Of a stretch of DNA of 64,000 bases, positions 1 to 64,000 are shown piece by piece; the first letter of the stretch is position 1, and every line of letters starts with the position of its first letter. This stretch comes from Cryptosporidium bovis (taxonomy: Eukaryota > Apicomplexa > Conoidasida > Eucoccidiorida > Cryptosporidiidae). Both the position numbers and the translations under genes were made by a program. The stretch lies in the NCBI GenBank assembly GCA_009768925.2, contig VHIT02000040.1, forward strand, positions 62,001-126,000. Reading direction: 5' to 3'. The notes below the pieces were generated by a model. That model saw only the letters and a program-made list of their open reading frames with translations, had not been told where the DNA came from and made no database searches.

Positions 1-438
1 TGGAGACTATTTAAAATAGACGAATGCGCTCAAATACCACTTAATATGTCCAGGAGCATAAATAAATTTCTTACAGAACAGGCTCCGTGGGACTCGACTA
101 ATGGAAAAACACAAGAGGAAAGAGTAGAGACTATCAGAATAGTATTGGAAGGTGTTTATTGCGTTTCATTATTGTTAAGTCCCTTTACAACTGTTTCTTG
201 TGATGAAGTCTTCCGCAGATTGGGAACTCCACTTAAAACCATTCCGAATACAAGCACAAATTATGACAATCTAAAACCAGATACCCCTGTTTGCGTCGGA
301 GATCCGCTATTTAAAAGAATAACAACTAGACAAACAAAGACTTTTGATGAACTAAGGGCAGAAAAGAAGGAAAGAGAGAACAAGAGGATTTCGAATTCCA
401 AAAAAAAACAGAAAGAACAGGAAAAACAAAAAGCTTAA
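1..438 (+). CDS. methionyl-tRNA synthetase, C-terminal end (partial)
   Basis: The frame is open from base 1, so the start lies outside the window and 145 codons are visible before the TAA. The visible part reads like the anticodon-binding helical domain of class I methionyl-tRNA synthetase: a W-R-L-F-K start, then N-K-F-L-T-E-Q-A-P-W, matching the family pattern N-x-Y-I-x3-A-P-W, then a helix ending L-L-S-P-F with an L-G-T-P motif, where the family has L-L-x-P-F-M-P and L-G. The last 35 residues are a Lys/Glu/Arg-rich tail without a recognisable EMAP domain. The enzyme charges tRNA-Met in the cytosol. Other class Ia synthetases share this fold, but the N-x-(F/Y)-(I/L)-x-x3-APW signature favours MetRS. 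Confidence 0.8.
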   Translation, partial: WRLFKIDECAQIPLNMSRSINKFLTEQAPWDSTNGKTQEERVETIRIVLEGVYCVSLLLSPFTTVSCDEVFRRLGTPLKTIPNTSTNYDNLKPDTPVCVGDPLFKRITTRQTKTFDELRAEKKERENKRISNSKKKQKEQEKQKA

Positions 439-765
439 ACAGATGCAATAATGTTATTTTAAGGTTTATTTTACCTACTTGCATGTATTTTTATAGCCGT
501 AAATTTACCGTGATTTAACATGTCCTAGGTGTGCCATAGATGCATGCATACATGCATATTTTAAATGGGGAAATATCTATTAAAAATAACTTGTGTGATT
601 AGTAAAATCTAAAGTGACACAAGGGAACTGAACATGACAGTATATGTAAATATAAAATCTACCTCTGAATTTGTTCAACTAAAAATTGTCTACTATGATG
701 CATAAACAATAGGTTAGGCCTGCTTTATCTTCGTTCTTTGACATTCCTTTTTTCATTTTATTGTA
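439..765. other. intergenic spacer, convergent 3' ends
   Basis: This spacer lies between the 3' ends of two convergent genes. It is AT-rich and I see no coding potential. A TGCATGCA palindrome lies at 541-548, followed by another ATGCAT. This is the sequence class bound by an ApiAP2 factor in Cryptosporidium and Plasmodium, but its position at 3' ends makes a promoter role doubtful. Confidence 0.5.
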
Positions 766-2121
766 TCATTTAAGTGCCGTTTGGCATAAGGGACAAACTG
801 CATTCCTGAGTAGCCACAAATCAATACAGTCTTCGTGGAATACGTGATCACATGGCAAACAGCGCGTAAGATCTTCATTAGAAAAATCATTTAAACAAAT
901 AATACAGTTATCTTGCAGAACTGCATGTTTTTTTCCGTTGCATCTATCCCTTTCCTTAATATTTTTCCACTCACTGTAGGCTTTTACTGGTAAATTCTCC
1001 AGTTTATTTATAGTATAAGCTTTAAACTTGTTTTCTGAATATTCACTTGAGACCATGGAGGGGAAAACAAAGTAGAAAAAGAACAACATGCCAATTATTC
1101 TCAATGTGCATACCAACATAGTTATGAGATAAAATGGCCATAGATTGGAGTTAAAATCAACTTTGATTAGATTATTTACCAATTCAAATGAATTACTTTT
1201 TAACAAATAGTGAGATGCTCGGCTCAATACATAAGAATTCTCAACTAAATCACTTCTATTTAGTCTGTTTAGACCAGAACTGTCGTCATATTCATATTCA
1301 CCACTGGAGGGTCTTACGGAAAGTATCCAATAGAAACCTGCTGAGAACCAAATATAGTATAATATAGAAAACAGTCTACCTATTCTCCATGTTTTGGATT
1401 GGGTAAGTCTCTTAACAGACTGTAAAATAAATATAATCCTACCACCACACGAACTCTGTATGCTTTCTTTGTTAAGTATAAACTTATAAATTACTCTAAA
1501 TACAACTTGCACTATTTGAAGTAACCCGTGAATAAGCAGCCAAACAGTCAAGTATGGACTTCTTTCGTAGTTGTAGTTCCAGTTATACAAGACATATAAA
1601 GTCGAAAATGCACCCATTACTGAAAAAGATATAATACATACATTCAATGTACCATTTAAAAACCATAATGTCTTTTCTGGATAGTTGTAGACCAGTTGCA
1701 TCAATGAATCCTCAGATTCCTGTTCAACACTTATATTGTTGCTAGTTCCATGATTGCCGTTTATGCTACTGCTACTATTAGTACCGTTATTATATGCACC
1801 ACTAGTATTGTTATTGTAGTTACTCCAGTCACAGTCGTATCCGTTCCGAGATGAACCATTCCCATATATATTTCTCAATGAACTCTCTCTTACAGGTGAT
1901 ACAACCACATTTCTACTAGATGTTCTAAACAAAGGCTGTACGTTTAGGTACTTTCTGCATAAAGTGTTTATTCTTTCCTTAATTAACATTATTTTAAACT
2001 TTAACTTAAAAATATTATGGTTTTTAAAATACTTTATTGAACTAAAAATAGCCACATTATTTCTTTTATGGATGCCCTTAGACACAATATCATTCTTGTA
2101 TGTTCTCTCATTTTTCATCAT
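766..2121 (-). CDS. multi-pass membrane RING-H2 E3 ubiquitin ligase
   Basis: This 451-aa protein is a probable membrane-anchored E3 ubiquitin ligase. A canonical RING-H2 finger closes the C-terminus: C-x2-C, then a C-x-H-x2-H-x2-C block (P-C-D-H-V-F-H-E-D-C), a conserved Trp and a final C-P-L-C. About four hydrophobic segments precede it, at roughly residues 153-180, 190-215, 245-265 and 327-355. The architecture resembles plant and protist ER or Golgi RING ligases with four membrane spans. Residues 75-130 form an Asn/Ser/Gly-rich low-complexity stretch typical of Cryptosporidium. Two tandem ATGs open the frame; the first is used, but the N-terminal 45 residues look poorly conserved and the Met at about 45 is an alternative start. 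Substrate and compartment cannot be read from sequence. Confidence 0.85.
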   Translation of the reverse strand: MMKNERTYKNDIVSKGIHKRNNVAIFSSIKYFKNHNIFKLKFKIMLIKERINTLCRKYLNVQPLFRTSSRNVVVSPVRESSLRNIYGNGSSRNGYDCDWSNYNNNTSGAYNNGTNSSSSINGNHGTSNNISVEQESEDSLMQLVYNYPEKTLWFLNGTLNVCIISFSVMGAFSTLYVLYNWNYNYERSPYLTVWLLIHGLLQIVQVVFRVIYKFILNKESIQSSCGGRIIFILQSVKRLTQSKTWRIGRLFSILYYIWFSAGFYWILSVRPSSGEYEYDDSSGLNRLNRSDLVENSYVLSRASHYLLKSNSFELVNNLIKVDFNSNLWPFYLITMLVCTLRIIGMLFFFYFVFPSMVSSEYSENKFKAYTINKLENLPVKAYSEWKNIKERDRCNGKKHAVLQDNCIICLNDFSNEDLTRCLPCDHVFHEDCIDLWLLRNAVCPLCQTALK

Positions 2122-3052
2122 TATCCGTAGTTACCTGTCTTATTCTTTTTAATTCCCTATGACCTTTCTCCACAATCCATTATATAGTACAATTTTATTG
2201 CGTATTTCTTCTGCTAATTAATATCCTACGAAGTACAACTGCATGCAGTGCTTACAATTAATGTTCTTTTATAAACAACGTCCAGTCTGTAGTATCTTCT
2301 ACATGAAAAAAATCCGGGAATAAACTTCGGAAAACAATCAAGTGCTTGCTGATTTACATATATATATGCCTATAAACCTTTATATATCCGTTTGTATCCT
2401 GCATGTTCAATCATACATGCAAACTATTATTTTATACTCTTTTTCCTTGAATTTATTACGCATGTAACTGTATATTATTTCTTTTATGTTTTTACCATAT
2501 ACTTTCTATATTTATTCTACTATCGTATTATTGTTTGCATTTATTTACTTTTCAACATTACCGCGATGCACACGTCTCCGTCACCAGTACCGGCATAGGC
2601 GGTAATGTTAATAATATGCGTAAAATTACGAATATTAAATGAAGCAGCTAACAATTTTGCTGTAGAGAGTATTATTATTATTAGTAATAATATGGCATTG
2701 CTATTATTTACTAGTATACAACGCTAGATTATTTTTTATCGTTATTTTGAAAAAAAAATGGGACGGCGTCTCCGGTAAAATTAAGGTCAAAGTTAGAATA
2801 AGCGTTAATAGACAATAGTGGTACTCTTTGTGCGGCCTCAAGGACAGGGATATTCCATTTGAAATTAATCCTTAAACTTGTGATTTACGCCTTCACTGTT
2901 TGAGTTTAGGAAAAATTTGATTAATTCTCATTCTCTCCTGAACTTATTGGTTTTAGATCAGGTACACGAAGCGGACTAGGACGGGGATTTCGCGTAAATA
3001 ATTTCGGGACAAGTACATATATTTAAACTTGAATTGAAACTTGGAATTGAAG
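2122..3052. other. divergent promoter region (RING ligase / eL34)
   Basis: This 0.9-kb spacer separates divergently transcribed genes. It is AT-rich and has no convincing ORF; short frames on the plus strand at 2392-2598 are low-complexity Tyr/Phe-rich translations of AT-rich DNA. It holds a CTGCATGCAG palindrome at 2240-2249 and an AGGCGGTAA element at 2597-2605, both of types that recur in other promoters of the window. A second GC-rich patch at 2761-2776 contains ACGGCGTCTCCGG. Confidence 0.55.
2597..2605 (+). promoter_or_regulatory. GGCGGTAA (E2F-like) element
   Basis: AGGCGGTAA lies in the divergent promoter between the RING ligase and eL34. It has the same core as elements ahead of many other genes here. 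Binding by an E2F/DP1-like factor is inference from the resemblance to the GGCGGGAA consensus. Confidence 0.4.
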
Positions 3053-3469
3053 ATGTCTCCGAGAGTAACATATCGTAGAAAGTGTCGTTATAACACCCCA
3101 TCTAATAGAGTCAGAGTAGTGAAGACCCCAGGTGGCAGGAACTTAGTACATAATATTGGGAAAGTCTACTCAAGACCAAAATGTGGAGACTGCAAGAAGC
3201 CACTTCAAGGAATTCCAGCATGTGCTCCTTATGAAAGGAAACACCTTAAGAAGCGTGAAAGAACCGTATCACGTGCCTACGGAGGAACTAAATGTGCCAC
3301 ATGTGTACGTCAAAGAATACTGAGAGCATTTTTACTTGAAGAACAGAAAGTAGTTAAGAGCGTTATTGCAGAAAAGGAACAACTTAAGAAGAATGAGGAG
3401 AAAATACCAAAATCTAAAAAGAAATCTTCAAGTAACAACTCTAAACAAAGTTCGAGTAAGAAAAAGTGA
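3053..3469 (+). CDS. RPL34: 60S ribosomal protein eL34
   Basis: This is a structural protein of the large ribosomal subunit. The N-terminus M-S-P-R-V-T-Y-R-R-K-C-R-Y-N-T is the eL34 signature, followed by R-V-V-K-T-P-G-G and the zinc-ribbon-like C-x2-C (C-G-D-C) with a later C-x2-C (C-A-T-C). The conserved R-x-Y-G-G region (S-R-A-Y-G-G-T-K-C) is present. The ATG at 3053 is chosen because it gives the exact family N-terminus; an in-frame TTG four codons earlier is not a credible start. Length is 138 aa, slightly longer than the usual 110-120 because of a Lys/Ser-rich tail of about 25 residues. No intron is needed. Confidence 0.96.
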   Translation: MSPRVTYRRKCRYNTPSNRVRVVKTPGGRNLVHNIGKVYSRPKCGDCKKPLQGIPACAPYERKHLKKRERTVSRAYGGTKCATCVRQRILRAFLLEEQKVVKSVIAEKEQLKKNEEKIPKSKKKSSSNNSKQSSSKKK

Positions 3470-3576
3470 ATATTGATATTCAATTGACTAGAACATTACT
3501 AAATGGTAGACTATAAAACCTACATAGTTTATTGATATTAATTGTTATTTTGATTTGTCAATTATAAAGAATGTGA

Positions 3577-4509
3577 TTATGGACTTTGTGGGCTCGAGTT
3601 TCCCGGTCTCGGAGGAAGTTTATTGAGTTCTTTTTTTACTACTTCGGAATCGGGAATCATTGACTCCACGTCTCCTCCATTATTGTGGTTTTTACTTGTT
3701 CTGACATGTTCTGGACTTTCCGATCTCGTCGGACGGTGAAGGCAAACTCTTCTTTTGTCAAAGGAAAACACTGAGTAAGGGCAAATGTCTTTGTAGTCGT
3801 TCTTCACTTGTTCGTTGTCACTATATTTTTTCTCGTACTCGTCCTGACCCTGACTTTCCAACATGCCTAACACCATTGATTCCTTTACCTTCCTTGACTC
3901 GCTAAACCTTATTTGTCTCAGTTTTTCTGCGTAATCTTTAACTTGTCTCCCGAAGTTGTTTACTGTCAAATTATATGTATAGTCATTCTCATACTTTTCT
4001 TCTAAGGCCTCGTAATATTCACTCTCCCAGAGTTTTTGCACCTTTTTTTTCGTTTCTATTGTAGTATATAATCTCCATATCTTCTTTCTAGACTCTAACA
4101 ATGAACGCCTCATTGACAAAAATGATATATAATCCTTGAATATTTGTACTTCATTGTAACACAAATTTTGTGGAACAGGATATCTAGAGTAATATATCTC
4201 CTCGTCCGTATAGTTTCTCAATATGTAACCTGCATTCTCATTTATTCTATATCTTGCCTCTGGCATCATTGAACACAGCTGAATTGTGACCGAGTGCTCC
4301 AAACTCTCGTATCTCGATAACTTGGCCAAGTAATATCTATATTGATATTGATACTCTACTTGATATTTATATATAGATGCACTAGTCTCATTGTGAGCTT
4401 TAAATCTTAATTTCATCATTATTTCGGAAAGCTGAACTGGATTTGCTTGAGAAATTGGAACCTTCTTTTCCTTTTCAAAACCTATTGAATGATTGCTATA
4501 ACCCAGCAT
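3577..4509 (-). CDS. conserved-looking hypothetical protein, charged, 310 aa
   Basis: I do not recognise this protein. It has no signal peptide or membrane span. The body is rich in Tyr, Arg, Glu and Lys, with aromatic runs such as Y-Q-Y-Q-Y-R-Y-Y around residue 55 and a probable helical, partly coiled-coil region over residues 120-215. The C-terminal 60 residues are polar and Pro/Ser-rich and look disordered. The ATG at 4509 opens directly after an in-frame stop region. It is tail to tail with eL34 (107 bp apart). A TGGCGCCA palindrome sits 173 bp upstream of its start, in the short gap before the PDS5-like gene. A cytosolic or nuclear scaffold role would be a guess. Confidence 0.75.
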   Translation of the reverse strand: MLGYSNHSIGFEKEKKVPISQANPVQLSEIMMKLRFKAHNETSASIYKYQVEYQYQYRYYLAKLSRYESLEHSVTIQLCSMMPEARYRINENAGYILRNYTDEEIYYSRYPVPQNLCYNEVQIFKDYISFLSMRRSLLESRKKIWRLYTTIETKKKVQKLWESEYYEALEEKYENDYTYNLTVNNFGRQVKDYAEKLRQIRFSESRKVKESMVLGMLESQGQDEYEKKYSDNEQVKNDYKDICPYSVFSFDKRRVCLHRPTRSESPEHVRTSKNHNNGGDVESMIPDSEVVKKELNKLPPRPGNSSPQSP

Positions 4510-4681
4510 TTTTTAAAAATGTTGTATATTCGCATCACTCTAAACAGCTAAACAGTTTTGTTCAAAATAAAAAAATTTATCCTCACTTCTCTATCTTTTT
4601 ATTTAATCCACGTTAAATTCCTTATTTTTTTAACTCATTCTTCTGTGTCATTATTCCCACACAGAAAAAAGATCAGAACCA

Positions 4682-4689
4682 TGGCGCCA
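4682..4689. promoter_or_regulatory. TGGCGCCA palindrome (E2F-like)
   Basis: A perfect 8-bp palindrome lies in the 212-bp gap upstream of the 310-aa gene, 173 bp before its start codon. A GCATGC core follows at 4705-4710. The TGGCGCCA form recurs at least four more times in gene spacers of this window. Confidence 0.45.
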
Positions 4690-4721
4690 AACCATTTTTG
4701 TATTGCATGCTAATATAGCCA

Positions 4722-7700
4722 TCAGTTTATGTAAACTTGATGGTTTTTTAAGCGATCGGATCTCCTTAACTCAAATCCGGTATTTTCATTTGATGTTTTT
4801 CTAATTTTTGGGTTTTTGTATTCTTCACTTTCGTCAGAGCTCGTATAATAGCAGTCATCGGATTCACTGTTGTACCTTTTATTTTCGTCGTTGAAGTGTT
4901 CATAATCGTCTAATTTCTTGCTCGCTTTTCTATTCTTTTTTATTTTTCTGACAATAATATTTTTTGTGCTATTGTTTAGAGGAATGCTCCAAATAATGTT
5001 TGATTTATATTCACTCTTGTGATTACTCGTTTTTGTAAACAGATAACAGGGAATCCTATATTTACTTGTATTAAGTAGATAATTCCACAAATCAAAAACA
5101 TCAGTGCTTTCCCTTCTGTATATATTTGGGTCGTTCTTATTTATGAAAAAATAAGAAAAGTGAAGTTGTAATCCTTGGCAAAAATCGGATAAAGAGGGTT
5201 TGCTATATTCAATTTTGGAACAATTACTTGTATTGTTTTCGAGTAAAATTTCATGATTAATTCTTAGCTCTTCCAACAATGATATACAGTATATTCCGAT
5301 ATTATAAATATGTTCGGATGGACTTTTATCATTAAATTTACCAGTTATTTTTTTACTTAATTGATTATAAAAAACTTTAACAAAAGTATGTATAATTTCA
5401 TTTATTAATAAACCATTATTTAAATAAGTAATGCTGTCTGTAACTGAAATATAGTATATAAATACTGATATTATACAGTCAATAATACAATATAATTGTT
5501 CAAATTTAATGCTGTTACTATTAATTGTTGAATCTAAAAATATATTTAACATATTTTCAAGCAAATAATTTTCATTAGTTCCCTCTTTATTTACAGAGTA
5601 TACTGATAATATTGGCAAAATAAATATTCCAATAGACCTACCCAATGTAGTCGTTAATATTGATTTATTTGTCTCTCTGTTTGGTGGTATTACTAACCTC
5701 GAAAACATTACTGTTTTGCTTTTGTTGACTGCATCATTATCGTTTAGTTCAAATACATCCAACATTTTTAAGTGATTCTTCCTAAAAAATTCTTTCAATT
5801 CAGAAAAACAAATATCATTAATTAATTCAAAATATATGCTAAAACCAAATATCTTTATATTGTTTTTTATATTTTCGATATTATCTTCTTTATTGTACTC
5901 GCCTTTGCGAATTATATATTCAATTAACATTTTGTTTTTCTTATATTTATTTTCAAACTCCAGGTTATTCGTGCTATCATCAAAATCAAGTTCACCATTC
6001 ATTAAATAACTCTTAAACAAGGCGTGAATATTGTTAAAGTATTCAGAGAATGTTTGTTCGTTTATATTATTTAGCTTGAAAAACAATTGATTAATTATTT
6101 TTATTAATTTTAGTATTTCTGTTATATTACACCAAATATAGTTTTTATCGCCTTTTAATTCTTGGCATAACTTACTATTTAACTCATCTATTATATATTC
6201 AATTTCTTCATTATTCACTTCATTTGATTTAACTCCCTTTTTTTCAATTTCCAAGAACAGAATAAACATATCAATACAATTGCGTTTACTTTTGTCGGCT
6301 CTAAGTTTCTTTCTCAGTTGTTTAAAGTGGTTGTACATGTCATTGTAGTTCATAAGTATACTATTTACCAGATAACTATCTATATTATTGAAAATCTGGT
6401 AAATAATACATTTAGTTTGTGCAACGAAATCACTATTTTCATCTATTATTTCAAATATAAAATTGTGTTTGCTAAGTTTACTGAAAAAACATTCATATGC
6501 CATTTTATTATTAAATATATTTAATATATCTGCTTTTAAATTTAACACAGATAAGTATTTGATTAACTTATTTCTAAATACTGATTTAGATACAAAATAA
6601 TAATTCTCATACAGTTTGAATATATCCATTTGGTTATACAACCCAATAATGTAATTCAAGTAATCTACTGATCCTTGTATATTAATTTGAGCATCAATAT
6701 GAACTCCATCATTTATAAAGTAATGAATGCAACTAATCATGTATTTAAACTGCAATTTTAGAATATAATCAATAGCGTGTTCGTCAATATTATCAGTGTT
6801 TACATCGTTTGCCTGTTTTTTGTTGCTAGCTTTGGAGCAATTTACTATAGAAATGTTTGGAAGTAATATAGTACTCAATGTATTCTCGTAATTACTACTG
6901 CCATTAATATTAAACAATCGTATATAACTTAATATTTTTCTAAATTCTGCTTTATTTTTGTGATTTATTAGTTCTGACAATTCTTCGATAACGTCAGACC
7001 TGATTGGACTATAATTTTGTTCATTAAAGTCAAGTCCCAGCAATAAACTCCAATTAAATAAAACGTTTTTGTCAAATAATGTATTTTCTATGTCGTTTAG
7101 TAATTCATCACTTCCTGTAGACACTTCTTTGTCATTTAAGAAAAAACGTGAAATTTCGTTTGAAATCCTATTTTTAAGCGCATTGATATATTCATATATA
7201 ACTTGATTATTGCTATTTTCTCTCTTTTTGCTTAAATATATGGAAATAGTTAATAATTTAAAGCATTTATACAACTCAAATCTTTGGTTAATAAATGTTT
7301 TAATTATTTTATATGTAGTTATATTTGATTTATTTGAATCGGTATTGCTATTACTGTAGTTGTTTAAGTGATTAGCTAAAATTTCAAAAGAATCAAATTC
7401 AACCAAAATTTCCTCAATAACAGTTCTCATATATGAATCATTTTGTTTATATGAAATATACCAAAGGAACCATAAATTATTAACTATTTCTTTTGTTTTA
7501 TAATTTTTAAAATAACCTATTAAAAACAATCTCACATTTCTATTTTTATCAGATATATGTTTTAGAAGATACTGAATGCATTCATTTACCGTATTATTCA
7601 CTATCTGATCATTATTTTTGCTACTTTCAATATGTGTTACCCAATTAGATAGAGAAATAACGATGTTTTCACGTATATTTGGGCACGAAATGTGACCATA

Positions 7701-9086
7701 TTCGGTTATAATTTTTACTATTTTAATATGTTCATAGCTAAACTCTTTATTTAAAAAACTGTTGATTATTTCAATTAATGTATTAAATACATTATTTCGT
7801 ATCTCACTTTGTTTATCGTTTAGCCTAGAAATCCACGAATCAAGTAATGTACTGTTTAGTTTGTCAAATGATGATTTTTCATCAATTATAGCATGTACAC
7901 CTTTTAAATTACCAACTATATTGTTGTCACATGCATAATTAAGTGATATTAATTTTGAAACCAATTTTACTACTTCGAACCTAATTTTATCGTTTTTTTC
8001 TTTCAAGTCACAAACTAATTGAGCTATAGCTGCCTGTACATATTCATTGTCAATATTATTTAGAAAATAAATAAGTTGGACAATTATTTTGTTTAATTCT
8101 TGTTCATTAACATTTTCGTTTATCAACTCTTTAATAAATTTAGGCGTCATTAATGCATTATTCCTCCACCAATATTTATTGCAGTCTTTGTTCAATGATT
8201 CCTTTTTGTCATTTAATTTATTAAATTTATTTTTCATATATTTAATCGTGTCTACTAGCAATTTATTTGTGAAATAAGATATACTGCTTGCACCTGCTTT
8301 GCTAAGAATAGCACATATATTAGAAATTAAATTAAATTTACTATTATTGCCTGTTTTACTATTACTTAATTTTGTTGATAAATTTACAAGTAACAATAAA
8401 ACTATTTCATTTTTATGATCTTTTATCCTAGAATTATATAATAGTCCAATTAATGTATTTTTGCATATATCAATTATATTTTGTTTATAATAAATAACCG
8501 AATTTTCAAGCAAATCCAGATACAATCTAGAAACAAGAACCAACTTCTCTTTTCTTAATTCATTTGGATAAATATTTTCCAGAATGCATGCAAGTATTTT
8601 AGAATTATCCTCACTTATTCTTTCTAGTGAATAAATCCATGTTGTCATACTTGAGCTGTTTTTATTCAACAAACTTTCATTCTTGATGTATTTTAGTACT
8701 AATTCAATATGTTCTTGTATTCCATTAATTACATTTAAATTAACTTTTTTATATGCATTAGATTCACTATTTTTTAGTTTGTTTCCACTTTTATTATATG
8801 TTAATTCACTTTCGCTTATGATCTCACTGTAATATTCGCTTGACAATGGCAAACCTACTCTCAAACAGTCAAATATACTGTTTAATACCAAACTCTTGTA
8901 TTCATTAGGTTCTCTATCTAGCTCTTCACACTCAAGCAATATTTTAATTATCGGGAGTTCTACATTAATACTTAAGTTTGACAAACAAATACTTATTTCC
9001 CTCAATCTTTCAAAAGTAAGTACTTTTTTTCCTTTAAAGGAGTTTATTTTTAATATATCCGGTATGTGTCCTGATTCGTCTTTCAT
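4722..9086 (-). CDS. PDS5-like cohesin-associated HEAT-repeat protein
   Basis: This 1454-aa single-exon gene encodes an alpha-helical HEAT-repeat protein that best fits PDS5, the regulator of cohesin loading and release on chromatin. The opening (F-K-G-K-K-V-L-T-F-E-R-L) matches the PDS5 start pattern of G-K-K-L-T followed by a leucine-rich helix. Residues 410-560 hold the most telling block: L-L-D-S-W-I-S-R-L-N-D-K followed by an R-E-N-I-V-I-S-L helix, then I-S-D-K-N-R-N-V-R, and N-L-W-F-L-W-Y-I-S-Y. PDS5 has the same order: S-W-L-x-R-x-x-D, R-x-D-V-I, x-D-K-x-W-x-V-R and I-W-N-K-I-x-x-L-Y-Y. The C-terminal 100 residues are basic, then acidic and Ser-rich, as in other PDS5 proteins. Asn-rich insertions are frequent. 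Another cohesin or condensin HEAT subunit is the alternative. Confidence 0.68.
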   Translation of the reverse strand: MKDESGHIPDILKINSFKGKKVLTFERLREISICLSNLSINVELPIIKILLECEELDREPNEYKSLVLNSIFDCLRVGLPLSSEYYSEIISESELTYNKSGNKLKNSESNAYKKVNLNVINGIQEHIELVLKYIKNESLLNKNSSSMTTWIYSLERISEDNSKILACILENIYPNELRKEKLVLVSRLYLDLLENSVIYYKQNIIDICKNTLIGLLYNSRIKDHKNEIVLLLLVNLSTKLSNSKTGNNSKFNLISNICAILSKAGASSISYFTNKLLVDTIKYMKNKFNKLNDKKESLNKDCNKYWWRNNALMTPKFIKELINENVNEQELNKIIVQLIYFLNNIDNEYVQAAIAQLVCDLKEKNDKIRFEVVKLVSKLISLNYACDNNIVGNLKGVHAIIDEKSSFDKLNSTLLDSWISRLNDKQSEIRNNVFNTLIEIINSFLNKEFSYEHIKIVKIITEYGHISCPNIRENIVISLSNWVTHIESSKNNDQIVNNTVNECIQYLLKHISDKNRNVRLFLIGYFKNYKTKEIVNNLWFLWYISYKQNDSYMRTVIEEILVEFDSFEILANHLNNYSNSNTDSNKSNITTYKIIKTFINQRFELYKCFKLLTISIYLSKKRENSNNQVIYEYINALKNRISNEISRFFLNDKEVSTGSDELLNDIENTLFDKNVLFNWSLLLGLDFNEQNYSPIRSDVIEELSELINHKNKAEFRKILSYIRLFNINGSSNYENTLSTILLPNISIVNCSKASNKKQANDVNTDNIDEHAIDYILKLQFKYMISCIHYFINDGVHIDAQINIQGSVDYLNYIIGLYNQMDIFKLYENYYFVSKSVFRNKLIKYLSVLNLKADILNIFNNKMAYECFFSKLSKHNFIFEIIDENSDFVAQTKCIIYQIFNNIDSYLVNSILMNYNDMYNHFKQLRKKLRADKSKRNCIDMFILFLEIEKKGVKSNEVNNEEIEYIIDELNSKLCQELKGDKNYIWCNITEILKLIKIINQLFFKLNNINEQTFSEYFNNIHALFKSYLMNGELDFDDSTNNLEFENKYKKNKMLIEYIIRKGEYNKEDNIENIKNNIKIFGFSIYFELINDICFSELKEFFRKNHLKMLDVFELNDNDAVNKSKTVMFSRLVIPPNRETNKSILTTTLGRSIGIFILPILSVYSVNKEGTNENYLLENMLNIFLDSTINSNSIKFEQLYCIIDCIISVFIYYISVTDSITYLNNGLLINEIIHTFVKVFYNQLSKKITGKFNDKSPSEHIYNIGIYCISLLEELRINHEILLENNTSNCSKIEYSKPSLSDFCQGLQLHFSYFFINKNDPNIYRRESTDVFDLWNYLLNTSKYRIPCYLFTKTSNHKSEYKSNIIWSIPLNNSTKNIIVRKIKKNRKASKKLDDYEHFNDENKRYNSESDDCYYTSSDESEEYKNPKIRKTSNENTGFELRRSDRLKNHQVYIN

Positions 9087-9768
9087 TATTTACACATTGC
9101 TTATTATTTAAAATTCTTTACCTATTCGTCTATTAATCAATTATGGACATCCATTTACATACACACATAAATCGGCAAATCAGTAAAATTACTGCAATAC
9201 CTCCTTTCTTACTTTTGTTCGCACTTTTCCCAGTTTATTCCACCTTCTTACCTTGCTTTTTTGTCTTCTTTACTCGATTCCACCGCATTCACGCCTCTCC
9301 TTTATATTCCTATCAATTTTTTTACTTAATTTAATTTAATTCTTTCTTCCTTCCCAATTAATTAGAAATTTACCATTATAAAACACAACTATTTACGTTG
9401 CATGCAATTATATACATTCCCCACTTGGCGCCTATTTTCCCATTTGTTAATGTTCTCACGAGAAGGTGAAAATGGCACTAATAAATATAAAAAGGTGTAA
9501 AAAATATAAAGTGGTACTTTTTAAACTTTTTTTGTACTAGTGTAAATATTCTGGGACAAAAGTCATTTACACATTAAAAAGTAGTATATTCCAAATAATA
9601 AGATAAAAGTAAGCCATGTCGAATACAAGAAATAGGTAAGTGTCAACGAGAACCCAAAGTACGGAAACAGTTGGTGACTTTATCTACCTATCCGAAATGA
9701 ATAAACTACGAAAATATAAATCCAAATACTATGTATATTCATGTTTTTAACTTAAAATAACGAACAAA
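9087..9768. other. divergent promoter region (PDS5-like / PITH)
   Basis: This AT-rich 0.7-kb spacer between two divergent genes has no coding potential that I can support. It carries a TTGCATGCAA palindrome at 9409-9418 and a TTGGCGCC element at 9425-9432, only seven bases apart, which makes it the most likely shared control region. Confidence 0.6.
9425..9432 (+). promoter_or_regulatory. TTGGCGCC element with adjacent GCATGC palindrome
   Basis: TTGGCGCC lies 339 bp upstream of the PDS5-like start and 337 bp upstream of the PITH start, that is, midway. The neighbouring TTGCATGCAA at 9409-9418 is an ApiAP2-type palindrome. The pairing recurs at 33829-33845. Confidence 0.45.
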
Positions 9769-10296
9769 ATGTATAACAATAACTATTTAAATGCCAGTAT
9801 TGTAGACTTCATAAAGCGTGATTCCCTTGAGTGTTTAAACGAAGATATAAATCATCCATTCAAAAATGCATTGTTTCAATCGAATCTAGAAATATACGCC
9901 TCCTCGCAAGAGGACCACGAGTTACTTGCTAGATTTAACTTTGTACAGCCTGTAAATATAGACGGAATATCATTTAAGCTAGCAGAAAAACAAGTTAGCG
10001 ATGGTTTTGGTCCTAAAAAGGTCAAATTATTTGTAAATGCAACACCGTATGACATAAATGACGCTGAGACTGAAAATTGTACTCAGGAGGTTGAAATATC
10101 AAACCCTCAGCTTCTATCTGGAGAGATAATAGATTTGAGATTAGTTAAGTTCAAAAACGTTAATTATATGCAGATATATGTATCAGAAAATCATGGAAGA
10201 GAGATTACTAAAATAGGAAGAGTAAACATATATGGTTCTAAAGGCGACTATGTCGATATAACAAAATGGAAGCCATATGAGAAGGAACAGCAGTAG
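9769..10296 (+). CDS. PITH-domain protein (proteasome-interacting thioredoxin type)
   Basis: This 175-aa protein consists almost entirely of one PITH (DUF1000) domain, the C-terminal proteasome-binding module of TXNL1, also found alone in PITHD1. Seen in order: an E-C-L-N-E motif near residue 20, S-N-L-E-I-Y-A-S-S-Q-E-D-H-E-L-L near 45, F-V-Q-P-V near 63, P-K-K-V-K-L-F-V-N near 85, D-x-x-D-A-E with T-Q-E-V near 105, and L-R-L-V-K-F-K-N-V near 125. No thioredoxin fold precedes it, so it is a PITHD1-like stand-alone form. The likely role is association with the 26S proteasome; this is inferred from the family. Confidence 0.9.
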   Translation: MYNNNYLNASIVDFIKRDSLECLNEDINHPFKNALFQSNLEIYASSQEDHELLARFNFVQPVNIDGISFKLAEKQVSDGFGPKKVKLFVNATPYDINDAETENCTQEVEISNPQLLSGEIIDLRLVKFKNVNYMQIYVSENHGREITKIGRVNIYGSKGDYVDITKWKPYEKEQQ

Positions 10297-10326
10297 ATTT
10301 ATTATTTCAAGTAAATAGTACTCGGA

Positions 10327-10346
10327 TTCGTGTATATATACACGAA
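10327..10346. terminator. 20-bp perfect palindrome after the PITH gene
   Basis: TTCGTGTATATATACACGAA is a perfect inverted repeat starting 31 bases after the PITH stop codon. It could form a hairpin in the 3' UTR or mark RNA 3'-end processing. A chance AT-rich palindrome is possible, but the G/C bases in both arms make this one less trivial. Confidence 0.35.
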
Positions 10347-11357
10347 CCATTCCAATTTTGCATTGCAATCACAAGAAACAGGGTTAGAGTTGGAGACTCG
10401 AATGAAAAGAAAATCTAGTTGTATAAGAAAAACACTGACACGGTGTTATTATTCGAATAAACCAAAATGTAAATAAGAATTGAAAACTTTCTTAATGCTG
10501 GAACCTCCATTCCTACATCTCCTAGGGGGAAACTATCAGGACTAAGTAAATACCGCATTCCTGCAATTGCTAGCAACTCACACTTCTCCCCTATCCGTGT
10601 ATCTAACGTTATTCCGTCACTACCACAAATTATGCACGGTTGCTCACAAAAGAGGCGGAAAGATGCCCCACATACAAGGACCACCGAGGTAGACTGCAAG
10701 GAGTGGAGAGGTGAATGTACCCCAGATCAATCATTAAAAGCATACAGAGCAGGTGACAGCAGACAGCGGAATATTACCGACGGACTGAACAGGTCACCTA
10801 CTCTATTTGTACCCCCGATACTTACCCAAAGCGGACTACAGAAGGACGTAGTGCTAAGAATAAATCGTTCCATAGGAATCCACAACTTACTTGATAAGAA
10901 TCAGTCTGCCGTAAAAGTAACTTATGAAGATCAGCCCATCCTTGTAACACGGCACGCGAAGTAATACAGGGCCAAACGCACATGAATTGCTATAATATAT
11001 CACTAGGTCCTATCATCATATATATTAAAAGTGAGTGATTATGTTTCAGTGTTATATGTATTGGATAATAAAACAAGGCAATACTTTCGCCTCGGTACGA
11101 GTGACTAAAATAGATAGATGTTCTGAAACTACCAGTCAAACTGTCTCCCTGTAAATGAACCAATAGTCGTTAGCGTAGCGCTTCCTAACAATAGAAGGGA
11201 CTGACATCACGCGTAAAGAGTACAAGAATCAAAATCTCAGAAAAAAGTTATATAGTTACAAACAGCCTTGCTTAAACCTCCTCTATTATCATCCTCACGT
11301 ACTCGGGAGTAGTTAGTACATATGGAATCACATAGTATCATATCCCAAGTAATTGAC
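10347..11357. other. gene-free spacer with raised GC
   Basis: This kilobase lies between the 3' ends of the PITH gene and the mucin-like gene. From about 10500 to 11000 its composition (close to 45-48% G+C in sampled 60-base lines) is well above other spacers. Two overlapping frames, 10415-10699 minus and 10632-10964 plus, are open but show no domain, hydrophobic pattern or codon bias typical of neighbouring genes, so I do not call them. It may be a transcribed noncoding region. Confidence 0.4.
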
Positions 11358-14300
11358 TTATTCTACTTGCTTTTCTGCTTCTGCTGCTGCAGCCGTTGGT
11401 GACATTGCTGAGCCACCGCCACAACATGATGAAGCACAGCCAGATGCCAACATACATCCTGACGAGCAACAAGACTTTCCTGAATTGCAAGTACCGCATC
11501 CTGCGCATTTGGATGAGTCACTGCCGCTACAGACACATGTGCATGACTTTCCAGACTCTGGCTTTCCAGACTCTGGCTTTCCAGACTCTGGCTTTCCAGA
11601 TTCTGGCTTTCCAGATTCTGGCTTTCCAGATTCTTGTTTTCCAGATTCCGGTTTTCCAGACTCTGGTTTACCAGATTCTGGTCTAGTGCTTTCAGGTACT
11701 ACTGGGCCTGGCACTTGCGCTAACGATCTACCAAAGCGTGTTTGAATTGTTGTTGTTGATGTCGATGAGGTTCTCAAAAACACCGCCTTCGTACTTCCAC
11801 CTGTTGTAGTAGTGGTTGTAGTGGTTGTCATTCTTGTAGTAGTTGTAGTGGTTGTCATTCTTGTTGTAGTTGTTGTAGTTGTCATTCTTGTTGTAGTTGT
11901 TGTGGTTGTCATTCTTGTTGTAGTTGTTGTAGTCGTCATTCTTGTAGTAGTTGTAGTGGTTGTCGTTCTTGTAGTAGTTGTTGTGGTTGTCATTCTTGTA
12001 GTAGTTGTGGTTGTCGCTCTTGTAGTAGTTGTTGTGGTTGTCGTTCTTGTAGTAGTAGTTGTGGTTGTCATTCTTGTAGTAGTTGTGGTTGTCGTTCTTG
12101 TAGTAGTTGTTGTGGTTGTCATTCTTGTAGTAGTTGTTGTGGTTGTCATTCTTGTAGTAGTTGTAGTTGTTGTGATTGGTCTAGTGATTATGGTTACTCT
12201 TGTAGTTGTAGTCGTTGGTCTCACTGTTGATACTCCTACCGTAGTGGTGGTGGTTATTGGTCTTATTGTTGCTCTTGTGGTAGTGCTTGTTACAGGAATT
12301 GTTGGATAGTAATCACCTGAAGAACCAGGGGATTCAGAAACATTTGAAGATGTACAACAGTTATAACCTGCACATGATGAGTTTTGGCACGAACCAACTG
12401 CACGTCCATCACGGCCCACAATACGGGCTGGAACAACCTTAACGCCTCTGCATCTTACTGGTGCACATCCACAACATTGGATTCTGCCACAACTGCCTCC
12501 AACACACTTTGGTGGTACACAACCACAAGTTGTGCAGCTAGCTGGAGTGCATGTACAATCCGAGCATGATGAATTGCATCTCGCCGGAGTACACTTAGGA
12601 GCCTTGCATCTGAAGCCATCATATTCATCAGCACTGCATTTTGGACCTATGCAGTAACCACCGGTGCATGAACCATGTACACAATGGTCATCAGGCCTGT
12701 TATTAGGAATGCATGAACCTGAATGGCATGAACCCGTAGTGCATGAACCCGGAACGCATGTAGGAGCGACGCATTCATCTGAACCACCAGCAGCTCCAGC
12801 TCCTCCACTTGATCCACATGTCTCACAATCTTGTCTTTTGCATTCACCTTTAGCGCAGTGGTAGTCTTCTAAGAACTCTTGCTTAACGCACTTAGCACCT
12901 CTAATTCTTGATGGTGCACAGGCGCCCTCTTCACAGTGTGGAGGACGGACGTCACAACCTTCAACTCTTGGTAATTCTGTTGTGCAACCAACACATCTCG
13001 TACTTGAGCACGAACCTGACTGGAATTTGCCACCAACACATCTTCCAATGTCGCACTTGCCACCAACGCACGAGCCTGGTTTACAATTTCCATGCTCACA
13101 AGTTGCCTCTGAACAGTCAACTTTGTGAATGGCAACATGAGAACAGTCTTTATTGACGCATACTGGCTTGTAGCAAATTTTCGGTGAACCATCCCTGTTT
13201 GTAATGCACGATGGACCAGCAAGACATGCAAGAGAGGCACATTGAGCTGGTTCGTAATTCAATTTTCCTTGAGCCAAAGATTCGAGTATAACTTCTGGAT
13301 CTTCCGTACATGGTTCAGTTTCAACGACTTCGACAGCTTCCACGATCTCGGGGATCTCATCATCATCCTCCTCGTCGATAAGTTCAGATGCTGCCTCGGC
13401 AAGTCTGCGTACTGGTGTATTCGTCACTGGTGTAACTACTGGTGTAGATGGACCCGCTGCTTCTTCAACATCAGACTCGACCTCATTAGTAGAGAAGTCT
13501 GCATTTGGATCAACAATTGTAGTGGTCTTAGAGAGAGAACTAATAGCGCGACACTCCAATACCGTAAAGAATTTCGAAGCGGCATGAGTTGTGGTTCTCT
13601 CACGATGCTCAAGCACGGAGACAGCGATCCTCTGAACAAGAAGAGCACGTTCCGCATCCTTATCACCTTCCTCGGCTCTCTTGAGAACGACGTTGTTATA
13701 GTAATCTTCCAATTCTTTAGATGGGTCAAGCATAACAACACCGTAACCTTCAGGTGTACCTACGATAAATGGATCCCTTGTCTGATCTCTTGCCCATAAT
13801 GGCAAAACGGGTGAATACTTGTCCAAGTGATATGCAAGAGAGAGTGTTCCTGCATTAATTGAATCAATTCTTGGGGCCTGATCAGAAACTTTATTGTAAA
13901 CATCCTCTGAAACTGTATTAGTTGCTTGTAGTTCCTCGTAAACAGCCTTACAGACTTCTAATTCTGAACGAACGTCCTCGCTCAACCTAAGATAAGTTCT
14001 TTGGGCATGCTGGCGCTGATATAAAACTGCTATCTTGTCGACTCTTCCAACATTCTGTTCCATGAAATCTCCTTGCGCCTTCACTAATGAGCACTGCTCT
14101 TTAACGTAGTTGATCAACTCCTCATGTGTCTTTGGAACTTCCGGGGACTTTCCTGGAATTGGGAACGGTGTCGAGTGAGCTGCCAACATATATGCTGTTG
14201 TTACGAGAATATCGTTCTCTTTTGCATATGTAAAGGCCTTTATAACCAATTCCTCAGTAATTTGAGAGTCACCCAATTCTGAAACTGATTGCTTCAGTGC

Positions 14301-14825
14301 ATGCAACTTTCTAAATTGAGATTTACAAAGCGACTTCAAGTACGAGAGAACCTCTTCGTACACTCTCTTCGCTTCTGTTTCTGGTAATGATTCAATAATC
14401 GGTTCCACTTCGAAAATAAGAGCCTGTTCCAGATTCTCTATTAATTTTATATCTTCAGTGCAGTAGTTTGAGACACCGCTAGGTGTTGGTGGAATGAGTG
14501 GATAGTAGAAAAGAGAGTCTTTGGAATAAGTTGGTGATGTTCCTGTACTTTCTACAACAAGAGTACCATCATCCGCCTTTGTTAATACCATTTGTAAAGT
14601 TGGTGTTGTTTGTTGTTCAGGTTCAATTGTACTAACCCTGGAAAGAAAATCAGATGGCCTAACATTTGGTGAATAATCCACTCCAGCTTGAATTTCCGGT
14701 TCAGGAGTTAGTGCCAATCTCGCTGATCTCGGCGAAATATAGGACTTTTTATCATTCTCCGAGCATGATACCAGTATCGTTATACTAACAAGAAGTGCTA
14801 ATAACTTAAATAATTTTGTATACAT
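11358..14825 (-). CDS. secreted Cys-rich, Thr-rich mucin-like protein
   Basis: This 1155-aa protein is predicted to be secreted. The ATG at 14825 gives a clean signal peptide (M-Y-T-K-L-F-K-L-L-A-L-L-V then a Cys); the frame extends upstream only to a TTG. Layout: residues 25-480 form a mostly helical region with few cysteines and a dibasic site (P-V-R-R-L-A-E) near its end. Residues about 500-825 are packed with C-x(2,4)-G-x-C units, probably disulfide-knotted. Residues about 840-1007 are Thr arrays of 8-9 residues punctuated by R-M or R, ideal for O-glycosylation. Nine P-E-S-G-K pentapeptides follow (about 1048-1093). A last Cys/Gly-rich module and an Ala-rich tail end the protein. No GPI hydrophobic tail is evident. 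The design is that of an oocyst-wall or sporozoite-surface mucin; which of these is inference. Confidence 0.85.
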   Translation of the reverse strand: MYTKLFKLLALLVSITILVSCSENDKKSYISPRSARLALTPEPEIQAGVDYSPNVRPSDFLSRVSTIEPEQQTTPTLQMVLTKADDGTLVVESTGTSPTYSKDSLFYYPLIPPTPSGVSNYCTEDIKLIENLEQALIFEVEPIIESLPETEAKRVYEEVLSYLKSLCKSQFRKLHALKQSVSELGDSQITEELVIKAFTYAKENDILVTTAYMLAAHSTPFPIPGKSPEVPKTHEELINYVKEQCSLVKAQGDFMEQNVGRVDKIAVLYQRQHAQRTYLRLSEDVRSELEVCKAVYEELQATNTVSEDVYNKVSDQAPRIDSINAGTLSLAYHLDKYSPVLPLWARDQTRDPFIVGTPEGYGVVMLDPSKELEDYYNNVVLKRAEEGDKDAERALLVQRIAVSVLEHRERTTTHAASKFFTVLECRAISSLSKTTTIVDPNADFSTNEVESDVEEAAGPSTPVVTPVTNTPVRRLAEAASELIDEEDDDEIPEIVEAVEVVETEPCTEDPEVILESLAQGKLNYEPAQCASLACLAGPSCITNRDGSPKICYKPVCVNKDCSHVAIHKVDCSEATCEHGNCKPGSCVGGKCDIGRCVGGKFQSGSCSSTRCVGCTTELPRVEGCDVRPPHCEEGACAPSRIRGAKCVKQEFLEDYHCAKGECKRQDCETCGSSGGAGAAGGSDECVAPTCVPGSCTTGSCHSGSCIPNNRPDDHCVHGSCTGGYCIGPKCSADEYDGFRCKAPKCTPARCNSSCSDCTCTPASCTTCGCVPPKCVGGSCGRIQCCGCAPVRCRGVKVVPARIVGRDGRAVGSCQNSSCAGYNCCTSSNVSESPGSSGDYYPTIPVTSTTTRATIRPITTTTTVGVSTVRPTTTTTRVTIITRPITTTTTTTRMTTTTTTTRMTTTTTTTRTTTTTTTRMTTTTTTTRTTTTTTTTRATTTTTTRMTTTTTTTRTTTTTTTTRMTTTTTTTRMTTTTTTTRMTTTTTTTRMTTTTTTTRMTTTTTTTTTGGSTKAVFLRTSSTSTTTIQTRFGRSLAQVPGPVVPESTRPESGKPESGKPESGKQESGKPESGKPESGKPESGKPESGKPESGKSCTCVCSGSDSSKCAGCGTCNSGKSCCSSGCMLASGCASSCCGGGSAMSPTAAAAEAEKQVE
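11547..11681 (-). repeat. 15-bp tandem repeat, nine units, coding P-E-S-G-K
   Basis: Nine in-frame 15-bp units encode P-E-S-G-K, one of them Q-E-S-G-K. Units differ only at synonymous positions, mainly C/T changes, and several adjacent units are identical, which points to recent slippage or unequal crossover. Unit number is likely to vary between isolates. Confidence 0.9.
11803..12172 (-). repeat. Thr-array minisatellite inside the mucin-like gene
   Basis: About fifteen near-identical 24-27-bp units encode runs of six to eight threonines followed by R-M, R-T or R-A. Interruptions by a single Arg make short basic landmarks in an otherwise pure O-glycosylation scaffold. The opposite strand is open as a poly-Val frame, an artefact of the repeat. 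Confidence 0.9.
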
Positions 14826-16425
14826 CTCTAATAAAACACTCCTTGGTTCTCTATAACAATTTATAACTTGAAAGGAAGAAACCAAATCTGAGTTAACTTA
14901 ATGGAAAAAACCCAAGACTAACTTGTTTTTAGAGAATTATAAGTTACTCTGTACTATCTCTAAAATAATAAAGGAATAATATTTATTACCTCTACCTATT
15001 TAAATAAACTATACGTATCCTCTATTTAGAACTATAATATCTTATATTTCTTATTTATTTACCTATCGAGTATTGAATTATTCATCTATACCCCCATTTT
15101 ATACGTATAACTTTATATTATTAAATAATTACCGGTATTTATGTATATTAATAATTTATATATTATACAAGTACCGGTACATTATTTGTTTTATTTTTTT
15201 CCCCTACTACGCGTGGAATAATTTGTCTATAACCACTATTTGGGTTAGACAAATCCACTATTAGTACCCGTAACTTCCCGCCTCATCACCTTACCTAACC
15301 AATAGAAATACACTTAAATAGAGATAAATAAAAATATGTTTAACGTATTTAATCATTAATAAAAAAATACCACTAGTTCAATATTTAATTTCATACAGGC
15401 TATTGGTGTGATAAACGGGATGTGGAAATAACTCGGAGAATACTAAAATCTATTTTTGAGACTTTGTTTGTGTGAACTAATAAGTACAAAAGGGTTGAAA
15501 CTCGCGTTTCACTGTATGTTTAGTTCCCAATAATTGTTGTCTATCGTTTCCCTTGTTATGTCATTATCGTCATATATGTTTGTAGCCGGTCTTTCCTACA
15601 ATAATACGACTGCTTTGCCGCCTCTTAGATAGTCGCTTTATTTCTTCCTAAGGAATGACAAAATTGGAGATTTAAAGATGATTAGATACAAACATTGATG
15701 TTCCTTTGTTTGTGATTATTGATTCCCGTATCCCTTTCGACTCATTCCTTCTATTTTGTACGGGTTAGCCATTGACATGTGTTTGTTACAATAATAATCT
15801 CTGCTTGCCGCCCTCCACATCTGTCAAGTTTGCATGTAGCTATTGCGTTGCAATGCTTTAATGACAATAAATATATAAATGTCGGCTATGTACACCAGAA
15901 CCCAGTTGTTGAGTGTTATTATGAGTTAGAGTTGCTAACATTTCTGAATTTAGTAAATAACTTATAACTTTCAAGAAGAAATAAGAGAATAAAATTAAAT
16001 AAATGTAGTAAAATACAAAGCAATAGTGTAAGAAGATGCACTGAAATAATTTGACAAAGTCACCCAAAAGTAAAAATCTCACATGCGAAGCCATCGCTAA
16101 AAACTTTAAAAAAAAGAATAATCTCGTTAAAATATCCTCTTTTATCAATTACTAAATTCACTTTATTCTTGAATAAATAACTTTGAACATAGACTTGTAA
16201 CGAACAAATATATGAAAACAAGCATGCATGTACGAGGAGTAATGTATAGAAACATCATGTTCAGTTTTTTACACATCATAATTACATAAAGTAACGGTTG
16301 AAATTGTATTCATTATCATAATAAAAGTCAAGTTGAATGTAACTTTGCGGAACGGATGAAAAATCAAAATCTCTATTAATTTGTTAGTATTAGACATTCT
16401 TTCAAATACATCATTGTGTCACCTT
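14826..16425. other. 1.6-kb upstream region of the mucin-like gene
   Basis: No gene is supported here. The region upstream of the mucin-like start is very AT-rich to about 15250. It carries, on the minus strand, a GGCGGGAA element (15275-15282 read as TTCCCGCC) and two GGCGGCAA-type elements near 15607 and 15808 (read as TTGCCGCC). A GCATGCATG run lies near 16223, beyond the 3' end of the first WYLE gene. Short frames at 15779-15967 and 15858-16148 overlap on opposite strands and show no protein-like features. Confidence 0.5.
15275..15282 (-). promoter_or_regulatory. GGCGGGAA element, E2F consensus-like
   Basis: Read on the minus strand this is GGCGGGAA, the core of the classical E2F site, 450 bp upstream of the mucin-like start. 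It is one of two places in the window where the exact GGCGGGAA core occurs in a spacer; the other is at 42461. Confidence 0.45.
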
Positions 16426-17991
16426 TTAATCTCTTCCGAGAAACGATCGCTTTAGGCGAGTTAACCCTGTTTTAAATTTAGATTTACCTGTTTTATTGAT
16501 TTTAAAATCTAAACTTTCTTTTACCATTCTAGACTTAACTGCAGCTTTAGAGGTCCTTGAGGACACTTTTCTAAGTGTAAAAACTTTTTTGCGAATTAAT
16601 TTCCCATCACCATCTTCTTTACCTAAATCAACCGCTTTGTAGTCCTCAATCCAATTTGAAAGGGAAAATTCATCATGGCCTACAACAGAAATGACAGGAA
16701 CTAACCCAAGATAATGTGGATATGTTATTCTATATGGCATTACTGCTTTAGATAGGAGATTTAAATCAATACCACTTGGAACTGTGATTTTCTCATTTAT
16801 AAATCCAAGAGACAACAAACCAACACAAAATTCACTGGCCATGTGAATTTTCATTGCACTTTTGAAAAACGTACTTGAAAATAATAAATATATACATTTT
16901 TGAATTGCAAATTCATTAGCTAAGTCCTTCACACTATTCACTATTTTATATCCCAACTCGACAATATTACTGTCACTGCATTCTGATACAGGACAGTTAA
17001 CAGATATAGCTAAAAGACGTAGTGCCAAGGATGCATTCATCGAACTTATAACCAAATAATTTTTTTCAAGAGAATACATACTCAAACTTCTTTTCTTATT
17101 ATTAAAAATTGAGATTGATAGCAATAGACTATATTTTCCAAACAACTTATGGTCAAACGTCCCGTCCAAGTTTTTTAACGTAAAATATTGTTTATATGTA
17201 TTTTCTATTCTTATAGCTAATGTTTTACTTAATTCCGAGGACTCTGGTGATAAAAACTTCTTACTATCCAAGCACTTGAACATTGAATTGCATATTTCAA
17301 CGTATTTTGACGATATTTTATCATCGTTGAATCTTCTTACTGAAGAAAAACAACGTTCTATTAAAAAACTCCCTGTCTTGTAATCTAAAGTTAATAATGC
17401 AGAACTGAGTATTTCTTGAAGGGTGTAACTCATTGCAATACCATCCAAATATGTAGAAACTGAATAATACAAGCAATATATCAACTCTAAGAACCACATA
17501 TCAGGTATCAAATTAAATTCTATTGCATATGTCATCACCCTTTGAAATGGTTCAAGCGGCAGTGAATTTAGTTCACTTCTAGGTATATTTCTTCTATTCA
17601 GATATATAACATTGTTCCCATTCGATGAATTAATTTTGAGCAGTGGCTTAAACTCGGAATTCGGTATGTGGGTCTTGAGCAAATTTTGACTCTCTTCTGG
17701 TCCAGGATTCTTTTCTGAGATTCCATATTTCACTTCAATGTTGTATTTATGTTGAGTGCACCACCCTTCTGAAAATACACTATAATCAATTAAAGCGTCA
17801 CCTGGGGTCATTCCTGTTATTATTCCTACAAATCCACTTAATTGCCAGTAACCCCAACTCGATTTTTCTGCCACTGGACTCGCATCTTCAACTATCTTAT
17901 CATCTATTACATTCGAGACTGAACTAACAGAAAATTTACATAAAAACAAGAAAAATGTCACTATTATAAACGTTTTTGTGCCTACTTGCAT
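16426..17991 (-). CDS. WYLE-family secreted protein 1 (diverged, W-F-L-E)
   Basis: This 521-aa protein starts with a strong signal peptide (T-F-I-I-V-T-F-F-L-F-L-C ending near residue 24). It belongs to the eight-member paralogous family of this window. The core block at residues 140-250 reads E-P-F-Q-R-V-M-T-Y-A-I-E, then W-F-L-E-L-I-Y-C near 164, S-Y-T-L-Q-E-I and, after a conserved Cys, D-D-K-I-S-S-K-Y-V-E-I-C. The downstream V-G-L-L-S-L-G-F-I-N-E block and a P-Y-R-I-T-Y-P-H-Y-L-G-L-V-P segment are also shared. The C-terminal 60 residues are Lys/Arg/Ser-rich. It differs most within the minus-strand set: the Trp-Tyr of the motif is Trp-Phe, and an extra N-terminal segment with a single Cys replaces that of its sisters. 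Function is unknown; as I recall, the family is restricted to Cryptosporidium. Confidence 0.85.
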   Translation of the reverse strand: MQVGTKTFIIVTFFLFLCKFSVSSVSNVIDDKIVEDASPVAEKSSWGYWQLSGFVGIITGMTPGDALIDYSVFSEGWCTQHKYNIEVKYGISEKNPGPEESQNLLKTHIPNSEFKPLLKINSSNGNNVIYLNRRNIPRSELNSLPLEPFQRVMTYAIEFNLIPDMWFLELIYCLYYSVSTYLDGIAMSYTLQEILSSALLTLDYKTGSFLIERCFSSVRRFNDDKISSKYVEICNSMFKCLDSKKFLSPESSELSKTLAIRIENTYKQYFTLKNLDGTFDHKLFGKYSLLLSISIFNNKKRSLSMYSLEKNYLVISSMNASLALRLLAISVNCPVSECSDSNIVELGYKIVNSVKDLANEFAIQKCIYLLFSSTFFKSAMKIHMASEFCVGLLSLGFINEKITVPSGIDLNLLSKAVMPYRITYPHYLGLVPVISVVGHDEFSLSNWIEDYKAVDLGKEDGDGKLIRKKVFTLRKVSSRTSKAAVKSRMVKESLDFKINKTGKSKFKTGLTRLKRSFLGRD

Positions 17992-19395
17992 AATTGCAGC
18001 TACACAAAATTTTTAATGGTAATAACAATTAATAACTTCAGAAACCTCCCGACTGAAATCGCCATATATACTACTACCAACCGGAGAAATCCTATTTATT
18101 TCCTTTAAAACGCTTTCTTTTAAATAAAAAAGAACCTAGTAACAATGAACCTTGCTTAATATCCAAACCGTATCATGCAAGGATACACTAAAAGCCGAAA
18201 AATCTGTAAATTATAAATTATACCCAAATACCTGGTCTTATCACTAAATAAAATCTATCCACTCTGAAATTTAACTTAATAAACAACCATTCTGAATCAT
18301 TTTTTAAATAATTGTATAAAATCAGTTCGGTACCTAGTAGATTAAAAAAATCCCGCATGTTGGCGCCACATACAAACTCTCGGCGTATATTATGCATGGA
18401 ATCGAATAGCTGAGATGTTTCAAATCGAAAGAACCTGTTTTGTTTCTTACTAAAAAGCAAATGACCTAGTCCTCAATAACGGCAACGAAAGTGTGATATT
18501 TACAAATAATAGTTATTGAGCTACGAATATGCACTAAATATTAATTTTGTGTTTAAACGTTATTTTGTTTCTAAATACCAATATAGCGTTGCTTAAATAA
18601 TCAACATCTATACTAGTTTCTAGATGAAAAAGGAAATGACGCAATTTTTTCAATATTATTTGCCATTACGCTGAACAAAATTACTTCAATATCACTCAAA
18701 CAAGACTGAATATCTCGCTTAAGTTATCAATACGCGCAATCTAAATGATAGATATTATTACTACTAACAAGCACCACACCCTGTTTTCCCAATGTTATGT
18801 TACTTTGTTATTATCTATCTACATTACTACGCACCGTATCTAGAGGATTCCTTTTTTCTTAAGAAAAACAAATAAAAATCTAAAACTAAACATCATATAT
18901 AATGGAATATAAATCTCCGGATAACCGTAATTTTACCGAACTTCATCTGTAAAACAAGATTTAAATCACCGAATTACTTTTCCTATATCTTTGAACAATT
19001 TTTAACTGCTAACCATAAAATTATATAACCCGAGTAAATTCAATTAAAACCTGGATGACAAGAAACTTAGATTGTTTGCCTAAAAAAACAAACATTAAAT
19101 TGTAACTTATAACGGTATTATCCACATCTAAATATATTTATGAACTATAATATACAAGATAATCATTAAAAAAATGACCAAATAATAATTACCATATACA
19201 AACTCAAGTTCTGTCCAAAAATCTTTTCTTTAGTATCGAAATATACAACACTCAAGTGCACAGAAAAACTGTGATAAAGTGAAGGTACTGAATGTATTCT
19301 AGTAATAATCTTTAAATTACTTAAGCTTCATAAGTGTAAAATATTATGGCCACATCAAATATACGTCTAAAATAGAATAAATTTTAATTGTAAGT
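17992..19395. other. spacer between WYLE 1 and WYLE 2
   Basis: This AT-rich spacer has no supportable gene. Upstream of WYLE 1 lie a GGCGAT patch (minus strand, 18058-18064) and a TGGCGCCA palindrome at 18361-18368. An 80-residue frame at 18218-18460 spans the palindrome and has no recognisable features. Confidence 0.5.
18361..18368. promoter_or_regulatory. TGGCGCCA palindrome upstream of WYLE 1
   Basis: A perfect TGGCGCCA lies 370 bp upstream of the WYLE 1 start codon, in otherwise AT-rich DNA. Confidence 0.45.
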
Positions 19396-21042
19396 TTAAC
19401 GGTGTGTTCGTATAAAAACCTTTGTATCGCTCTTGAATTTTGATCTAAGCTGATGTGTGCGTTTAACTTTAATAGAAGTTTTACCAGTCGAAGGTTTAAC
19501 TCCAGTCTTAAATTTATCACGTTTAATTGTTTTTTTCAATTTCTTAGATGTATACACTTTTTGCACATCAAATAGCTTGCTTGGAGCAGCGGGTAACTCT
19601 CCAGACTCTAATATTGCATTTATCCATGATTTATCATATTGAGCCAAAGGTAAATCTTCTAACATATTCGGAATTAAAGACGAATAAGCAGGATCCAGAA
19701 CTCTTCTCGGTGAAACAGCAGTTGCGAATTTTTGAAGGTCATCTCCTATCTGATCAATATCCTCATCAACAAACCCTGCAGAAAATATTTCCTTACAAAA
19801 TATAAGCAATACAACAGTTTTAAACTTTTCATTGTTAACCACAAAGTTTGATAATGTGTATCTGCAATCATCAAAATCTGAAGTGTTTGTTTTAAACAAA
19901 GATTCCAGAATTAGCTCAACGAAAAGGAAAACTATTTCTTTCATTGATTCAAACTTCCATTTAAACTTGTCAGTAATTAAATAAAATGCTAATGCCGAGA
20001 GGGAAATTCTAACAGGTAGATAATTTCTCTCAGGAAAGTACTTTAATTTTTTTCTCTTCATCTTAATAAATGAAATTGAAAGCAGTAGCGAATATCTGTA
20101 AAAGTCACCTGGAGTCAAATGATTATCCTTTGCTTCAAATAAGCCGTAAATATTATTGATTCTTTGTTCAAATTCATTTTTCTGTTCCTTAAAAACGGTT
20201 TCAAAGGATTTCGAATCTAAACAAGACTTAACTCTTTGACATATCTCCACATAGTGAGGTGACAACTGGTCATCTATTATTAATGAAACAGAGTGATAAC
20301 AATTCTCTAAAATAAAAGTTTCATCTTTATATCCCATACTCATCAATGCAGCCCCTACAATGTCCTGCAAAGTGTAACTGAATATAGTACCCGTTAATCT
20401 CGGTACTATTGCAAAATACATACAATGAATAAGTTCCAAGTACCAAATTGATGGAATCAAACAAACGTCAATCGCAAAAGACATTACCCTTTGGTAAGGC
20501 TCATACGTTAGTACACTTAACTTCTTTCTAGAGTGTTTAACTCTTGGAAAATGTGAATACAATAAGCACTCTCGTGTACTCGTATGCTTTAATACCCATA
20601 AAGAATTGAGAAAATTCTTCACTTTTGTTTCTACCGGGGTATGCAACGGCACCCCTATATCATCAAACTTTGGAAATTCCTTACTTTCATCTTTAAGAAT
20701 GTCCACTGAAAGTGAAATCTTTGGTGGTTCTGATCCGATATAAACACTGTTGTAATATTTTTTCAGTATCCGCAAGTCCCCATCATCTAATTTCATAGGA
20801 TAAACCAACTTAATGAATGACAACCACCCAGATTCCCTTCCACTTTTATTATCTAATCCCTGAAAAACAGTATGCCTATCCACGTCTGTCCTACTATGAA
20901 AATTGCAAAGGGCCTTGTTTATCCCTTCATCTGTATACTCTTCATGACCTTCACCTTCCGCAGTATCAGTTCGCAGGGATGATGTGCAGTTCCACAATAT
21001 CAATGTAACAAGTAAAAAAGGCGAAAATTTTACACGTGGCAT
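19396..21042 (-). CDS. WYLE-family secreted protein 2
   Basis: This 548-aa protein uses the ATG at 21042, which directly precedes the signal peptide (F-L-L-V-T-L-I-L-W-N-C); the frame upstream reaches only a TTG. The family core is intact: Y-E-P-Y-Q-R-V-M-S-F-A-I-D-V-C, then W-Y-L-E-L-I-H-C-M-Y near residue 198, then S-Y-T-L-Q-D-I-V-G-A-A. After it come an E-N-C block and D-D-Q-L-S-P-H-Y-V-E-I-C. The C-terminal third carries F-C-K-E-I-F-S-A-G-F-V-D-E and a P-R-R-V-L-D-P segment, then a Lys-rich tail of about 50 residues. Upstream of the core an I-G-V-P-L-H-T-P motif matches the I-P-L-H/F-H-I-P motif of other members. A GGCGGTAA element lies 56 bp upstream of the start. Function is unknown. 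Confidence 0.88.
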   Translation of the reverse strand: MPRVKFSPFLLVTLILWNCTSSLRTDTAEGEGHEEYTDEGINKALCNFHSRTDVDRHTVFQGLDNKSGRESGWLSFIKLVYPMKLDDGDLRILKKYYNSVYIGSEPPKISLSVDILKDESKEFPKFDDIGVPLHTPVETKVKNFLNSLWVLKHTSTRECLLYSHFPRVKHSRKKLSVLTYEPYQRVMSFAIDVCLIPSIWYLELIHCMYFAIVPRLTGTIFSYTLQDIVGAALMSMGYKDETFILENCYHSVSLIIDDQLSPHYVEICQRVKSCLDSKSFETVFKEQKNEFEQRINNIYGLFEAKDNHLTPGDFYRYSLLLSISFIKMKRKKLKYFPERNYLPVRISLSALAFYLITDKFKWKFESMKEIVFLFVELILESLFKTNTSDFDDCRYTLSNFVVNNEKFKTVVLLIFCKEIFSAGFVDEDIDQIGDDLQKFATAVSPRRVLDPAYSSLIPNMLEDLPLAQYDKSWINAILESGELPAAPSKLFDVQKVYTSKKLKKTIKRDKFKTGVKPSTGKTSIKVKRTHQLRSKFKSDTKVFIRTHR

Positions 21043-21736
21043 CCTGAACAAACCTTAGTGAAAAAGGCTATATCTATGTAAACAAATTTTTGAGTACGTT
21101 ACCGCCTTTAAACTTGTCATACTTTGAAATCTACAATTACATTTTTCTATTGTAGCGCCAGACCGTGGTTAGATTTTCTCAGAATTGGCATAGGGCAGAA
21201 TAAAAAACACCATTTAAGTTTGGGAGACTGGATTCTAAAAAAACTACGGAAGATGTAAAAGGTTTAAATATGTTGATTATACATTCATATTGAGTGTTGG
21301 AGTTAATTTGCGTACCGAGCTAAAAATGTATATTTACGAAGGTAATGCAGGAAAAAAAATGATTTATTTGTCTAAATTTCAAAAAAAGTGCTAATAATCA
21401 CTATTTACTGGACAACACACAATGATTACAAATTGTGGAAGGGATATATGTATTTAGACTATATTCTTGTTTTTGGTTTCCTCGTGTATTTATCCTTAGT
21501 AATACTTATCTTTGTAACTAATATCTGCCTCTAGACTTGACTTCAATCTGGTCACTATTCCTTAGGTTACGAAAATGATGTAAATCGTAAATAGAAAGGA
21601 GGAAATATTGCGTTAACAGCAGATAACCCTCCTCTATTTGTCCTAAAAATCCGTGTGTTCATTCCCAAGGGTATTATTGCATCTTGCCTTTTCAACGTTT
21701 TATAGTCACCTATTTCTTTAAATTTTTACAGAGATA
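21043..21736. other. spacer between WYLE 2 and WYLE 3
   Basis: This 0.7-kb spacer holds no supportable ORF. The WYLE 2 promoter side contains GTTACCGCC at 21098-21106, which is GGCGGTAAC on the coding strand, and a GGCGCT core near 21154. Confidence 0.5.
21098..21106 (-). promoter_or_regulatory. GGCGGTAAC element upstream of WYLE 2
   Basis: On the coding (minus) strand this reads GGCGGTAAC, 56 bp before the WYLE 2 start. It is the same core as found ahead of the other WYLE genes. Confidence 0.45.
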
Positions 21737-23380
21737 TTAGTTCATTTTCTTATTATCGTTTACCCCTCCTTCTTGCACAGGTTCTGTATTAGGTTGTTCG
21801 GTAGATACAACGGACTCATTGGACTCGACTAATTCACTAAAGTCGTCAACTTTGGGGCGATTAATACTCTCTTTTCTACGTGTTATCCTTGAAAAGAACT
21901 TACCAACAGTCCTGAAAAATGACTTTTTCTTTTTCTTTTTACCCGTAGTCGTCCCACCTTGAGAGTCGAGACCGTATTCCGAACCTTCAACTTGTTTAGA
22001 AACATCTTCTCCAAATTTAGTTTCAGCCTTTAGACTACCGTCTAGATTCCCAAAGTACATCCAAGCGCAATCATACTTTTCAATATTTAGATTTTGCATC
22101 ATCTCTGGAATAACGGAAACATAAGATTCCAACAGAACCCTTTTTGGATTTACCAAATAACCTTCGACTCTATATTTGTGAATTCCTATATCTTCATTTA
22201 TAAATCCAACTGAGAATATCTCTTTGCAAAATATATCCAGTATTTTCGCATCTAAACGTTTGTTGCCAAAATCAGCGACGGACTTTTTACAACTATTAAT
22301 TATCGTAGCTGTGTCCTTGAACATCAGACTTGTGAACATTTTTGTGAAGAAATCAACAACTTTGCTCTCTGACTCGAGCAGAAGATTAAGTTCCTTTGCC
22401 AAAGCATAGTAACTCAAAGAAGCTGTCATAATTCTAATAACCAAAAAATTTATTTCTGGATACTCTTTGTTAAGTTTAAACTTAGAAAAAAGCAAGTGTA
22501 TTGAATACAATATGGAATACCTGGCAAATAAAGTAGGTTTCAGTAGTTTGCCAAAATTCGGAACACTTGCATACACATTCTTAATTCTATAACTAAATTC
22601 CTGTTCTAGTTCAGAAAAATCACCCAAAGTAAACTCCTCCGAGTCCAAACACTTTTTCATATTATGGCATATATCAGCCATGTTAGATGAAATGGCATCG
22701 TCCTTTACATAAGATACGCTCTCCATACAGTTATTCAAATTGAACTTTTCATTCCTGTATTCCATTGACATAATTGCAGATCCGACAATATCTTGCAAGC
22801 TATAACTCATCAACATTCCATTTAAATACGGTATTGTACTCACAAACATACAGTGAATCAATTCTAAATACCACATAGAGGGTACCATGCACACTTCTAT
22901 GGCAAAGGTCATAAGCCTTTGATAGGGTTCAGTAGTTATAATTGGCAGGTCTTTTCTATAACTTTTTACTCTTGGAAAGAAAAATTTCTTTCCAGCATCT
23001 ATAGAGTCTTCTTTAGTGGAAGACTTTTCAAAATCATAGTACGATAATGAAACACTTTTACTTGGAATATGGCAAATATCCTTATATTTATCCATTTCTA
23101 TATTAGGTTTCAGTGTTCCATAACTGGAAACATCCTTGCATAGTGATGTATCAAGTTCAGTCTTGTCTAAGTAAGAAAAAAAAGTAATATTAGACTCTAA
23201 AGAACCAATAGGCTCTTTTCCTTCATTGTTAATCAATTCAAAAAGCCTCTTTAAGCTACTTTCCCTATTGTAGCTTGTTCCTGAAGCATCGTACGTTGCT
23301 CGCTCACTCCCAAACACAAAAGTACCCCAAATCAGAATTAGAACCAAAACCAAACAATATTCAGTAATCCGAGGCCTCAT
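21737..23380 (-). CDS. WYLE-family secreted protein 3
   Basis: This 547-aa protein starts at the ATG at 23380, giving the signal peptide E-Y-C-L-V-L-V-L-I-L-I-W-G-T-F. The frame upstream reaches only a TTG. The family core shows E-P-Y-Q-R-L-M-T-F-A-I-E-V-C, W-Y-L-E-L-I-H-C-M-F near residue 169, S-Y-S-L-Q-D-I-V-G-S-A-I-M-S and D-D-A-I-S-S-N-M-A-D-I-C. F-C-K-E-I-F-S-V-G-F-I-N-E is conserved near residue 395. The tail differs from its sisters: a K-K-K-K-K-K-S-F-F-R patch is followed by about 50 acidic and polar residues. After the signal peptide an S-S-L-K-R-L-F-E-L-I motif resembles one in WYLE 6. Function is unknown. Confidence 0.88.
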   Translation of the reverse strand: MRPRITEYCLVLVLILIWGTFVFGSERATYDASGTSYNRESSLKRLFELINNEGKEPIGSLESNITFFSYLDKTELDTSLCKDVSSYGTLKPNIEMDKYKDICHIPSKSVSLSYYDFEKSSTKEDSIDAGKKFFFPRVKSYRKDLPIITTEPYQRLMTFAIEVCMVPSMWYLELIHCMFVSTIPYLNGMLMSYSLQDIVGSAIMSMEYRNEKFNLNNCMESVSYVKDDAISSNMADICHNMKKCLDSEEFTLGDFSELEQEFSYRIKNVYASVPNFGKLLKPTLFARYSILYSIHLLFSKFKLNKEYPEINFLVIRIMTASLSYYALAKELNLLLESESKVVDFFTKMFTSLMFKDTATIINSCKKSVADFGNKRLDAKILDIFCKEIFSVGFINEDIGIHKYRVEGYLVNPKRVLLESYVSVIPEMMQNLNIEKYDCAWMYFGNLDGSLKAETKFGEDVSKQVEGSEYGLDSQGGTTTGKKKKKKSFFRTVGKFFSRITRRKESINRPKVDDFSELVESNESVVSTEQPNTEPVQEGGVNDNKKMN

Positions 23381-23464
23381 TATCAATAAACATTAGCATT
23401 TCTATCTCCAAAGCTCAAATAAATTCATGTATTTCATGCCAAGCTATATTAGTCAAGACTCAAA

Positions 23465-23475
23465 GGCGGTTCGCG
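23465..23475 (+). promoter_or_regulatory. GGCGGTTCGCG element upstream of WYLE 3
   Basis: A G+C-rich island in AT-rich DNA 85 bp upstream of the WYLE 3 start contains the GGCGGT core followed by CGCGCGC. Confidence 0.4.
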
Positions 23476-24539
23476 CGCATGTCGTTTCCTTGGTTATCTT
23501 CAATTTAATGCAAATTATTATTTATCTTTGAAAATTGACGCTCAAACATCAGAACTATAACCCTAAGGGTGTTTGCATTTTTAACATTTTCCTATCTACT
23601 CTGTGTAATCGCCGTTTGCCACCCTTGTTTCCACACTGCTACTTAAAGAGTTGAGTTGGATATAGAATGGATACGCCAAATTACGACTATGGTGAAAACC
23701 GTACAATGGGAAATTTTGCGGAAATCAAGTATATAACATGAATGTCAATTGTACCCTTTATGCTATTAAATACATCAAGCTACAGACTAATACTATATTT
23801 CTGACATAAATGAAAGCTAATTTAATTTCGAGACCACTTAAACCAACAAATGCTCGTCATATAGGAGTAACTAGAAAACAATCTAACATCTGCTGCGGAA
23901 GCTCGAACTAAGAGAGCAAAAAGTTATTACATTACATTAATCTTTCTAAATCACTAAAGCTGTCAACCATCTATTTATCTAATTTTGTTTAATATTCTTC
24001 ACATTCAAACCTTAAATTATCGGTAAATTTTGTAACTCTATCTCTAGTTCTGGTTTTATCCGTATTGTTGCGTAAAGTTGCAGTGATTTCCGGACCCCTC
24101 ACACTTTTGGAGTATCTAAGCTTAGAAACTTTGTTCCTGAAAATAGAGGATTATAAAAATCTCAAGTGCAGAATCCACAAAAACACCGCAATTCCTCGAA
24201 TCCGATGGATTGTGTAGATGCTGAGTACCTTTGAGGGCTATTTTGCGAAACCAAGCCTCTTTATCTGGGATTAAATCTTCAGAGCAAACTCATTTTCCTT
24301 TTTTAACTCCAAAATAACCACATCCACCATTCACAGAAACCCTTCCCCGAATATACGCCTTTCGCACCCAAGTTCATTTGCATCGAACAAATAACCCGGC
24401 GGGACATTTATCATACATGTTCCAAACCAAACAACACAAATTGACAATAAGAGAAGCAGACACTACCTGAAGCCCATATAAGAAAACAAGTATCTGTGCT
24501 TCCGCCTTTTTGTCCGAAATGACAAATAAACATCAAGTG

Positions 24540-24547
24540 TGGCGCCA
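24540..24547. promoter_or_regulatory. orphan TGGCGCCA palindrome
   Basis: This perfect copy of the palindrome is more than 1.1 kb from the nearest start codon I can support. It could mark the promoter of an unrecognised noncoding transcript. Confidence 0.3.
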
Positions 24548-26181
24548 TCTCCCGACCAAAAATCCCAGGGGTCAGAAACCATTGTAATAACTATTCCGTA
24601 CGCCTCTGTATATAGGAGCCAGAACTTAGAAATGCGAAACAAATGAAGGAAATATACAAACATAAGAGAACTGCATCATATTGCTATCGATTGAGTCTGG
24701 TAAGGTCACTATTAGTGCCTATATTAATGATTTATTGAAAGTCATTACCTGAATGCAAGTCGAAAATACATGCAGTGAGTGTTGAAAGTTTTTGTGTATC
24801 AATTTCTTTGTATGTGATATTCCACATATATTTAACTGCTCTGGTGTCAGATTCCGTTATTCGAGGGCCAAAATGGAGTATTTCCAATTTGATCATATAT
24901 CAATCTCCTACCAACGAAGTTTATTTTACTTTGTTTTAAAGTACTAATGATTGTCCTGAATCCAGTGATTTGAACCTCACGAAACTCAGACAGTAAGTCG
25001 AGTCATGTCATATGTTTAAATTACCTCAGAAACACTTAAATTCGGGCGTTTCTTGGAATTCGTTATCTAAACTTCTGAGTTGTAAATAGTGAAAACAATC
25101 AATCAATATTTTATTTTCATCTCATTCCTGCTTCATCATTTCTCTCCATACTAGATTTGAAACTAACAATGTTTCCCTTGAACATTGATTCTAACATACA
25201 ATTTAATATTAATACAATGTTTCAAATAGTATGCACTAGCTTGCCACAAAAACTTGTAACGATCTACCGTTAAATGCAAATTTATGCTTCTCTAGAAAGC
25301 CTTGTTGCACACTGCTCACAGAAAGAGAAAATGACCTTAATACTTGATTCCTCAAAAAATCTTAAGCCAACTATTCAAGGTGTGAAAGCAATAAGGCAAT
25401 ACTAATGAGGAAAGCTTATTATAGATACATTTACAAAAACCTCCGTACCTCAACTACCAATCAAGCGTTAAATCGACATAATTTTATTACAACTTACAAG
25501 AAAACATGTATTACCCCCAAATGTCATAATTTTTTCACAAAATATTTGGCGGTAAAGCACCTTATCTGCCAATATTACCACTTTTATTTATTGCTTTTTA
25601 CATATGGCGTATTTTTAGATTGTTTGGTAATAATATTTTCGATTTGAAGAGGTAACTTCTTTCAGACTTTTGAAATTTTAACTTTTTTCTGCCATTTTGA
25701 TGTGGCTTTTACCAATATATATACTCCCATTTATTGGAAGTATTCTGTTTCTCCGTTCCGGTTCATTGGAACAATTCTCCAAACCCACTTAACTTTAGTC
25801 AATAATGTACGGGTTTTGCCGTAGATCTCTCGTTATTTTTTGAGTAGTTACTACTTAAATTCACTCCTGAAAAATCATTAACGTTACCCATGAAATTTTA
25901 CCATTCAACTGCGTTTATATCAATCATTGTAAACCGAGACTGATTTATTATCGTCTCATTCAATTTCGGAGAGTGGTTGTGAGATTGTAAATTGCTATTT
26001 TAAAACTGATGAAGGAATATAAAAGCCGGATTAAACAATAATTATTTGCCAATTACACATATGTTTTTAATGAGACAATTAGAACTCATATGCAGTATGA
26101 AAGTGTCTTCATATACAAGATTACAATTAGCACGATAATAACATTGCACTTTATACCTCGATTTGAAAGACGTGCACAATT

Positions 26182-27822
26182 TTATTCATCCATTTCCGCT
26201 TCTTTTATTGATAATCCCTTTGTGAATATTCTCGGAAGTAACACTTTGTTGATCGCCTTAATGGCCCTGGCTGTAGCTCTCCTACGGGTTGTTCGTTTGA
26301 AAACAAGCTTACTACTAACAAATCTCGAATCCCTCATACCTTTCTTTTTAGTTTTAGAAAGAAGCTTTGACTTGTAAAATTTGCCAGTTGCTGGACGAGA
26401 GAGGGGAGCCTCTGTTATTTCAAGTTCATCCGCAGTAAATTCTAACCATTCCTTACCAAAACTTTCAAGACTTTCATCCGAAGGCATACTTGGAATGACC
26501 TCGGCATAATTTTTCCTGAGAATACGACTCGGTTGAATAGCCTGAATAAATTTATCCTCATCATCACCCATGATATTAAAACTCTCATCAATAAATCCAA
26601 CAGAAATAAAATCTTTGCAAAGAAATTCAAACAACAGTTCCTTTTCTTCAGAATCAATTTTAATATTTGAATTCAAAAATTTGTTGCAAGATTTAAAATA
26701 TTTGTTTACAGATATAAAGGTTGCAAAAGAAATTATATGATAAAGCTTATTAAATTGTCTAACATTAGCAAAATGTGAATCAAATCGCTTATAAATATTG
26801 ATAATAGAAACCATCGAAACCATTGTCCTTACAGGCAGAAAATTTCTGACATTATGATCTTTGCTATACCCATTTGAATTTGGAGAAGTAGAAATGCCGA
26901 GTCTTAAGAAATAAGAAGCTATATTGTTTAATTGTGTTCCGCCAACTCCTACTGATTTATATATATTGTTTATTCTGGTAACAAATTCATCTTTGAATCT
27001 TGCATACTTGCCATTTTCAAAAACTCTTGATTCCAGACATGTTTTCATTTTACCACAAATATATTCATAATTTGGAGAAATACTATCATCCGAAACCATC
27101 GAAACTGACCTGTGACAATTCTCTATCGAAAAGTTTGAGTCCAAGTAACCAATTGTCATAACTGCAGAGCCAACAACATCTTGTAAACTGTAGCTCATAA
27201 GCATTCCTTTAAAAAATGGTGCCATTCCCACGTACATACAATGGATAAGTTCGAGATACCATAGCTTAGGTATCATGCAGACTTCAATAGCAAATGTCAT
27301 CAGTCTTTGATAAGGTTCAGGCGTAAGCACAGGCAATTTGTTTCTAAAATGCTTAATTCTTGGAAAAAACAGTTCTGTATCCTCTTGTTCCTCCTGTTCC
27401 TCTTGCTTGCTTGGTCCTACAAAAGTAACATCAAGGCTCTTCGCCATACTCTCCAGATTATAAGATAACTTCTTGAAACCCTTCAGAGACTTTTGTTCTG
27501 AGGGAATGTGAAATTTAGCATTCTCTAAATTCAAACCAGAATATTTTTCTTCATCGTAAACGGTGTCGCCGTGAATAGCGATTTGTGGATCCATAATGCT
27601 TCTGTATTCGCCATAAAAACATGAGGAGAACGATTCCACTATGCTAGAATACCAATCATCACCGTAACCTCCATTTTCTATGAGAGTTTTGACATATACT
27701 GAGGACCTCCATGGAGCGCAAAATCGATTTTGAGACTTTTTTTCAATATTTATGGATGTGAACAAAAGTGGCGTAAAAATACAAAAAAGCAACAAAAAAC
27801 AAAATATCACATTGATAACCAT
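26182..27822 (-). CDS. WYLE-family secreted protein 4
   Basis: This 546-aa protein has a signal peptide from the ATG at 27822 (I-F-C-F-L-L-L-F-C-I-F). After a variable N-terminal region with an A-P-W-R-S-S motif, an F-H-I-P-S-E motif leads to the core: L-P-V-L-T-P-E-P-Y-Q-R-L-M-T-F, W-Y-L-E-L-I-H-C-M-Y-V-G near residue 187, S-Y-S-L-Q-D-V-V-G-S-A and D-D-S-I-S-P-N-Y-E-Y-I-C. The C-terminal block L-C-K-D-F-I-S-V-G-F-I-D-E and the following 80 residues are almost identical to WYLE 5. The tail is Lys/Arg-rich. Nucleotide identity to WYLE 5 is about 98% in two blocks and clearly lower between them. A GGCGGCAAA element lies 125 bp upstream. Confidence 0.9.
   Translation of the reverse strand: MVINVIFCFLLLFCIFTPLLFTSINIEKKSQNRFCAPWRSSVYVKTLIENGGYGDDWYSSIVESFSSCFYGEYRSIMDPQIAIHGDTVYDEEKYSGLNLENAKFHIPSEQKSLKGFKKLSYNLESMAKSLDVTFVGPSKQEEQEEQEDTELFFPRIKHFRNKLPVLTPEPYQRLMTFAIEVCMIPKLWYLELIHCMYVGMAPFFKGMLMSYSLQDVVGSAVMTIGYLDSNFSIENCHRSVSMVSDDSISPNYEYICGKMKTCLESRVFENGKYARFKDEFVTRINNIYKSVGVGGTQLNNIASYFLRLGISTSPNSNGYSKDHNVRNFLPVRTMVSMVSIINIYKRFDSHFANVRQFNKLYHIISFATFISVNKYFKSCNKFLNSNIKIDSEEKELLFEFLCKDFISVGFIDESFNIMGDDEDKFIQAIQPSRILRKNYAEVIPSMPSDESLESFGKEWLEFTADELEITEAPLSRPATGKFYKSKLLSKTKKKGMRDSRFVSSKLVFKRTTRRRATARAIKAINKVLLPRIFTKGLSIKEAEMDE
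26333..26636 (-). repeat. near-identical paralogue block (partner 28604-28907)
   Basis: About 304 bp at the 3' part of WYLE 4 match the same part of WYLE 5 with only a few substitutions by eye, for example the A/G in GCCAGTTG versus GCCGGTTG. Identity stops abruptly on both sides. Confidence 0.85.
26995..27368 (-). repeat. near-identical paralogue block (partner 29270-29643)
   Basis: About 374 bp spanning the W-Y-L-E core of WYLE 4 match WYLE 5 with a handful of mostly synonymous changes. The segment between this and the 3' block is much less alike, so the identity is patchy rather than uniform. Confidence 0.85.
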
Positions 27823-28464
27823 ATGTCTTAATTCTTAATATACACTAACTCATATGATAATTTATTCTTGCATTATTCAAACCTGTGTCCCCTCCCCCCT
27901 ATTTATTGAGCAGGCTCCTATTTTAGTCATCCTAATTCTGATACATGGCGGCAAATCCCACATAGTTAGGATGACATTTTGTATACAAACTTCAGGTTAT
28001 TTCACCTTTAAATTAAATGCAAATAACTGTTACCTTTACTCTATTGCAAATAGACTCGTTCGTTTTTAACTTCATACTTTTATCGATTTATATGACTTAT
28101 TTTACCCCTAATAATCCACACTTAATATTTATACTCTAAGGTAAACACCAGACCGATTTGTGTTAAGTTTCATCACTACTATTTTCAATATTATTCTAAA
28201 ACTTTGAGTGCATCTTTTCTGCGAATTGTAGAGTCATTTTCTAGACTTAATTTATATCTTAGCTTAAATAATGAATTTAATTGTCACATAAGAAAAATCG
28301 TGAAAATGGAAAATAAAAATGAAAGGATTTCTTGCAACCATGAAATAAATAGTTTGTTATCGAAAAAATTAGAAAATTCCTATTTCGAATATTCTAAACA
28401 CACAAAACATAAATTAATACCTGTGCTCAACTTGACGAATCCACGAAATTTTCTTCTGAGGACT
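27823..28464. other. spacer between WYLE 4 and WYLE 5
   Basis: This AT-rich spacer contains GGCGGCAAA at 27947-27955. Two plus-strand frames (27854-28069 and 28204-28494) show no protein-like pattern. The second one overlaps the 3' end of WYLE 5. Confidence 0.5.
27947..27955 (+). promoter_or_regulatory. GGCGGCAAA element upstream of WYLE 4
   Basis: The core GGCGG followed by CAAA sits 125 bp upstream of the WYLE 4 start codon. Confidence 0.42.
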
Positions 28465-30069
28465 CTATTCTTGATCTATCAAGAATGCATTTGAATATAG
28501 TTTTGGAAGAGTTAACCTTCTAAGTTTGTTAACTATCCTTTTGGTCGCTCCCAAATGAGCTCCTTTAGCAGTATGTTCACTAGATTTTACAGTTCTTGGA
28601 TCTCTCATACCTTTCTTTTTAGTTTTAGAAAGAAGCTTTGACTTGTAAAATTTGCCGGTTGCTGGACGAGAGAGGGGAGCCTCTGTTATTTCAAGTTCAT
28701 CCGCAGTAAATTCTAACCATTCCTTACCAAAACTTTCAAGACTTTCATCCGAAGGCATACTTGGAATGACCTCGGCATAATTTTTCCTGAGAATACGACT
28801 CGGTTGAATAGCCTGAATAAATTTATCCTCATCATCACCCATGATATTAAAACTCTCATCAATAAATCCAACAGAAACAAAATCTTTGCAAAGAAATTCA
28901 AACAACAATTTTTTGTCCACAAAGTTAATTTTAATATTTGTTTCCAGAAATCTTTTACAGAAAACAAAGTATTTTTCTATTGAAATCATTGTTCCATAGG
29001 AAATCAAATAATAAAATGCATTAAACTGCTGGACAATACTTGTAATTAGTGTACTAAATTTTCTTGTCATGTTTATAGTGGAAATCAATGAAACCATTGT
29101 CCTTACAGGCAAAAAGTTTCTGGCATTATGATCTTTTTCAAACCCATTTGAATATGGTGAAGTAGAGATACCGAGTTTTAAGTAATAAGAAGCTAATTCG
29201 TGTTTGTCAATGTTATCATCGTTAGTAAGCTTATAACTTTCCTCTATTCTTTTTTTGAACTCTTCCCTAAATCTTGCATACTCGCCATTTTCAAAAACTC
29301 TTGATTCCAGACATGTTTTCATTTTATCACAAATATATTCATAATTTGGAGAAATACTATCATCCGAAACCATCGAAACTGACCTGTGACAATTCTCTAT
29401 TGAAAACTTTGAATCCAAGTAACCAATTGTCATAATTGCAGAGCCAACAACATCTTGTAAACTGTAGCTCATAAGCATTCCTTTAAAAAATGGTGCCATT
29501 CCCACGTACATACAATGGATAAGTTCGAGATACCATAGCTTAGGTATCATGCAGACTTCAATAGCAAATGTCATCAGTCTTTGATAAGGTTCAGGCGTAA
29601 GTACAGGCAATTTGTTTCTAAAATGCTTAATTCTTGGAAAAAATAGGTTATGCTCAGGATCTGCTGGTCGTCTAATTTCCCTAAAAAGTACATCAGGGTT
29701 CTTAACCAAATTACCAAATTCCATACTTAACTTTTTAAACTTCTTTAATGATCTGCGCTCAGAAGGAATGTGAAAGAAATTGCTACTCTCCAGTTTTCCT
29801 GGAATGGAGCCAATATCAACGACAATATCATTGTGAATAGCGGATTTTGGATTGCAAACTGATGCATACTCCCCTCTAAATTTTTCAATAAACGAATAAA
29901 TTAAATCCGACCGTTTGGATAGAAGTTGTAAGTTTCTAATTTCCTTAGAAGTTCTCCAAGGAGGGGAGAAGCGATTTTCAAGCTTTTGTTCATCAGTACC
30001 AATACAAACATTTAAAGAAATACATAGCGTGAAATACACGTAAACTAGAAGCAATAATATATTGTTCAT
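28465..30069 (-). CDS. WYLE-family secreted protein 5
   Basis: This 534-aa protein is the closest paralogue of WYLE 4. The signal peptide follows the ATG at 30069 (I-L-L-L-L-V-Y-V-Y-F-T-L-C). An S-P-P-W-R-T-S motif and F-H-I-P-S-E-R precede the core: L-P-V-L-T-P-E-P-Y-Q-R-L, W-Y-L-E-L-I-H-C-M-Y-V-G near residue 178, S-Y-S-L-Q-D-V-V-G-S-A and D-D-S-I-S-P-N-Y-E-Y-I-C. The L-C-K-D-F-V-S-V-G-F-I-D-E block is present. The last 40 residues differ from WYLE 4 and are basic. A GGCGGTAAAA element lies 84 bp upstream. Function is unknown; secretion followed by host or vacuole targeting is inference from the family. Confidence 0.9.
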   Translation of the reverse strand: MNNILLLLVYVYFTLCISLNVCIGTDEQKLENRFSPPWRTSKEIRNLQLLSKRSDLIYSFIEKFRGEYASVCNPKSAIHNDIVVDIGSIPGKLESSNFFHIPSERRSLKKFKKLSMEFGNLVKNPDVLFREIRRPADPEHNLFFPRIKHFRNKLPVLTPEPYQRLMTFAIEVCMIPKLWYLELIHCMYVGMAPFFKGMLMSYSLQDVVGSAIMTIGYLDSKFSIENCHRSVSMVSDDSISPNYEYICDKMKTCLESRVFENGEYARFREEFKKRIEESYKLTNDDNIDKHELASYYLKLGISTSPYSNGFEKDHNARNFLPVRTMVSLISTINMTRKFSTLITSIVQQFNAFYYLISYGTMISIEKYFVFCKRFLETNIKINFVDKKLLFEFLCKDFVSVGFIDESFNIMGDDEDKFIQAIQPSRILRKNYAEVIPSMPSDESLESFGKEWLEFTADELEITEAPLSRPATGKFYKSKLLSKTKKKGMRDPRTVKSSEHTAKGAHLGATKRIVNKLRRLTLPKLYSNAFLIDQE

Positions 30070-31309
30070 ATCTACATATATTTACTTTGTTCACCATCAA
30101 TGGTTCATATCCACTTTTATTTAGTCATTTGCAGCATATCCCATACAAAAATGGCGGTAAAATGTGTCAGGACCTAATATGCAAGTAAAATATGTAGACT
30201 TGTTCTAGAAAGACAATCGTGACTATTATCTTATTCCGCCATTCATGTCTATTACTATATAACAATTAATATTAATACTAGCATTCTTCGACTATTCTCT
30301 TTCAGTAACTACTTAGTTGTATTTCGAAGAGACTACTTAATTAAATAGCTATGAATTTATCAACTGGCTCAAAAATTCGAGAAGAGGTACCATTTAAAAT
30401 ATCATTGTTCTAGTATATACTTTATACAACCGAACTATTACTTATAAGCACACTACAGAGCAGTTACTTTTAACTCACATCGCAAATCAAGAGGGCATTT
30501 TTGACTATATTGGGATATATATCTTAGTAACATTATTTGGATGCAACCAATCATCCAAATATATATTTATTCCTGTAAAATGGTTGATTTTACGTGATAA
30601 AAGTTAGGTAGATATTTTTTGTGTTCAGTAAGTGCTGCCCTTAACTATCAAATAGCTCTAAATCATCTAAATAAAACTTAAGCATTTGAAATTATTTATA
30701 CAGCGGATTGAATGTGTCCCAAATAATATTAATAATAATCATAACAATTATAATTATGATTGTTCTATTAACGAGGTAAACATCATATTTAAAATAGTTA
30801 ACTAAAAAATACACACAAGCAGGATTTAAATAGTTTGTTTTTAGAACACATATTAACAATTTTTACATGATTTTTTAAGTAAATCAAAAAAATGTAGATA
30901 TTATATTGAAATATGCAATTGACTGAGACTTTTTAAATAATATATCATATAATCGATTTCTTACTAAGAACAAGCTCGTTAAATTGAAGATAATTTACAA
31001 TAAAAATGGATGGAAACACCAATAATCAGTAATATAGAAGTGTATATTTGTGTGTTTACTATCTTGTAATCTTATGAAAGTTCATATATTTGAAACACGC
31101 ACAAAATACTTTATTATTAATGTAAATTTCTACATAGGTACACAAGTAGAAATTTAAACTGTCATCTATGTGTTGCCGCAATGTTCCAACAGATAGATAT
31201 CATGAACTAGACACTATTTTACAATAGTCCATATTTCAGATTGGAATAATTGTTAGTAGTCAGAATAAGAAAGAGGCATGTATAAATGAGAGCATAAAAG
31301 CCATGCACC
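30070..31309. other. spacer between WYLE 5 and WYLE 6
   Basis: This 1.2-kb AT-rich spacer has no supportable gene on either strand. The only notable element is GGCGGTAAAA at 30153-30162, close to the WYLE 5 start. Confidence 0.5.
30153..30162 (+). promoter_or_regulatory. GGCGGTAAAA element upstream of WYLE 5
   Basis: GGCGGTAAAA lies 84 bp before the WYLE 5 start. The same nine-base core recurs at 25548 and 39580. Confidence 0.45.
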
Positions 31310-32938
31310 TCAATCATTTTGAAATATGCCATTTTTTATTTCATTCGCATCACTTTTACCTTTATTTGTAAGTAATTTAGTAATTCTAGTTCTTATTTTT
31401 GTTTTTCTTGATTTTTTTGACTTTGAGCCATAAACCATGCCTGACACAGAAATACCTTGAGTTTTAACCTTTCTTCTCGTTTTTTTTAGAGCTTTGGATT
31501 TATAAACAGTTTTTTTACCATTTCTTAATTCAGGCTTAGCCCTACTTTGGGTCAAAGCATCATCTAATGGTATATAAGTTAGCCATTCTTGGCCATAATC
31601 TGCAAGATTCATTTCCTCTGCCATTTCTGGAATTACAAGATAGTAATTTGGATCCAAAATGCGTCTAGGAACAGTAACAGCAGCAAACGACTCTTTATTT
31701 TCTGACAGGACTTCAACTCGATTGTCGACGAATCCAATTGATAGAAACTCTTTACATAAAAGTTCGTAAAGAATCTCAGATGAATATGTTTCTTTCTTTA
31801 AATAAGACTTGAGAAATGATTTACAGTACTTCATATATATCTTAATATCAAATAGTATTTTTGCTGAAAATATATCAAAAAAAGCAGTTATAAGTGTTTT
31901 TAGTGAATTATCAAGATTCGGAAATAAAATAAAGTGTATTATTGATACAACAGTTGAAGCAATCATAATTCTAATGGGCAAAAAGTTTCTTTCTGGGTGA
32001 TTTATTGTTGGAAAAAAATCACTAGATTCGAAAAGGAGAGCGGCTCTGATAAAACACCTTGAAACTCCAATTGTTGAATTTTTACTTTCAACATCATACG
32101 TGTGTAAATTTTTAATCCTCGATGCAAATTCATCCCTGAGTTTTGAGTATTTTTCTTGCTGAAAATCCCTAGAAAGTAAACAATTCATCATACTTTCACA
32201 AACGTCTCTGTAATATGGTGAAATTTTATCATCTGAAAACAATGATACTGACAGATAGCAATTCTCTATTGAGAATGTTTCGTCCAAATATCCCATCGTT
32301 TTAATTGCCGAACCAACGACATCTTGTAATGAATAACTAGAAAGCATTCCATCAAAGTAGGGAGCCACTCCAATATACATACAATGAATCAATTCAAGAT
32401 ACCACATTGAAGGAATTAAACAAATATCAATTGCGAACGTCATTAGTCTTTGGTAAGGTTCTGATGTTAATTTAGGTAGATTTTTTCTAAAATGTTTCAT
32501 TCTAGGAAAAAATATCTCGTTATTAGTTAGTGCACTATCCATTCCTCTTATCTTTCTTACGAGTGGTGATTCACTGGAACTCAGTGTATTAGATTTCATA
32601 TACCTCAACGAGGAAAATTTGCTATATTTTCTTCTCTCTAAAGGAATATGAAATGGAAAATCGGGTTCGACATGTGTAATATGTTTATCCTCGGATAAAT
32701 CCGCATGAATATCCTGAACCGGCTCTGATATTGAAAAATATTCATTTTCATATCTTGCCTTTAATTCGCTTACCATATGTTCAAAACCGTGCTTATATTC
32801 ATCTAAGATTAACTGATAAAACCTCTTCAACGGACAGGTCCTCCCGGAAAAATCAACTTCACCGGAACACAAGCATGTCAGTAAAGTGGCAAAACATATT
32901 GAAATTAGTATAATTATCCTAAAAGCTACTATTTTCAT
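31310..32938 (-). CDS. WYLE-family secreted protein 6
   Basis: This 542-aa protein is called from the ATG at 32938, which places a compact signal peptide (V-A-F-R-I-I-I-L-I-S-I-C) at the N-terminus. An in-frame ATG at 32968 adds ten residues and is the alternative. A C-P-L-K-R-F-Y-Q-L-I motif follows the signal, like that of WYLE 3. The core has L-P-K-L-T-S-E-P-Y-Q-R-L-M-T-F, W-Y-L-E-L-I-H-C-M-Y-I-G near residue 177, S-Y-S-L-Q-D-V-V-G-S-A and D-D-K-I-S-P-Y-Y-R-D-V-C. Then come L-C-K-E-F-L-S-I-G-F-V-D-N and P-R-R-I-L-D-P-N-Y. The C-terminal 75 residues are strongly Lys/Arg-rich. A GGCGGT element lies 63 bp upstream. Confidence 0.88.
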   Translation of the reverse strand: MKIVAFRIIILISICFATLLTCLCSGEVDFSGRTCPLKRFYQLILDEYKHGFEHMVSELKARYENEYFSISEPVQDIHADLSEDKHITHVEPDFPFHIPLERRKYSKFSSLRYMKSNTLSSSESPLVRKIRGMDSALTNNEIFFPRMKHFRKNLPKLTSEPYQRLMTFAIDICLIPSMWYLELIHCMYIGVAPYFDGMLSSYSLQDVVGSAIKTMGYLDETFSIENCYLSVSLFSDDKISPYYRDVCESMMNCLLSRDFQQEKYSKLRDEFASRIKNLHTYDVESKNSTIGVSRCFIRAALLFESSDFFPTINHPERNFLPIRIMIASTVVSIIHFILFPNLDNSLKTLITAFFDIFSAKILFDIKIYMKYCKSFLKSYLKKETYSSEILYELLCKEFLSIGFVDNRVEVLSENKESFAAVTVPRRILDPNYYLVIPEMAEEMNLADYGQEWLTYIPLDDALTQSRAKPELRNGKKTVYKSKALKKTRRKVKTQGISVSGMVYGSKSKKSRKTKIRTRITKLLTNKGKSDANEIKNGIFQND

Positions 32939-34063
32939 CTTAAGGCTGTTTAAGACAATTATTTGCATAAAACTGACCAAAGTTATCAGTTTTTTGAAAA
33001 GGCGGTCATTTTCAAAAAACCCAACAAGTAACTCACTTTTTTACATTTTATGCATCTATTTTCCGATGAATGCAAAAAAATGCAAATACAAAACTAGTAC
33101 TTACAAATTTTTGAGCAAAAGCGCTTCTTTACTTGAATACACAACCCTTGATTTTAACTTTCGTCTGTAGTATTTTCCAACAGATTAATTATTAGCATTT
33201 CCATTAAATATTTTGCATCTATATCCCTTCTATATTTGCATGAAGTATGATTATTTTTTTACAGTAACTAACACTTTTGCTTGTTTTCTCAGTTTTGAGA
33301 TTATTATGCATACACATACTGTTTATCTAAAAACCCAAGTTCAAATCTTTCAATGAGCAGCATTATTGCTGATACAGCCAGAAATAGTTTAATTAGTGAT
33401 TTTTTGTTGAAAACTAAAAGATTCAAATCTAACAACCTCACTTTGATGGGTGATTGAGGCCAGTCGCATTACAAGTTAATGTTAGTTCAAAATGTAGCCG
33501 TTATTGTGAAAATAGCAACAGTTCGCCGTGAATGTGGAGATGTATCAAGGGTAATCAGAGTTATGTACCTAATTCTCTTAAATTAATATTTATACTCTGA
33601 ATTTCCACAATAGTCGTGGTTTGTATCAGTATCAAATATCAAGAAAATAAACGTGGCAGGCAAAAGAATGAAACAAAAAGAGTAAATTGAAGTAAAGTAA
33701 AACTTAGTATTTTAAGAACAATCACCTATACACAAAGGAATTATTATTTACGCATCTTTTCCTTTTTGCTTTTTTTGATTTGATGCTTCAACTCGATCAT
33801 AGTATCATTAAGTGAAAAATAGTTTGTTGCATGCATAAGGCGCCAAAGATAGGTACTTTTAAATAATAGTCTTGATTGCGACTATAAGATAAAGAAGTGT
33901 GTAATCTGAAATAATAGAAAAATAGATTTAACTATCTGCTTTTTTATATACTGATTACCATTGTTCGGTGGAACGTTATCTGTGGAGATGGAACGGCAAT
34001 TTTCAACTATCAGAAAAGGCTATGAATTTTAACATTTCTATTGTCATTTAAAATAGATATTCA
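32939..34063. other. divergent promoter region, WYLE 6 / WYLE 7
   Basis: This is the only divergent spacer within the WYLE cluster. It holds GGCGGT at 33001-33006 close to WYLE 6, and GCATGCA at 33829-33835 next to GGCGCC at 33840-33845, 219 bp before WYLE 7. I see no coding sequence. Confidence 0.5.
33829..33845 (+). promoter_or_regulatory. GCATGCA plus GGCGCC composite upstream of WYLE 7
   Basis: GCATGCATAAGGCGCC puts an ApiAP2-type palindrome four bases from an E2F-like core, 219 bp upstream of the WYLE 7 start. A similar pair lies at 9409-9432. Confidence 0.45.
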
Positions 34064-35980
34064 ATGAATGTTCAAAAACAAAAAACGATTGCATTGATTT
34101 CAATAATAATAGTAATAGTGTCCTTCCTATCAGACATTTTTCCGCCATATAAAGTAAGTGCAAAATCAGTAGATTTTGAGGATCAAGCAGAGAAAAATAG
34201 AAGGAGTAGGACTCTAAAGAGAATATTTACGAGAAGCAAGACATACAAAATAGTTAATAAAGATGGTTCTATGGTATATCCTCCCTTAGACTTAATAACT
34301 AGCAGAAACAGTCCCGTATTAAAGAGTGTGAATGAATTAGATTCAACAAGAGATAGAGGTGAGTTTACGCGTTACCAATATAATAACATAAATTAATATA
34401 TGAACGCCTTATTTTTTTAATACAATAAATTAAGATATACTCGATAGAGGTGATGTTTATATCATCAAAAATGGTGAAATACCTGGATGGGACGGAGTTG
34501 GAATACCAATACATCACCCCAAGGGAGAAGACTATCTTAGGTTGGATCCTCCATCTGAGAAAAAGGTGATATCTATCCTCCCACCGGTCTCCATTGAGAG
34601 GTTAGTTTACCATAACAGTTAATCCGAGTAAAATATGTTCAACTACATGTTTCCGACCTTAGATTTATTTTATTTGCACTTGAAGAGTGCCTTATACCTT
34701 CAACGTTTTATTTAAAAGTGGCATTCTGTACCTTTGATGCCTTTTATCCTTCACTAGAAGGAGTGCCATCCGGACAAGTGATGCAGGATATAGTTGGGGT
34801 GTCACTTTATTCTGTGAGAAAATTTAAGAATGAATTATCTTTTAATACATGGTATTGTTCAACTGGGATAAGCATGCTTACAGATCCAAGAATGAGTTCA
34901 AATTCATATTCAAAATGTCACAATATCTCACTTTGTTTACACCAGAATTTATTCCCAGTTCTATCTCCCCCACTGGGTAATCTTAGGCCTGATGAATTAA
35001 TAGAAAAGTCGTATGGTTTGCACGGCTTAAATTACCAAGCAATGCAAAGAATGGATATAGAAAAGATACTTTATAGAATAATCAAAAAAGTGCAAGCAAA
35101 TTTGTGTCTTGAACCCAATAAAACATCAAGCAAACTTTTTTCGATAGTTAGAGCCTTCATACTGACTTTATATTCAATACATTCAAGTATGATAATTCCA
35201 GGCTGGTATATATCCAAATTTCCTTCCTCTAAAAAGGCCTTATCTTTCGTTAGCATTGTAAATAGGGAGGAAACGGAACAATCAAAATTCAGATCACGTT
35301 GCTCCAAAAAGTTCAGAAGATGGTTAAGGATCAATCAGCCAAAGCATTCACCGTTAATTGGTAATATTAATGTCATTAAAGAGGTATCCGAATCAGTTTG
35401 TTTTCAAGCAGCTAGAGCTGGTTTTGTAAGCAATGAGGAATTTGACTTTTCAAATATGGTTAAGGAAGGGACGGTAAATGTTGATTTAATAAATTTACAA
35501 CTTCCTATTGTTATACTCAGGGGTGAAAGGCAGCTAAATTACTTCAGGAACTATAACCTAAGGAAAGTTTCTGGTGAAAATAGATGGTCACATTACCACG
35601 AAACATATTATCCCATGTCAAGTATGCCAAGTAGTGGAAACATTGACCTTTCTAGTGGTGATATTGAAAGTAATGCGGAAAAAAACGCTAGAATGTTATT
35701 AAGCGGTGTTAGAATCAATGATCCTGAAGTTGAGGAGGTTGAAAAACTAATAAAAGAAAAAAAATTAAAAAAAAACAAATGTACTAGAACACCACCTGAT
35801 TCTCCTGAATCTAGCATGCATGACGGTTTAGACGAATATTATCCGAAAAAACACAAGCGTAAAAGTGATCATGAGGAAGAAGAGGACAAGGAAGAAGACA
35901 AAGTGGAGGAAGAAGAGGAGGAAGAAGAGGAGGAAGAAGAGGAGGAAGAAGAGGAGGAAGAACAAGAAGAGGAAGAATGA
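34064..35980 (+). CDS. diverged, spliced WYLE-family protein 7 (F-Y-L-K)
   Basis: I read this as one three-exon gene. Exon 1 is 34064-34358 (signal anchor I-A-L-I-S-I-I-I-V-I-V-S; donor GTGAGT); exon 2 starts at 34435. For the second junction, the model without any frameshift uses 34435-34566 and 34620-35980 (595 aa). An alternative uses donor GTTAGT at 34602 and acceptor at 34662. It gives a better family match (P-P-V-S-I-E-R-F) but needs one base less in the A6 run at 34560-34565. Both models then read I-L-F-A-L-E-E-C-L-I-P and F-Y-L-K-V-A-F-C where sisters have W-Y-L-E-L-I-H-C, then M-Q-D-I-V-G-V and A-R-A-G-F-V-S-N-E. I-G-I-P-I-H-H-P in exon 2 matches the family I-P-L-H motif. The tail is about 40 acidic residues, unlike the basic tails of its sisters. 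It is the only plus-strand member. Confidence 0.72.
35919..35978 (+). repeat. GAG/GAA repeat coding poly-Glu tail
   Basis: A purine-only GAGGAAGAA repeat encodes the Glu tract that ends WYLE 7. It is prone to slippage, so the tail length may vary. Confidence 0.8.
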
Positions 35981-36213
35981 GAATGTTAAAAGATGTCGAA
36001 ATTAGCAGGATAAATTTACTGCGAATAACTACCCCACTAATCAACTAATGATGACTTTTTGAAAAATTAACATTTATAGAAATATAGTTATAATTATCTC
36101 CCACATATTTAACATATATAAAGTTATATTTTATATTAATTTAGAAGTGTAAATACCTATCTTTTTTCCTGTAACAAGTTTATGTCAAATTTCCTCAAAC
36201 AATGTTATTATTT

Positions 36214-37218
36214 TTAATTTCTATTGAACCCTCCCATGTTTCCCAGAATGCCATTTCTCATCATGTTGTTCAAGTTGTTATTAATACCTAGAATGTTGTT
36301 TAAGTTATTGTTGTAATTGTTATTATTATTATTGTTATTGTTGAATATATTATTGCCATTATTCATATTCGAAAAAAGATTGTAATAATTCGCGCCGTAC
36401 AATCCATAATCTTCAAATCCTCTCGCATAAATTGCATTCATAGGTTGTATTCTCGCTCCAATTGGAATGGGTGAGAAATAGGATAGAACAACAGATTGAA
36501 CGACTGAAAGACAACAACCACAAACAGCTACTGATATTTGAACGCAAGCTACCCATTTTACCGTAGACTTTACTTTATCAAAGAATCCTTGATTCCTCTT
36601 TTTTCTAAGTTTCTCTTGTTTCTTCCTTATTCTTTTTCTTCTTTTCTTTCTCCTCTTTCTCTCTTTTTTGGATAAATATTCGTCATCATCTTCTTCATCA
36701 ATATATCTTCTTCTTGGATTCCTTCTTCTGTGATTTATTTCATTATAATTTAATTTGTGAAAATTTGCCAAGAATCTTAACTCTGTTTTGTTATTGCTAT
36801 TGTCTACTGAAAATAAGTTCTGCTTCTCGTCAAATTTAAATAATTTATCCATTAATATATCACTTGTGATATTTGTTGAATTATTTGTCATTTCAATTAT
36901 CCTATTGATCATATAATTGGTATCATTACCTAGCATATAGCATGTATGAGTGTTATTTACGTATTTTAACAAACTATTATCATTTTTGCACTGATTGGTA
37001 TGCTTTTCTGCAAGTGTTTTATTTGTATAAAACTGGTAAACATTATTGTTCCCCTCTTTTGAAACAATGATATTTGTTACATTTGCATGACTTAAAACAT
37101 CCTTTATTATTTGATCCTCCAGCGACTCTGGTTTTAAAAACTCTACATCTTCACAATAACAAGTAGTAATTACAAGACAAATCAAAGTTGTAGCTATTAA
37201 TCTAAAAGTTATGGTCAT
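36214..37218 (-). CDS. secreted Asn-rich protein with basic cluster, unknown function
   Basis: This 334-aa protein has a clear signal peptide (L-I-A-T-T-L-I-C-L-V-I-T-T-C). Residues 25-165 hold many N-x-S/T sequons. Residues 165-215 form a dense Arg/Lys cluster split by an acidic D-E-E-D-D-D-E patch, with several dibasic sites that could be processed. A hydrophobic, Cys-rich segment at about 226-255 (V-A-V-C-G-C-C-L-S-V-V) could be a membrane span. The last 60 residues are an Asn-rich tract with poly-Asn runs. It does not carry the WYLE motif and I do not recognise a family. Its place between WYLE 7 and WYLE 8 suggests co-expression with them, which is inference. Confidence 0.8.
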   Translation of the reverse strand: MTITFRLIATTLICLVITTCYCEDVEFLKPESLEDQIIKDVLSHANVTNIIVSKEGNNNVYQFYTNKTLAEKHTNQCKNDNSLLKYVNNTHTCYMLGNDTNYMINRIIEMTNNSTNITSDILMDKLFKFDEKQNLFSVDNSNNKTELRFLANFHKLNYNEINHRRRNPRRRYIDEEDDDEYLSKKERKRRKKRRKRIRKKQEKLRKKRNQGFFDKVKSTVKWVACVQISVAVCGCCLSVVQSVVLSYFSPIPIGARIQPMNAIYARGFEDYGLYGANYYNLFSNMNNGNNIFNNNNNNNNNYNNNLNNILGINNNLNNMMRNGILGNMGGFNRN

Positions 37219-37513
37219 CCCATCAATAAATATTTTACTCTTCCTAATTTATTGTTTTATACCACTAATATTACTAACTTCACTTGTAGTTCCTCAAATA
37301 TTTTTATATGCAAAATAATGGTATGTCAAGTAAGTAATGCAAATAAAATGAAGATTTAACAGTGTGTGAAAAAAAAGGTAAATAATACCAAAGACTATTA
37401 ATAAAATAATTAGGAATAACAGCTTTGTTATTGAGAAATCAAAATATAGATTATGATAATATTCGAGTCACAAAAGTTAAAATACAGTTAAGTGTAATAC
37501 ACATTGTTATATT

Positions 37514-37793
37514 TTAATCAATATTAATTTCCGAGAGAATCTCTTCAATTTCAGATCCTATGTCTTTAGGAGTCAGGGGTTTTCTTCCAAGTTCACCAGA
37601 TGAAGAAATGTCCACGGAACCTCTTGATTTCCTATTATATTGCTTGCTTTCATGAGTTACTTTATCCATTCCTTCTCCTGGAGATTGCTTTTCACCAGAT
37701 GTGGGGGGTATAGAGGTAACAGACTTTGTGCTAGTAGTGGTTACTGGTTTCTTGGTTGGAGCCTTAGTGCTTAGTTTAGTTACTTTAACAGTG

Positions 37794-37854
<61 letters not shown>

Positions 37855-39253
37855 AGGAAGAGGAGGTAGGAGAACTTTTATCCGGTTTTTTGTCACCACC
37901 ACTCTTCACAGTACTACTACTATGTGATTTCTTTACACGAGAAGTGTCTACATTTGAAGTAAAGTGTGCTAGGTGTGGGAATGCCAAATACTTAAGCTCA
38001 TCAATGGACATGTTTTTCGGAATAGTTACGTCGCTATTAATAAATCCAATAGAGACAAATTCAGTACAGGCGTGTTGAATAATAATATTTGAAAACGGAC
38101 TCCATGTAGCTTTACGAACATATGGAAGATAGTCTACTGAATTGTATTTCATATGAGCATTTATAAGTAAACTTGAACATTTTGCAATCATTTTGATAGG
38201 TGTTGATTGCTTTAGTGCGCCATCACAAATATTCAAGTAGTCTTTTGGTGAAATCTCAAAGGCGTCTACATCTTTATATCCACTATTAATCAAAAATTCA
38301 GTTAACATCATGATAAAGTTGAAACAACGAATAACATAAAATAATTTATCAGGTATATTACGTGCACCTGCTTTAACAATATAAAATAACTTATCAGGTA
38401 TATGTGTACTTTCATCAGCCTCGGAAGATTTATATTTAGCTGACTTTTCTCTTCTAGCCATAATTAATCCGTTAATTATCTTTTGAGCATAAGAACGTGG
38501 CTGTTGGCCTCTGAAGAATGGTGGCATTTCCTTGTAGATACTTGCAATTTGTTTTTCCCACCTCTTTGCCATTTGTTTTCCTTTGTCGGACATAAATTCC
38601 TTCGAAGACAAACATGATGCCATTATATTACACACATCTTTTGAATTCGGACTTATTGCTATATCACTAAACGTTTTAACTGCAGTTACACATCTGGAAA
38701 TACTGAATCCCTCACTCGGCAATTCCATCGAGCTAAGTGCTGCTCCAACTATGTCCTGCAACGTATAACTCGTAAGAATTCCTGTTGTATATTTAGTTAC
38801 TCCTTTGTGCATACAAAAAGTCAATTCCAAGTACCATAACGAGGGCAAATTGCAGATGTTAACTCCAAATGAAAGTATTCTCTCAGTGTATTCCAGTGGT
38901 AGTCTCATTGGATGAGTAGTGACCACAGGTATTCTTCGAAGTTTTATGTTCTCGTCTAACGCCATTATTGGGACATGCAAACTTATAGGTAAATCTGAAT
39001 AGCGATTTTTAGAGCCAACCTGTGTACCATCTGCATTTATATCATATGGAAAGTTAGGTTCTATGCCCTTAATCACAACAGTTCTAAATGTTGGGTCCAA
39101 CTTTCTGACTCTTATTCTATACTGTGAATTATATAGAGGTGGTTTATCGTTTGAAGCTCGGACTCCAAAGCCTGGAGTTCCAACTGAACCATTGCCAAAA
39201 AATACCTGTATTACTGCAAAAATGATAAAAAATAAAACCTGCTTCAATATCAT
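37514..39253 (-). CDS. WYLE-family secreted protein 8 with poly-Thr domain
   Basis: This 579-aa protein starts with a signal peptide (V-L-F-F-I-I-F-A-V-I-Q-V-F-F-G). It carries the family core: P-L-E-Y-T-E-R-I-L-S-F, then W-Y-L-E-L-T-F-C-M near residue 138, S-Y-T-L-Q-D-I-V-G-A-A, a conserved Cys in I-S-R-C, and I-S-P-N-S-K-D-V-C. E-F-V-S-I-G-F-I-N-S is the second family block. Two things set it apart. A 45-bp tandem duplication doubles an I-P-D-K-L-F-Y segment (about residues 278-305). The usual basic tail is replaced by a run of more than twenty Thr within a Ser/Thr/Pro/Lys-rich region, a probable O-glycosylated stalk like that of the mucin-like gene. GGCGGTAAA and TGGCGCCA lie 305-335 bp upstream. 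Confidence 0.88.
37791..37854 (-). repeat. (TAG/ACT)n microsatellite coding poly-Thr
   Basis: An almost pure trinucleotide run, about 20 units, encodes the poly-Thr stretch of WYLE 8. Uninterrupted ACT codons indicate recent slippage and a probable length polymorphism. Confidence 0.9.
38330..38420 (-). repeat. 45-bp in-frame tandem duplication in WYLE 8
   Basis: The bases around TTATCAGGTATA occur twice at a 45-bp period (about 38346 and 38391). They encode two copies of I-P-D-K-L-F-Y followed by similar residues. No other family member shows the duplication. Confidence 0.8.
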
Positions 39254-39557
39254 CTTGACATAAAAAAGTTAAATTTGGAAAAAACAAATGTCCTACCTTT
39301 ATAGGCGCAAGCAAAACAGTGATAAACAACTCTTGTTTATTATCGGTACTTTATTTACATAATTTTGATTTACTATTCCACAATTTGTGTACAACTAAAA
39401 AAATTCTTTTTTTTTGCACTCAAAATTAATTGAAAATATAGATTTTGTATTAATTCATGTGCGCTATATTCGACGTAATTACAATAATATTTAAATTAAT
39501 CTCTTTTAGTTATTAATTTGTCGTTACCTTCAAGTTACTTGCAATAATTCATGTCTT

Positions 39558-39588
39558 TGGCGCCAGTGTGTCTGTACACGGCGGTAAA
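39558..39588 (+). promoter_or_regulatory. paired TGGCGCCA and GGCGGTAAA upstream of WYLE 8
   Basis: Both variants of the recurring element occur within 31 bp, centred about 320 bp upstream of the WYLE 8 start. Confidence 0.45.
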
Positions 39589-40651
39589 ATTGCATGGGTT
39601 ATTGGAATGATTAAGCACGAGCATTAGAATAAAACAAGTAGAAAACAATACAAAATAATTAGCGTTAAAGCCGTGAAAACGTGGGAGATGGAATGCTCAG
39701 ACTTAAACATTGATTCCGGAATCGCAAATTTCCTCAGAAACGGTGATGTAGTTAGGTAGAGGGAGCGAAATCATCACAGTACTCCAATCACCCCTTTAAT
39801 GATAATCACGTAGATTTAGAAGTTAACAATCTACCTCACTCAATGACCATTATTTTGACAATACGATGCATACATCCGTGTGAATCTTGCGAGAAGAAAA
39901 CGCTGTTTTGAAGCGACTGACATGTGTAGGCAAGTCCAGTACCTTTTCTCGTTCTACCTGGTACGTAAATCCAAGTTTGTTTGTTCTCTCTATTTTTAGC
40001 TTGGAATCACCTTGTCGAAATGCAATACAATATCTGGAGTGAATATTGCCACAAAATCAGATATCTCACGAAAGAATGCGTTCTTGCAATTAACATTTGG
40101 AATGACAATTGTCAGATTTGTTCGCGGAGTGTTAATGTAATGGATGCACATTGAGGAAGACTGATAATAGTCAACATTGCTGTATTTGTATCAGTTCGGA
40201 ATACTGAGGTGCAGATTCACATATAAATGTGGATTTTCCTGTGCTAAAACAAGCCACCAGTTATGGTTGAATGTGAATAACGAATCCGTAGCTTGAAATG
40301 GCTTCCTTTAAGTGGGACTTCAGGTGAAAAGAGACTAAATCTCATCAAATCTAACGTTTAAATGAGAACAACGTCTGTTCCGGTTTGTCTCAGTAGTTGA
40401 TTGAGTGATTACATTTCCTCTCCTGGATTCCGGGTAGGTTCAAGACCCAAAACAACAGAGAGAGATTCAATCAATACATGCAAAACATCATTGAAAACCG
40501 AAACTTCGTCTGCACCAAGTCAGCGCATAAAAATAAGTAAATAAATCCTCATCTCTCTGAAACTAGATGAAAGAATGTTTCCGGTCATTATTGCCATTAC
40601 GTTATTTATTTCAACTCTGGTGGCGTCTTAGGCTATAAACAAAACCTGTCA

Positions 40652-40669
40652 GGCGCCACAAAAGGCGGC
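40652..40669 (+). promoter_or_regulatory. orphan GGCGCC / GGCGGC pair
   Basis: GGCGCC (40652-40657) and GGCGGC (40664-40669) lie just beyond the 3' end of the gene at 40786-42301 and 1.4 kb from the WYLE 8 start. They may serve an unannotated transcript. Confidence 0.3.
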
Positions 40670-40785
40670 TTCATAGTAATAAATAAATATTAAAACAAAA
40701 GTGAGGCATTATGAATATATAATTATGCTTTCTATAATGTCAATTATGATATATTATGTAATTTTATCTTTTTTTAGATATAAAA

Positions 40786-42301
40786 TTATAACTTGTTTTT
40801 CATTTTGTTTTCATAAACCACCCTCTCGAATTCTGTTTTGATTCTTTGAGTAATCTCTTCGAATTTCTTCTCATCTTTTTTATATATTTTGACAAGGTAT
40901 TTCATAGCATTTCCACCCCTTTCTTTTCTTGTGCTTACTTCCGCTCGGATCTTCGCCTTGTTCTCTTGTAACCAAACAATCATCTTTGCTACTCTTTCTA
41001 TGTTGGTCTTTTCGTCTTGTGGAATGCCCTCGAAGTCCACGCTGTGGGTTTTACCTTTTACCATTTCTCCGAGAGCATTAGTATCTTCAGTCTCCTTTGT
41101 AGTCCGCTTGATTTCGGATTCGTCGGTGCTCGCAGTTTGTGCCTGTATTGGTTCTTGCGTTGATGTTTCTACTGGTGCCGAAGTTGACGTCTGCATTTGC
41201 ACTTTAGTTTCCGATATATCACTTGAATTGGAAACCGAAAGTTCGGATGATTTATCTTCTAGAGAAGTGCTGAATTCAGAACTTTCAAGGGAAAGTTGCT
41301 TAAGCCTCTTCTCAATTCTTCGTAGTTCAGAGGTACTTTCCTGAAGAATTTTGTTCTTTTTCTCGATATTTTCAATAGAACTGTTGTACTCCCTCATTCT
41401 GTTTTTTCCCTTAAGTTTGTTAGCTAAAGTACTCAAATTAGCTATTTCGAGCTTTAAAACACTTATTTTTTGTATTGCCTTTTCTCTCAGTTCCATACAT
41501 TTATCCACAGTCATGTCTTGACATTGATCAGTTGTTTCATCACTTAAATACTCGTTTTTAGGAAAATTTATTCCATCATAGTCAATAATCAAGTTAACAT
41601 TGTGGATTAAGTTGTCTCCGTAAAGAACTGTCATTGCTGCCTGTTCTTGATAATTGGTAATAAAGTTGATATTTTCAAAGTAATCCTCTAAATCCAATAC
41701 CGACTCTTGTACCAATCCATCGGAATTTGATACCACATCATTACCACCCATACTCTTCTCTCCGAAGGAATCCATGGATCTAGAACTTGTCTCTCCAGAG
41801 TCGGAAACAATAACTTCATGTTGTCTCAAAAGTTTGAGTTTCTCTACAAGCATATTCTCTTCTATGATCTTATTCATCTCCTCTTCCTCATCCTCGAATT
41901 CTGCTTTTGGTTTTGCAGTTGTATCAACCTCAAGTGGAACAAGTGTTGAATCACCAAATTTCAATTCTATATCTGACAACCAAAGTTTAACAAATGTTGT
42001 ATTCTTGATGTTGTAATTTTTTTTCAACTCTAGTTTTTCTTGTTTCTTCGTTATCTCGTTTTTTTCCAGAGACAAATCCAATTCCTTTTTTATATCACCC
42101 AAAATCTTGTTATCGAATTTAGTTGGCTTCCTTTTAGTTGTTCCTAATATTAATGAATCACAATGATTTTAAATTTAGAACTTAACGCACATTCTACTGT
42201 GAAAACCTACCTTGGGACTTTGATTTATTTTCAGAGCACTCATTTTCTAAAATACTATATAGGAGAAAGACAAAAAAAAGAATCAGTGAGATACGACTCA
42301 T
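40786..42301 (-). CDS. two-exon secreted coiled-coil protein, unknown function
   Basis: The long frame ending at 40786 opens only with a TTG, so I looked for an upstream exon. Exon 1 (42211-42301) starts at an ATG and encodes a signal peptide (M-S-R-I-S-L-I-L-F-F-V-F-L-L-Y). It ends at donor GTAGGT in phase 1; the acceptor ATATTAG leads into exon 2 (40786-42143) in matching phase. The intron is 67 nt and the protein 482 aa. Residues about 240-330 form a Leu/Lys/Glu-rich coiled coil; a Ser/Thr/Gln-rich stretch follows. The C-terminal 90 residues are charged and helical, including A-K-M-I-V-W-L-Q-E-N-K. No known domain is recognised. A CCGGCGGGAAAA element 158 bp upstream supports a separate gene. 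An expanded mucin or effector role is only suggested by its neighbours. Confidence 0.78.
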
Positions 42302-42686
42302 TTGGAACCCTGTCTCACTATTTAGATACAAATAAACACGTACATAGATATGTGTACATATATATACTTAAGTTATGTGTATACTTTTTTTAAATATTTT
42401 CCTAATCCCATAAATATATCTACCAGGCGAAGGAAATGATCTATTTATTACTATTAATCCGGCGGGAAAACAACAGCTACACAGCCTTGGCTCAAAAGGA
42501 ATAAAGACAAAATAGAAATAATGTACCATATTAATTACAACTATATTGTTGAAATATGAAACTAAATACGGCTCTATATTCTCTATTCTTTGGAACACTT
42601 ACTAAAGTGATCTCTTTTGTATTGTATTCACCATATATGCGAGAAAAAGGTTTCTCATCTTTTAAATATTTCAAATAACACAAAAA
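42302..42686. other. promoter spacer of the two-exon secreted gene
   Basis: This 385-bp spacer contains CCGGCGGGAAAA at 42459-42470. A minus-strand frame at 42368-42598 overlaps it and is Phe/Tyr/Ile-rich with no protein-like pattern; I treat it as noncoding. Confidence 0.5.
42459..42470 (+). promoter_or_regulatory. CCGGCGGGAAAA, strongest E2F-like match
   Basis: This contains GGCGGGAAAA, the closest match in the window to the classical E2F consensus. It lies 158 bp upstream of the exon 1 ATG of the 482-aa secreted gene. Confidence 0.5.
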
Positions 42687-44807
42687 CTACCTTTTAGGCA
42701 ACTTTTTATTTTCTGGAACATTTATTTTTACCTCTTTGTCTCCATTTTCCTTTGATTTTTCGATTAAGTCGAGTATTGCCCTTTGGTGTTCAATGAAATC
42801 CGGAGTTGTCGACTCTTTCTCGAATATCTCGCTGCTTAACTCTTCTTCAGATACTGTAGATGGTTCAAGCTCCTTCTCTTGGATTGTTTTTTTAGCTTCG
42901 TTTTTAACCTCAGATTTGGTTGAAACAGGAATTTTTGACCTTGATGGCATTTTTGGGAGTTGAGGAGGCAATATTATTTGTTGACGAACTTCCTTACTTG
43001 TTTCCCTTTTTTGAGGCGTATCAGGTGGAGAGGTAGGTACTTTTTTAACTAAACCCCTTTTTGGTAGGTTTCCAGGTATGTTTGGTACTTTTCTTAAACT
43101 ACTCCTTTCAGATATCGGAACTGAGTTGTGTTCCGTTAATGACGTACCCAAACCCACTAACTCATTGTAGCCCTCATTGTTTTCTAACTCTGAAAGAAGG
43201 TTTTCCTTTATTACTCCTCTAAATCCAGCCCGAGCATTAGAAGTCAAATAATTCTTCTCAGGTGGTTTTACTTGTACAGAAGGTAAAATAGGTGTGGCTG
43301 AAGGACTTTCCATCATTTCAAAGTCTAACTCACTGTACCCAAATTCTAAAGGCATTTTACTCTTTGGTTTGTGTAAACTTTTATCCTTAGTTACTTGAGT
43401 AGGTTTCTTTTCCTTTTTGTCTTCGTCATTCAGTTTCAAAATACTCTCGCTAAAGTTGGAGGAATCTATTTGTGGAGGTGAAAATTCTATTTTTTTTGGT
43501 TTCTTTTTTTTATGTTTTTTCTGCTTTTTTCGAGACTCTTTATTGGTGCTCTTGGACTTTATCTTCTCAAATTCACTAGATGTATCAAATTCTTTTTCAA
43601 TGAAGTCCTCCACATCCACATGCTGAATTGGATTTTGGTCTAGATAATAGGTTTTCCTATTCAAATAGTTATTTGAGAACATTTCACCCTCATATTTGAA
43701 GTTGTTCTCAGCAAGAAGCTCTCCTTTTGGAATTTCATTAGTTACAATTTGTTTTAATTTGTCCCTATTTTCTTCCAGAGACAGCTCCTCTGGTTCTTTT
43801 TCTGCAGTTTTTCCATCACCAATTATCTCCTCTACACCTGCAGATTCTTCCTTTAAGTCGTCATGGTGTCCTTGAGCTTCCTCCACAAAGGGAACAATCG
43901 ACCTCCCTTCTTCGTCAAGCTCGTCTAATAACTCATCTCTAAAGAGTACTCCTTTTACCAGAGTCCTTGCCGAGCCGCTCCAATTTGGTTTATTTTTGAG
44001 TTCTCTTTTAAGTTTTCTACTTCTAATCAAATTTCAACAGTATGAATATATACGTATAATTGAGTTATAATTTTGAAGTAAAAAAGTGAAATTTAGGTCA
44101 ATAAGTACGGATATACAAATTTTGACTAACTTACAATGTTGGATCTTTCAGTATTGCACCTTTGCCCTTTGTAGGGTGTTGACCTCCAATTTCTAAATCA
44201 ATATTTTTTAACCACTCTTCAACCTCTTTGTTAATTCTAGGATTTTCAATTTCGTCATGTGTTGTGCACTCTACAGGTGTTTTTTCAAGGGGTTTTGGAT
44301 AATCAAGGGCTACAGTACTTGGTTCTGGAGTAATTTCATTAATACCAGCAACTTCATTTCTAATATCATTTATCCTCCTTTTAATTTCTTTAATGTTTTC
44401 TTCAATGTTGTCAGATTCCTTCACTATTGGAACCTCAAAACCTTCAGGAGCATGTCTGCGTTTTTGTCTAACCCTAAAGAAAGTAGTGATGAACAGTGTG
44501 TATTTTATATTGGAAAAAATAATTAATATTTAGCAGTACAAACTTACGGGATAACAACTCTTTGAGATGCTTTAACACTTAAAAGAGCTCCAGAACCAGA
44601 GGTCCTCTTTCTACCCACATTTTCTATCTCATCAGATGATAACTCTATTCCATCTACTAAACCACCTCCAACAAAACCAGTCTCACCTCTTTGTCTAATT
44701 TTGATAATGTCATTTAAATAGCTTTGTTCAGTATTTAAACAGTTTGTGTGGGTTATGTTAATGATTATTATTAGCAGAGAAGTGAGAATTGTGTAATTTC
44801 TTGCCAT
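42687..44807 (-). CDS. three-exon secreted Lys/Glu-rich protein, unknown function
   Basis: Three adjacent minus-strand frames join in consistent phases. Exon 1 (44548-44807) encodes the signal peptide (I-L-T-S-L-L-I-I-I-I-N-I) and ends at GTAAGT. Exon 2 is 44135-44473 and ends at GTAAGT. Exon 3 (42687-44022) begins after TTGATTAG and ends at TAG. The introns are 74 and 112 nt and the product is 644 aa. It is hydrophilic and probably disordered: a K-K-Q-K-K-H-K-K-K-K-P-K-K patch, many Ser/Pro-rich segments such as P-T-S-P-P-D-T-P, and acidic stretches. No domain is recognised. It is head to tail with the 482-aa secreted gene, which shares the early intron and general composition. Fusion of the two by a 390-nt intron was considered and rejected. 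Confidence 0.78.
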
Positions 44808-45365
44808 CTTGGGAATTTCAGTTTCACAAAATACCTATATACATATATTTACTTTTTAAAAATTTATCTGGCATAATAAAGTCAGTCTTGTAATTCTCAA
44901 ACATATCACGACTCTTGGTTCCACAATTTAATCTAAATAAAACAAAAAACTACTCCTTTGTAAAACTTATATTTATAACCGTTTATTACTTCATTGTATT
45001 TCATAACTTTCAAGTTCATCTAAATATATAGCGTAATTTCCTCCCCACCTATCATTACCGCCATATAATGCATGTTTCTGTTCAGGCGGTAAGTCAAAGG
45101 ATTGTTTTAAAGATTGGTATGGCAACAAAATGATAAGAGAAGGTCATTATGAACAAAAACAGGTCCAGAAGTGGGAACTCGCTGGAATTTTTTAATGAGA
45201 TAATGTGGATAGGTGCACACGGCGGAGACGAGCTTGTAGAAATAAAATAAAAAGCAGTTCGTGTTCATTTTTTTAAGCAAACCTTAGAAATTCGAAAACA
45301 CTCATTTTATACATACAAATAAAGCATTTTTACCCTTGAATAAATAATTAGCGGTGTAAAAATCC
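44808..45365. other. divergent promoter region with three GGCGG elements
   Basis: This lies between the three-exon secreted gene and the polytopic membrane gene. It holds TTACCGCC (45055-45062, GGCGGTAA on the minus strand), GGCGGTAA (45085-45092, plus strand) and GGCGGAG near 45221. The two opposed GGCGGTAA copies point outward from the centre, one toward each gene. Confidence 0.55.
45055..45092. promoter_or_regulatory. two opposed GGCGGTAA elements in divergent promoter
   Basis: GGCGGTAA occurs on each strand within 38 bp, about 250 bp from the minus-strand start and 280 bp from the plus-strand start. An ATGCATG sequence lies between them. Confidence 0.48.
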
Positions 45366-46169
45366 ATGATGAAACCACAAATGGAGAGGGATAATACCTT
45401 TAATATATCTATAGGCAAGATTAATGTGGACTTTAAAAGTGAAAATGAGGTAAAGAGCAAATACAAATCTTTAAAAATAACAAACGGTATTCAAATTTTT
45501 GTTTCTTTTATTTTATTGTCATCAATTGTACTTGAATCAAAGGAAAAGAGACATGTTTTACTCTATTTTGCGTTTTTATTAAATTGCTTATTTAACGGTC
45601 TTGGTTTTTTCCTATTTATAAATACATTGGAGAAAATCCCAAAGTTATTTCATCTGAAATCAAGTTTTACGATTTATTTTTTGGAGATAATTAATTACTT
45701 TGTAACTTCGATTGTATGCTTAAACGAACAAGAGTTCTGGATAATAGTAGAAAGAAGAATGATTCTTAATTTACTCAGAATGTGTATACTTATTGAAATC
45801 TCGTTGGTAGTGTTATTGAGACTTATGTTAGTGTATTTGTTAATAAAGAAAATTTTTCTCACTGAAAGTGAAAGAAAAAGAATAAATTTGTTTTCTAATA
45901 AAGATATGAAGAAATTTTTCTCAATATTTGCAATTCTTTCCTACAATGTGATATTTGACAGTGTATACGCAGCTGTAGTTTCTATTTTTGTTCTCAAGTT
46001 TACACACTTGAAATTCACATTTATGGACGCGTATATAGGTTCAATAGGTGGAATTCTACTTTCTTCTTCTATCATCGGATTGGTTATTGGCATTTTATTG
46101 ATAATAAACATTTTAATTAATAACCCACGCAACGGACTTGTGGAGAGTAAAGACGGTTGCTCTTTTTGA
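45366..46169 (+). CDS. polytopic membrane protein, unknown function
   Basis: This 267-aa protein has about six hydrophobic segments, near residues 40-57, 65-85, 100-118, 135-160, 187-210 and 225-250. Short basic loops separate them (E-S-K-E-K-R, K-K-I-F-L-T-E-S-E-R-K-R). There is no cleavable signal; the first 35 residues are polar. It resembles no transporter family I can name. The ATG at 45366 is the first in frame, with a second Met next to it. A small transporter or an endomembrane protein is possible. Confidence 0.75.
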   Translation: MMKPQMERDNTFNISIGKINVDFKSENEVKSKYKSLKITNGIQIFVSFILLSSIVLESKEKRHVLLYFAFLLNCLFNGLGFFLFINTLEKIPKLFHLKSSFTIYFLEIINYFVTSIVCLNEQEFWIIVERRMILNLLRMCILIEISLVVLLRLMLVYLLIKKIFLTESERKRINLFSNKDMKKFFSIFAILSYNVIFDSVYAAVVSIFVLKFTHLKFTFMDAYIGSIGGILLSSSIIGLVIGILLIINILINNPRNGLVESKDGCSF

Positions 46170-47308
46170 TCTCATTTACTTCCTTATACAAAAACTATAC
46201 AAAAGGTCTATTTTCGTTTTAGAAGTAAAAATGGGAATCAAAGGAAAACCTCGGAAACGAATCGAACTGGAAGTTAAGACTCTACCAAGTTCAGTGAAAT
46301 CCACATTAGTTTTTATTTTCTAAAAAAATAAGGCAAGAACTATAAATATTACTTGAAAGAATAGAAAAATAAGTTTGAGATGTCAGAAGTACTAAGCCCA
46401 ATAATGAGCTCATAGTAAAGTCAAAATAGTCCACTCAATAAGAAAACCTAAATGGGAGGCCAAATACATCTTAAATGGACCCGGAAATGACTGCTATGAA
46501 GCACAAAACTATGGCTAAACTGGAGGGATAACACAACTTTTTGTCTTAAATTATGTGGGATTAACGAGTGATATAAATTTCTCATTCTTATATATTCATA
46601 CTTTGATCAATACAAGCATGTCGAACAAGATGTGTCTTGAACTAACACCAAAAACACACTGCAAATTGACTTGTATATAGCTGAAATATAGGGGACAAAG
46701 TAGCTCACACACATGCATAAGTGACACGAAAATATTTTTTTATTGCTCTCGCATTGTTTTTACAACGCTTAACAGGAATCTTTAAAACTGTTTTTTCAAC
46801 CTGGTTTATTTGTTAGAATTTACCCGCTACTTTTTTTGTTGGAACCCTTTCTAGTAGGTTCTAGATCGGTGTTTAAATTAGAGGCAATTAGGCGGCAACT
46901 TATAAACTAAAAATAAAGGTCTAATTCTGAGAAAGTAAAAGTATTATGTAGTTGGGTGAGGAATATCCTGTTGTAGATGTTAAAAATAAGGTGTTTTTTC
47001 ACTTTTTGGCTTTGAAATAGGTGTCACACTTTGTGGGTTTATACATAGAAGAAGTAGAGGACATCTGTATTAGGCAGGATTCTTCTTTTTTGTCTTGACC
47101 TACCCAACTTGAAATAAAAATATCATTTCAGGGTAAAATAGGATTTGGAAAGGTTGAGCGATTAAAAACACTTTTTGTTGTAGTTATTTCTTGTTTCTGA
47201 TAGCTGGGAATTATATGCAGAAAAGTTAGGTCACAAGCAAGTGAGCTTTGGATGGAGTATTGGTACTATGAAATAAAGACTTTGCATTTTGACTAAGTAG
47301 GATATATA
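46170..47308. other. spacer upstream of the NPC1-like gene
   Basis: This 1.1-kb spacer has no supportable gene. A GGCGGCAA element lies at 46891-46898, 411 bp upstream of the NPC1-like start. A plus-strand frame at 46138-46323 overlaps the end of the preceding gene and looks random. I searched by eye for tRNA-like folds and found none. Confidence 0.5.
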
Positions 47309-50300
47309 ATGAGTGAGAATAGAAATGGATCGGTAGATATCGAAGTTCCAAAAACTGAATGTGACATTCCACAGGAAGAGGTATCTAGGGAACTGAGGTA
47401 CAGTAATACCCATTCTGTTTCGGAGAAAAGAGTATTTCGTTTTGATGGTAAAGATTCTTCACTTGAGTCCTCCAGGAGCTATTTAAGCAGTAATGAAAAT
47501 GATAATCAAATAACTGGATCTTTAAAATTGGGTTTCTTTGAAAAGGTAAGGAGTTTATTTTGCAAGAGAAAACGCTCAAAGGACAATATTGAAGGCACAA
47601 ATTCTGTGTTATCCTTCTTAAATAAGTTTTCTTTTGCTCACTTTTTTGATAAGTACACAAAAAGAATAGGAAAGAATATTTCTTTAGTTGCAACAACGTA
47701 TCCAAGATCTCTTTTGATTATTGGAAACGTTTTTGGTTTAATGCTCGGTTCAATAGTAGCTTTGGGAATTATGAAATTTCCTCCCTTTTACCTTGAAGTA
47801 AATGGATCTCCGGACTTGTTCCTTCCAGAAAAATCAATACATAATGTGCATAAAGAACAGCTCAAAACTTTGTTTGGACCTGAAAGTGTAAATGTCCCGA
47901 TATTATATAGTAACAGAGGGCCAGCAGGTTCTTCCTTATTGGACTACGTGACTCTAAAGCAAATATGGAAGAATGAAATGTCCATACAAGCTATAAGGGT
48001 AGTGGACAAAAATGGTAAGGAATGGGGTTGGGAGGATATTTGTCTTCACCAACCAACTGGGGCGATGCTAACAGGTTCTCCTTGTATAGTTTTATCTATT
48101 TTCGGGCTTTTTTTGATTAATGACTCCAATGGCATTTTCTCAGAGAGTGATTTTGACTCGGCTTATACTGGAGAATGCTGTAGCGGGATTAGTATAGCAA
48201 AGTTCGCTGCTGGTAACTTTATTAAACAGTCTTATTATCCTTATCAGTACAAATATGATAGTAATCTTGAAGAATGGCCTTTTGAAATAACAAACACTCA
48301 GGAGATACTTTCTATTTATCGTCTCAATACTACAACACCGGAGGATGTTCGAATTGCTTGGGAGAACAAGGTGTCTGATTTTATAAAAAGCATCCAAAAA
48401 AGAAACAAGCAATCAGAGAACTTAAATGTTGAACATAACAATCTAGGGTTTCAAGTACCTAAAAGTGGAGTTGAAGATGTAAATAACTTCAGTACTGTGA
48501 GTAATAATATTGGTGATGTTGGTAGTTATCCAAATAATTGGGGCTTGGTTCATTTTTCTTTGGAGTACATTTCATCTGAAACAACAGAACTTGCAAATAA
48601 GGAAACCCCTTTATTACTCGCTACCTTTGCTCTGATGATCATATTCATGGCGATTTGTATTTCTGGTAGGTTTCCCAGAAGGTCGAGGATTCTTCTTTCC
48701 TCTACCGTAGTCTTGATTACCGTTTATGCTACAGTTGGGAGTTTTGCAACGGGGATGATTTTTGGAGTCCCGATTTCCCCCTTGACACCTTTGTTTATAC
48801 ACATGTTACTTGGAGTTGTTGTTAGTTACATGATTATCTCGGTAAGAACATACCAAAAAACCCGTATTTATATTCGAGTTCCATACACCCATCTTCCATT
48901 TCTAAATCCGAAATATGTTAGACTTTCGGGAAATGATGTTTTCTTGGAGATAACTCAATATATATACAAACCTTGGAATGGATTCTTATACAGCGAGGAT
49001 GGAAATATCTATCATTCGAATCGAGGTATAATTGACTTAAGCACTGAAATCCCCCTGGAGAATGTCTGGGATGATACAGTTATCTCTAGATCATGTGAAT
49101 CCAAAGATGATACCAAACAATCTATGCCAGAAAGTTACAATAAAAGTAATTACAACCTAGAGGAAATTGAAGAAGATTGTAGTGTTAATTATCCCAATGG
49201 TGTGGACCAGAACCTAAGCAATGATAACTTGGTTTCTCCAGTTAACCCCAGTGTTGAAAACTCCGCTTCGTCTTGTCGCTTAACTAACAAAGATTCTTCT
49301 GGTTCGAGTAAAGAATTGTTTGTACCGACCTTTGCTGTTGAATATGAAGACAATAGCAATATTGAAGAAAAAAGAATGTGGGAAAGTGAGACATTACTTA
49401 AAATAAGACTCTCAGTATCGGGATCTGTTTCCTTTAGTTCAATATCCCTGACATGTCTTACGTCTTGCGCAGCTTTGTTTCTTGGAACTGTTGTTGATTT
49501 CCCAATAGTAAGGTATTACTGCATCCACGCTGGATTTGGAATTTTGTATCTATTTCTGTTTCACTGGTTAATTTTCCTTCCCTCTTTTTCCCTTGATGAG
49601 AAGAGGATATACAAAAGAAAATTTGACCTCTTTCCAATGCTTAAATTTAAGATAAAAAATAAACCTACTAGTTACTTGTATAGAAACAACGAACAAAGAT
49701 CTGTTGAAATCATAGAAACTAGTGTTTTGGACACTCCTTCGAATACCTCATCTGCCTCCATTTCAGACGACTCTAGGAAAGGCACTATTTTATCCGCATT
49801 TACAAGGCATGTATATAAGGTGAGGAGAGAAGTGGTTAAGAATTACCAAAGATACAAAACTTGGTGGAGTGATAAATCCACTTCCTCTGTTAAATCTGAC
49901 GGAGGGAATCGTGGTAAGCTCGAGATGACCGTAATTAATACAAGTGATTTAGTGTTAAACAAGAAAATGAATATAAACGAAGACGGGTTCGAAAATAACA
50001 GTATTGTAACCGTTTCAAAAAGTGATTTACTTGGAAAATTAAGAATCAAGAAAGCAATAAGTGAAGTGGACTTGCAGGACATTTGGATAGGAAGACTAAT
50101 GGTTGAATCCTCTAAAGCGGATGTGATTATGAGGTTGATGTGCAATTTCTCATTTAGAATATTTGCTTGTTTCTTTTTCATAATAACTGTTATCATTGGA
50201 TTGGTTTATAGTGGCAGAGTAAACACAGAATTTAGTTCAGTTCGTTACCTTCCCCCGGATTCACCTTTGCACCATTTTGTTGAGACACTAGCTAATTATT

Positions 50301-51493
50301 GGGGATCGGAACCGAGACAAATGTATGTTATTGTCCCTGGAAATGATCAGGTTCTCTGGAACCAAAGGGAGGTGAGAACCAATTTTATAAATTTAGTGGA
50401 CAATATTCTACTCAAAGATCCTGCAGTTATGGAACCAATTGTAAGTTGGGTACACGACTTTGAGTACTATCATTTTGGGTCTGATACAATATATGATCCA
50501 AGCCATATTCCATCGTTTGTTCGCGAGTGCTCTCCTGATATGGATGTTCCGAGACCCCCCTCAGAAAGTGCTCCAAAGGAAGAGTTCTATGAGTTTTTGA
50601 ACGAGTGGAGAAACAGAAAAGTAACTACGGACGAAGACTCACAGGAGGATACTATTTGTGTAGTTTCAACTTTGAGTACTAAATTTAACACGTCAAATAT
50701 AGTTAATTACACTCCATTTATCAAAAATGTTATTCCAGAAATGCACAATGAGAGGATGCTTGTATTCAAAAATGGTGATCCAAGGCAAGGGATTCAAGCA
50801 TTCAGAATCATGGCGATGATCAAACATGACCCACTTAATTCTCAGGACAACTATGAAACTATGGTTAGACTCAACAATCTTATAGAAACGGTATTTAATA
50901 AAGACTTTCCAGGAACTTATTTATATAGTGACTGGTTTGTAGACGCGGAAAGGGACAAAAATATCCTTAATATTGTATGGAAACTTTTGCTCTACATTAC
51001 AATTGGGGTGTCTATTATGCTTTGCATTATACAAAATCCTCTTACTGGAATATTTATTGGTCTTGTTGTTGGTGGAATAAACATTGTTGTGATACTTATA
51101 ATGTACATTACTGGTTTGATTTTTGACATTGTGGCATTCATGGTTCTAGCAACGGCAGTCTCCTTTTCAATAGAATACATTGTTCATATTACACATCTTT
51201 TCTTGCTTACCAAAAGAGATTCTGGAGTAGAGAGAATTAGAGATTCTCTTTTGGATATGGGACCAAATGTCATATATGCTGTTATTTCTTCATTTCTTGG
51301 AATAATTTTGCTCGCATTCTCCACATCCGAAGCCTTTAAGGTATTTTTATGGATAACTACGATAGTTTTGTGTATATCTGCCACAACTGGTATCATGATT
51401 ACCCCCGCCATGCTTTCCATATCATTTGATTTTTGGAGTTTTATCAGGGATTATAGTAGGAAAGGGAAAAAAATGGATGAAATAAGCATTTGA
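47309..51493 (+). CDS. NPC1/Patched-type sterol-sensing-domain membrane transporter
   Basis: This 1394-aa single-exon protein has the RND layout of two repeats, each with one span, a large extracytosolic loop and then five or six spans. It is likely to move sterols or lipids at a membrane, like NPC1 or Plasmodium NCR1. Evidence: span 1 near residue 135, followed by F-P-P-F-Y-L-E-V-N-G-S-P-D-L-F-L-P. The sterol-sensing half spans about 425-520 and 690-775, with F-L-G-T-V-V-D-F-P, an H-A-G-F-G-I-L-Y-L-F-L-F run and S-L-D-E-K-R, as in the NPC1 SSD end. The second loop opens Y-L-P-P-D-S-P-L-H. The last span block has S-F-S-I-E-Y-I-V-H-I-T-H and ends M-L-S-I. A long polar insertion (about 575-690) splits the SSD. 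Cryptosporidium scavenges host sterols, so uptake or homeostasis is a fair inference. Confidence 0.85.
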   Translation: MSENRNGSVDIEVPKTECDIPQEEVSRELRYSNTHSVSEKRVFRFDGKDSSLESSRSYLSSNENDNQITGSLKLGFFEKVRSLFCKRKRSKDNIEGTNSVLSFLNKFSFAHFFDKYTKRIGKNISLVATTYPRSLLIIGNVFGLMLGSIVALGIMKFPPFYLEVNGSPDLFLPEKSIHNVHKEQLKTLFGPESVNVPILYSNRGPAGSSLLDYVTLKQIWKNEMSIQAIRVVDKNGKEWGWEDICLHQPTGAMLTGSPCIVLSIFGLFLINDSNGIFSESDFDSAYTGECCSGISIAKFAAGNFIKQSYYPYQYKYDSNLEEWPFEITNTQEILSIYRLNTTTPEDVRIAWENKVSDFIKSIQKRNKQSENLNVEHNNLGFQVPKSGVEDVNNFSTVSNNIGDVGSYPNNWGLVHFSLEYISSETTELANKETPLLLATFALMIIFMAICISGRFPRRSRILLSSTVVLITVYATVGSFATGMIFGVPISPLTPLFIHMLLGVVVSYMIISVRTYQKTRIYIRVPYTHLPFLNPKYVRLSGNDVFLEITQYIYKPWNGFLYSEDGNIYHSNRGIIDLSTEIPLENVWDDTVISRSCESKDDTKQSMPESYNKSNYNLEEIEEDCSVNYPNGVDQNLSNDNLVSPVNPSVENSASSCRLTNKDSSGSSKELFVPTFAVEYEDNSNIEEKRMWESETLLKIRLSVSGSVSFSSISLTCLTSCAALFLGTVVDFPIVRYYCIHAGFGILYLFLFHWLIFLPSFSLDEKRIYKRKFDLFPMLKFKIKNKPTSYLYRNNEQRSVEIIETSVLDTPSNTSSASISDDSRKGTILSAFTRHVYKVRREVVKNYQRYKTWWSDKSTSSVKSDGGNRGKLEMTVINTSDLVLNKKMNINEDGFENNSIVTVSKSDLLGKLRIKKAISEVDLQDIWIGRLMVESSKADVIMRLMCNFSFRIFACFFFIITVIIGLVYSGRVNTEFSSVRYLPPDSPLHHFVETLANYWGSEPRQMYVIVPGNDQVLWNQREVRTNFINLVDNILLKDPAVMEPIVSWVHDFEYYHFGSDTIYDPSHIPSFVRECSPDMDVPRPPSESAPKEEFYEFLNEWRNRKVTTDEDSQEDTICVVSTLSTKFNTSNIVNYTPFIKNVIPEMHNERMLVFKNGDPRQGIQAFRIMAMIKHDPLNSQDNYETMVRLNNLIETVFNKDFPGTYLYSDWFVDAERDKNILNIVWKLLLYITIGVSIMLCIIQNPLTGIFIGLVVGGINIVVILIMYITGLIFDIVAFMVLATAVSFSIEYIVHITHLFLLTKRDSGVERIRDSLLDMGPNVIYAVISSFLGIILLAFSTSEAFKVFLWITTIVLCISATTGIMITPAMLSISFDFWSFIRDYSRKGKKMDEISI

Positions 51494-51664
51494 AATAGTT
51501 TTATTAACGGTGTGTGTGGAAATAGAACACATTTAATTATGTGAATTTCTAAAAATTAGAATTAATAGTGAAAACTCTACTAAAATAGGCGTTTATATCT
51601 ACTTAGCCTCTTAATAATTTTAACCATTTGTAACTGTAATTCGTCACTCGTCCTTTTCCATATG

Positions 51665-53093
51665 CTATGCTATCAGAATTTCTTTTCCCTCACATTTAAA
51701 GGTCTAAGTTAATGTTTTAAATATGCTACACAATGATTGTTTAGTCAAACTCACCTCCTGGTCGTCAATGGCGCTTACTGAAATTCCCTCTATATTGTGA
51801 ATCCCGGGAACCAATGACATGCAATTCAACTCAATAATTTTTGTCCCATTTTCACTAATTTCAGGAATTTCTAGGGTATCACTCCCTACTACCACTATCG
51901 GTAACAGTTTATCGAAGTCTAACTTAACCTTTATATTTTTCAGCTTTTGATCCAAATTATTCTTTATATAAAGTTTTAATTTGAACTCCTCCTGTTTATC
52001 AACAACTGGAGGAAATTCAGTAGTGACAACCAACTTCTCTTCTTTTTTAATTCTCTCAGAAGCGATATCCTCCCGAGTTAATATGGGATAACTAATTTTG
52101 TGTGAATCCAACCAAGACTCACCGAAGTTTTTAGATCTCCACACAACCTTTAAACTCATTTTTAAATTCTCAATATAGTCGTCTAGTTTAAGTTTGTCCC
52201 TTAAAAATGTGAATTTGAGTACAAATATTTTATTGTATCTGCATTTAGAGTGGATAAATATTGGCTCATACTCCTCGTCAGTCTCATTCAAGTCTTCAAT
52301 ACTTAATTCCAATCCAGAAAAATTGTTCAAATTTAGTGGAATTAACGACATATCACTTAATGTCAAACTTTGGTGGGATATATTCTCCAGTGAGACCTCT
52401 ATATACCCTCTCTTTTTGTATACACACTTCTCATCCATTCTATATATCCTATGAATAATATTAAAAGGAGATAAGACAGTAAATTTATATGACTTTTTCT
52501 GTGTTAAACGAACGTCATTTGAAGTAAAGAATAATTGGCAAATTAAATTGTATAGTCCAACTTCATCCACTCTCTCTTTAACCACAATATTCATTGAATC
52601 TCCAATATCAATCTCTGTGTAATTGTCTTCATTGTTATAAAGCACATGAGTCTTATTTATCCCTATAAGCTCGACCTTTATTAAATTAGTGTTTATTGTT
52701 AAGAAACAGCAAATATGCGTAGAGATACTCGAAGTACCACTTACCTTTAGTACAACTCCATTAGCTTTAATTATACTTGAATTAGATATACTCAAAAATG
52801 CATGGAACGACTCTCCTGAATATAAACGGCTTTCAAATTTATCAAATATTAATTGTTGTTGGTTCGTATAAAACCTACCATTGTGAAGTAGGGAGTAGCA
52901 AAGGGAACATATTATCAATACAAAGAGATTCTTCATTGAAATTCTCAATATTGTTCTAAAATTCAAAACATAGTAAAACATAGAAAACTATAAATATTAT
53001 TCCACTTACTGGGAGTAGTTTTAATGTAGATGTTTGGGAATCTACTGGAGAGTGGGATAAAGACATGACCTTCAGACTGAGAATTTCACTCAT
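51665..53093 (-). CDS. TRAPPC13: TRAPPC13-like TRAPP-complex subunit, four exons
   Basis: The 425-aa frame at 51704-52981 starts with a signal-like stretch, but homology to TRAPPC13 begins only at L-Y-S-G-E-S-F. I therefore join four exons in phase: 53010-53093 (M-S-E-I-L-S-L-K-V-M, like the TRAPPC13 start L-A-L-K-V-M), 52879-52955, 51755-52829 and 51665-51703. All three introns have GT/AG ends (donors GTAAGT, GTAGGT, GTGAGT) and are 54, 49 and 51 nt. The product is 424 aa. After joining, the sequence reads L-P-T-S-Q-C-R-L-Y-S-G-E-S-F, equal in length to the family's L-P-x-N-F-x-x-I-F-L-G-E-T-F. Other family matches: V-G-L-Y-N-L-I-C, a K-F-T-V-L-S-P-F strand, W-R-S-K-N-F-G-E and L-V-P-G-I-H-N-I-E-G-I. 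The protein is a subunit of the TRAPP tether in ER-Golgi or Golgi traffic. Confidence 0.75.
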
Positions 53094-53637
53094 ATTGGGA
53101 CCAACATTAAGACTATCATTTGCCACACGAATGTGCCTAAAAATATACACAGTAAATTATTTTTTTCTTTTACACTTTCCAGGGACTTGAACAATTTAAG
53201 GTGCCCCTCCAATGATTTCGGCGCCACTACTGTTTTAATGAAAAAACAATTGAAAATAAGTTGTCATACTGAAAAAAAGTTTTGAGCTACTAATAGGGGG
53301 ATTACAAGAATAGTATAAGCATTACCTAAGAGATTACGGGCAATTTAAAATGCCTCAAGGATGAAATAGAACCATTTTTAAACTAAAAAGAGGAGAGTGT
53401 TTTGGCGGTTAGATTTCCGCAAATAGATTTATCCTTGACATTTTGACTGGCCAATAAGAAAGCTGATAATAAATAAAGAGTCCGGTGAGGCTACCTGGGA
53501 GGGGAATTAATTTTGTTAAAACATAAAGACTGTGTTAGTGTTAGGTTTAGTAAAGGTCTGCAGGAGAAGTCCAATAACTCATTTGTTACTAGTATTGTTC
53601 CATTTTCGAATACAATAAGTCGAAGAAAAAACAAAAG
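53094..53637. other. divergent promoter region, TRAPPC13 / RCL1
   Basis: GGCGCC at 53220-53225 lies 127 bp upstream of the TRAPPC13 start, and TTTTGGCGGTT at 53400-53410 lies 230 bp upstream of RCL1. The open frame continues upstream of the TRAPPC13 ATG for about 19 codons behind an AG-like acceptor at 53134, so a 5' noncoding exon is possible. Confidence 0.55.
53400..53410 (+). promoter_or_regulatory. TTTTGGCGGTT element upstream of RCL1
   Basis: TTTTGGCGGTT lies about 230 bp upstream of the RCL1 ATG, in line with the spacing seen for the other genes. Confidence 0.42.
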
Positions 53638-54945
53638 ATGTTGGTCTTTAGAGGAGGAAGTTTTTTGAGACAAAGACTGGCATTATCGACAATATCCGGA
53701 AAGCATATGGTGATTAGAAACATCAGGAGTGATGATACATTGCTCCCAGGTTTAAATGAATCAGAAACGAATCTTTTGCACCTTTTGGACAGTATTACAA
53801 ACGGAGGCAAAATAAGAATTAACGACACGGGAACAACTATAAACTATACACCAGGAATAATTATTGGAGGTGGTACCCCGGATAGACCCCTGGTTCACGA
53901 TTGCCACCCAAGTAGAGGACTTTCTTATTATATCGAGTTTTTGTTATTAGTCGCGCTTTTTGGAAGAGATCCCTTACATATAAGGTTAAATGGTTTAACT
54001 GACAAAAGTGGAATTGATCATTCCATTGATATGGTTAAAATGGTGACGATACCTCTTTTTCAGAGAATGATTCCTCAAATGGAAGAAATTACCATTAATA
54101 TATTGAAGAGAAGTGTACACGATGATTCACCTGGTAGTGTCTATCTAAACATTCCAACTATTAAGAAAATAGAGCCAATTATAATGAATGGTCCTATAGG
54201 AAGAGTAAAGAGAGTAAGAGGTGTTGCATGGTATACAGGTTCTGCTTCTTCGCAGATAACAATAAAAATGATAACGAAGGCAAGAGGTGTAATGAACAGA
54301 TTTATACCAGATGTTTGGATTTACTTCGACAAACCAAAAAAAGAAAACCTTTTTGTGAAAGATGAGTATGTAGGTTTTGGAATTACATTGGTTTCTGAAA
54401 CTCTAAAGGGCATCGTTAAAGGCTCTGATTTTTCATGCACTCCAAGTAATAACAGCGTGGATAATATGCTTACTATACCTTTTGAGAACGTTTGTAAGAC
54501 TCATTCAACTAACTTAAATTTAGAAAATGGAGAGGAAAGAACAAATGTTGAGTGTTACAGTGACTCCCCTAATGAAAAAGAAGTGAGTGAAGATAACCTA
54601 CAAAAAGATTCTTATATACTATCAGATGAATTCACAAAAATGAACGAATGGGAAAAAGTTGGATGGTTAGCAGCCACAAGGTTACTACTAGAAATAGATT
54701 CTAACAGTGTGGTTGATACCAGCCACCAAATATATCCTTTGTTATTTATGGCACTATCTAAAGATACTGCAGTGTCCAAACTTAGATTATCAAAACTAAC
54801 TCCAATTACAATTCAAATGTTGAGGGATATAAAATCATTTATAAACGTTGAGTTTGGGATAAATGAGGACGAGGAAACAGGAGATTTCATCACACTTTCT
54901 TGTACAGGAATAGGTTTCTCAAACTATGCAAGAAGAGCAGCATAA
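53638..54945 (+). CDS. RCL1: RCL1, RNA 3'-phosphate cyclase-like ribosome biogenesis factor
   Basis: This 435-aa protein acts in 18S rRNA maturation in the nucleolus, where Rcl1 partners the GTPase Bms1. Matches along its length: L-R-Q-R-L-A-L-S-T-I-S-G at residue 10, L-L-D-S-I-T-N-G-G-K-I near 49, N-D-T-G-T-T-I-N-Y-T-P-G-I-I-I-G-G-G near 62, and H-D-C with R-G-L-S-Y-Y-I-E near 87. Later come R-V-K-R-V-R-G-V-A near 190, I-P-D-V-W-I-Y near 223, G-F-G-I-T-L-V-S-E-T near 246 and the terminal C-T-G-I-G-F-S-N. The cyclase active-site histidine region is not kept, as expected for Rcl1 rather than RtcA. A polar insertion of about 70 residues (265-335) is lineage-specific. No intron is needed. Confidence 0.95.
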   Translation: MLVFRGGSFLRQRLALSTISGKHMVIRNIRSDDTLLPGLNESETNLLHLLDSITNGGKIRINDTGTTINYTPGIIIGGGTPDRPLVHDCHPSRGLSYYIEFLLLVALFGRDPLHIRLNGLTDKSGIDHSIDMVKMVTIPLFQRMIPQMEEITINILKRSVHDDSPGSVYLNIPTIKKIEPIIMNGPIGRVKRVRGVAWYTGSASSQITIKMITKARGVMNRFIPDVWIYFDKPKKENLFVKDEYVGFGITLVSETLKGIVKGSDFSCTPSNNSVDNMLTIPFENVCKTHSTNLNLENGEERTNVECYSDSPNEKEVSEDNLQKDSYILSDEFTKMNEWEKVGWLAATRLLLEIDSNSVVDTSHQIYPLLFMALSKDTAVSKLRLSKLTPITIQMLRDIKSFINVEFGINEDEETGDFITLSCTGIGFSNYARRAA

Positions 54946-55270
54946 AACCATATTCATTAATAACTAGTTTTAGGCAAAAAAATGATTCTGTTAGATTTTT
55001 ACATGTTAATTTATGTAATTTACATAACTATTGTATCCTTTATCGATTTTATGTATTTGTTTTATTTATGTTTTTTTTTTCAAGCTAAAATTTGCATGTT
55101 CCGGAATACATGCATGCGTAATATTCAACCACTAAAATTTTGTTGAATAGGTATTAATTTTAAAATACATGAAATACTTTTACTTGGTGTTTCCTTATAC
55201 AAAAGTGTAGGTAGTTTTGTTATTTCAAGTAGCCATAAGTAATAGTAGTGTTAGAAATAAGAAACGAGAT
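54946..55270. other. spacer upstream of the small secreted gene
   Basis: This AT-rich spacer contains a TGCATGCG palindrome-like element at 55111-55118 preceded by TTGCATG at 55092-55098, about 155-180 bp before the next start codon. No GGCG element is present, which is unusual here. Confidence 0.5.
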
Positions 55271-55906
55271 ATGAATATTAAGATGATGAAAGTTAATTTT
55301 GTTTTTTTATTAGTAATATATACAAGTTTAAATGTAGGAAAGGGAAGCTGTAAGGTAGAAATGGTAAGGAGAAATCCTTCCTGGAGAAGTGAGAGCGAGG
55401 TCCCGGAGACTCAAAAAAATTCATTTTTCACAAGAAAAAATTTAAATTTTAGACCACACTTAGTGGAAACAGATGTAGTTAATAAACAACCAAATAAGAC
55501 GTATGATTTCTTGGAGTTTTACAAAGAAATGACTGCAATTAGAAACAATACAGAGATTCCGGTTAAGAAGGCTTATATAGACAAGGTATTAGTTCCAAAA
55601 ACGGATGCAAAGGTTGCAAAACTGCAGGCAGAAACAGCATATATAGAAACAAAGAATGCAGCCAAGAAAAAATCAATGAATTTGATGGTTGATGACTTCA
55701 AAAAAGCTATGACTTTTTCTGACTTGGCGGAGAAGATATTTAACACGACTTCTCTCCGAATGAATGATACAGAGACATTGAGTTCAATTTATAATGAAAC
55801 ATTTTACTATTTAAGCAATAAAAATGCAACAATAGAAACGGAAACCAATGCGACAAATAGTAATGATAATAACAATACAAGTAATGTTAACATTCAATTT
55901 TCTTGA
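55271..55906 (+). CDS. small secreted Asn-rich protein, unknown function
   Basis: This 211-aa protein has a signal peptide from the ATG at 55271 (V-N-F-V-F-L-L-V-I-Y-T-S). The frame upstream goes back to a TTG only; the Met at 55283 or 55286 is an equally good start. The mature part has an N-P-S-W-R-S-E-S motif near its start, an Ala/Lys-rich helix around residues 115-150 and about eight N-x-T sequons concentrated in the last 60 residues. No cysteine-rich or membrane module follows. The P-W-R or S-W-R motif faintly recalls the N-termini of WYLE 4 and 5, but no core motif is present. It is separated from the WYLE cluster by housekeeping genes. Confidence 0.75.
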   Translation: MNIKMMKVNFVFLLVIYTSLNVGKGSCKVEMVRRNPSWRSESEVPETQKNSFFTRKNLNFRPHLVETDVVNKQPNKTYDFLEFYKEMTAIRNNTEIPVKKAYIDKVLVPKTDAKVAKLQAETAYIETKNAAKKKSMNLMVDDFKKAMTFSDLAEKIFNTTSLRMNDTETLSSIYNETFYYLSNKNATIETETNATNSNDNNNTSNVNIQFS

Positions 55907-56360
55907 AATATTGTACTATTAATGATTCATATTGTTTTTCGAGAGAAGAAAATACAGTTAGAAGCTATTGTCGTAATTCTTGTTTCGAGGCATTTTTTCG
56001 AGCCTTAATACTTTGCAGTACGGAGACTAAGATTAATGCAGTGTGGGAATTATTGTGCGCCTATTAGTAAACAATACCTTGCTTGACGAATAAATTCGGG
56101 TATATATGAATTAGCGAGAAATTAAAAAAGTTCCCAGTAATTCCGTGATGGGATTTTTGGTCGGATTTGGCTTGAAACTCTTTTTCTATTCTTAGAATAT
56201 AGAAGAAACTCGAGTGACTATAAATAAGCTCCTTTGTCGTATTATTACATATATAAATGTGTACGGGCGTTAAACATTTATAAAATATATCTGAGTAATA
56301 TAATATCAAACCACGTTTTTATATACATATACGCCCTTTTAATTTGGTGTTTACCAAAAC
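55907..56360. other. spacer upstream of acetyl-CoA carboxylase
   Basis: This 0.45-kb AT-rich spacer has no supportable gene. The only GC-rich patch is TGTGCGCCTATT near 56055, a weak version of the GCGCC core about 300 bp upstream of the start. Confidence 0.45.
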
Positions 56361-59300
56361 ATGGATTTGGATCTTCCAATGTACCCTTCGGTAGGGGAGT
56401 TTATAGAGAAAAATGAAGGAGTGAATTTGATCAAAAAAATATTGGTTGCAACTAGTGGCCAGGCTGCAATAAAGTGTATAAGGTCAATGAGACATTGGGC
56501 ATATGAAACCTTTGGAAATGAGAAGGCCTTTGAATTTGTAGTTATGGCAACCCCGGAGGACATAAGAAGCAATTCAGAATGTGTAAGTGAAGCTGATTAC
56601 TATGTAGACATCCCAATGGGACCAAATTACCACAATTATGCCAATATAGAAGTAATAGTTTCAATAGCGGAAGAACACGAATGCGATGCAGTTTGGCCAG
56701 GTTGGGGGCATGCATCAGAGAATCCGGATTTACCATTGGCTCTCTCAAAGGCGAGAAGGAAAATAATATGGATAGGACCTTCTGCGAAATCAATGGAGAC
56801 TGTTGGTCAGAAAATACAATCTAATATAATCGCTCAGTCAGTGGAGGTTCCTTGTGTTCCTTGGTCTGGTGACGGTGTTTTTGTGAAAATAGAGAAAGAT
56901 GGAAGGTTTATAGAAACAGTAACCGAAGAACAGATGAACGAATCTTGTGTAAACAATATAGAAGAATGCGAGAAAGTTTGCAGAAGAATAGGATTTCCAG
57001 TGATGATTAAAGCCAGTGCAGGTGGAGGTGGGAAAGGCATTAGACTTTGCAATTCAATGGATGAGCTTGAATCAAAATACAGACAAGTGGTAAATGAGGT
57101 TAAATGTAGTCCAGTTTTTTTGATGAGAGCTGTGACTAAATGTAGACACTTGGAAGTGCAGATACTAGGTGATAATTATGGTGATGTTTTTGCATTAAGT
57201 ACAAGAGATTGTACAATTCAAAGACGTCACCAAAAGGTAATAGAGGAGGGGCCAGTGACTACAGTAGATAAGGAAATAGTAAAAACAATTGAAAAAGCAG
57301 CAGAAAGAATGTGCAAAGCTGTCGGATATTCTTCAGCAGGTACAGTAGAATTTTTATATGATATTGAACGTAACTGTATTGCATTTTTAGAAGTAAATGC
57401 AAGACTTCAAGTGGAGCATGTTGTTTCAGAAGGGGTAACTAATTGTAATATTCCTGCAGCTCAACTACAAATTGCGATGGGAATACCATTGGAAAAGATA
57501 AGAGATATTCAAGAATACCGTAAATTATGTGAACAAGGTAATGCTCCTCCAAGACACATAATGGCAGCAAGGATTACCTCAGAACATGCTGAAAAGGGCT
57601 TCACTCCAACATGTGGTGACATTTTTGAAATTTCATTTAGAACTTCTCAAAATGTTTGGGGATACTTTTCTGTTGGTTCTCCGGGTCAGATTCACCAATT
57701 CTCAGATTCTCAGTTTGGACACATTTTTGCATTTGGAACAAACAGAGAAGAATCAAGAAAGCATTTAATAATGGGTCTTAAGGGTTTGACAATAAGAGGT
57801 GAAATTAGAACAAATGTAGAAGCAGTAGGAAGAATACTTGAGAATCCAGACTTTATAAATAATAAAACTTATACTCAATGGTTAGAACACAGCGTTTATT
57901 TTTCTTCTCCACTAACAAAAAAAGTCTCCACGCAATATTTAATTGCAGTTTTTGCTGCTGCTTGTTATACTGGGATGAGATATTTTAAGGAAAGTGAGGA
58001 AACATTTATAAGAATGTTGGAACAAGGACAGGCTCCAACAAGTATTAATATCCAGTATGAGATGACACTTGTACATAAAGGAATGAAATTTCGTTGCGAG
58101 AGTCACTATATTGGACCTGAACATATAAGAATAGTTTTAAATGGTAGTTCTGTAACGGCAAAAGTAAGAAATATATATCCACAAAGTATGCAAAATGGGA
58201 GGGATTCATGTTATCTCATTTCAGGAGGATTCGATGGAAGAAATAGAAAGGTGTTTTTTAAGAAAGATGCAGAAGATAATTTACTTGTTACTTTTGATGG
58301 GACAACATATACTTTTCTCAAGGAGCATGACCCTCGGCAAGTTAGAGCACCAGTAAGTGGTAAATTAGTAAGATGGTTAATTCCAAATGGTGCTCAGGGG
58401 GAGAAGGGGCAAGCTTATGTTGAAATTGAGATCATGAAAACTTACATGCAACTTACATTGTCAAACAACGGGATTTTGGAACATTCAAAACCACAAGGAG
58501 CTTCTTTTAATATTGGTGATATACTTGGTGTTTTGGAATTGCCTAGTGAATTTACTCCTCCAGAATTAGAATTATATCCTCTTCCATTTCCAATGTTTGA
58601 CAATGTAAAACCACCAAAATTGGCCTTGGAGACATTTTGTTCCGGTGGATTCAGAAATGGTCCCAGAATGACAGCTCTTTCAAATTTCAGGGAAGGGAAG
58701 CAACAATTGTTAAATGCATTAAACGGATTTTACCCAGCATTTGATGATGTTAAAGATGCTTTGAACATGTTTTATCATGTTTTAGATCCATTGATGCCTT
58801 TTATTGAGTTACAAGAAGCTTGCGAAGTGGCTACCCCATTGATACCGGCCAAAGTGAGAAAGAAAATAATAGATGTTATACAAGGTGTATTTAGTTTATT
58901 TGAGATATTAAGTAAAAATAGCTGGTACAATCATTTTGATAGAGAAAGAGATATATATTCAATTCAGATAAACAATGGTGAATTGGTTACTTCATTGGAT
59001 GATGAATTGTGTTCTTTCGGAGATCACGATGACATTGAAGACGAAGGGGTGACTTCAAATACTTCACTGAAGAGAATGGCAGAAGAAAAAGCAGATAATA
59101 ACGACTGTGAACTGGAAGAAAATATGGAAATTACTCCAAAAAAAACGCAGGATGGTAATATAGGATATGATGAAAGGGAGAAAAGCCATTCAACAATAGA
59201 AAGACTTGAAAATCCATCTGAATTGACAGATTGTGCAAGTTTAAAAGAAAAAAGTATTAAAAACATTAATTCGTGTTCAGATGTAGAAACACATATTTTG

Positions 59301-62300
59301 GAGTGTTTAAAACATATAAATGAAATCATAGAAGAGTCAATACAAGATTTGGGTGGAAGACAATGTTCTATTGATGAATTTGTTACTATTAGGAGTCAAT
59401 TTGACCCTCTTATCCATATAATTCGAAGAAATGAAAAAGGGCGTTGGATGAGATTGATGTATGAACTTCATGAGATAATATTGTGTTATATTGAGATAGA
59501 AAAGTTGTTTGAAGAAAGGTCTTCGTTAGTTACAGCAAGAGTAATACCGAGTTTAAGAACTGAATACAGTTTTCCTGCACTATTACAAATGGGAAGATCT
59601 CATCAACAATTAAAAGCTAAAAACGAGATAATGGAAGAAATAGCAAAGGAAATGGCAAATAATTCATCTTTGCTACAGTGTACATTTCCTTTTAGGGAAA
59701 CAATACATCAAATTGCAGAGTTAACCTCAATAGAATATACAAAAATCGCAGGAGCATTTAGATATGTGCTATTAATGAAGGACAATGCAAAAATGTTAAC
59801 ACAGATTCAATCGGTTGCAAATAAGGTTTACGAATACAGTAAGTATATGTCTTTTGGAGGACAACTACAGGGACAATACCTAATATCAATAACAAATACT
59901 CCTTCTTCTCCACTTCAATACCCAATAAATACTCCATTGACATGGAACGGGGCATCTAATATCGGAGGACAATCAGTTGCAATTTCAAGTATAATGGCAG
60001 ATTTTACAAACTTTCCAGATTTCGCTTTGCTTAATTGCATAGGGCATCCAAATACATTAGTAGGTAAAATAGCATTCGAAATATATATTCGTCGTCATTA
60101 TGAAACATGTGGACTATCTTTTTATGCAGTAAAAAGCAAAGGCGAGAGGTGGGATAGTTCAAGTATAGAAACTCATTCCTTGGTACATCAGAATATGATG
60201 AACGTAATAAATACTCATGATTTATCTGGGATTTTACCTTCTGCTGGTGATGTTCAAAAGTCAAATAATATATTAGGTGTCTGGACTCACAATGCCTTGA
60301 CAACATCTTCACTTTATCAAACTCTATTTGATTCACTTAAATCAAATACCATAAACATTCCACTAATAAATAATGGAAATACAGACAAATATGGGTTGGA
60401 CGAGACAGTTTCTAAGAGCAAGTCTTTCAGCAGATTAGACCCAATTTCATTCTTAAATTCAACATCGAAATCAAATACAAATGGTGAAATATTAAGTGAG
60501 AACAGTCGTTGGAGGAGTATGTTAAGTGCTTTTAGTGGTCAAAGTTTGAGTAGTATAGCAGATGATTTACTGGAAGAATCACTTCCTATTCAGACAAGTA
60601 TTGGACTTTATTTTAATTCAATTGAGGATTTTAGGATCAATTTTGAAAAGTGCATTGATGAGATAAAAATACTTCACAAGGTATTTCCTCAACCATCCAC
60701 TTCAGTAGATTCTTTTATAATGCTTATAATATTGTCAAATTTTAATAATTTGGACATATTAAATAGGCCAAAAGCAACTTCGTACGAGGATGAAATGGTC
60801 GAGCAGAAAAGTAGTTGTAAGGATGAGATAGAGGATTTTGGTAAAAGTCATGATATAAGTCAGATTTTAGGAGAAGTATTGAACAAATATCAGGAGAAAT
60901 TATACTATAATAATATACACATGGTTTCATTTACTGTATCACCTTATAAAAACAAAGAAACTTCAGAGTCTCTTTCAGCAACTTTGATATACCCAAAAAC
61001 CCCATTTCACTATCACTTTAGATCAACAAGGAGTATTCCAGTAATAAATTATTGTGATTTGAATGATGAAAGTGAGTCCAATATAGTGAATATAGATGAA
61101 CAGGGTAATTGTTCTAAAAAATATTTTATAGAAGAACCTTATATTAGAAATATTTCAAATACATTGTTATCAACTTTAGAGTTAAAAAGATTGAGGTATT
61201 TTACTATTAAATCTATACCGAGTTCAATTTCTGGAATAAATTTGTTTGTGGGAACACCAAGAGAATTGTACTCGAATTCAAATAATAATAATAATAATGT
61301 AAAATCTCAGGACAATAAGGAAAATAACTCAATACAGAAAAATGTCAATGGTACGACAAATAATTCAAGAATAATACAGGATAATGTAACTCAAGATAAT
61401 AAGACAAAAACTACAAAAAGTGTGAGTGGTAAACAAATCTGTGATAACTCTGACAGTTGTTCTAATGGAATATTGCCTACACAAATATCAATGGATGCAA
61501 CAATACAATCATCTAAATCAGTTCAAACTGAGATTAAAAATAAAATAGCAAATAAACCATCAAAATCAGTAGATAATTACAAGGATAATAGCAATAATCT
61601 GAATGCAGGAGTTGGTAAGTCAATAAGTGCACTGAATATAAACAAACAAAGAAGATACTTTATAAGAGTATTGGTTCAACATGAATGTTGCGAATCTTAC
61701 TTTGAGGAACAGGAAAGATATTTCATAGCAGCATTGAGCACGTTAGAATCATGGTTGTCTTTTGACCAAAATTATACACATTCTAGTTCGGGAGCAGGTG
61801 GATCAAAAGGCTTACATCATTTATTATTTACATCAGTAGGGGTATTGAGTGATAAAAATTCTGGGTTCATAACAACAAGTATGGCAGAAGAGGCAGCTAT
61901 AACACTAGTTAGGCGTTATGCACAGAGAATTCAACAAACATCATTACAAACGATGGAATTTAGATATTTACAAAGATCGGTATATCAAAAGGATAGCAAT
62001 AATGTTGTAGTTCCCGTTAGATTTGTAATAGATAATCCAACTGGACAGGCAATTAGATTAAGAAGTTTTGTTGAGATAAAAAATCCAACGACAAGTGGAG
62101 GTAAGGTATTTGCAGCAATCGATTCAAAGAATTCTTTTCTAAATTATGTATCATCAAATAATGGTAAGAATGAAACATTTAACTTGCCGGGATTACAAAG
62201 AGAAGTCAAAACAAGGGTTGTGATGGAGACAGATAAAAACAAAGTTTCACCAATGACTGAAAACAAAGTTCCAAATTTGATGTTGTATCAATATGAACAT

Positions 62301-64000
62301 AATTATGATGGAAAGCCTTTAGATATTCCGCATCCATTGATAGGAAAAGTGGATCAAAAAAGATATCAAGCAGCAGAATTAAACACGGTCTATATTTATG
62401 ACTTTTTGGATTTATTTGAAGAGGCAATAAAAGGACTTTGGAAAAAGTGCCCTAAATACTTCGTAACAACTCCATCGGGAGTATCTTTATCTGGCTCAAA
62501 TGGTAAATCATTCAAAGGAGGCGACATAAATTTTGACTGTGACTCATCAAATATAGATTCCAATAATGGTAAAACAGCATTCTTACCTGGAAAATTAATG
62601 GAATGTATTGAATTAGATATAAATAGAGAAACAGGAGAATTGGAATACGTAAACAGAGAACCCGGAAATAATAGCTGTGGAATGGTGGCCTGGTGTATAA
62701 CAATGCATACTCCGGAGTATCCTAAAGGGAGAAGGATTGTGTTAATAGGAAATGATATCACATATCAAATGGGTACATTTGGAATTCAGGAAGATTTACT
62801 GTTTCAAAGGGCCTCTGAATATGCAAGAAGTTTGGGAATACCAAGGATATTTATAGCTGCAAACAGCGGAGCAAGAATGGGATTGGCCACAGAGGTACAG
62901 AAATGTTTAAAGATAGAATTTATAGATCCAAACAACCCAGTAAAAGGGTACAAGTATTTATATGTAACAGAAAACGACTATATAAAATACAATTTACATA
63001 ACAGTATTAATTCTGAGGTAGTTGAACATCCAAAGGACGGCAAAATATACAAAATAACAGACGTAATAGGATCACAAACAGGATTAGGGATAGAGAATTT
63101 ATGTGGTAGCGGCGGAATAGCAGGGGAAACATCAAAAGCAGCTAAATCTATTATGACTATAACATATGTGACCACAAGAACAGTTGGAATAGGAGCATAT
63201 TTGGCTAGACTTGGACATAGAGTCATACAAAAAGCTCACGGTGCTCCAATAATATTGACAGGATACCAGGCACTAAATAAAGTGGCTTCAAAGGAGATAT
63301 ATAGTAGCAATGATGAATTGGGTGGAATTGATATAATGGCAAAAAACGGAGTTACACATTTGGTTGTTAAGGACGATTTGGAAGGTTGCGTTGAGATACT
63401 AAAATGGTTAAGCTATGTTCCAGAGTATTTGGGGGGACGACTACCTATAATGGTAGATCCAACAGATCCAATATATAGGAATATAACGTACATGTGCAAT
63501 AGTAACACGGATGACCCCAGATTGATGTTAACTGGTTGTGTGGACTCAAGAGGACGTTGCTTATCAGGTTTGTGCGATAAAGAATCATTTAAAGAAGTAA
63601 TGAGTGACTGGGCAAAAACTGTAATTGTGGGTAGAGGTAGAATAGGCGGAATACCTGTTGGATTTATATTAGTAGAAACAAGAGTAACGGAATATGTTCA
63701 ACCAGCGGATCCGGTAATGCCTCACACAAGTGAATTGAAAGTAACAAGACCTGGCCAAATATGGTTTCCAGATTCTGCTTATAAAACTGCCCAGGCAATA
63801 AGAGATTTTAATGTGGAAGAACTTCCGTTAATAGTGATAGCTAACTGGAGAGGATTTAGTGGTGGACAAAAGGATATGTTTGACCAAGTACTTAAGTTTG
63901 GTTCTTATGTGGTGGATGAACTCGTTAATTACAAACAGCCTTGCTTTATTTACATTCCCCCAAGAGGAGAACTTAGAGGTGGAGCTTGGGTAGTTGTTGA
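56361..64000 (+). CDS. ACC1: acetyl-CoA carboxylase, multidomain, 3' end beyond window
   Basis: The frame opens at the ATG at 56361 and stays open to the window end (2546 codons). The enzyme makes malonyl-CoA from acetyl-CoA, bicarbonate and ATP. Biotin carboxylase: K-C-I-R-S-M-R-H-W-A-Y-E-T-F near residue 35, W-P-G-W-G-H-A-S-E-N-P near 115, A-G-G-G-G-K-G near 220, E-V-N-A-R-L-Q-V-E-H near 344. Biotin carrier: E-I-M-K-T, with biotinyl Lys 693. A long central domain follows, with an Asn/Ser-rich insertion at about 1635-1760. Carboxyltransferase: G-N-D-I-T-Y-Q-M-G-T-F-G near 2130, A-N-S-G-A-R near 2168, A-N-W-R-G-F-S-G-G near 2495. There is no transit peptide; Cryptosporidium lacks an apicoplast, so a cytosolic enzyme feeding its type I fatty-acid and polyketide synthases is likely. 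About 100-250 residues should be missing. Confidence 0.96.
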   Translation, partial: MDLDLPMYPSVGEFIEKNEGVNLIKKILVATSGQAAIKCIRSMRHWAYETFGNEKAFEFVVMATPEDIRSNSECVSEADYYVDIPMGPNYHNYANIEVIVSIAEEHECDAVWPGWGHASENPDLPLALSKARRKIIWIGPSAKSMETVGQKIQSNIIAQSVEVPCVPWSGDGVFVKIEKDGRFIETVTEEQMNESCVNNIEECEKVCRRIGFPVMIKASAGGGGKGIRLCNSMDELESKYRQVVNEVKCSPVFLMRAVTKCRHLEVQILGDNYGDVFALSTRDCTIQRRHQKVIEEGPVTTVDKEIVKTIEKAAERMCKAVGYSSAGTVEFLYDIERNCIAFLEVNARLQVEHVVSEGVTNCNIPAAQLQIAMGIPLEKIRDIQEYRKLCEQGNAPPRHIMAARITSEHAEKGFTPTCGDIFEISFRTSQNVWGYFSVGSPGQIHQFSDSQFGHIFAFGTNREESRKHLIMGLKGLTIRGEIRTNVEAVGRILENPDFINNKTYTQWLEHSVYFSSPLTKKVSTQYLIAVFAAACYTGMRYFKESEETFIRMLEQGQAPTSINIQYEMTLVHKGMKFRCESHYIGPEHIRIVLNGSSVTAKVRNIYPQSMQNGRDSCYLISGGFDGRNRKVFFKKDAEDNLLVTFDGTTYTFLKEHDPRQVRAPVSGKLVRWLIPNGAQGEKGQAYVEIEIMKTYMQLTLSNNGILEHSKPQGASFNIGDILGVLELPSEFTPPELELYPLPFPMFDNVKPPKLALETFCSGGFRNGPRMTALSNFREGKQQLLNALNGFYPAFDDVKDALNMFYHVLDPLMPFIELQEACEVATPLIPAKVRKKIIDVIQGVFSLFEILSKNSWYNHFDRERDIYSIQINNGELVTSLDDELCSFGDHDDIEDEGVTSNTSLKRMAEEKADNNDCELEENMEITPKKTQDGNIGYDEREKSHSTIERLENPSELTDCASLKEKSIKNINSCSDVETHILECLKHINEIIEESIQDLGGRQCSIDEFVTIRSQFDPLIHIIRRNEKGRWMRLMYELHEIILCYIEIEKLFEERSSLVTARVIPSLRTEYSFPALLQMGRSHQQLKAKNEIMEEIAKEMANNSSLLQCTFPFRETIHQIAELTSIEYTKIAGAFRYVLLMKDNAKMLTQIQSVANKVYEYSKYMSFGGQLQGQYLISITNTPSSPLQYPINTPLTWNGASNIGGQSVAISSIMADFTNFPDFALLNCIGHPNTLVGKIAFEIYIRRHYETCGLSFYAVKSKGERWDSSSIETHSLVHQNMMNVINTHDLSGILPSAGDVQKSNNILGVWTHNALTTSSLYQTLFDSLKSNTINIPLINNGNTDKYGLDETVSKSKSFSRLDPISFLNSTSKSNTNGEILSENSRWRSMLSAFSGQSLSSIADDLLEESLPIQTSIGLYFNSIEDFRINFEKCIDEIKILHKVFPQPSTSVDSFIMLIILSNFNNLDILNRPKATSYEDEMVEQKSSCKDEIEDFGKSHDISQILGEVLNKYQEKLYYNNIHMVSFTVSPYKNKETSESLSATLIYPKTPFHYHFRSTRSIPVINYCDLNDESESNIVNIDEQGNCSKKYFIEEPYIRNISNTLLSTLELKRLRYFTIKSIPSSISGINLFVGTPRELYSNSNNNNNNVKSQDNKENNSIQKNVNGTTNNSRIIQDNVTQDNKTKTTKSVSGKQICDNSDSCSNGILPTQISMDATIQSSKSVQTEIKNKIANKPSKSVDNYKDNSNNLNAGVGKSISALNINKQRRYFIRVLVQHECCESYFEEQERYFIAALSTLESWLSFDQNYTHSSSGAGGSKGLHHLLFTSVGVLSDKNSGFITTSMAEEAAITLVRRYAQRIQQTSLQTMEFRYLQRSVYQKDSNNVVVPVRFVIDNPTGQAIRLRSFVEIKNPTTSGGKVFAAIDSKNSFLNYVSSNNGKNETFNLPGLQREVKTRVVMETDKNKVSPMTENKVPNLMLYQYEHNYDGKPLDIPHPLIGKVDQKRYQAAELNTVYIYDFLDLFEEAIKGLWKKCPKYFVTTPSGVSLSGSNGKSFKGGDINFDCDSSNIDSNNGKTAFLPGKLMECIELDINRETGELEYVNREPGNNSCGMVAWCITMHTPEYPKGRRIVLIGNDITYQMGTFGIQEDLLFQRASEYARSLGIPRIFIAANSGARMGLATEVQKCLKIEFIDPNNPVKGYKYLYVTENDYIKYNLHNSINSEVVEHPKDGKIYKITDVIGSQTGLGIENLCGSGGIAGETSKAAKSIMTITYVTTRTVGIGAYLARLGHRVIQKAHGAPIILTGYQALNKVASKEIYSSNDELGGIDIMAKNGVTHLVVKDDLEGCVEILKWLSYVPEYLGGRLPIMVDPTDPIYRNITYMCNSNTDDPRLMLTGCVDSRGRCLSGLCDKESFKEVMSDWAKTVIVGRGRIGGIPVGFILVETRVTEYVQPADPVMPHTSELKVTRPGQIWFPDSAYKTAQAIRDFNVEELPLIVIANWRGFSGGQKDMFDQVLKFGSYVVDELVNYKQPCFIYIPPRGELRGGAWVVV

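What the first reader, a model, noticed from the sequence alone, without database searches (positions are those of the whole stretch)
16426..39253. Eight-member tandem cluster of WYLE-type secreted proteins
Eight genes share a signal peptide, an I-P-L-H/F-H-I-P motif, a core E-P-Y-Q-R-(x)-M-(x)-F-A-I followed by W-Y-L-E-L-(I/T)-(H/F)-C-M, S-Y-(S/T)-L-Q-D-(I/V)-V-G, D-D-x-I-S-P-x-Y-x-x-(I/V)-C and a distal C-K-(E/D)-x-x-S-x-G-F-(I/V)-(D/N). Conserved cysteines suggest a folded, disulfide-bonded domain. I recall the family name WYLE from Cryptosporidium genome annotation but know of no assigned function, so this is the best candidate in the window for an uncharacterised system: a secreted effector or vacuole-remodelling family. 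Tails differ (basic in most, acidic in copy 7, poly-Thr in copy 8), which suggests different destinations on a common fold.
Basis: partly seen in the sequence, partly recalled or inferred. Interest (0 to 1): 0.78.

Follow-up and report, generated by a model that had tools for sequence, protein, structure and literature searches.

The report
WYLE secreted protein cluster, Cryptosporidium bovis
Eight neighbouring genes of the cattle gut parasite Cryptosporidium bovis encode a known but unexplained family of secreted proteins, and two of the genes appear to keep copying just two stretches of their core from each other while their remaining parts drift apart.

Summary
The eight genes are real and belong to the WYLE family, a name already in public Cryptosporidium records. 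The assembly is C. bovis. Seven copies are single-exon; copy 7, on the opposite strand, reads best as a three-exon gene with an acidic tail. Every named relative found is Cryptosporidium. A ninth, dispersed member has a C. serpentis ortholog (60% identity over the core). Tail charge is conserved by ortholog group. AlphaFold gives a confident all-helical core (pLDDT 88, pTM 0.90) with six near-invariant cysteines and no credible match among solved structures. The strongest new result is a mosaic: copies 4 and 5 share two tracts (669 of 678 nt identical) but are 55% identical elsewhere. The same two blocks are near-identical between the paired copies of C. xiaoi and of C. ryanae, which fits recurrent gene conversion. 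One C. parvum member tagged by others stayed with the parasite or vacuole. Best reading: secreted parasite or vacuole scaffold proteins with a constant core and diversified outer parts; the molecular job is inferred. The family is known; the mosaic, fold model, tail groups and copy 7 gene model are additions.

The parts
16426..17991 (-). WYLE copy 1 (W1), 521 aa, basic tail; on a long branch; lacks the C171 column
19396..21042 (-). WYLE copy 2 (W2), 548 aa, basic tail; groups with the chipmunk ELE39_000105 type
21737..23380 (-). WYLE copy 3 (W3), 547 aa, mixed tail (net +2)
26182..27822 (-). WYLE copy 4 (W4), 546 aa, mosaic with copy 5
28465..30069 (-). WYLE copy 5 (W5), 534 aa, mosaic with copy 4
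26996..27369 (-). near-identical tract 1 of copy 4 (residues 152-276; 374 nt, 7 mismatches to copy 5)
26333..26636 (-). near-identical tract 2 of copy 4 (residues 396-497; 304 nt, 2 mismatches to copy 5)
29270..29643 (-). near-identical tract 1 of copy 5
28604..28907 (-). near-identical tract 2 of copy 5
31310..32968 (-). WYLE copy 6 (W6), 552 aa, basic tail; the modelled sequence
34064..34358 (+). copy 7, proposed exon 1 (signal-peptide-like start); donor GTGAGT at 34359
34435..34600 (+). copy 7, proposed exon 2 (IPIHHP motif); donor GTTAGT at 34601
34663..35980 (+). copy 7, proposed exon 3 (core and acidic poly-Glu tail)
37514..39253 (-). WYLE copy 8 (W8), 579 aa, poly-Thr tail

Best explanation
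The cluster is the C. bovis set of WYLE proteins, a family found only in Cryptosporidium. Shown here: each copy has a signal-peptide-like N-terminus (copy 7 in a proposed exon 1), a conserved core with six near-invariant cysteines modelled as all-helical, and a tail whose charge is conserved by ortholog group. Shown here: two blocks of copies 4 and 5 are near-identical down to silent sites while the N-terminal, middle and tail parts have separate histories, and the same two blocks are near-identical within the matching pairs of C. xiaoi and C. ryanae; gene conversion limited to these blocks is the simplest cause. Inferred: the proteins enter the secretory pathway, fold with about three disulfides and stay on the parasite or in the vacuole or interface, not in the host cytosol. 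The homogenised core does one shared job, such as docking onto a common partner or self-assembly; the diversified N-terminal and middle parts face variable partners; the basic tails (tandem copies) and acidic tails (copy 7 and the ninth gene) hold members at a polyanionic site or pair them with each other.
For: Family: 36 hits: 3 own, 5 unnamed, 28 named, all 28 Cryptosporidium; 13 hits, 11 named, all Cryptosporidium. Fold. Cysteines. Tails: 36 of 37 tandem-type rows net +11 to +22; 4 of 4 copy-7-type rows -20 to -29; 9 of 9 ninth-gene orthologs -11 to -16 over the last 46 residues. Mosaic: (tracts 669 of 678 nt identical, third positions 220 of 225; outside 502 of 906 and 141 of 303; 2000 codon-column shuffles reach at most 64 against 283 and 278). 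(within-pair identity, core and C block: C. bovis 97 and 99%, C. xiaoi 97 and 95%, C. ryanae 100 and 92%; N block 38, 38, 28%). (tract tree: R12+R13 99/99, W4+W5 93/97; tree of the other parts: W4+X4 100/100, W5+X5 100/99). Location: tagged C. parvum WYLE4 coincided with parasite and/or vacuole (PMC8687662 section 5).
Against: No function, partner or assembly was shown. The only localisation is one C. parvum member by immunofluorescence. An amphipathic membrane-binding helix is not general: 3 of 14 tails tested beat shuffles at 5%. Near-identical blocks are seen in one gene pair of one lineage; the 22 within-species pairs of chipmunk genotype, C. meleagridis, C. canis, C. felis and C. ubiquitum reach at most 63% (core) and 38% (C block). 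The two C. xiaoi copies do not group together in the tract trees (X5 with W4+W5 at 64/74). The C. ryanae copies move between flanking trees: R13 joins W4+X4 in the N tree (81/92), but both join W5+X5 in the middle+tail tree (84/87, 85/91); combined support is 57/21 and 70/62.
Confidence: 0.4

Rival explanations
1. Surface adhesins or receptor ligands: the variable N-terminal and middle parts bind host molecules that differ between hosts, and the core is only a scaffold.
For: The N block is generally the least conserved part between paralogs (9-40% against 40-99% in the core, 50 within-species pairs), and in the copy 4/5 pair it escapes homogenisation. W8 has a poly-Thr, mucin-like tail. 4 of the 7 single-exon copies hold one hydrophobic 19-residue stretch beyond residue 45 (W1, W2, W6, W8), though in W6 it coincides with a helix of the modelled domain.
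Against: No binding data. GPI signals were not tested. The tagged member is reported with parasite and/or vacuole without a surface assignment.
Confidence: 0.22
2. Exported host-cell effectors, like MEDLE2: the basic tail acts as a targeting or nucleic-acid-binding signal inside the enterocyte.
For: Signal-peptide-like starts, a multigene cluster and very basic tails; MEDLE proteins, another secreted multigene family, are exported.
Against: WYLE4 (cgd8_3560) is listed 'Not in host cell' in the study that found MEDLE2 exported. Only one member was tested.
Confidence: 0.15
3. Lipid or small-molecule carriers: a secreted, disulfide-bonded helical bundle with a hydrophobic pocket.
For: All-helical core with near-invariant cysteines. 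Weak fold rows include carriers (vitamin D-binding protein) and isoprenoid synthases.
Confidence: 0.12
4. Enzymes of an unrecognised kind.
For: Q203 and D234 are invariant in 43 rows and R144, R162, E180, D204, R321 nearly so, so a polar site is not excluded.
Against: No Pfam family above its cut-off in the eight copies. Over 50 aligned members, no family was matched by more than 3 at E 0.1 (best DUF7783, 3 members, 0.0013; cut-offs not shown there). No credible fold match to an enzyme.
Confidence: 0.08
5. The copy 4/5 mosaic is an assembly artefact or plain purifying selection, not gene conversion.
For: This assembly is unfinished (43 contigs), and tracts of 374 and 304 nt exceed a typical short read (recalled). 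The C. xiaoi copies do not pair in the tract trees. For the other species only proteins were seen.
Against: The same two blocks are near-identical within pairs in records of three species. In the two blocks 7 sites read W4=W5 against X4=X5 and 0 follow position, and 32 sites separate C. bovis + C. xiaoi from C. ryanae; in the other blocks 78 sites follow position and 0 do the opposite, with 5 separating C. ryanae. Third positions are 220 of 225 identical in the tracts, 141 of 303 outside. W6, which shows no such tracts, has 59% C-block identity to its C. ryanae counterpart.
Confidence: 0.07

Closest known systems
WYLE family of Cryptosporidium (C. parvum cgd8_3540, cgd8_3560; C. felis and C. 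hominis records named WYLE)
   Same: Homologous over the core, signal-peptide-like start, WYLE motif
   Different: This is the C. bovis set. W4-W6 form a group with C. xiaoi and C. ryanae copies only. The 4/5 mosaic was not seen in the listings and passages found
MEDLE family of Cryptosporidium
   Same: Secreted, multigene family
   Different: MEDLE2 is exported to the host cytosol, the tagged WYLE is not; no sequence comparison with MEDLE was made here
Isoprenoid synthase fold (trichodiene synthase, prenyl synthases)
   Same: Recurrent weak all-helical rows

Membership tests
WYLE family | Sequence homology to public proteins named WYLE | tested here: met
   P0022 and P0031 (C. felis, named WYLE) E 6.8e-91 and 9e-87 to a profile of the eight cores; P0043 and P0046 named WYLE
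WYLE family | W-Y-L-E motif | tested here: met
   WYLEL in W2-W6 and W8, WFLEL in W1; copy 7 reads FYLKV but aligns through the core
WYLE family | N-terminal signal peptide | tested here: met
   hydrophobic N-terminus in the seven single-exon copies and in copy 7's proposed exon 1; hydropathy only, no dedicated predictor
WYLE family | Restricted to Cryptosporidium | tested here: met
   28 of 28 named hits, 11 of 11 named hits; word-based searches of limited reach
MEDLE-type exported effectors | Export into the host cell | not testable with these tools
   paper only: one C. parvum WYLE 'Not in host cell'
Isoprenoid synthase fold | Structural match well above background | tested here: inconclusive
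Isoprenoid synthase fold | Two conserved aspartate-rich motifs (recalled) | tested here: not met
   one invariant Asp and one near-invariant Asp in 43 rows, 30 residues apart
Any Pfam family | Score above curated cut-off | tested here: not met
   eight window copies, copy 7 as its exon 3 frame; one search adds E-values for 50 members but no cut-offs beyond the first

The most novel reading that the evidence does not exclude
WYLE proteins form a new helical fold and a two-sided assembly: an old acidic-tailed member (the ninth gene, with copy 7) pairs by charge with the expanded basic-tailed tandem copies at the parasite-host interface, and gene conversion preserves the shared assembly surface of the core while the outward parts diversify by host.
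Probability: 0.15. Interest if true: 0.75.

Novelty: new member of a known kind. Interest (0 to 1): 0.48.

Why it matters
WYLE is a named, Cryptosporidium-only secreted family of a major gut parasite without a known function. A confident core model, a list of near-invariant residues, tail classes fixed by ortholog group and a better model for copy 7 make it testable. The copy 4/5 mosaic shows which parts the parasite keeps identical and which it lets drift, which points to a constant binding surface.

Tried and rejected
Full-length alignment A1 as search query: 2 hits only, apparently because low-complexity tails drew the candidates; replaced by core alignments. One search missed most tandem members known, so its list is incomplete.

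Amphipathic membrane helix in the tails: 3 of 14 tested (W3, P0012, P0020) beat shuffles at 5%; dropped as a general mechanism.

A first tract scan with a mild mismatch penalty merged both tracts into one of 1037 nt with 134 mismatches; it was repeated with a stronger penalty, chosen. Near-identical blocks in other species: not seen in 22 within-species pairs.

For the tree, five proteins (P0001, P0003, P0006, P0007, P0039) were dropped; each is identical to, or contained in, a window copy or the ninth member.

Kazal inhibitor near the cluster (cgd8_3550 is called Kazal-like in PMC4637869): no Kazal hit in the 18 window proteins scanned, of 22 ORFs of 150 aa or more; four were not scanned. Unresolved.

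cgd8_3520, rank 4 in a table of C. parvum transcript counts from three mice (PMC8852703), was considered as a WYLE. By gene order (PITH gene 9769-10296 as possible counterpart of cgd8_3510) it more likely matches 11358-14825. This is inference.

Papers: PMC8687662 passages and the whole of section 5; PMC10629705, PMC8852703, PMC4637869, PMC8552020, PMC12782386, PMC13419397, PMC13241007, PMC6532270 and PMC3542205 passages only. Other papers were seen only as search listings. The library lacks most subscription journals.

Full report
What is there. The window is contig C4, 62001-126000, of a 9.06 Mb assembly in 43 contigs. The organism is Cryptosporidium bovis: the ninth family member on contig C15 is identical to P0039, FG379_001473 [Cryptosporidium bovis], and the contig length agrees (256683). 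The eight members sit at the stated coordinates, and their kinship is beyond chance.

Copy 7. It lies on the + strand, and the ATG-to-stop ORF (34781-35980) misses its front. Three open stretches in different frames fit together by phase at GTGAGT..AG (34359-34434) and GTTAGT..AG (34601-34662). Exon 1 carries a signal-peptide-like start, exon 2 an IPIHHP motif, and exon 3 resumes the core where the family alignment expects it. Public orthologs P0036 (chipmunk genotype), P0037 (C. parvum) and P0038 (C. ryanae) start at or within the equivalent of exon 3, so they are probably truncated annotations. Against this: no RNA evidence, no tblastn hit for exons 1 and 2, and a genome match from 34508 that reads through four stops. 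A damaged front is therefore not excluded.

Family and range. One search gave 2 hits. One search gave 36: 3 from this genome, 5 unnamed and 28 named, all Cryptosporidium. One search gave 13, 11 named, again all Cryptosporidium, including C. serpentis (60% identity to the core of the ninth member), recalled to be a gastric species. In a quick tree of 51 rows the ninth-gene orthologs form one group (9 rows, 100*) and copy-7 orthologs another (4 rows, 100*); W8, W3 and W1 have long branches and unsure places. Locus-tag order in C. ryanae (2210 = copy 7, 2211 = W6, 2212 and 2213 = the W5/W4 type) and in chipmunk genotype (109 = copy 7, 108, 106, 105, 104) runs parallel to the window. This is read from tags, not from DNA; whether W4-W6 correspond to the chipmunk 108 type is inference.

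Structure. A model of W6 with 41 sequences has mean pLDDT 80.3 and pTM 0.83. The core alone, with 50 sequences, has pLDDT 88.2 and pTM 0.90 and is almost all helical. Cysteine columns C184, C225, C245, C251 and C393 are invariant in the rows that cover them; C370 is in 42 of 43, and W8, the exception there, has it in the eight-copy alignment. C171 is present in 39 of 42, missing in W1, its C. xiaoi ortholog and the ninth protein. No solved structure matched credibly, nor did the viral library for the full model. Weak or missing matches do not prove a new fold.

Tails. From one alignment column on, 36 of 37 tandem-type rows have net charge +11 to +22 (W3 is +2), 4 of 4 copy-7-type rows -20 to -29, and W8 +3. 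The last 46 residues of the ninth-gene orthologs are -11 to -16 in 9 of 9; 7 of 9 end in YIE, C. serpentis in FIE and C. felis in neither.

The mosaic. Copies 4 and 5 are near-identical in two tracts, residues 152-276 and 396-497 of copy 4: 669 of 678 nt, and 220 of 225 third positions. Outside they match at 502 of 906 nt and 141 of 303 third positions. No shuffle of 2000 scored above 64, against 283 and 278. The paired copies of C. xiaoi and of C. ryanae show the same pattern at protein level. Sites conflict as gene conversion predicts: in the N, middle and tail blocks 78 sites follow position and 0 the opposite; in the two conserved blocks 0 follow position and 7 the opposite. Trees agree in part. 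Tracts group R12+R13 (99/99) and W4+W5 (93/97), but X4 and X5 do not pair; the other parts group W4+X4 (100/100) and W5+X5 (100/99), while the place of the C. ryanae copies differs between blocks. So repeated conversion, at least in the C. ryanae and the C. bovis/C. xiaoi lines, is the simplest reading. It was not seen in the 22 within-species pairs of five other species. In the listings and passages I saw no report of it.

How it probably works. Secretion and a stable cysteine-bearing core are well supported by sequence and model. Location in or on the parasite or vacuole rests on one tagged C. parvum member. A shared docking or assembly role for the core, variable partner-facing parts, and charge-based retention or pairing are inferences. 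Rivals are adhesin, exported effector, carrier and enzyme.

Verdict. The family is known by name; this is its C. bovis set. The mosaic, the predicted fold without solved relatives, the tail classes, the reach to C. serpentis and the copy 7 gene model are what the work adds.

Noticed in passing
window 11358-14825 (-): 1155-aa protein with a signal-peptide-like start, a cysteine-rich part, long Thr-rich repeats and PESGK repeats, mucin-like; by gene order possibly the counterpart of cgd8_3520.
   Followed up: partly
window 36214-37218 (-): 334-aa protein with a signal-peptide-like start, a basic stretch, a hydrophobic segment and an Asn-rich end between WYLE copies 7 and 8; no Pfam match above cut-off.
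   Followed up: partly
L016 1015-2544 (G000:C15): Ninth, dispersed WYLE member with an acidic tail and a conserved YIE-like C-terminus; 8 further orthologs including C. serpentis.
   Followed up: yes
window 23381-26181: 2.8-kb gap between copies 3 and 4 with no open stretch above 93 aa; chipmunk genotype has a locus tag (107) in the corresponding order that the search did not return.
   Followed up: partly
window 47309-51493 (+): 1394-aa protein with a sterol-sensing domain.
   Followed up: no
window 9769-10296 (+): PITH-domain protein; cgd8_3510 is described as a thioredoxin-like fragment, a possible synteny anchor.
   Followed up: partly
PMC8687662: The paper gives WYLE4 as cgd8_3560 in four places but lists the WYLE4-HA line as cgd8_3570 modified in one resource row.
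   Followed up: no
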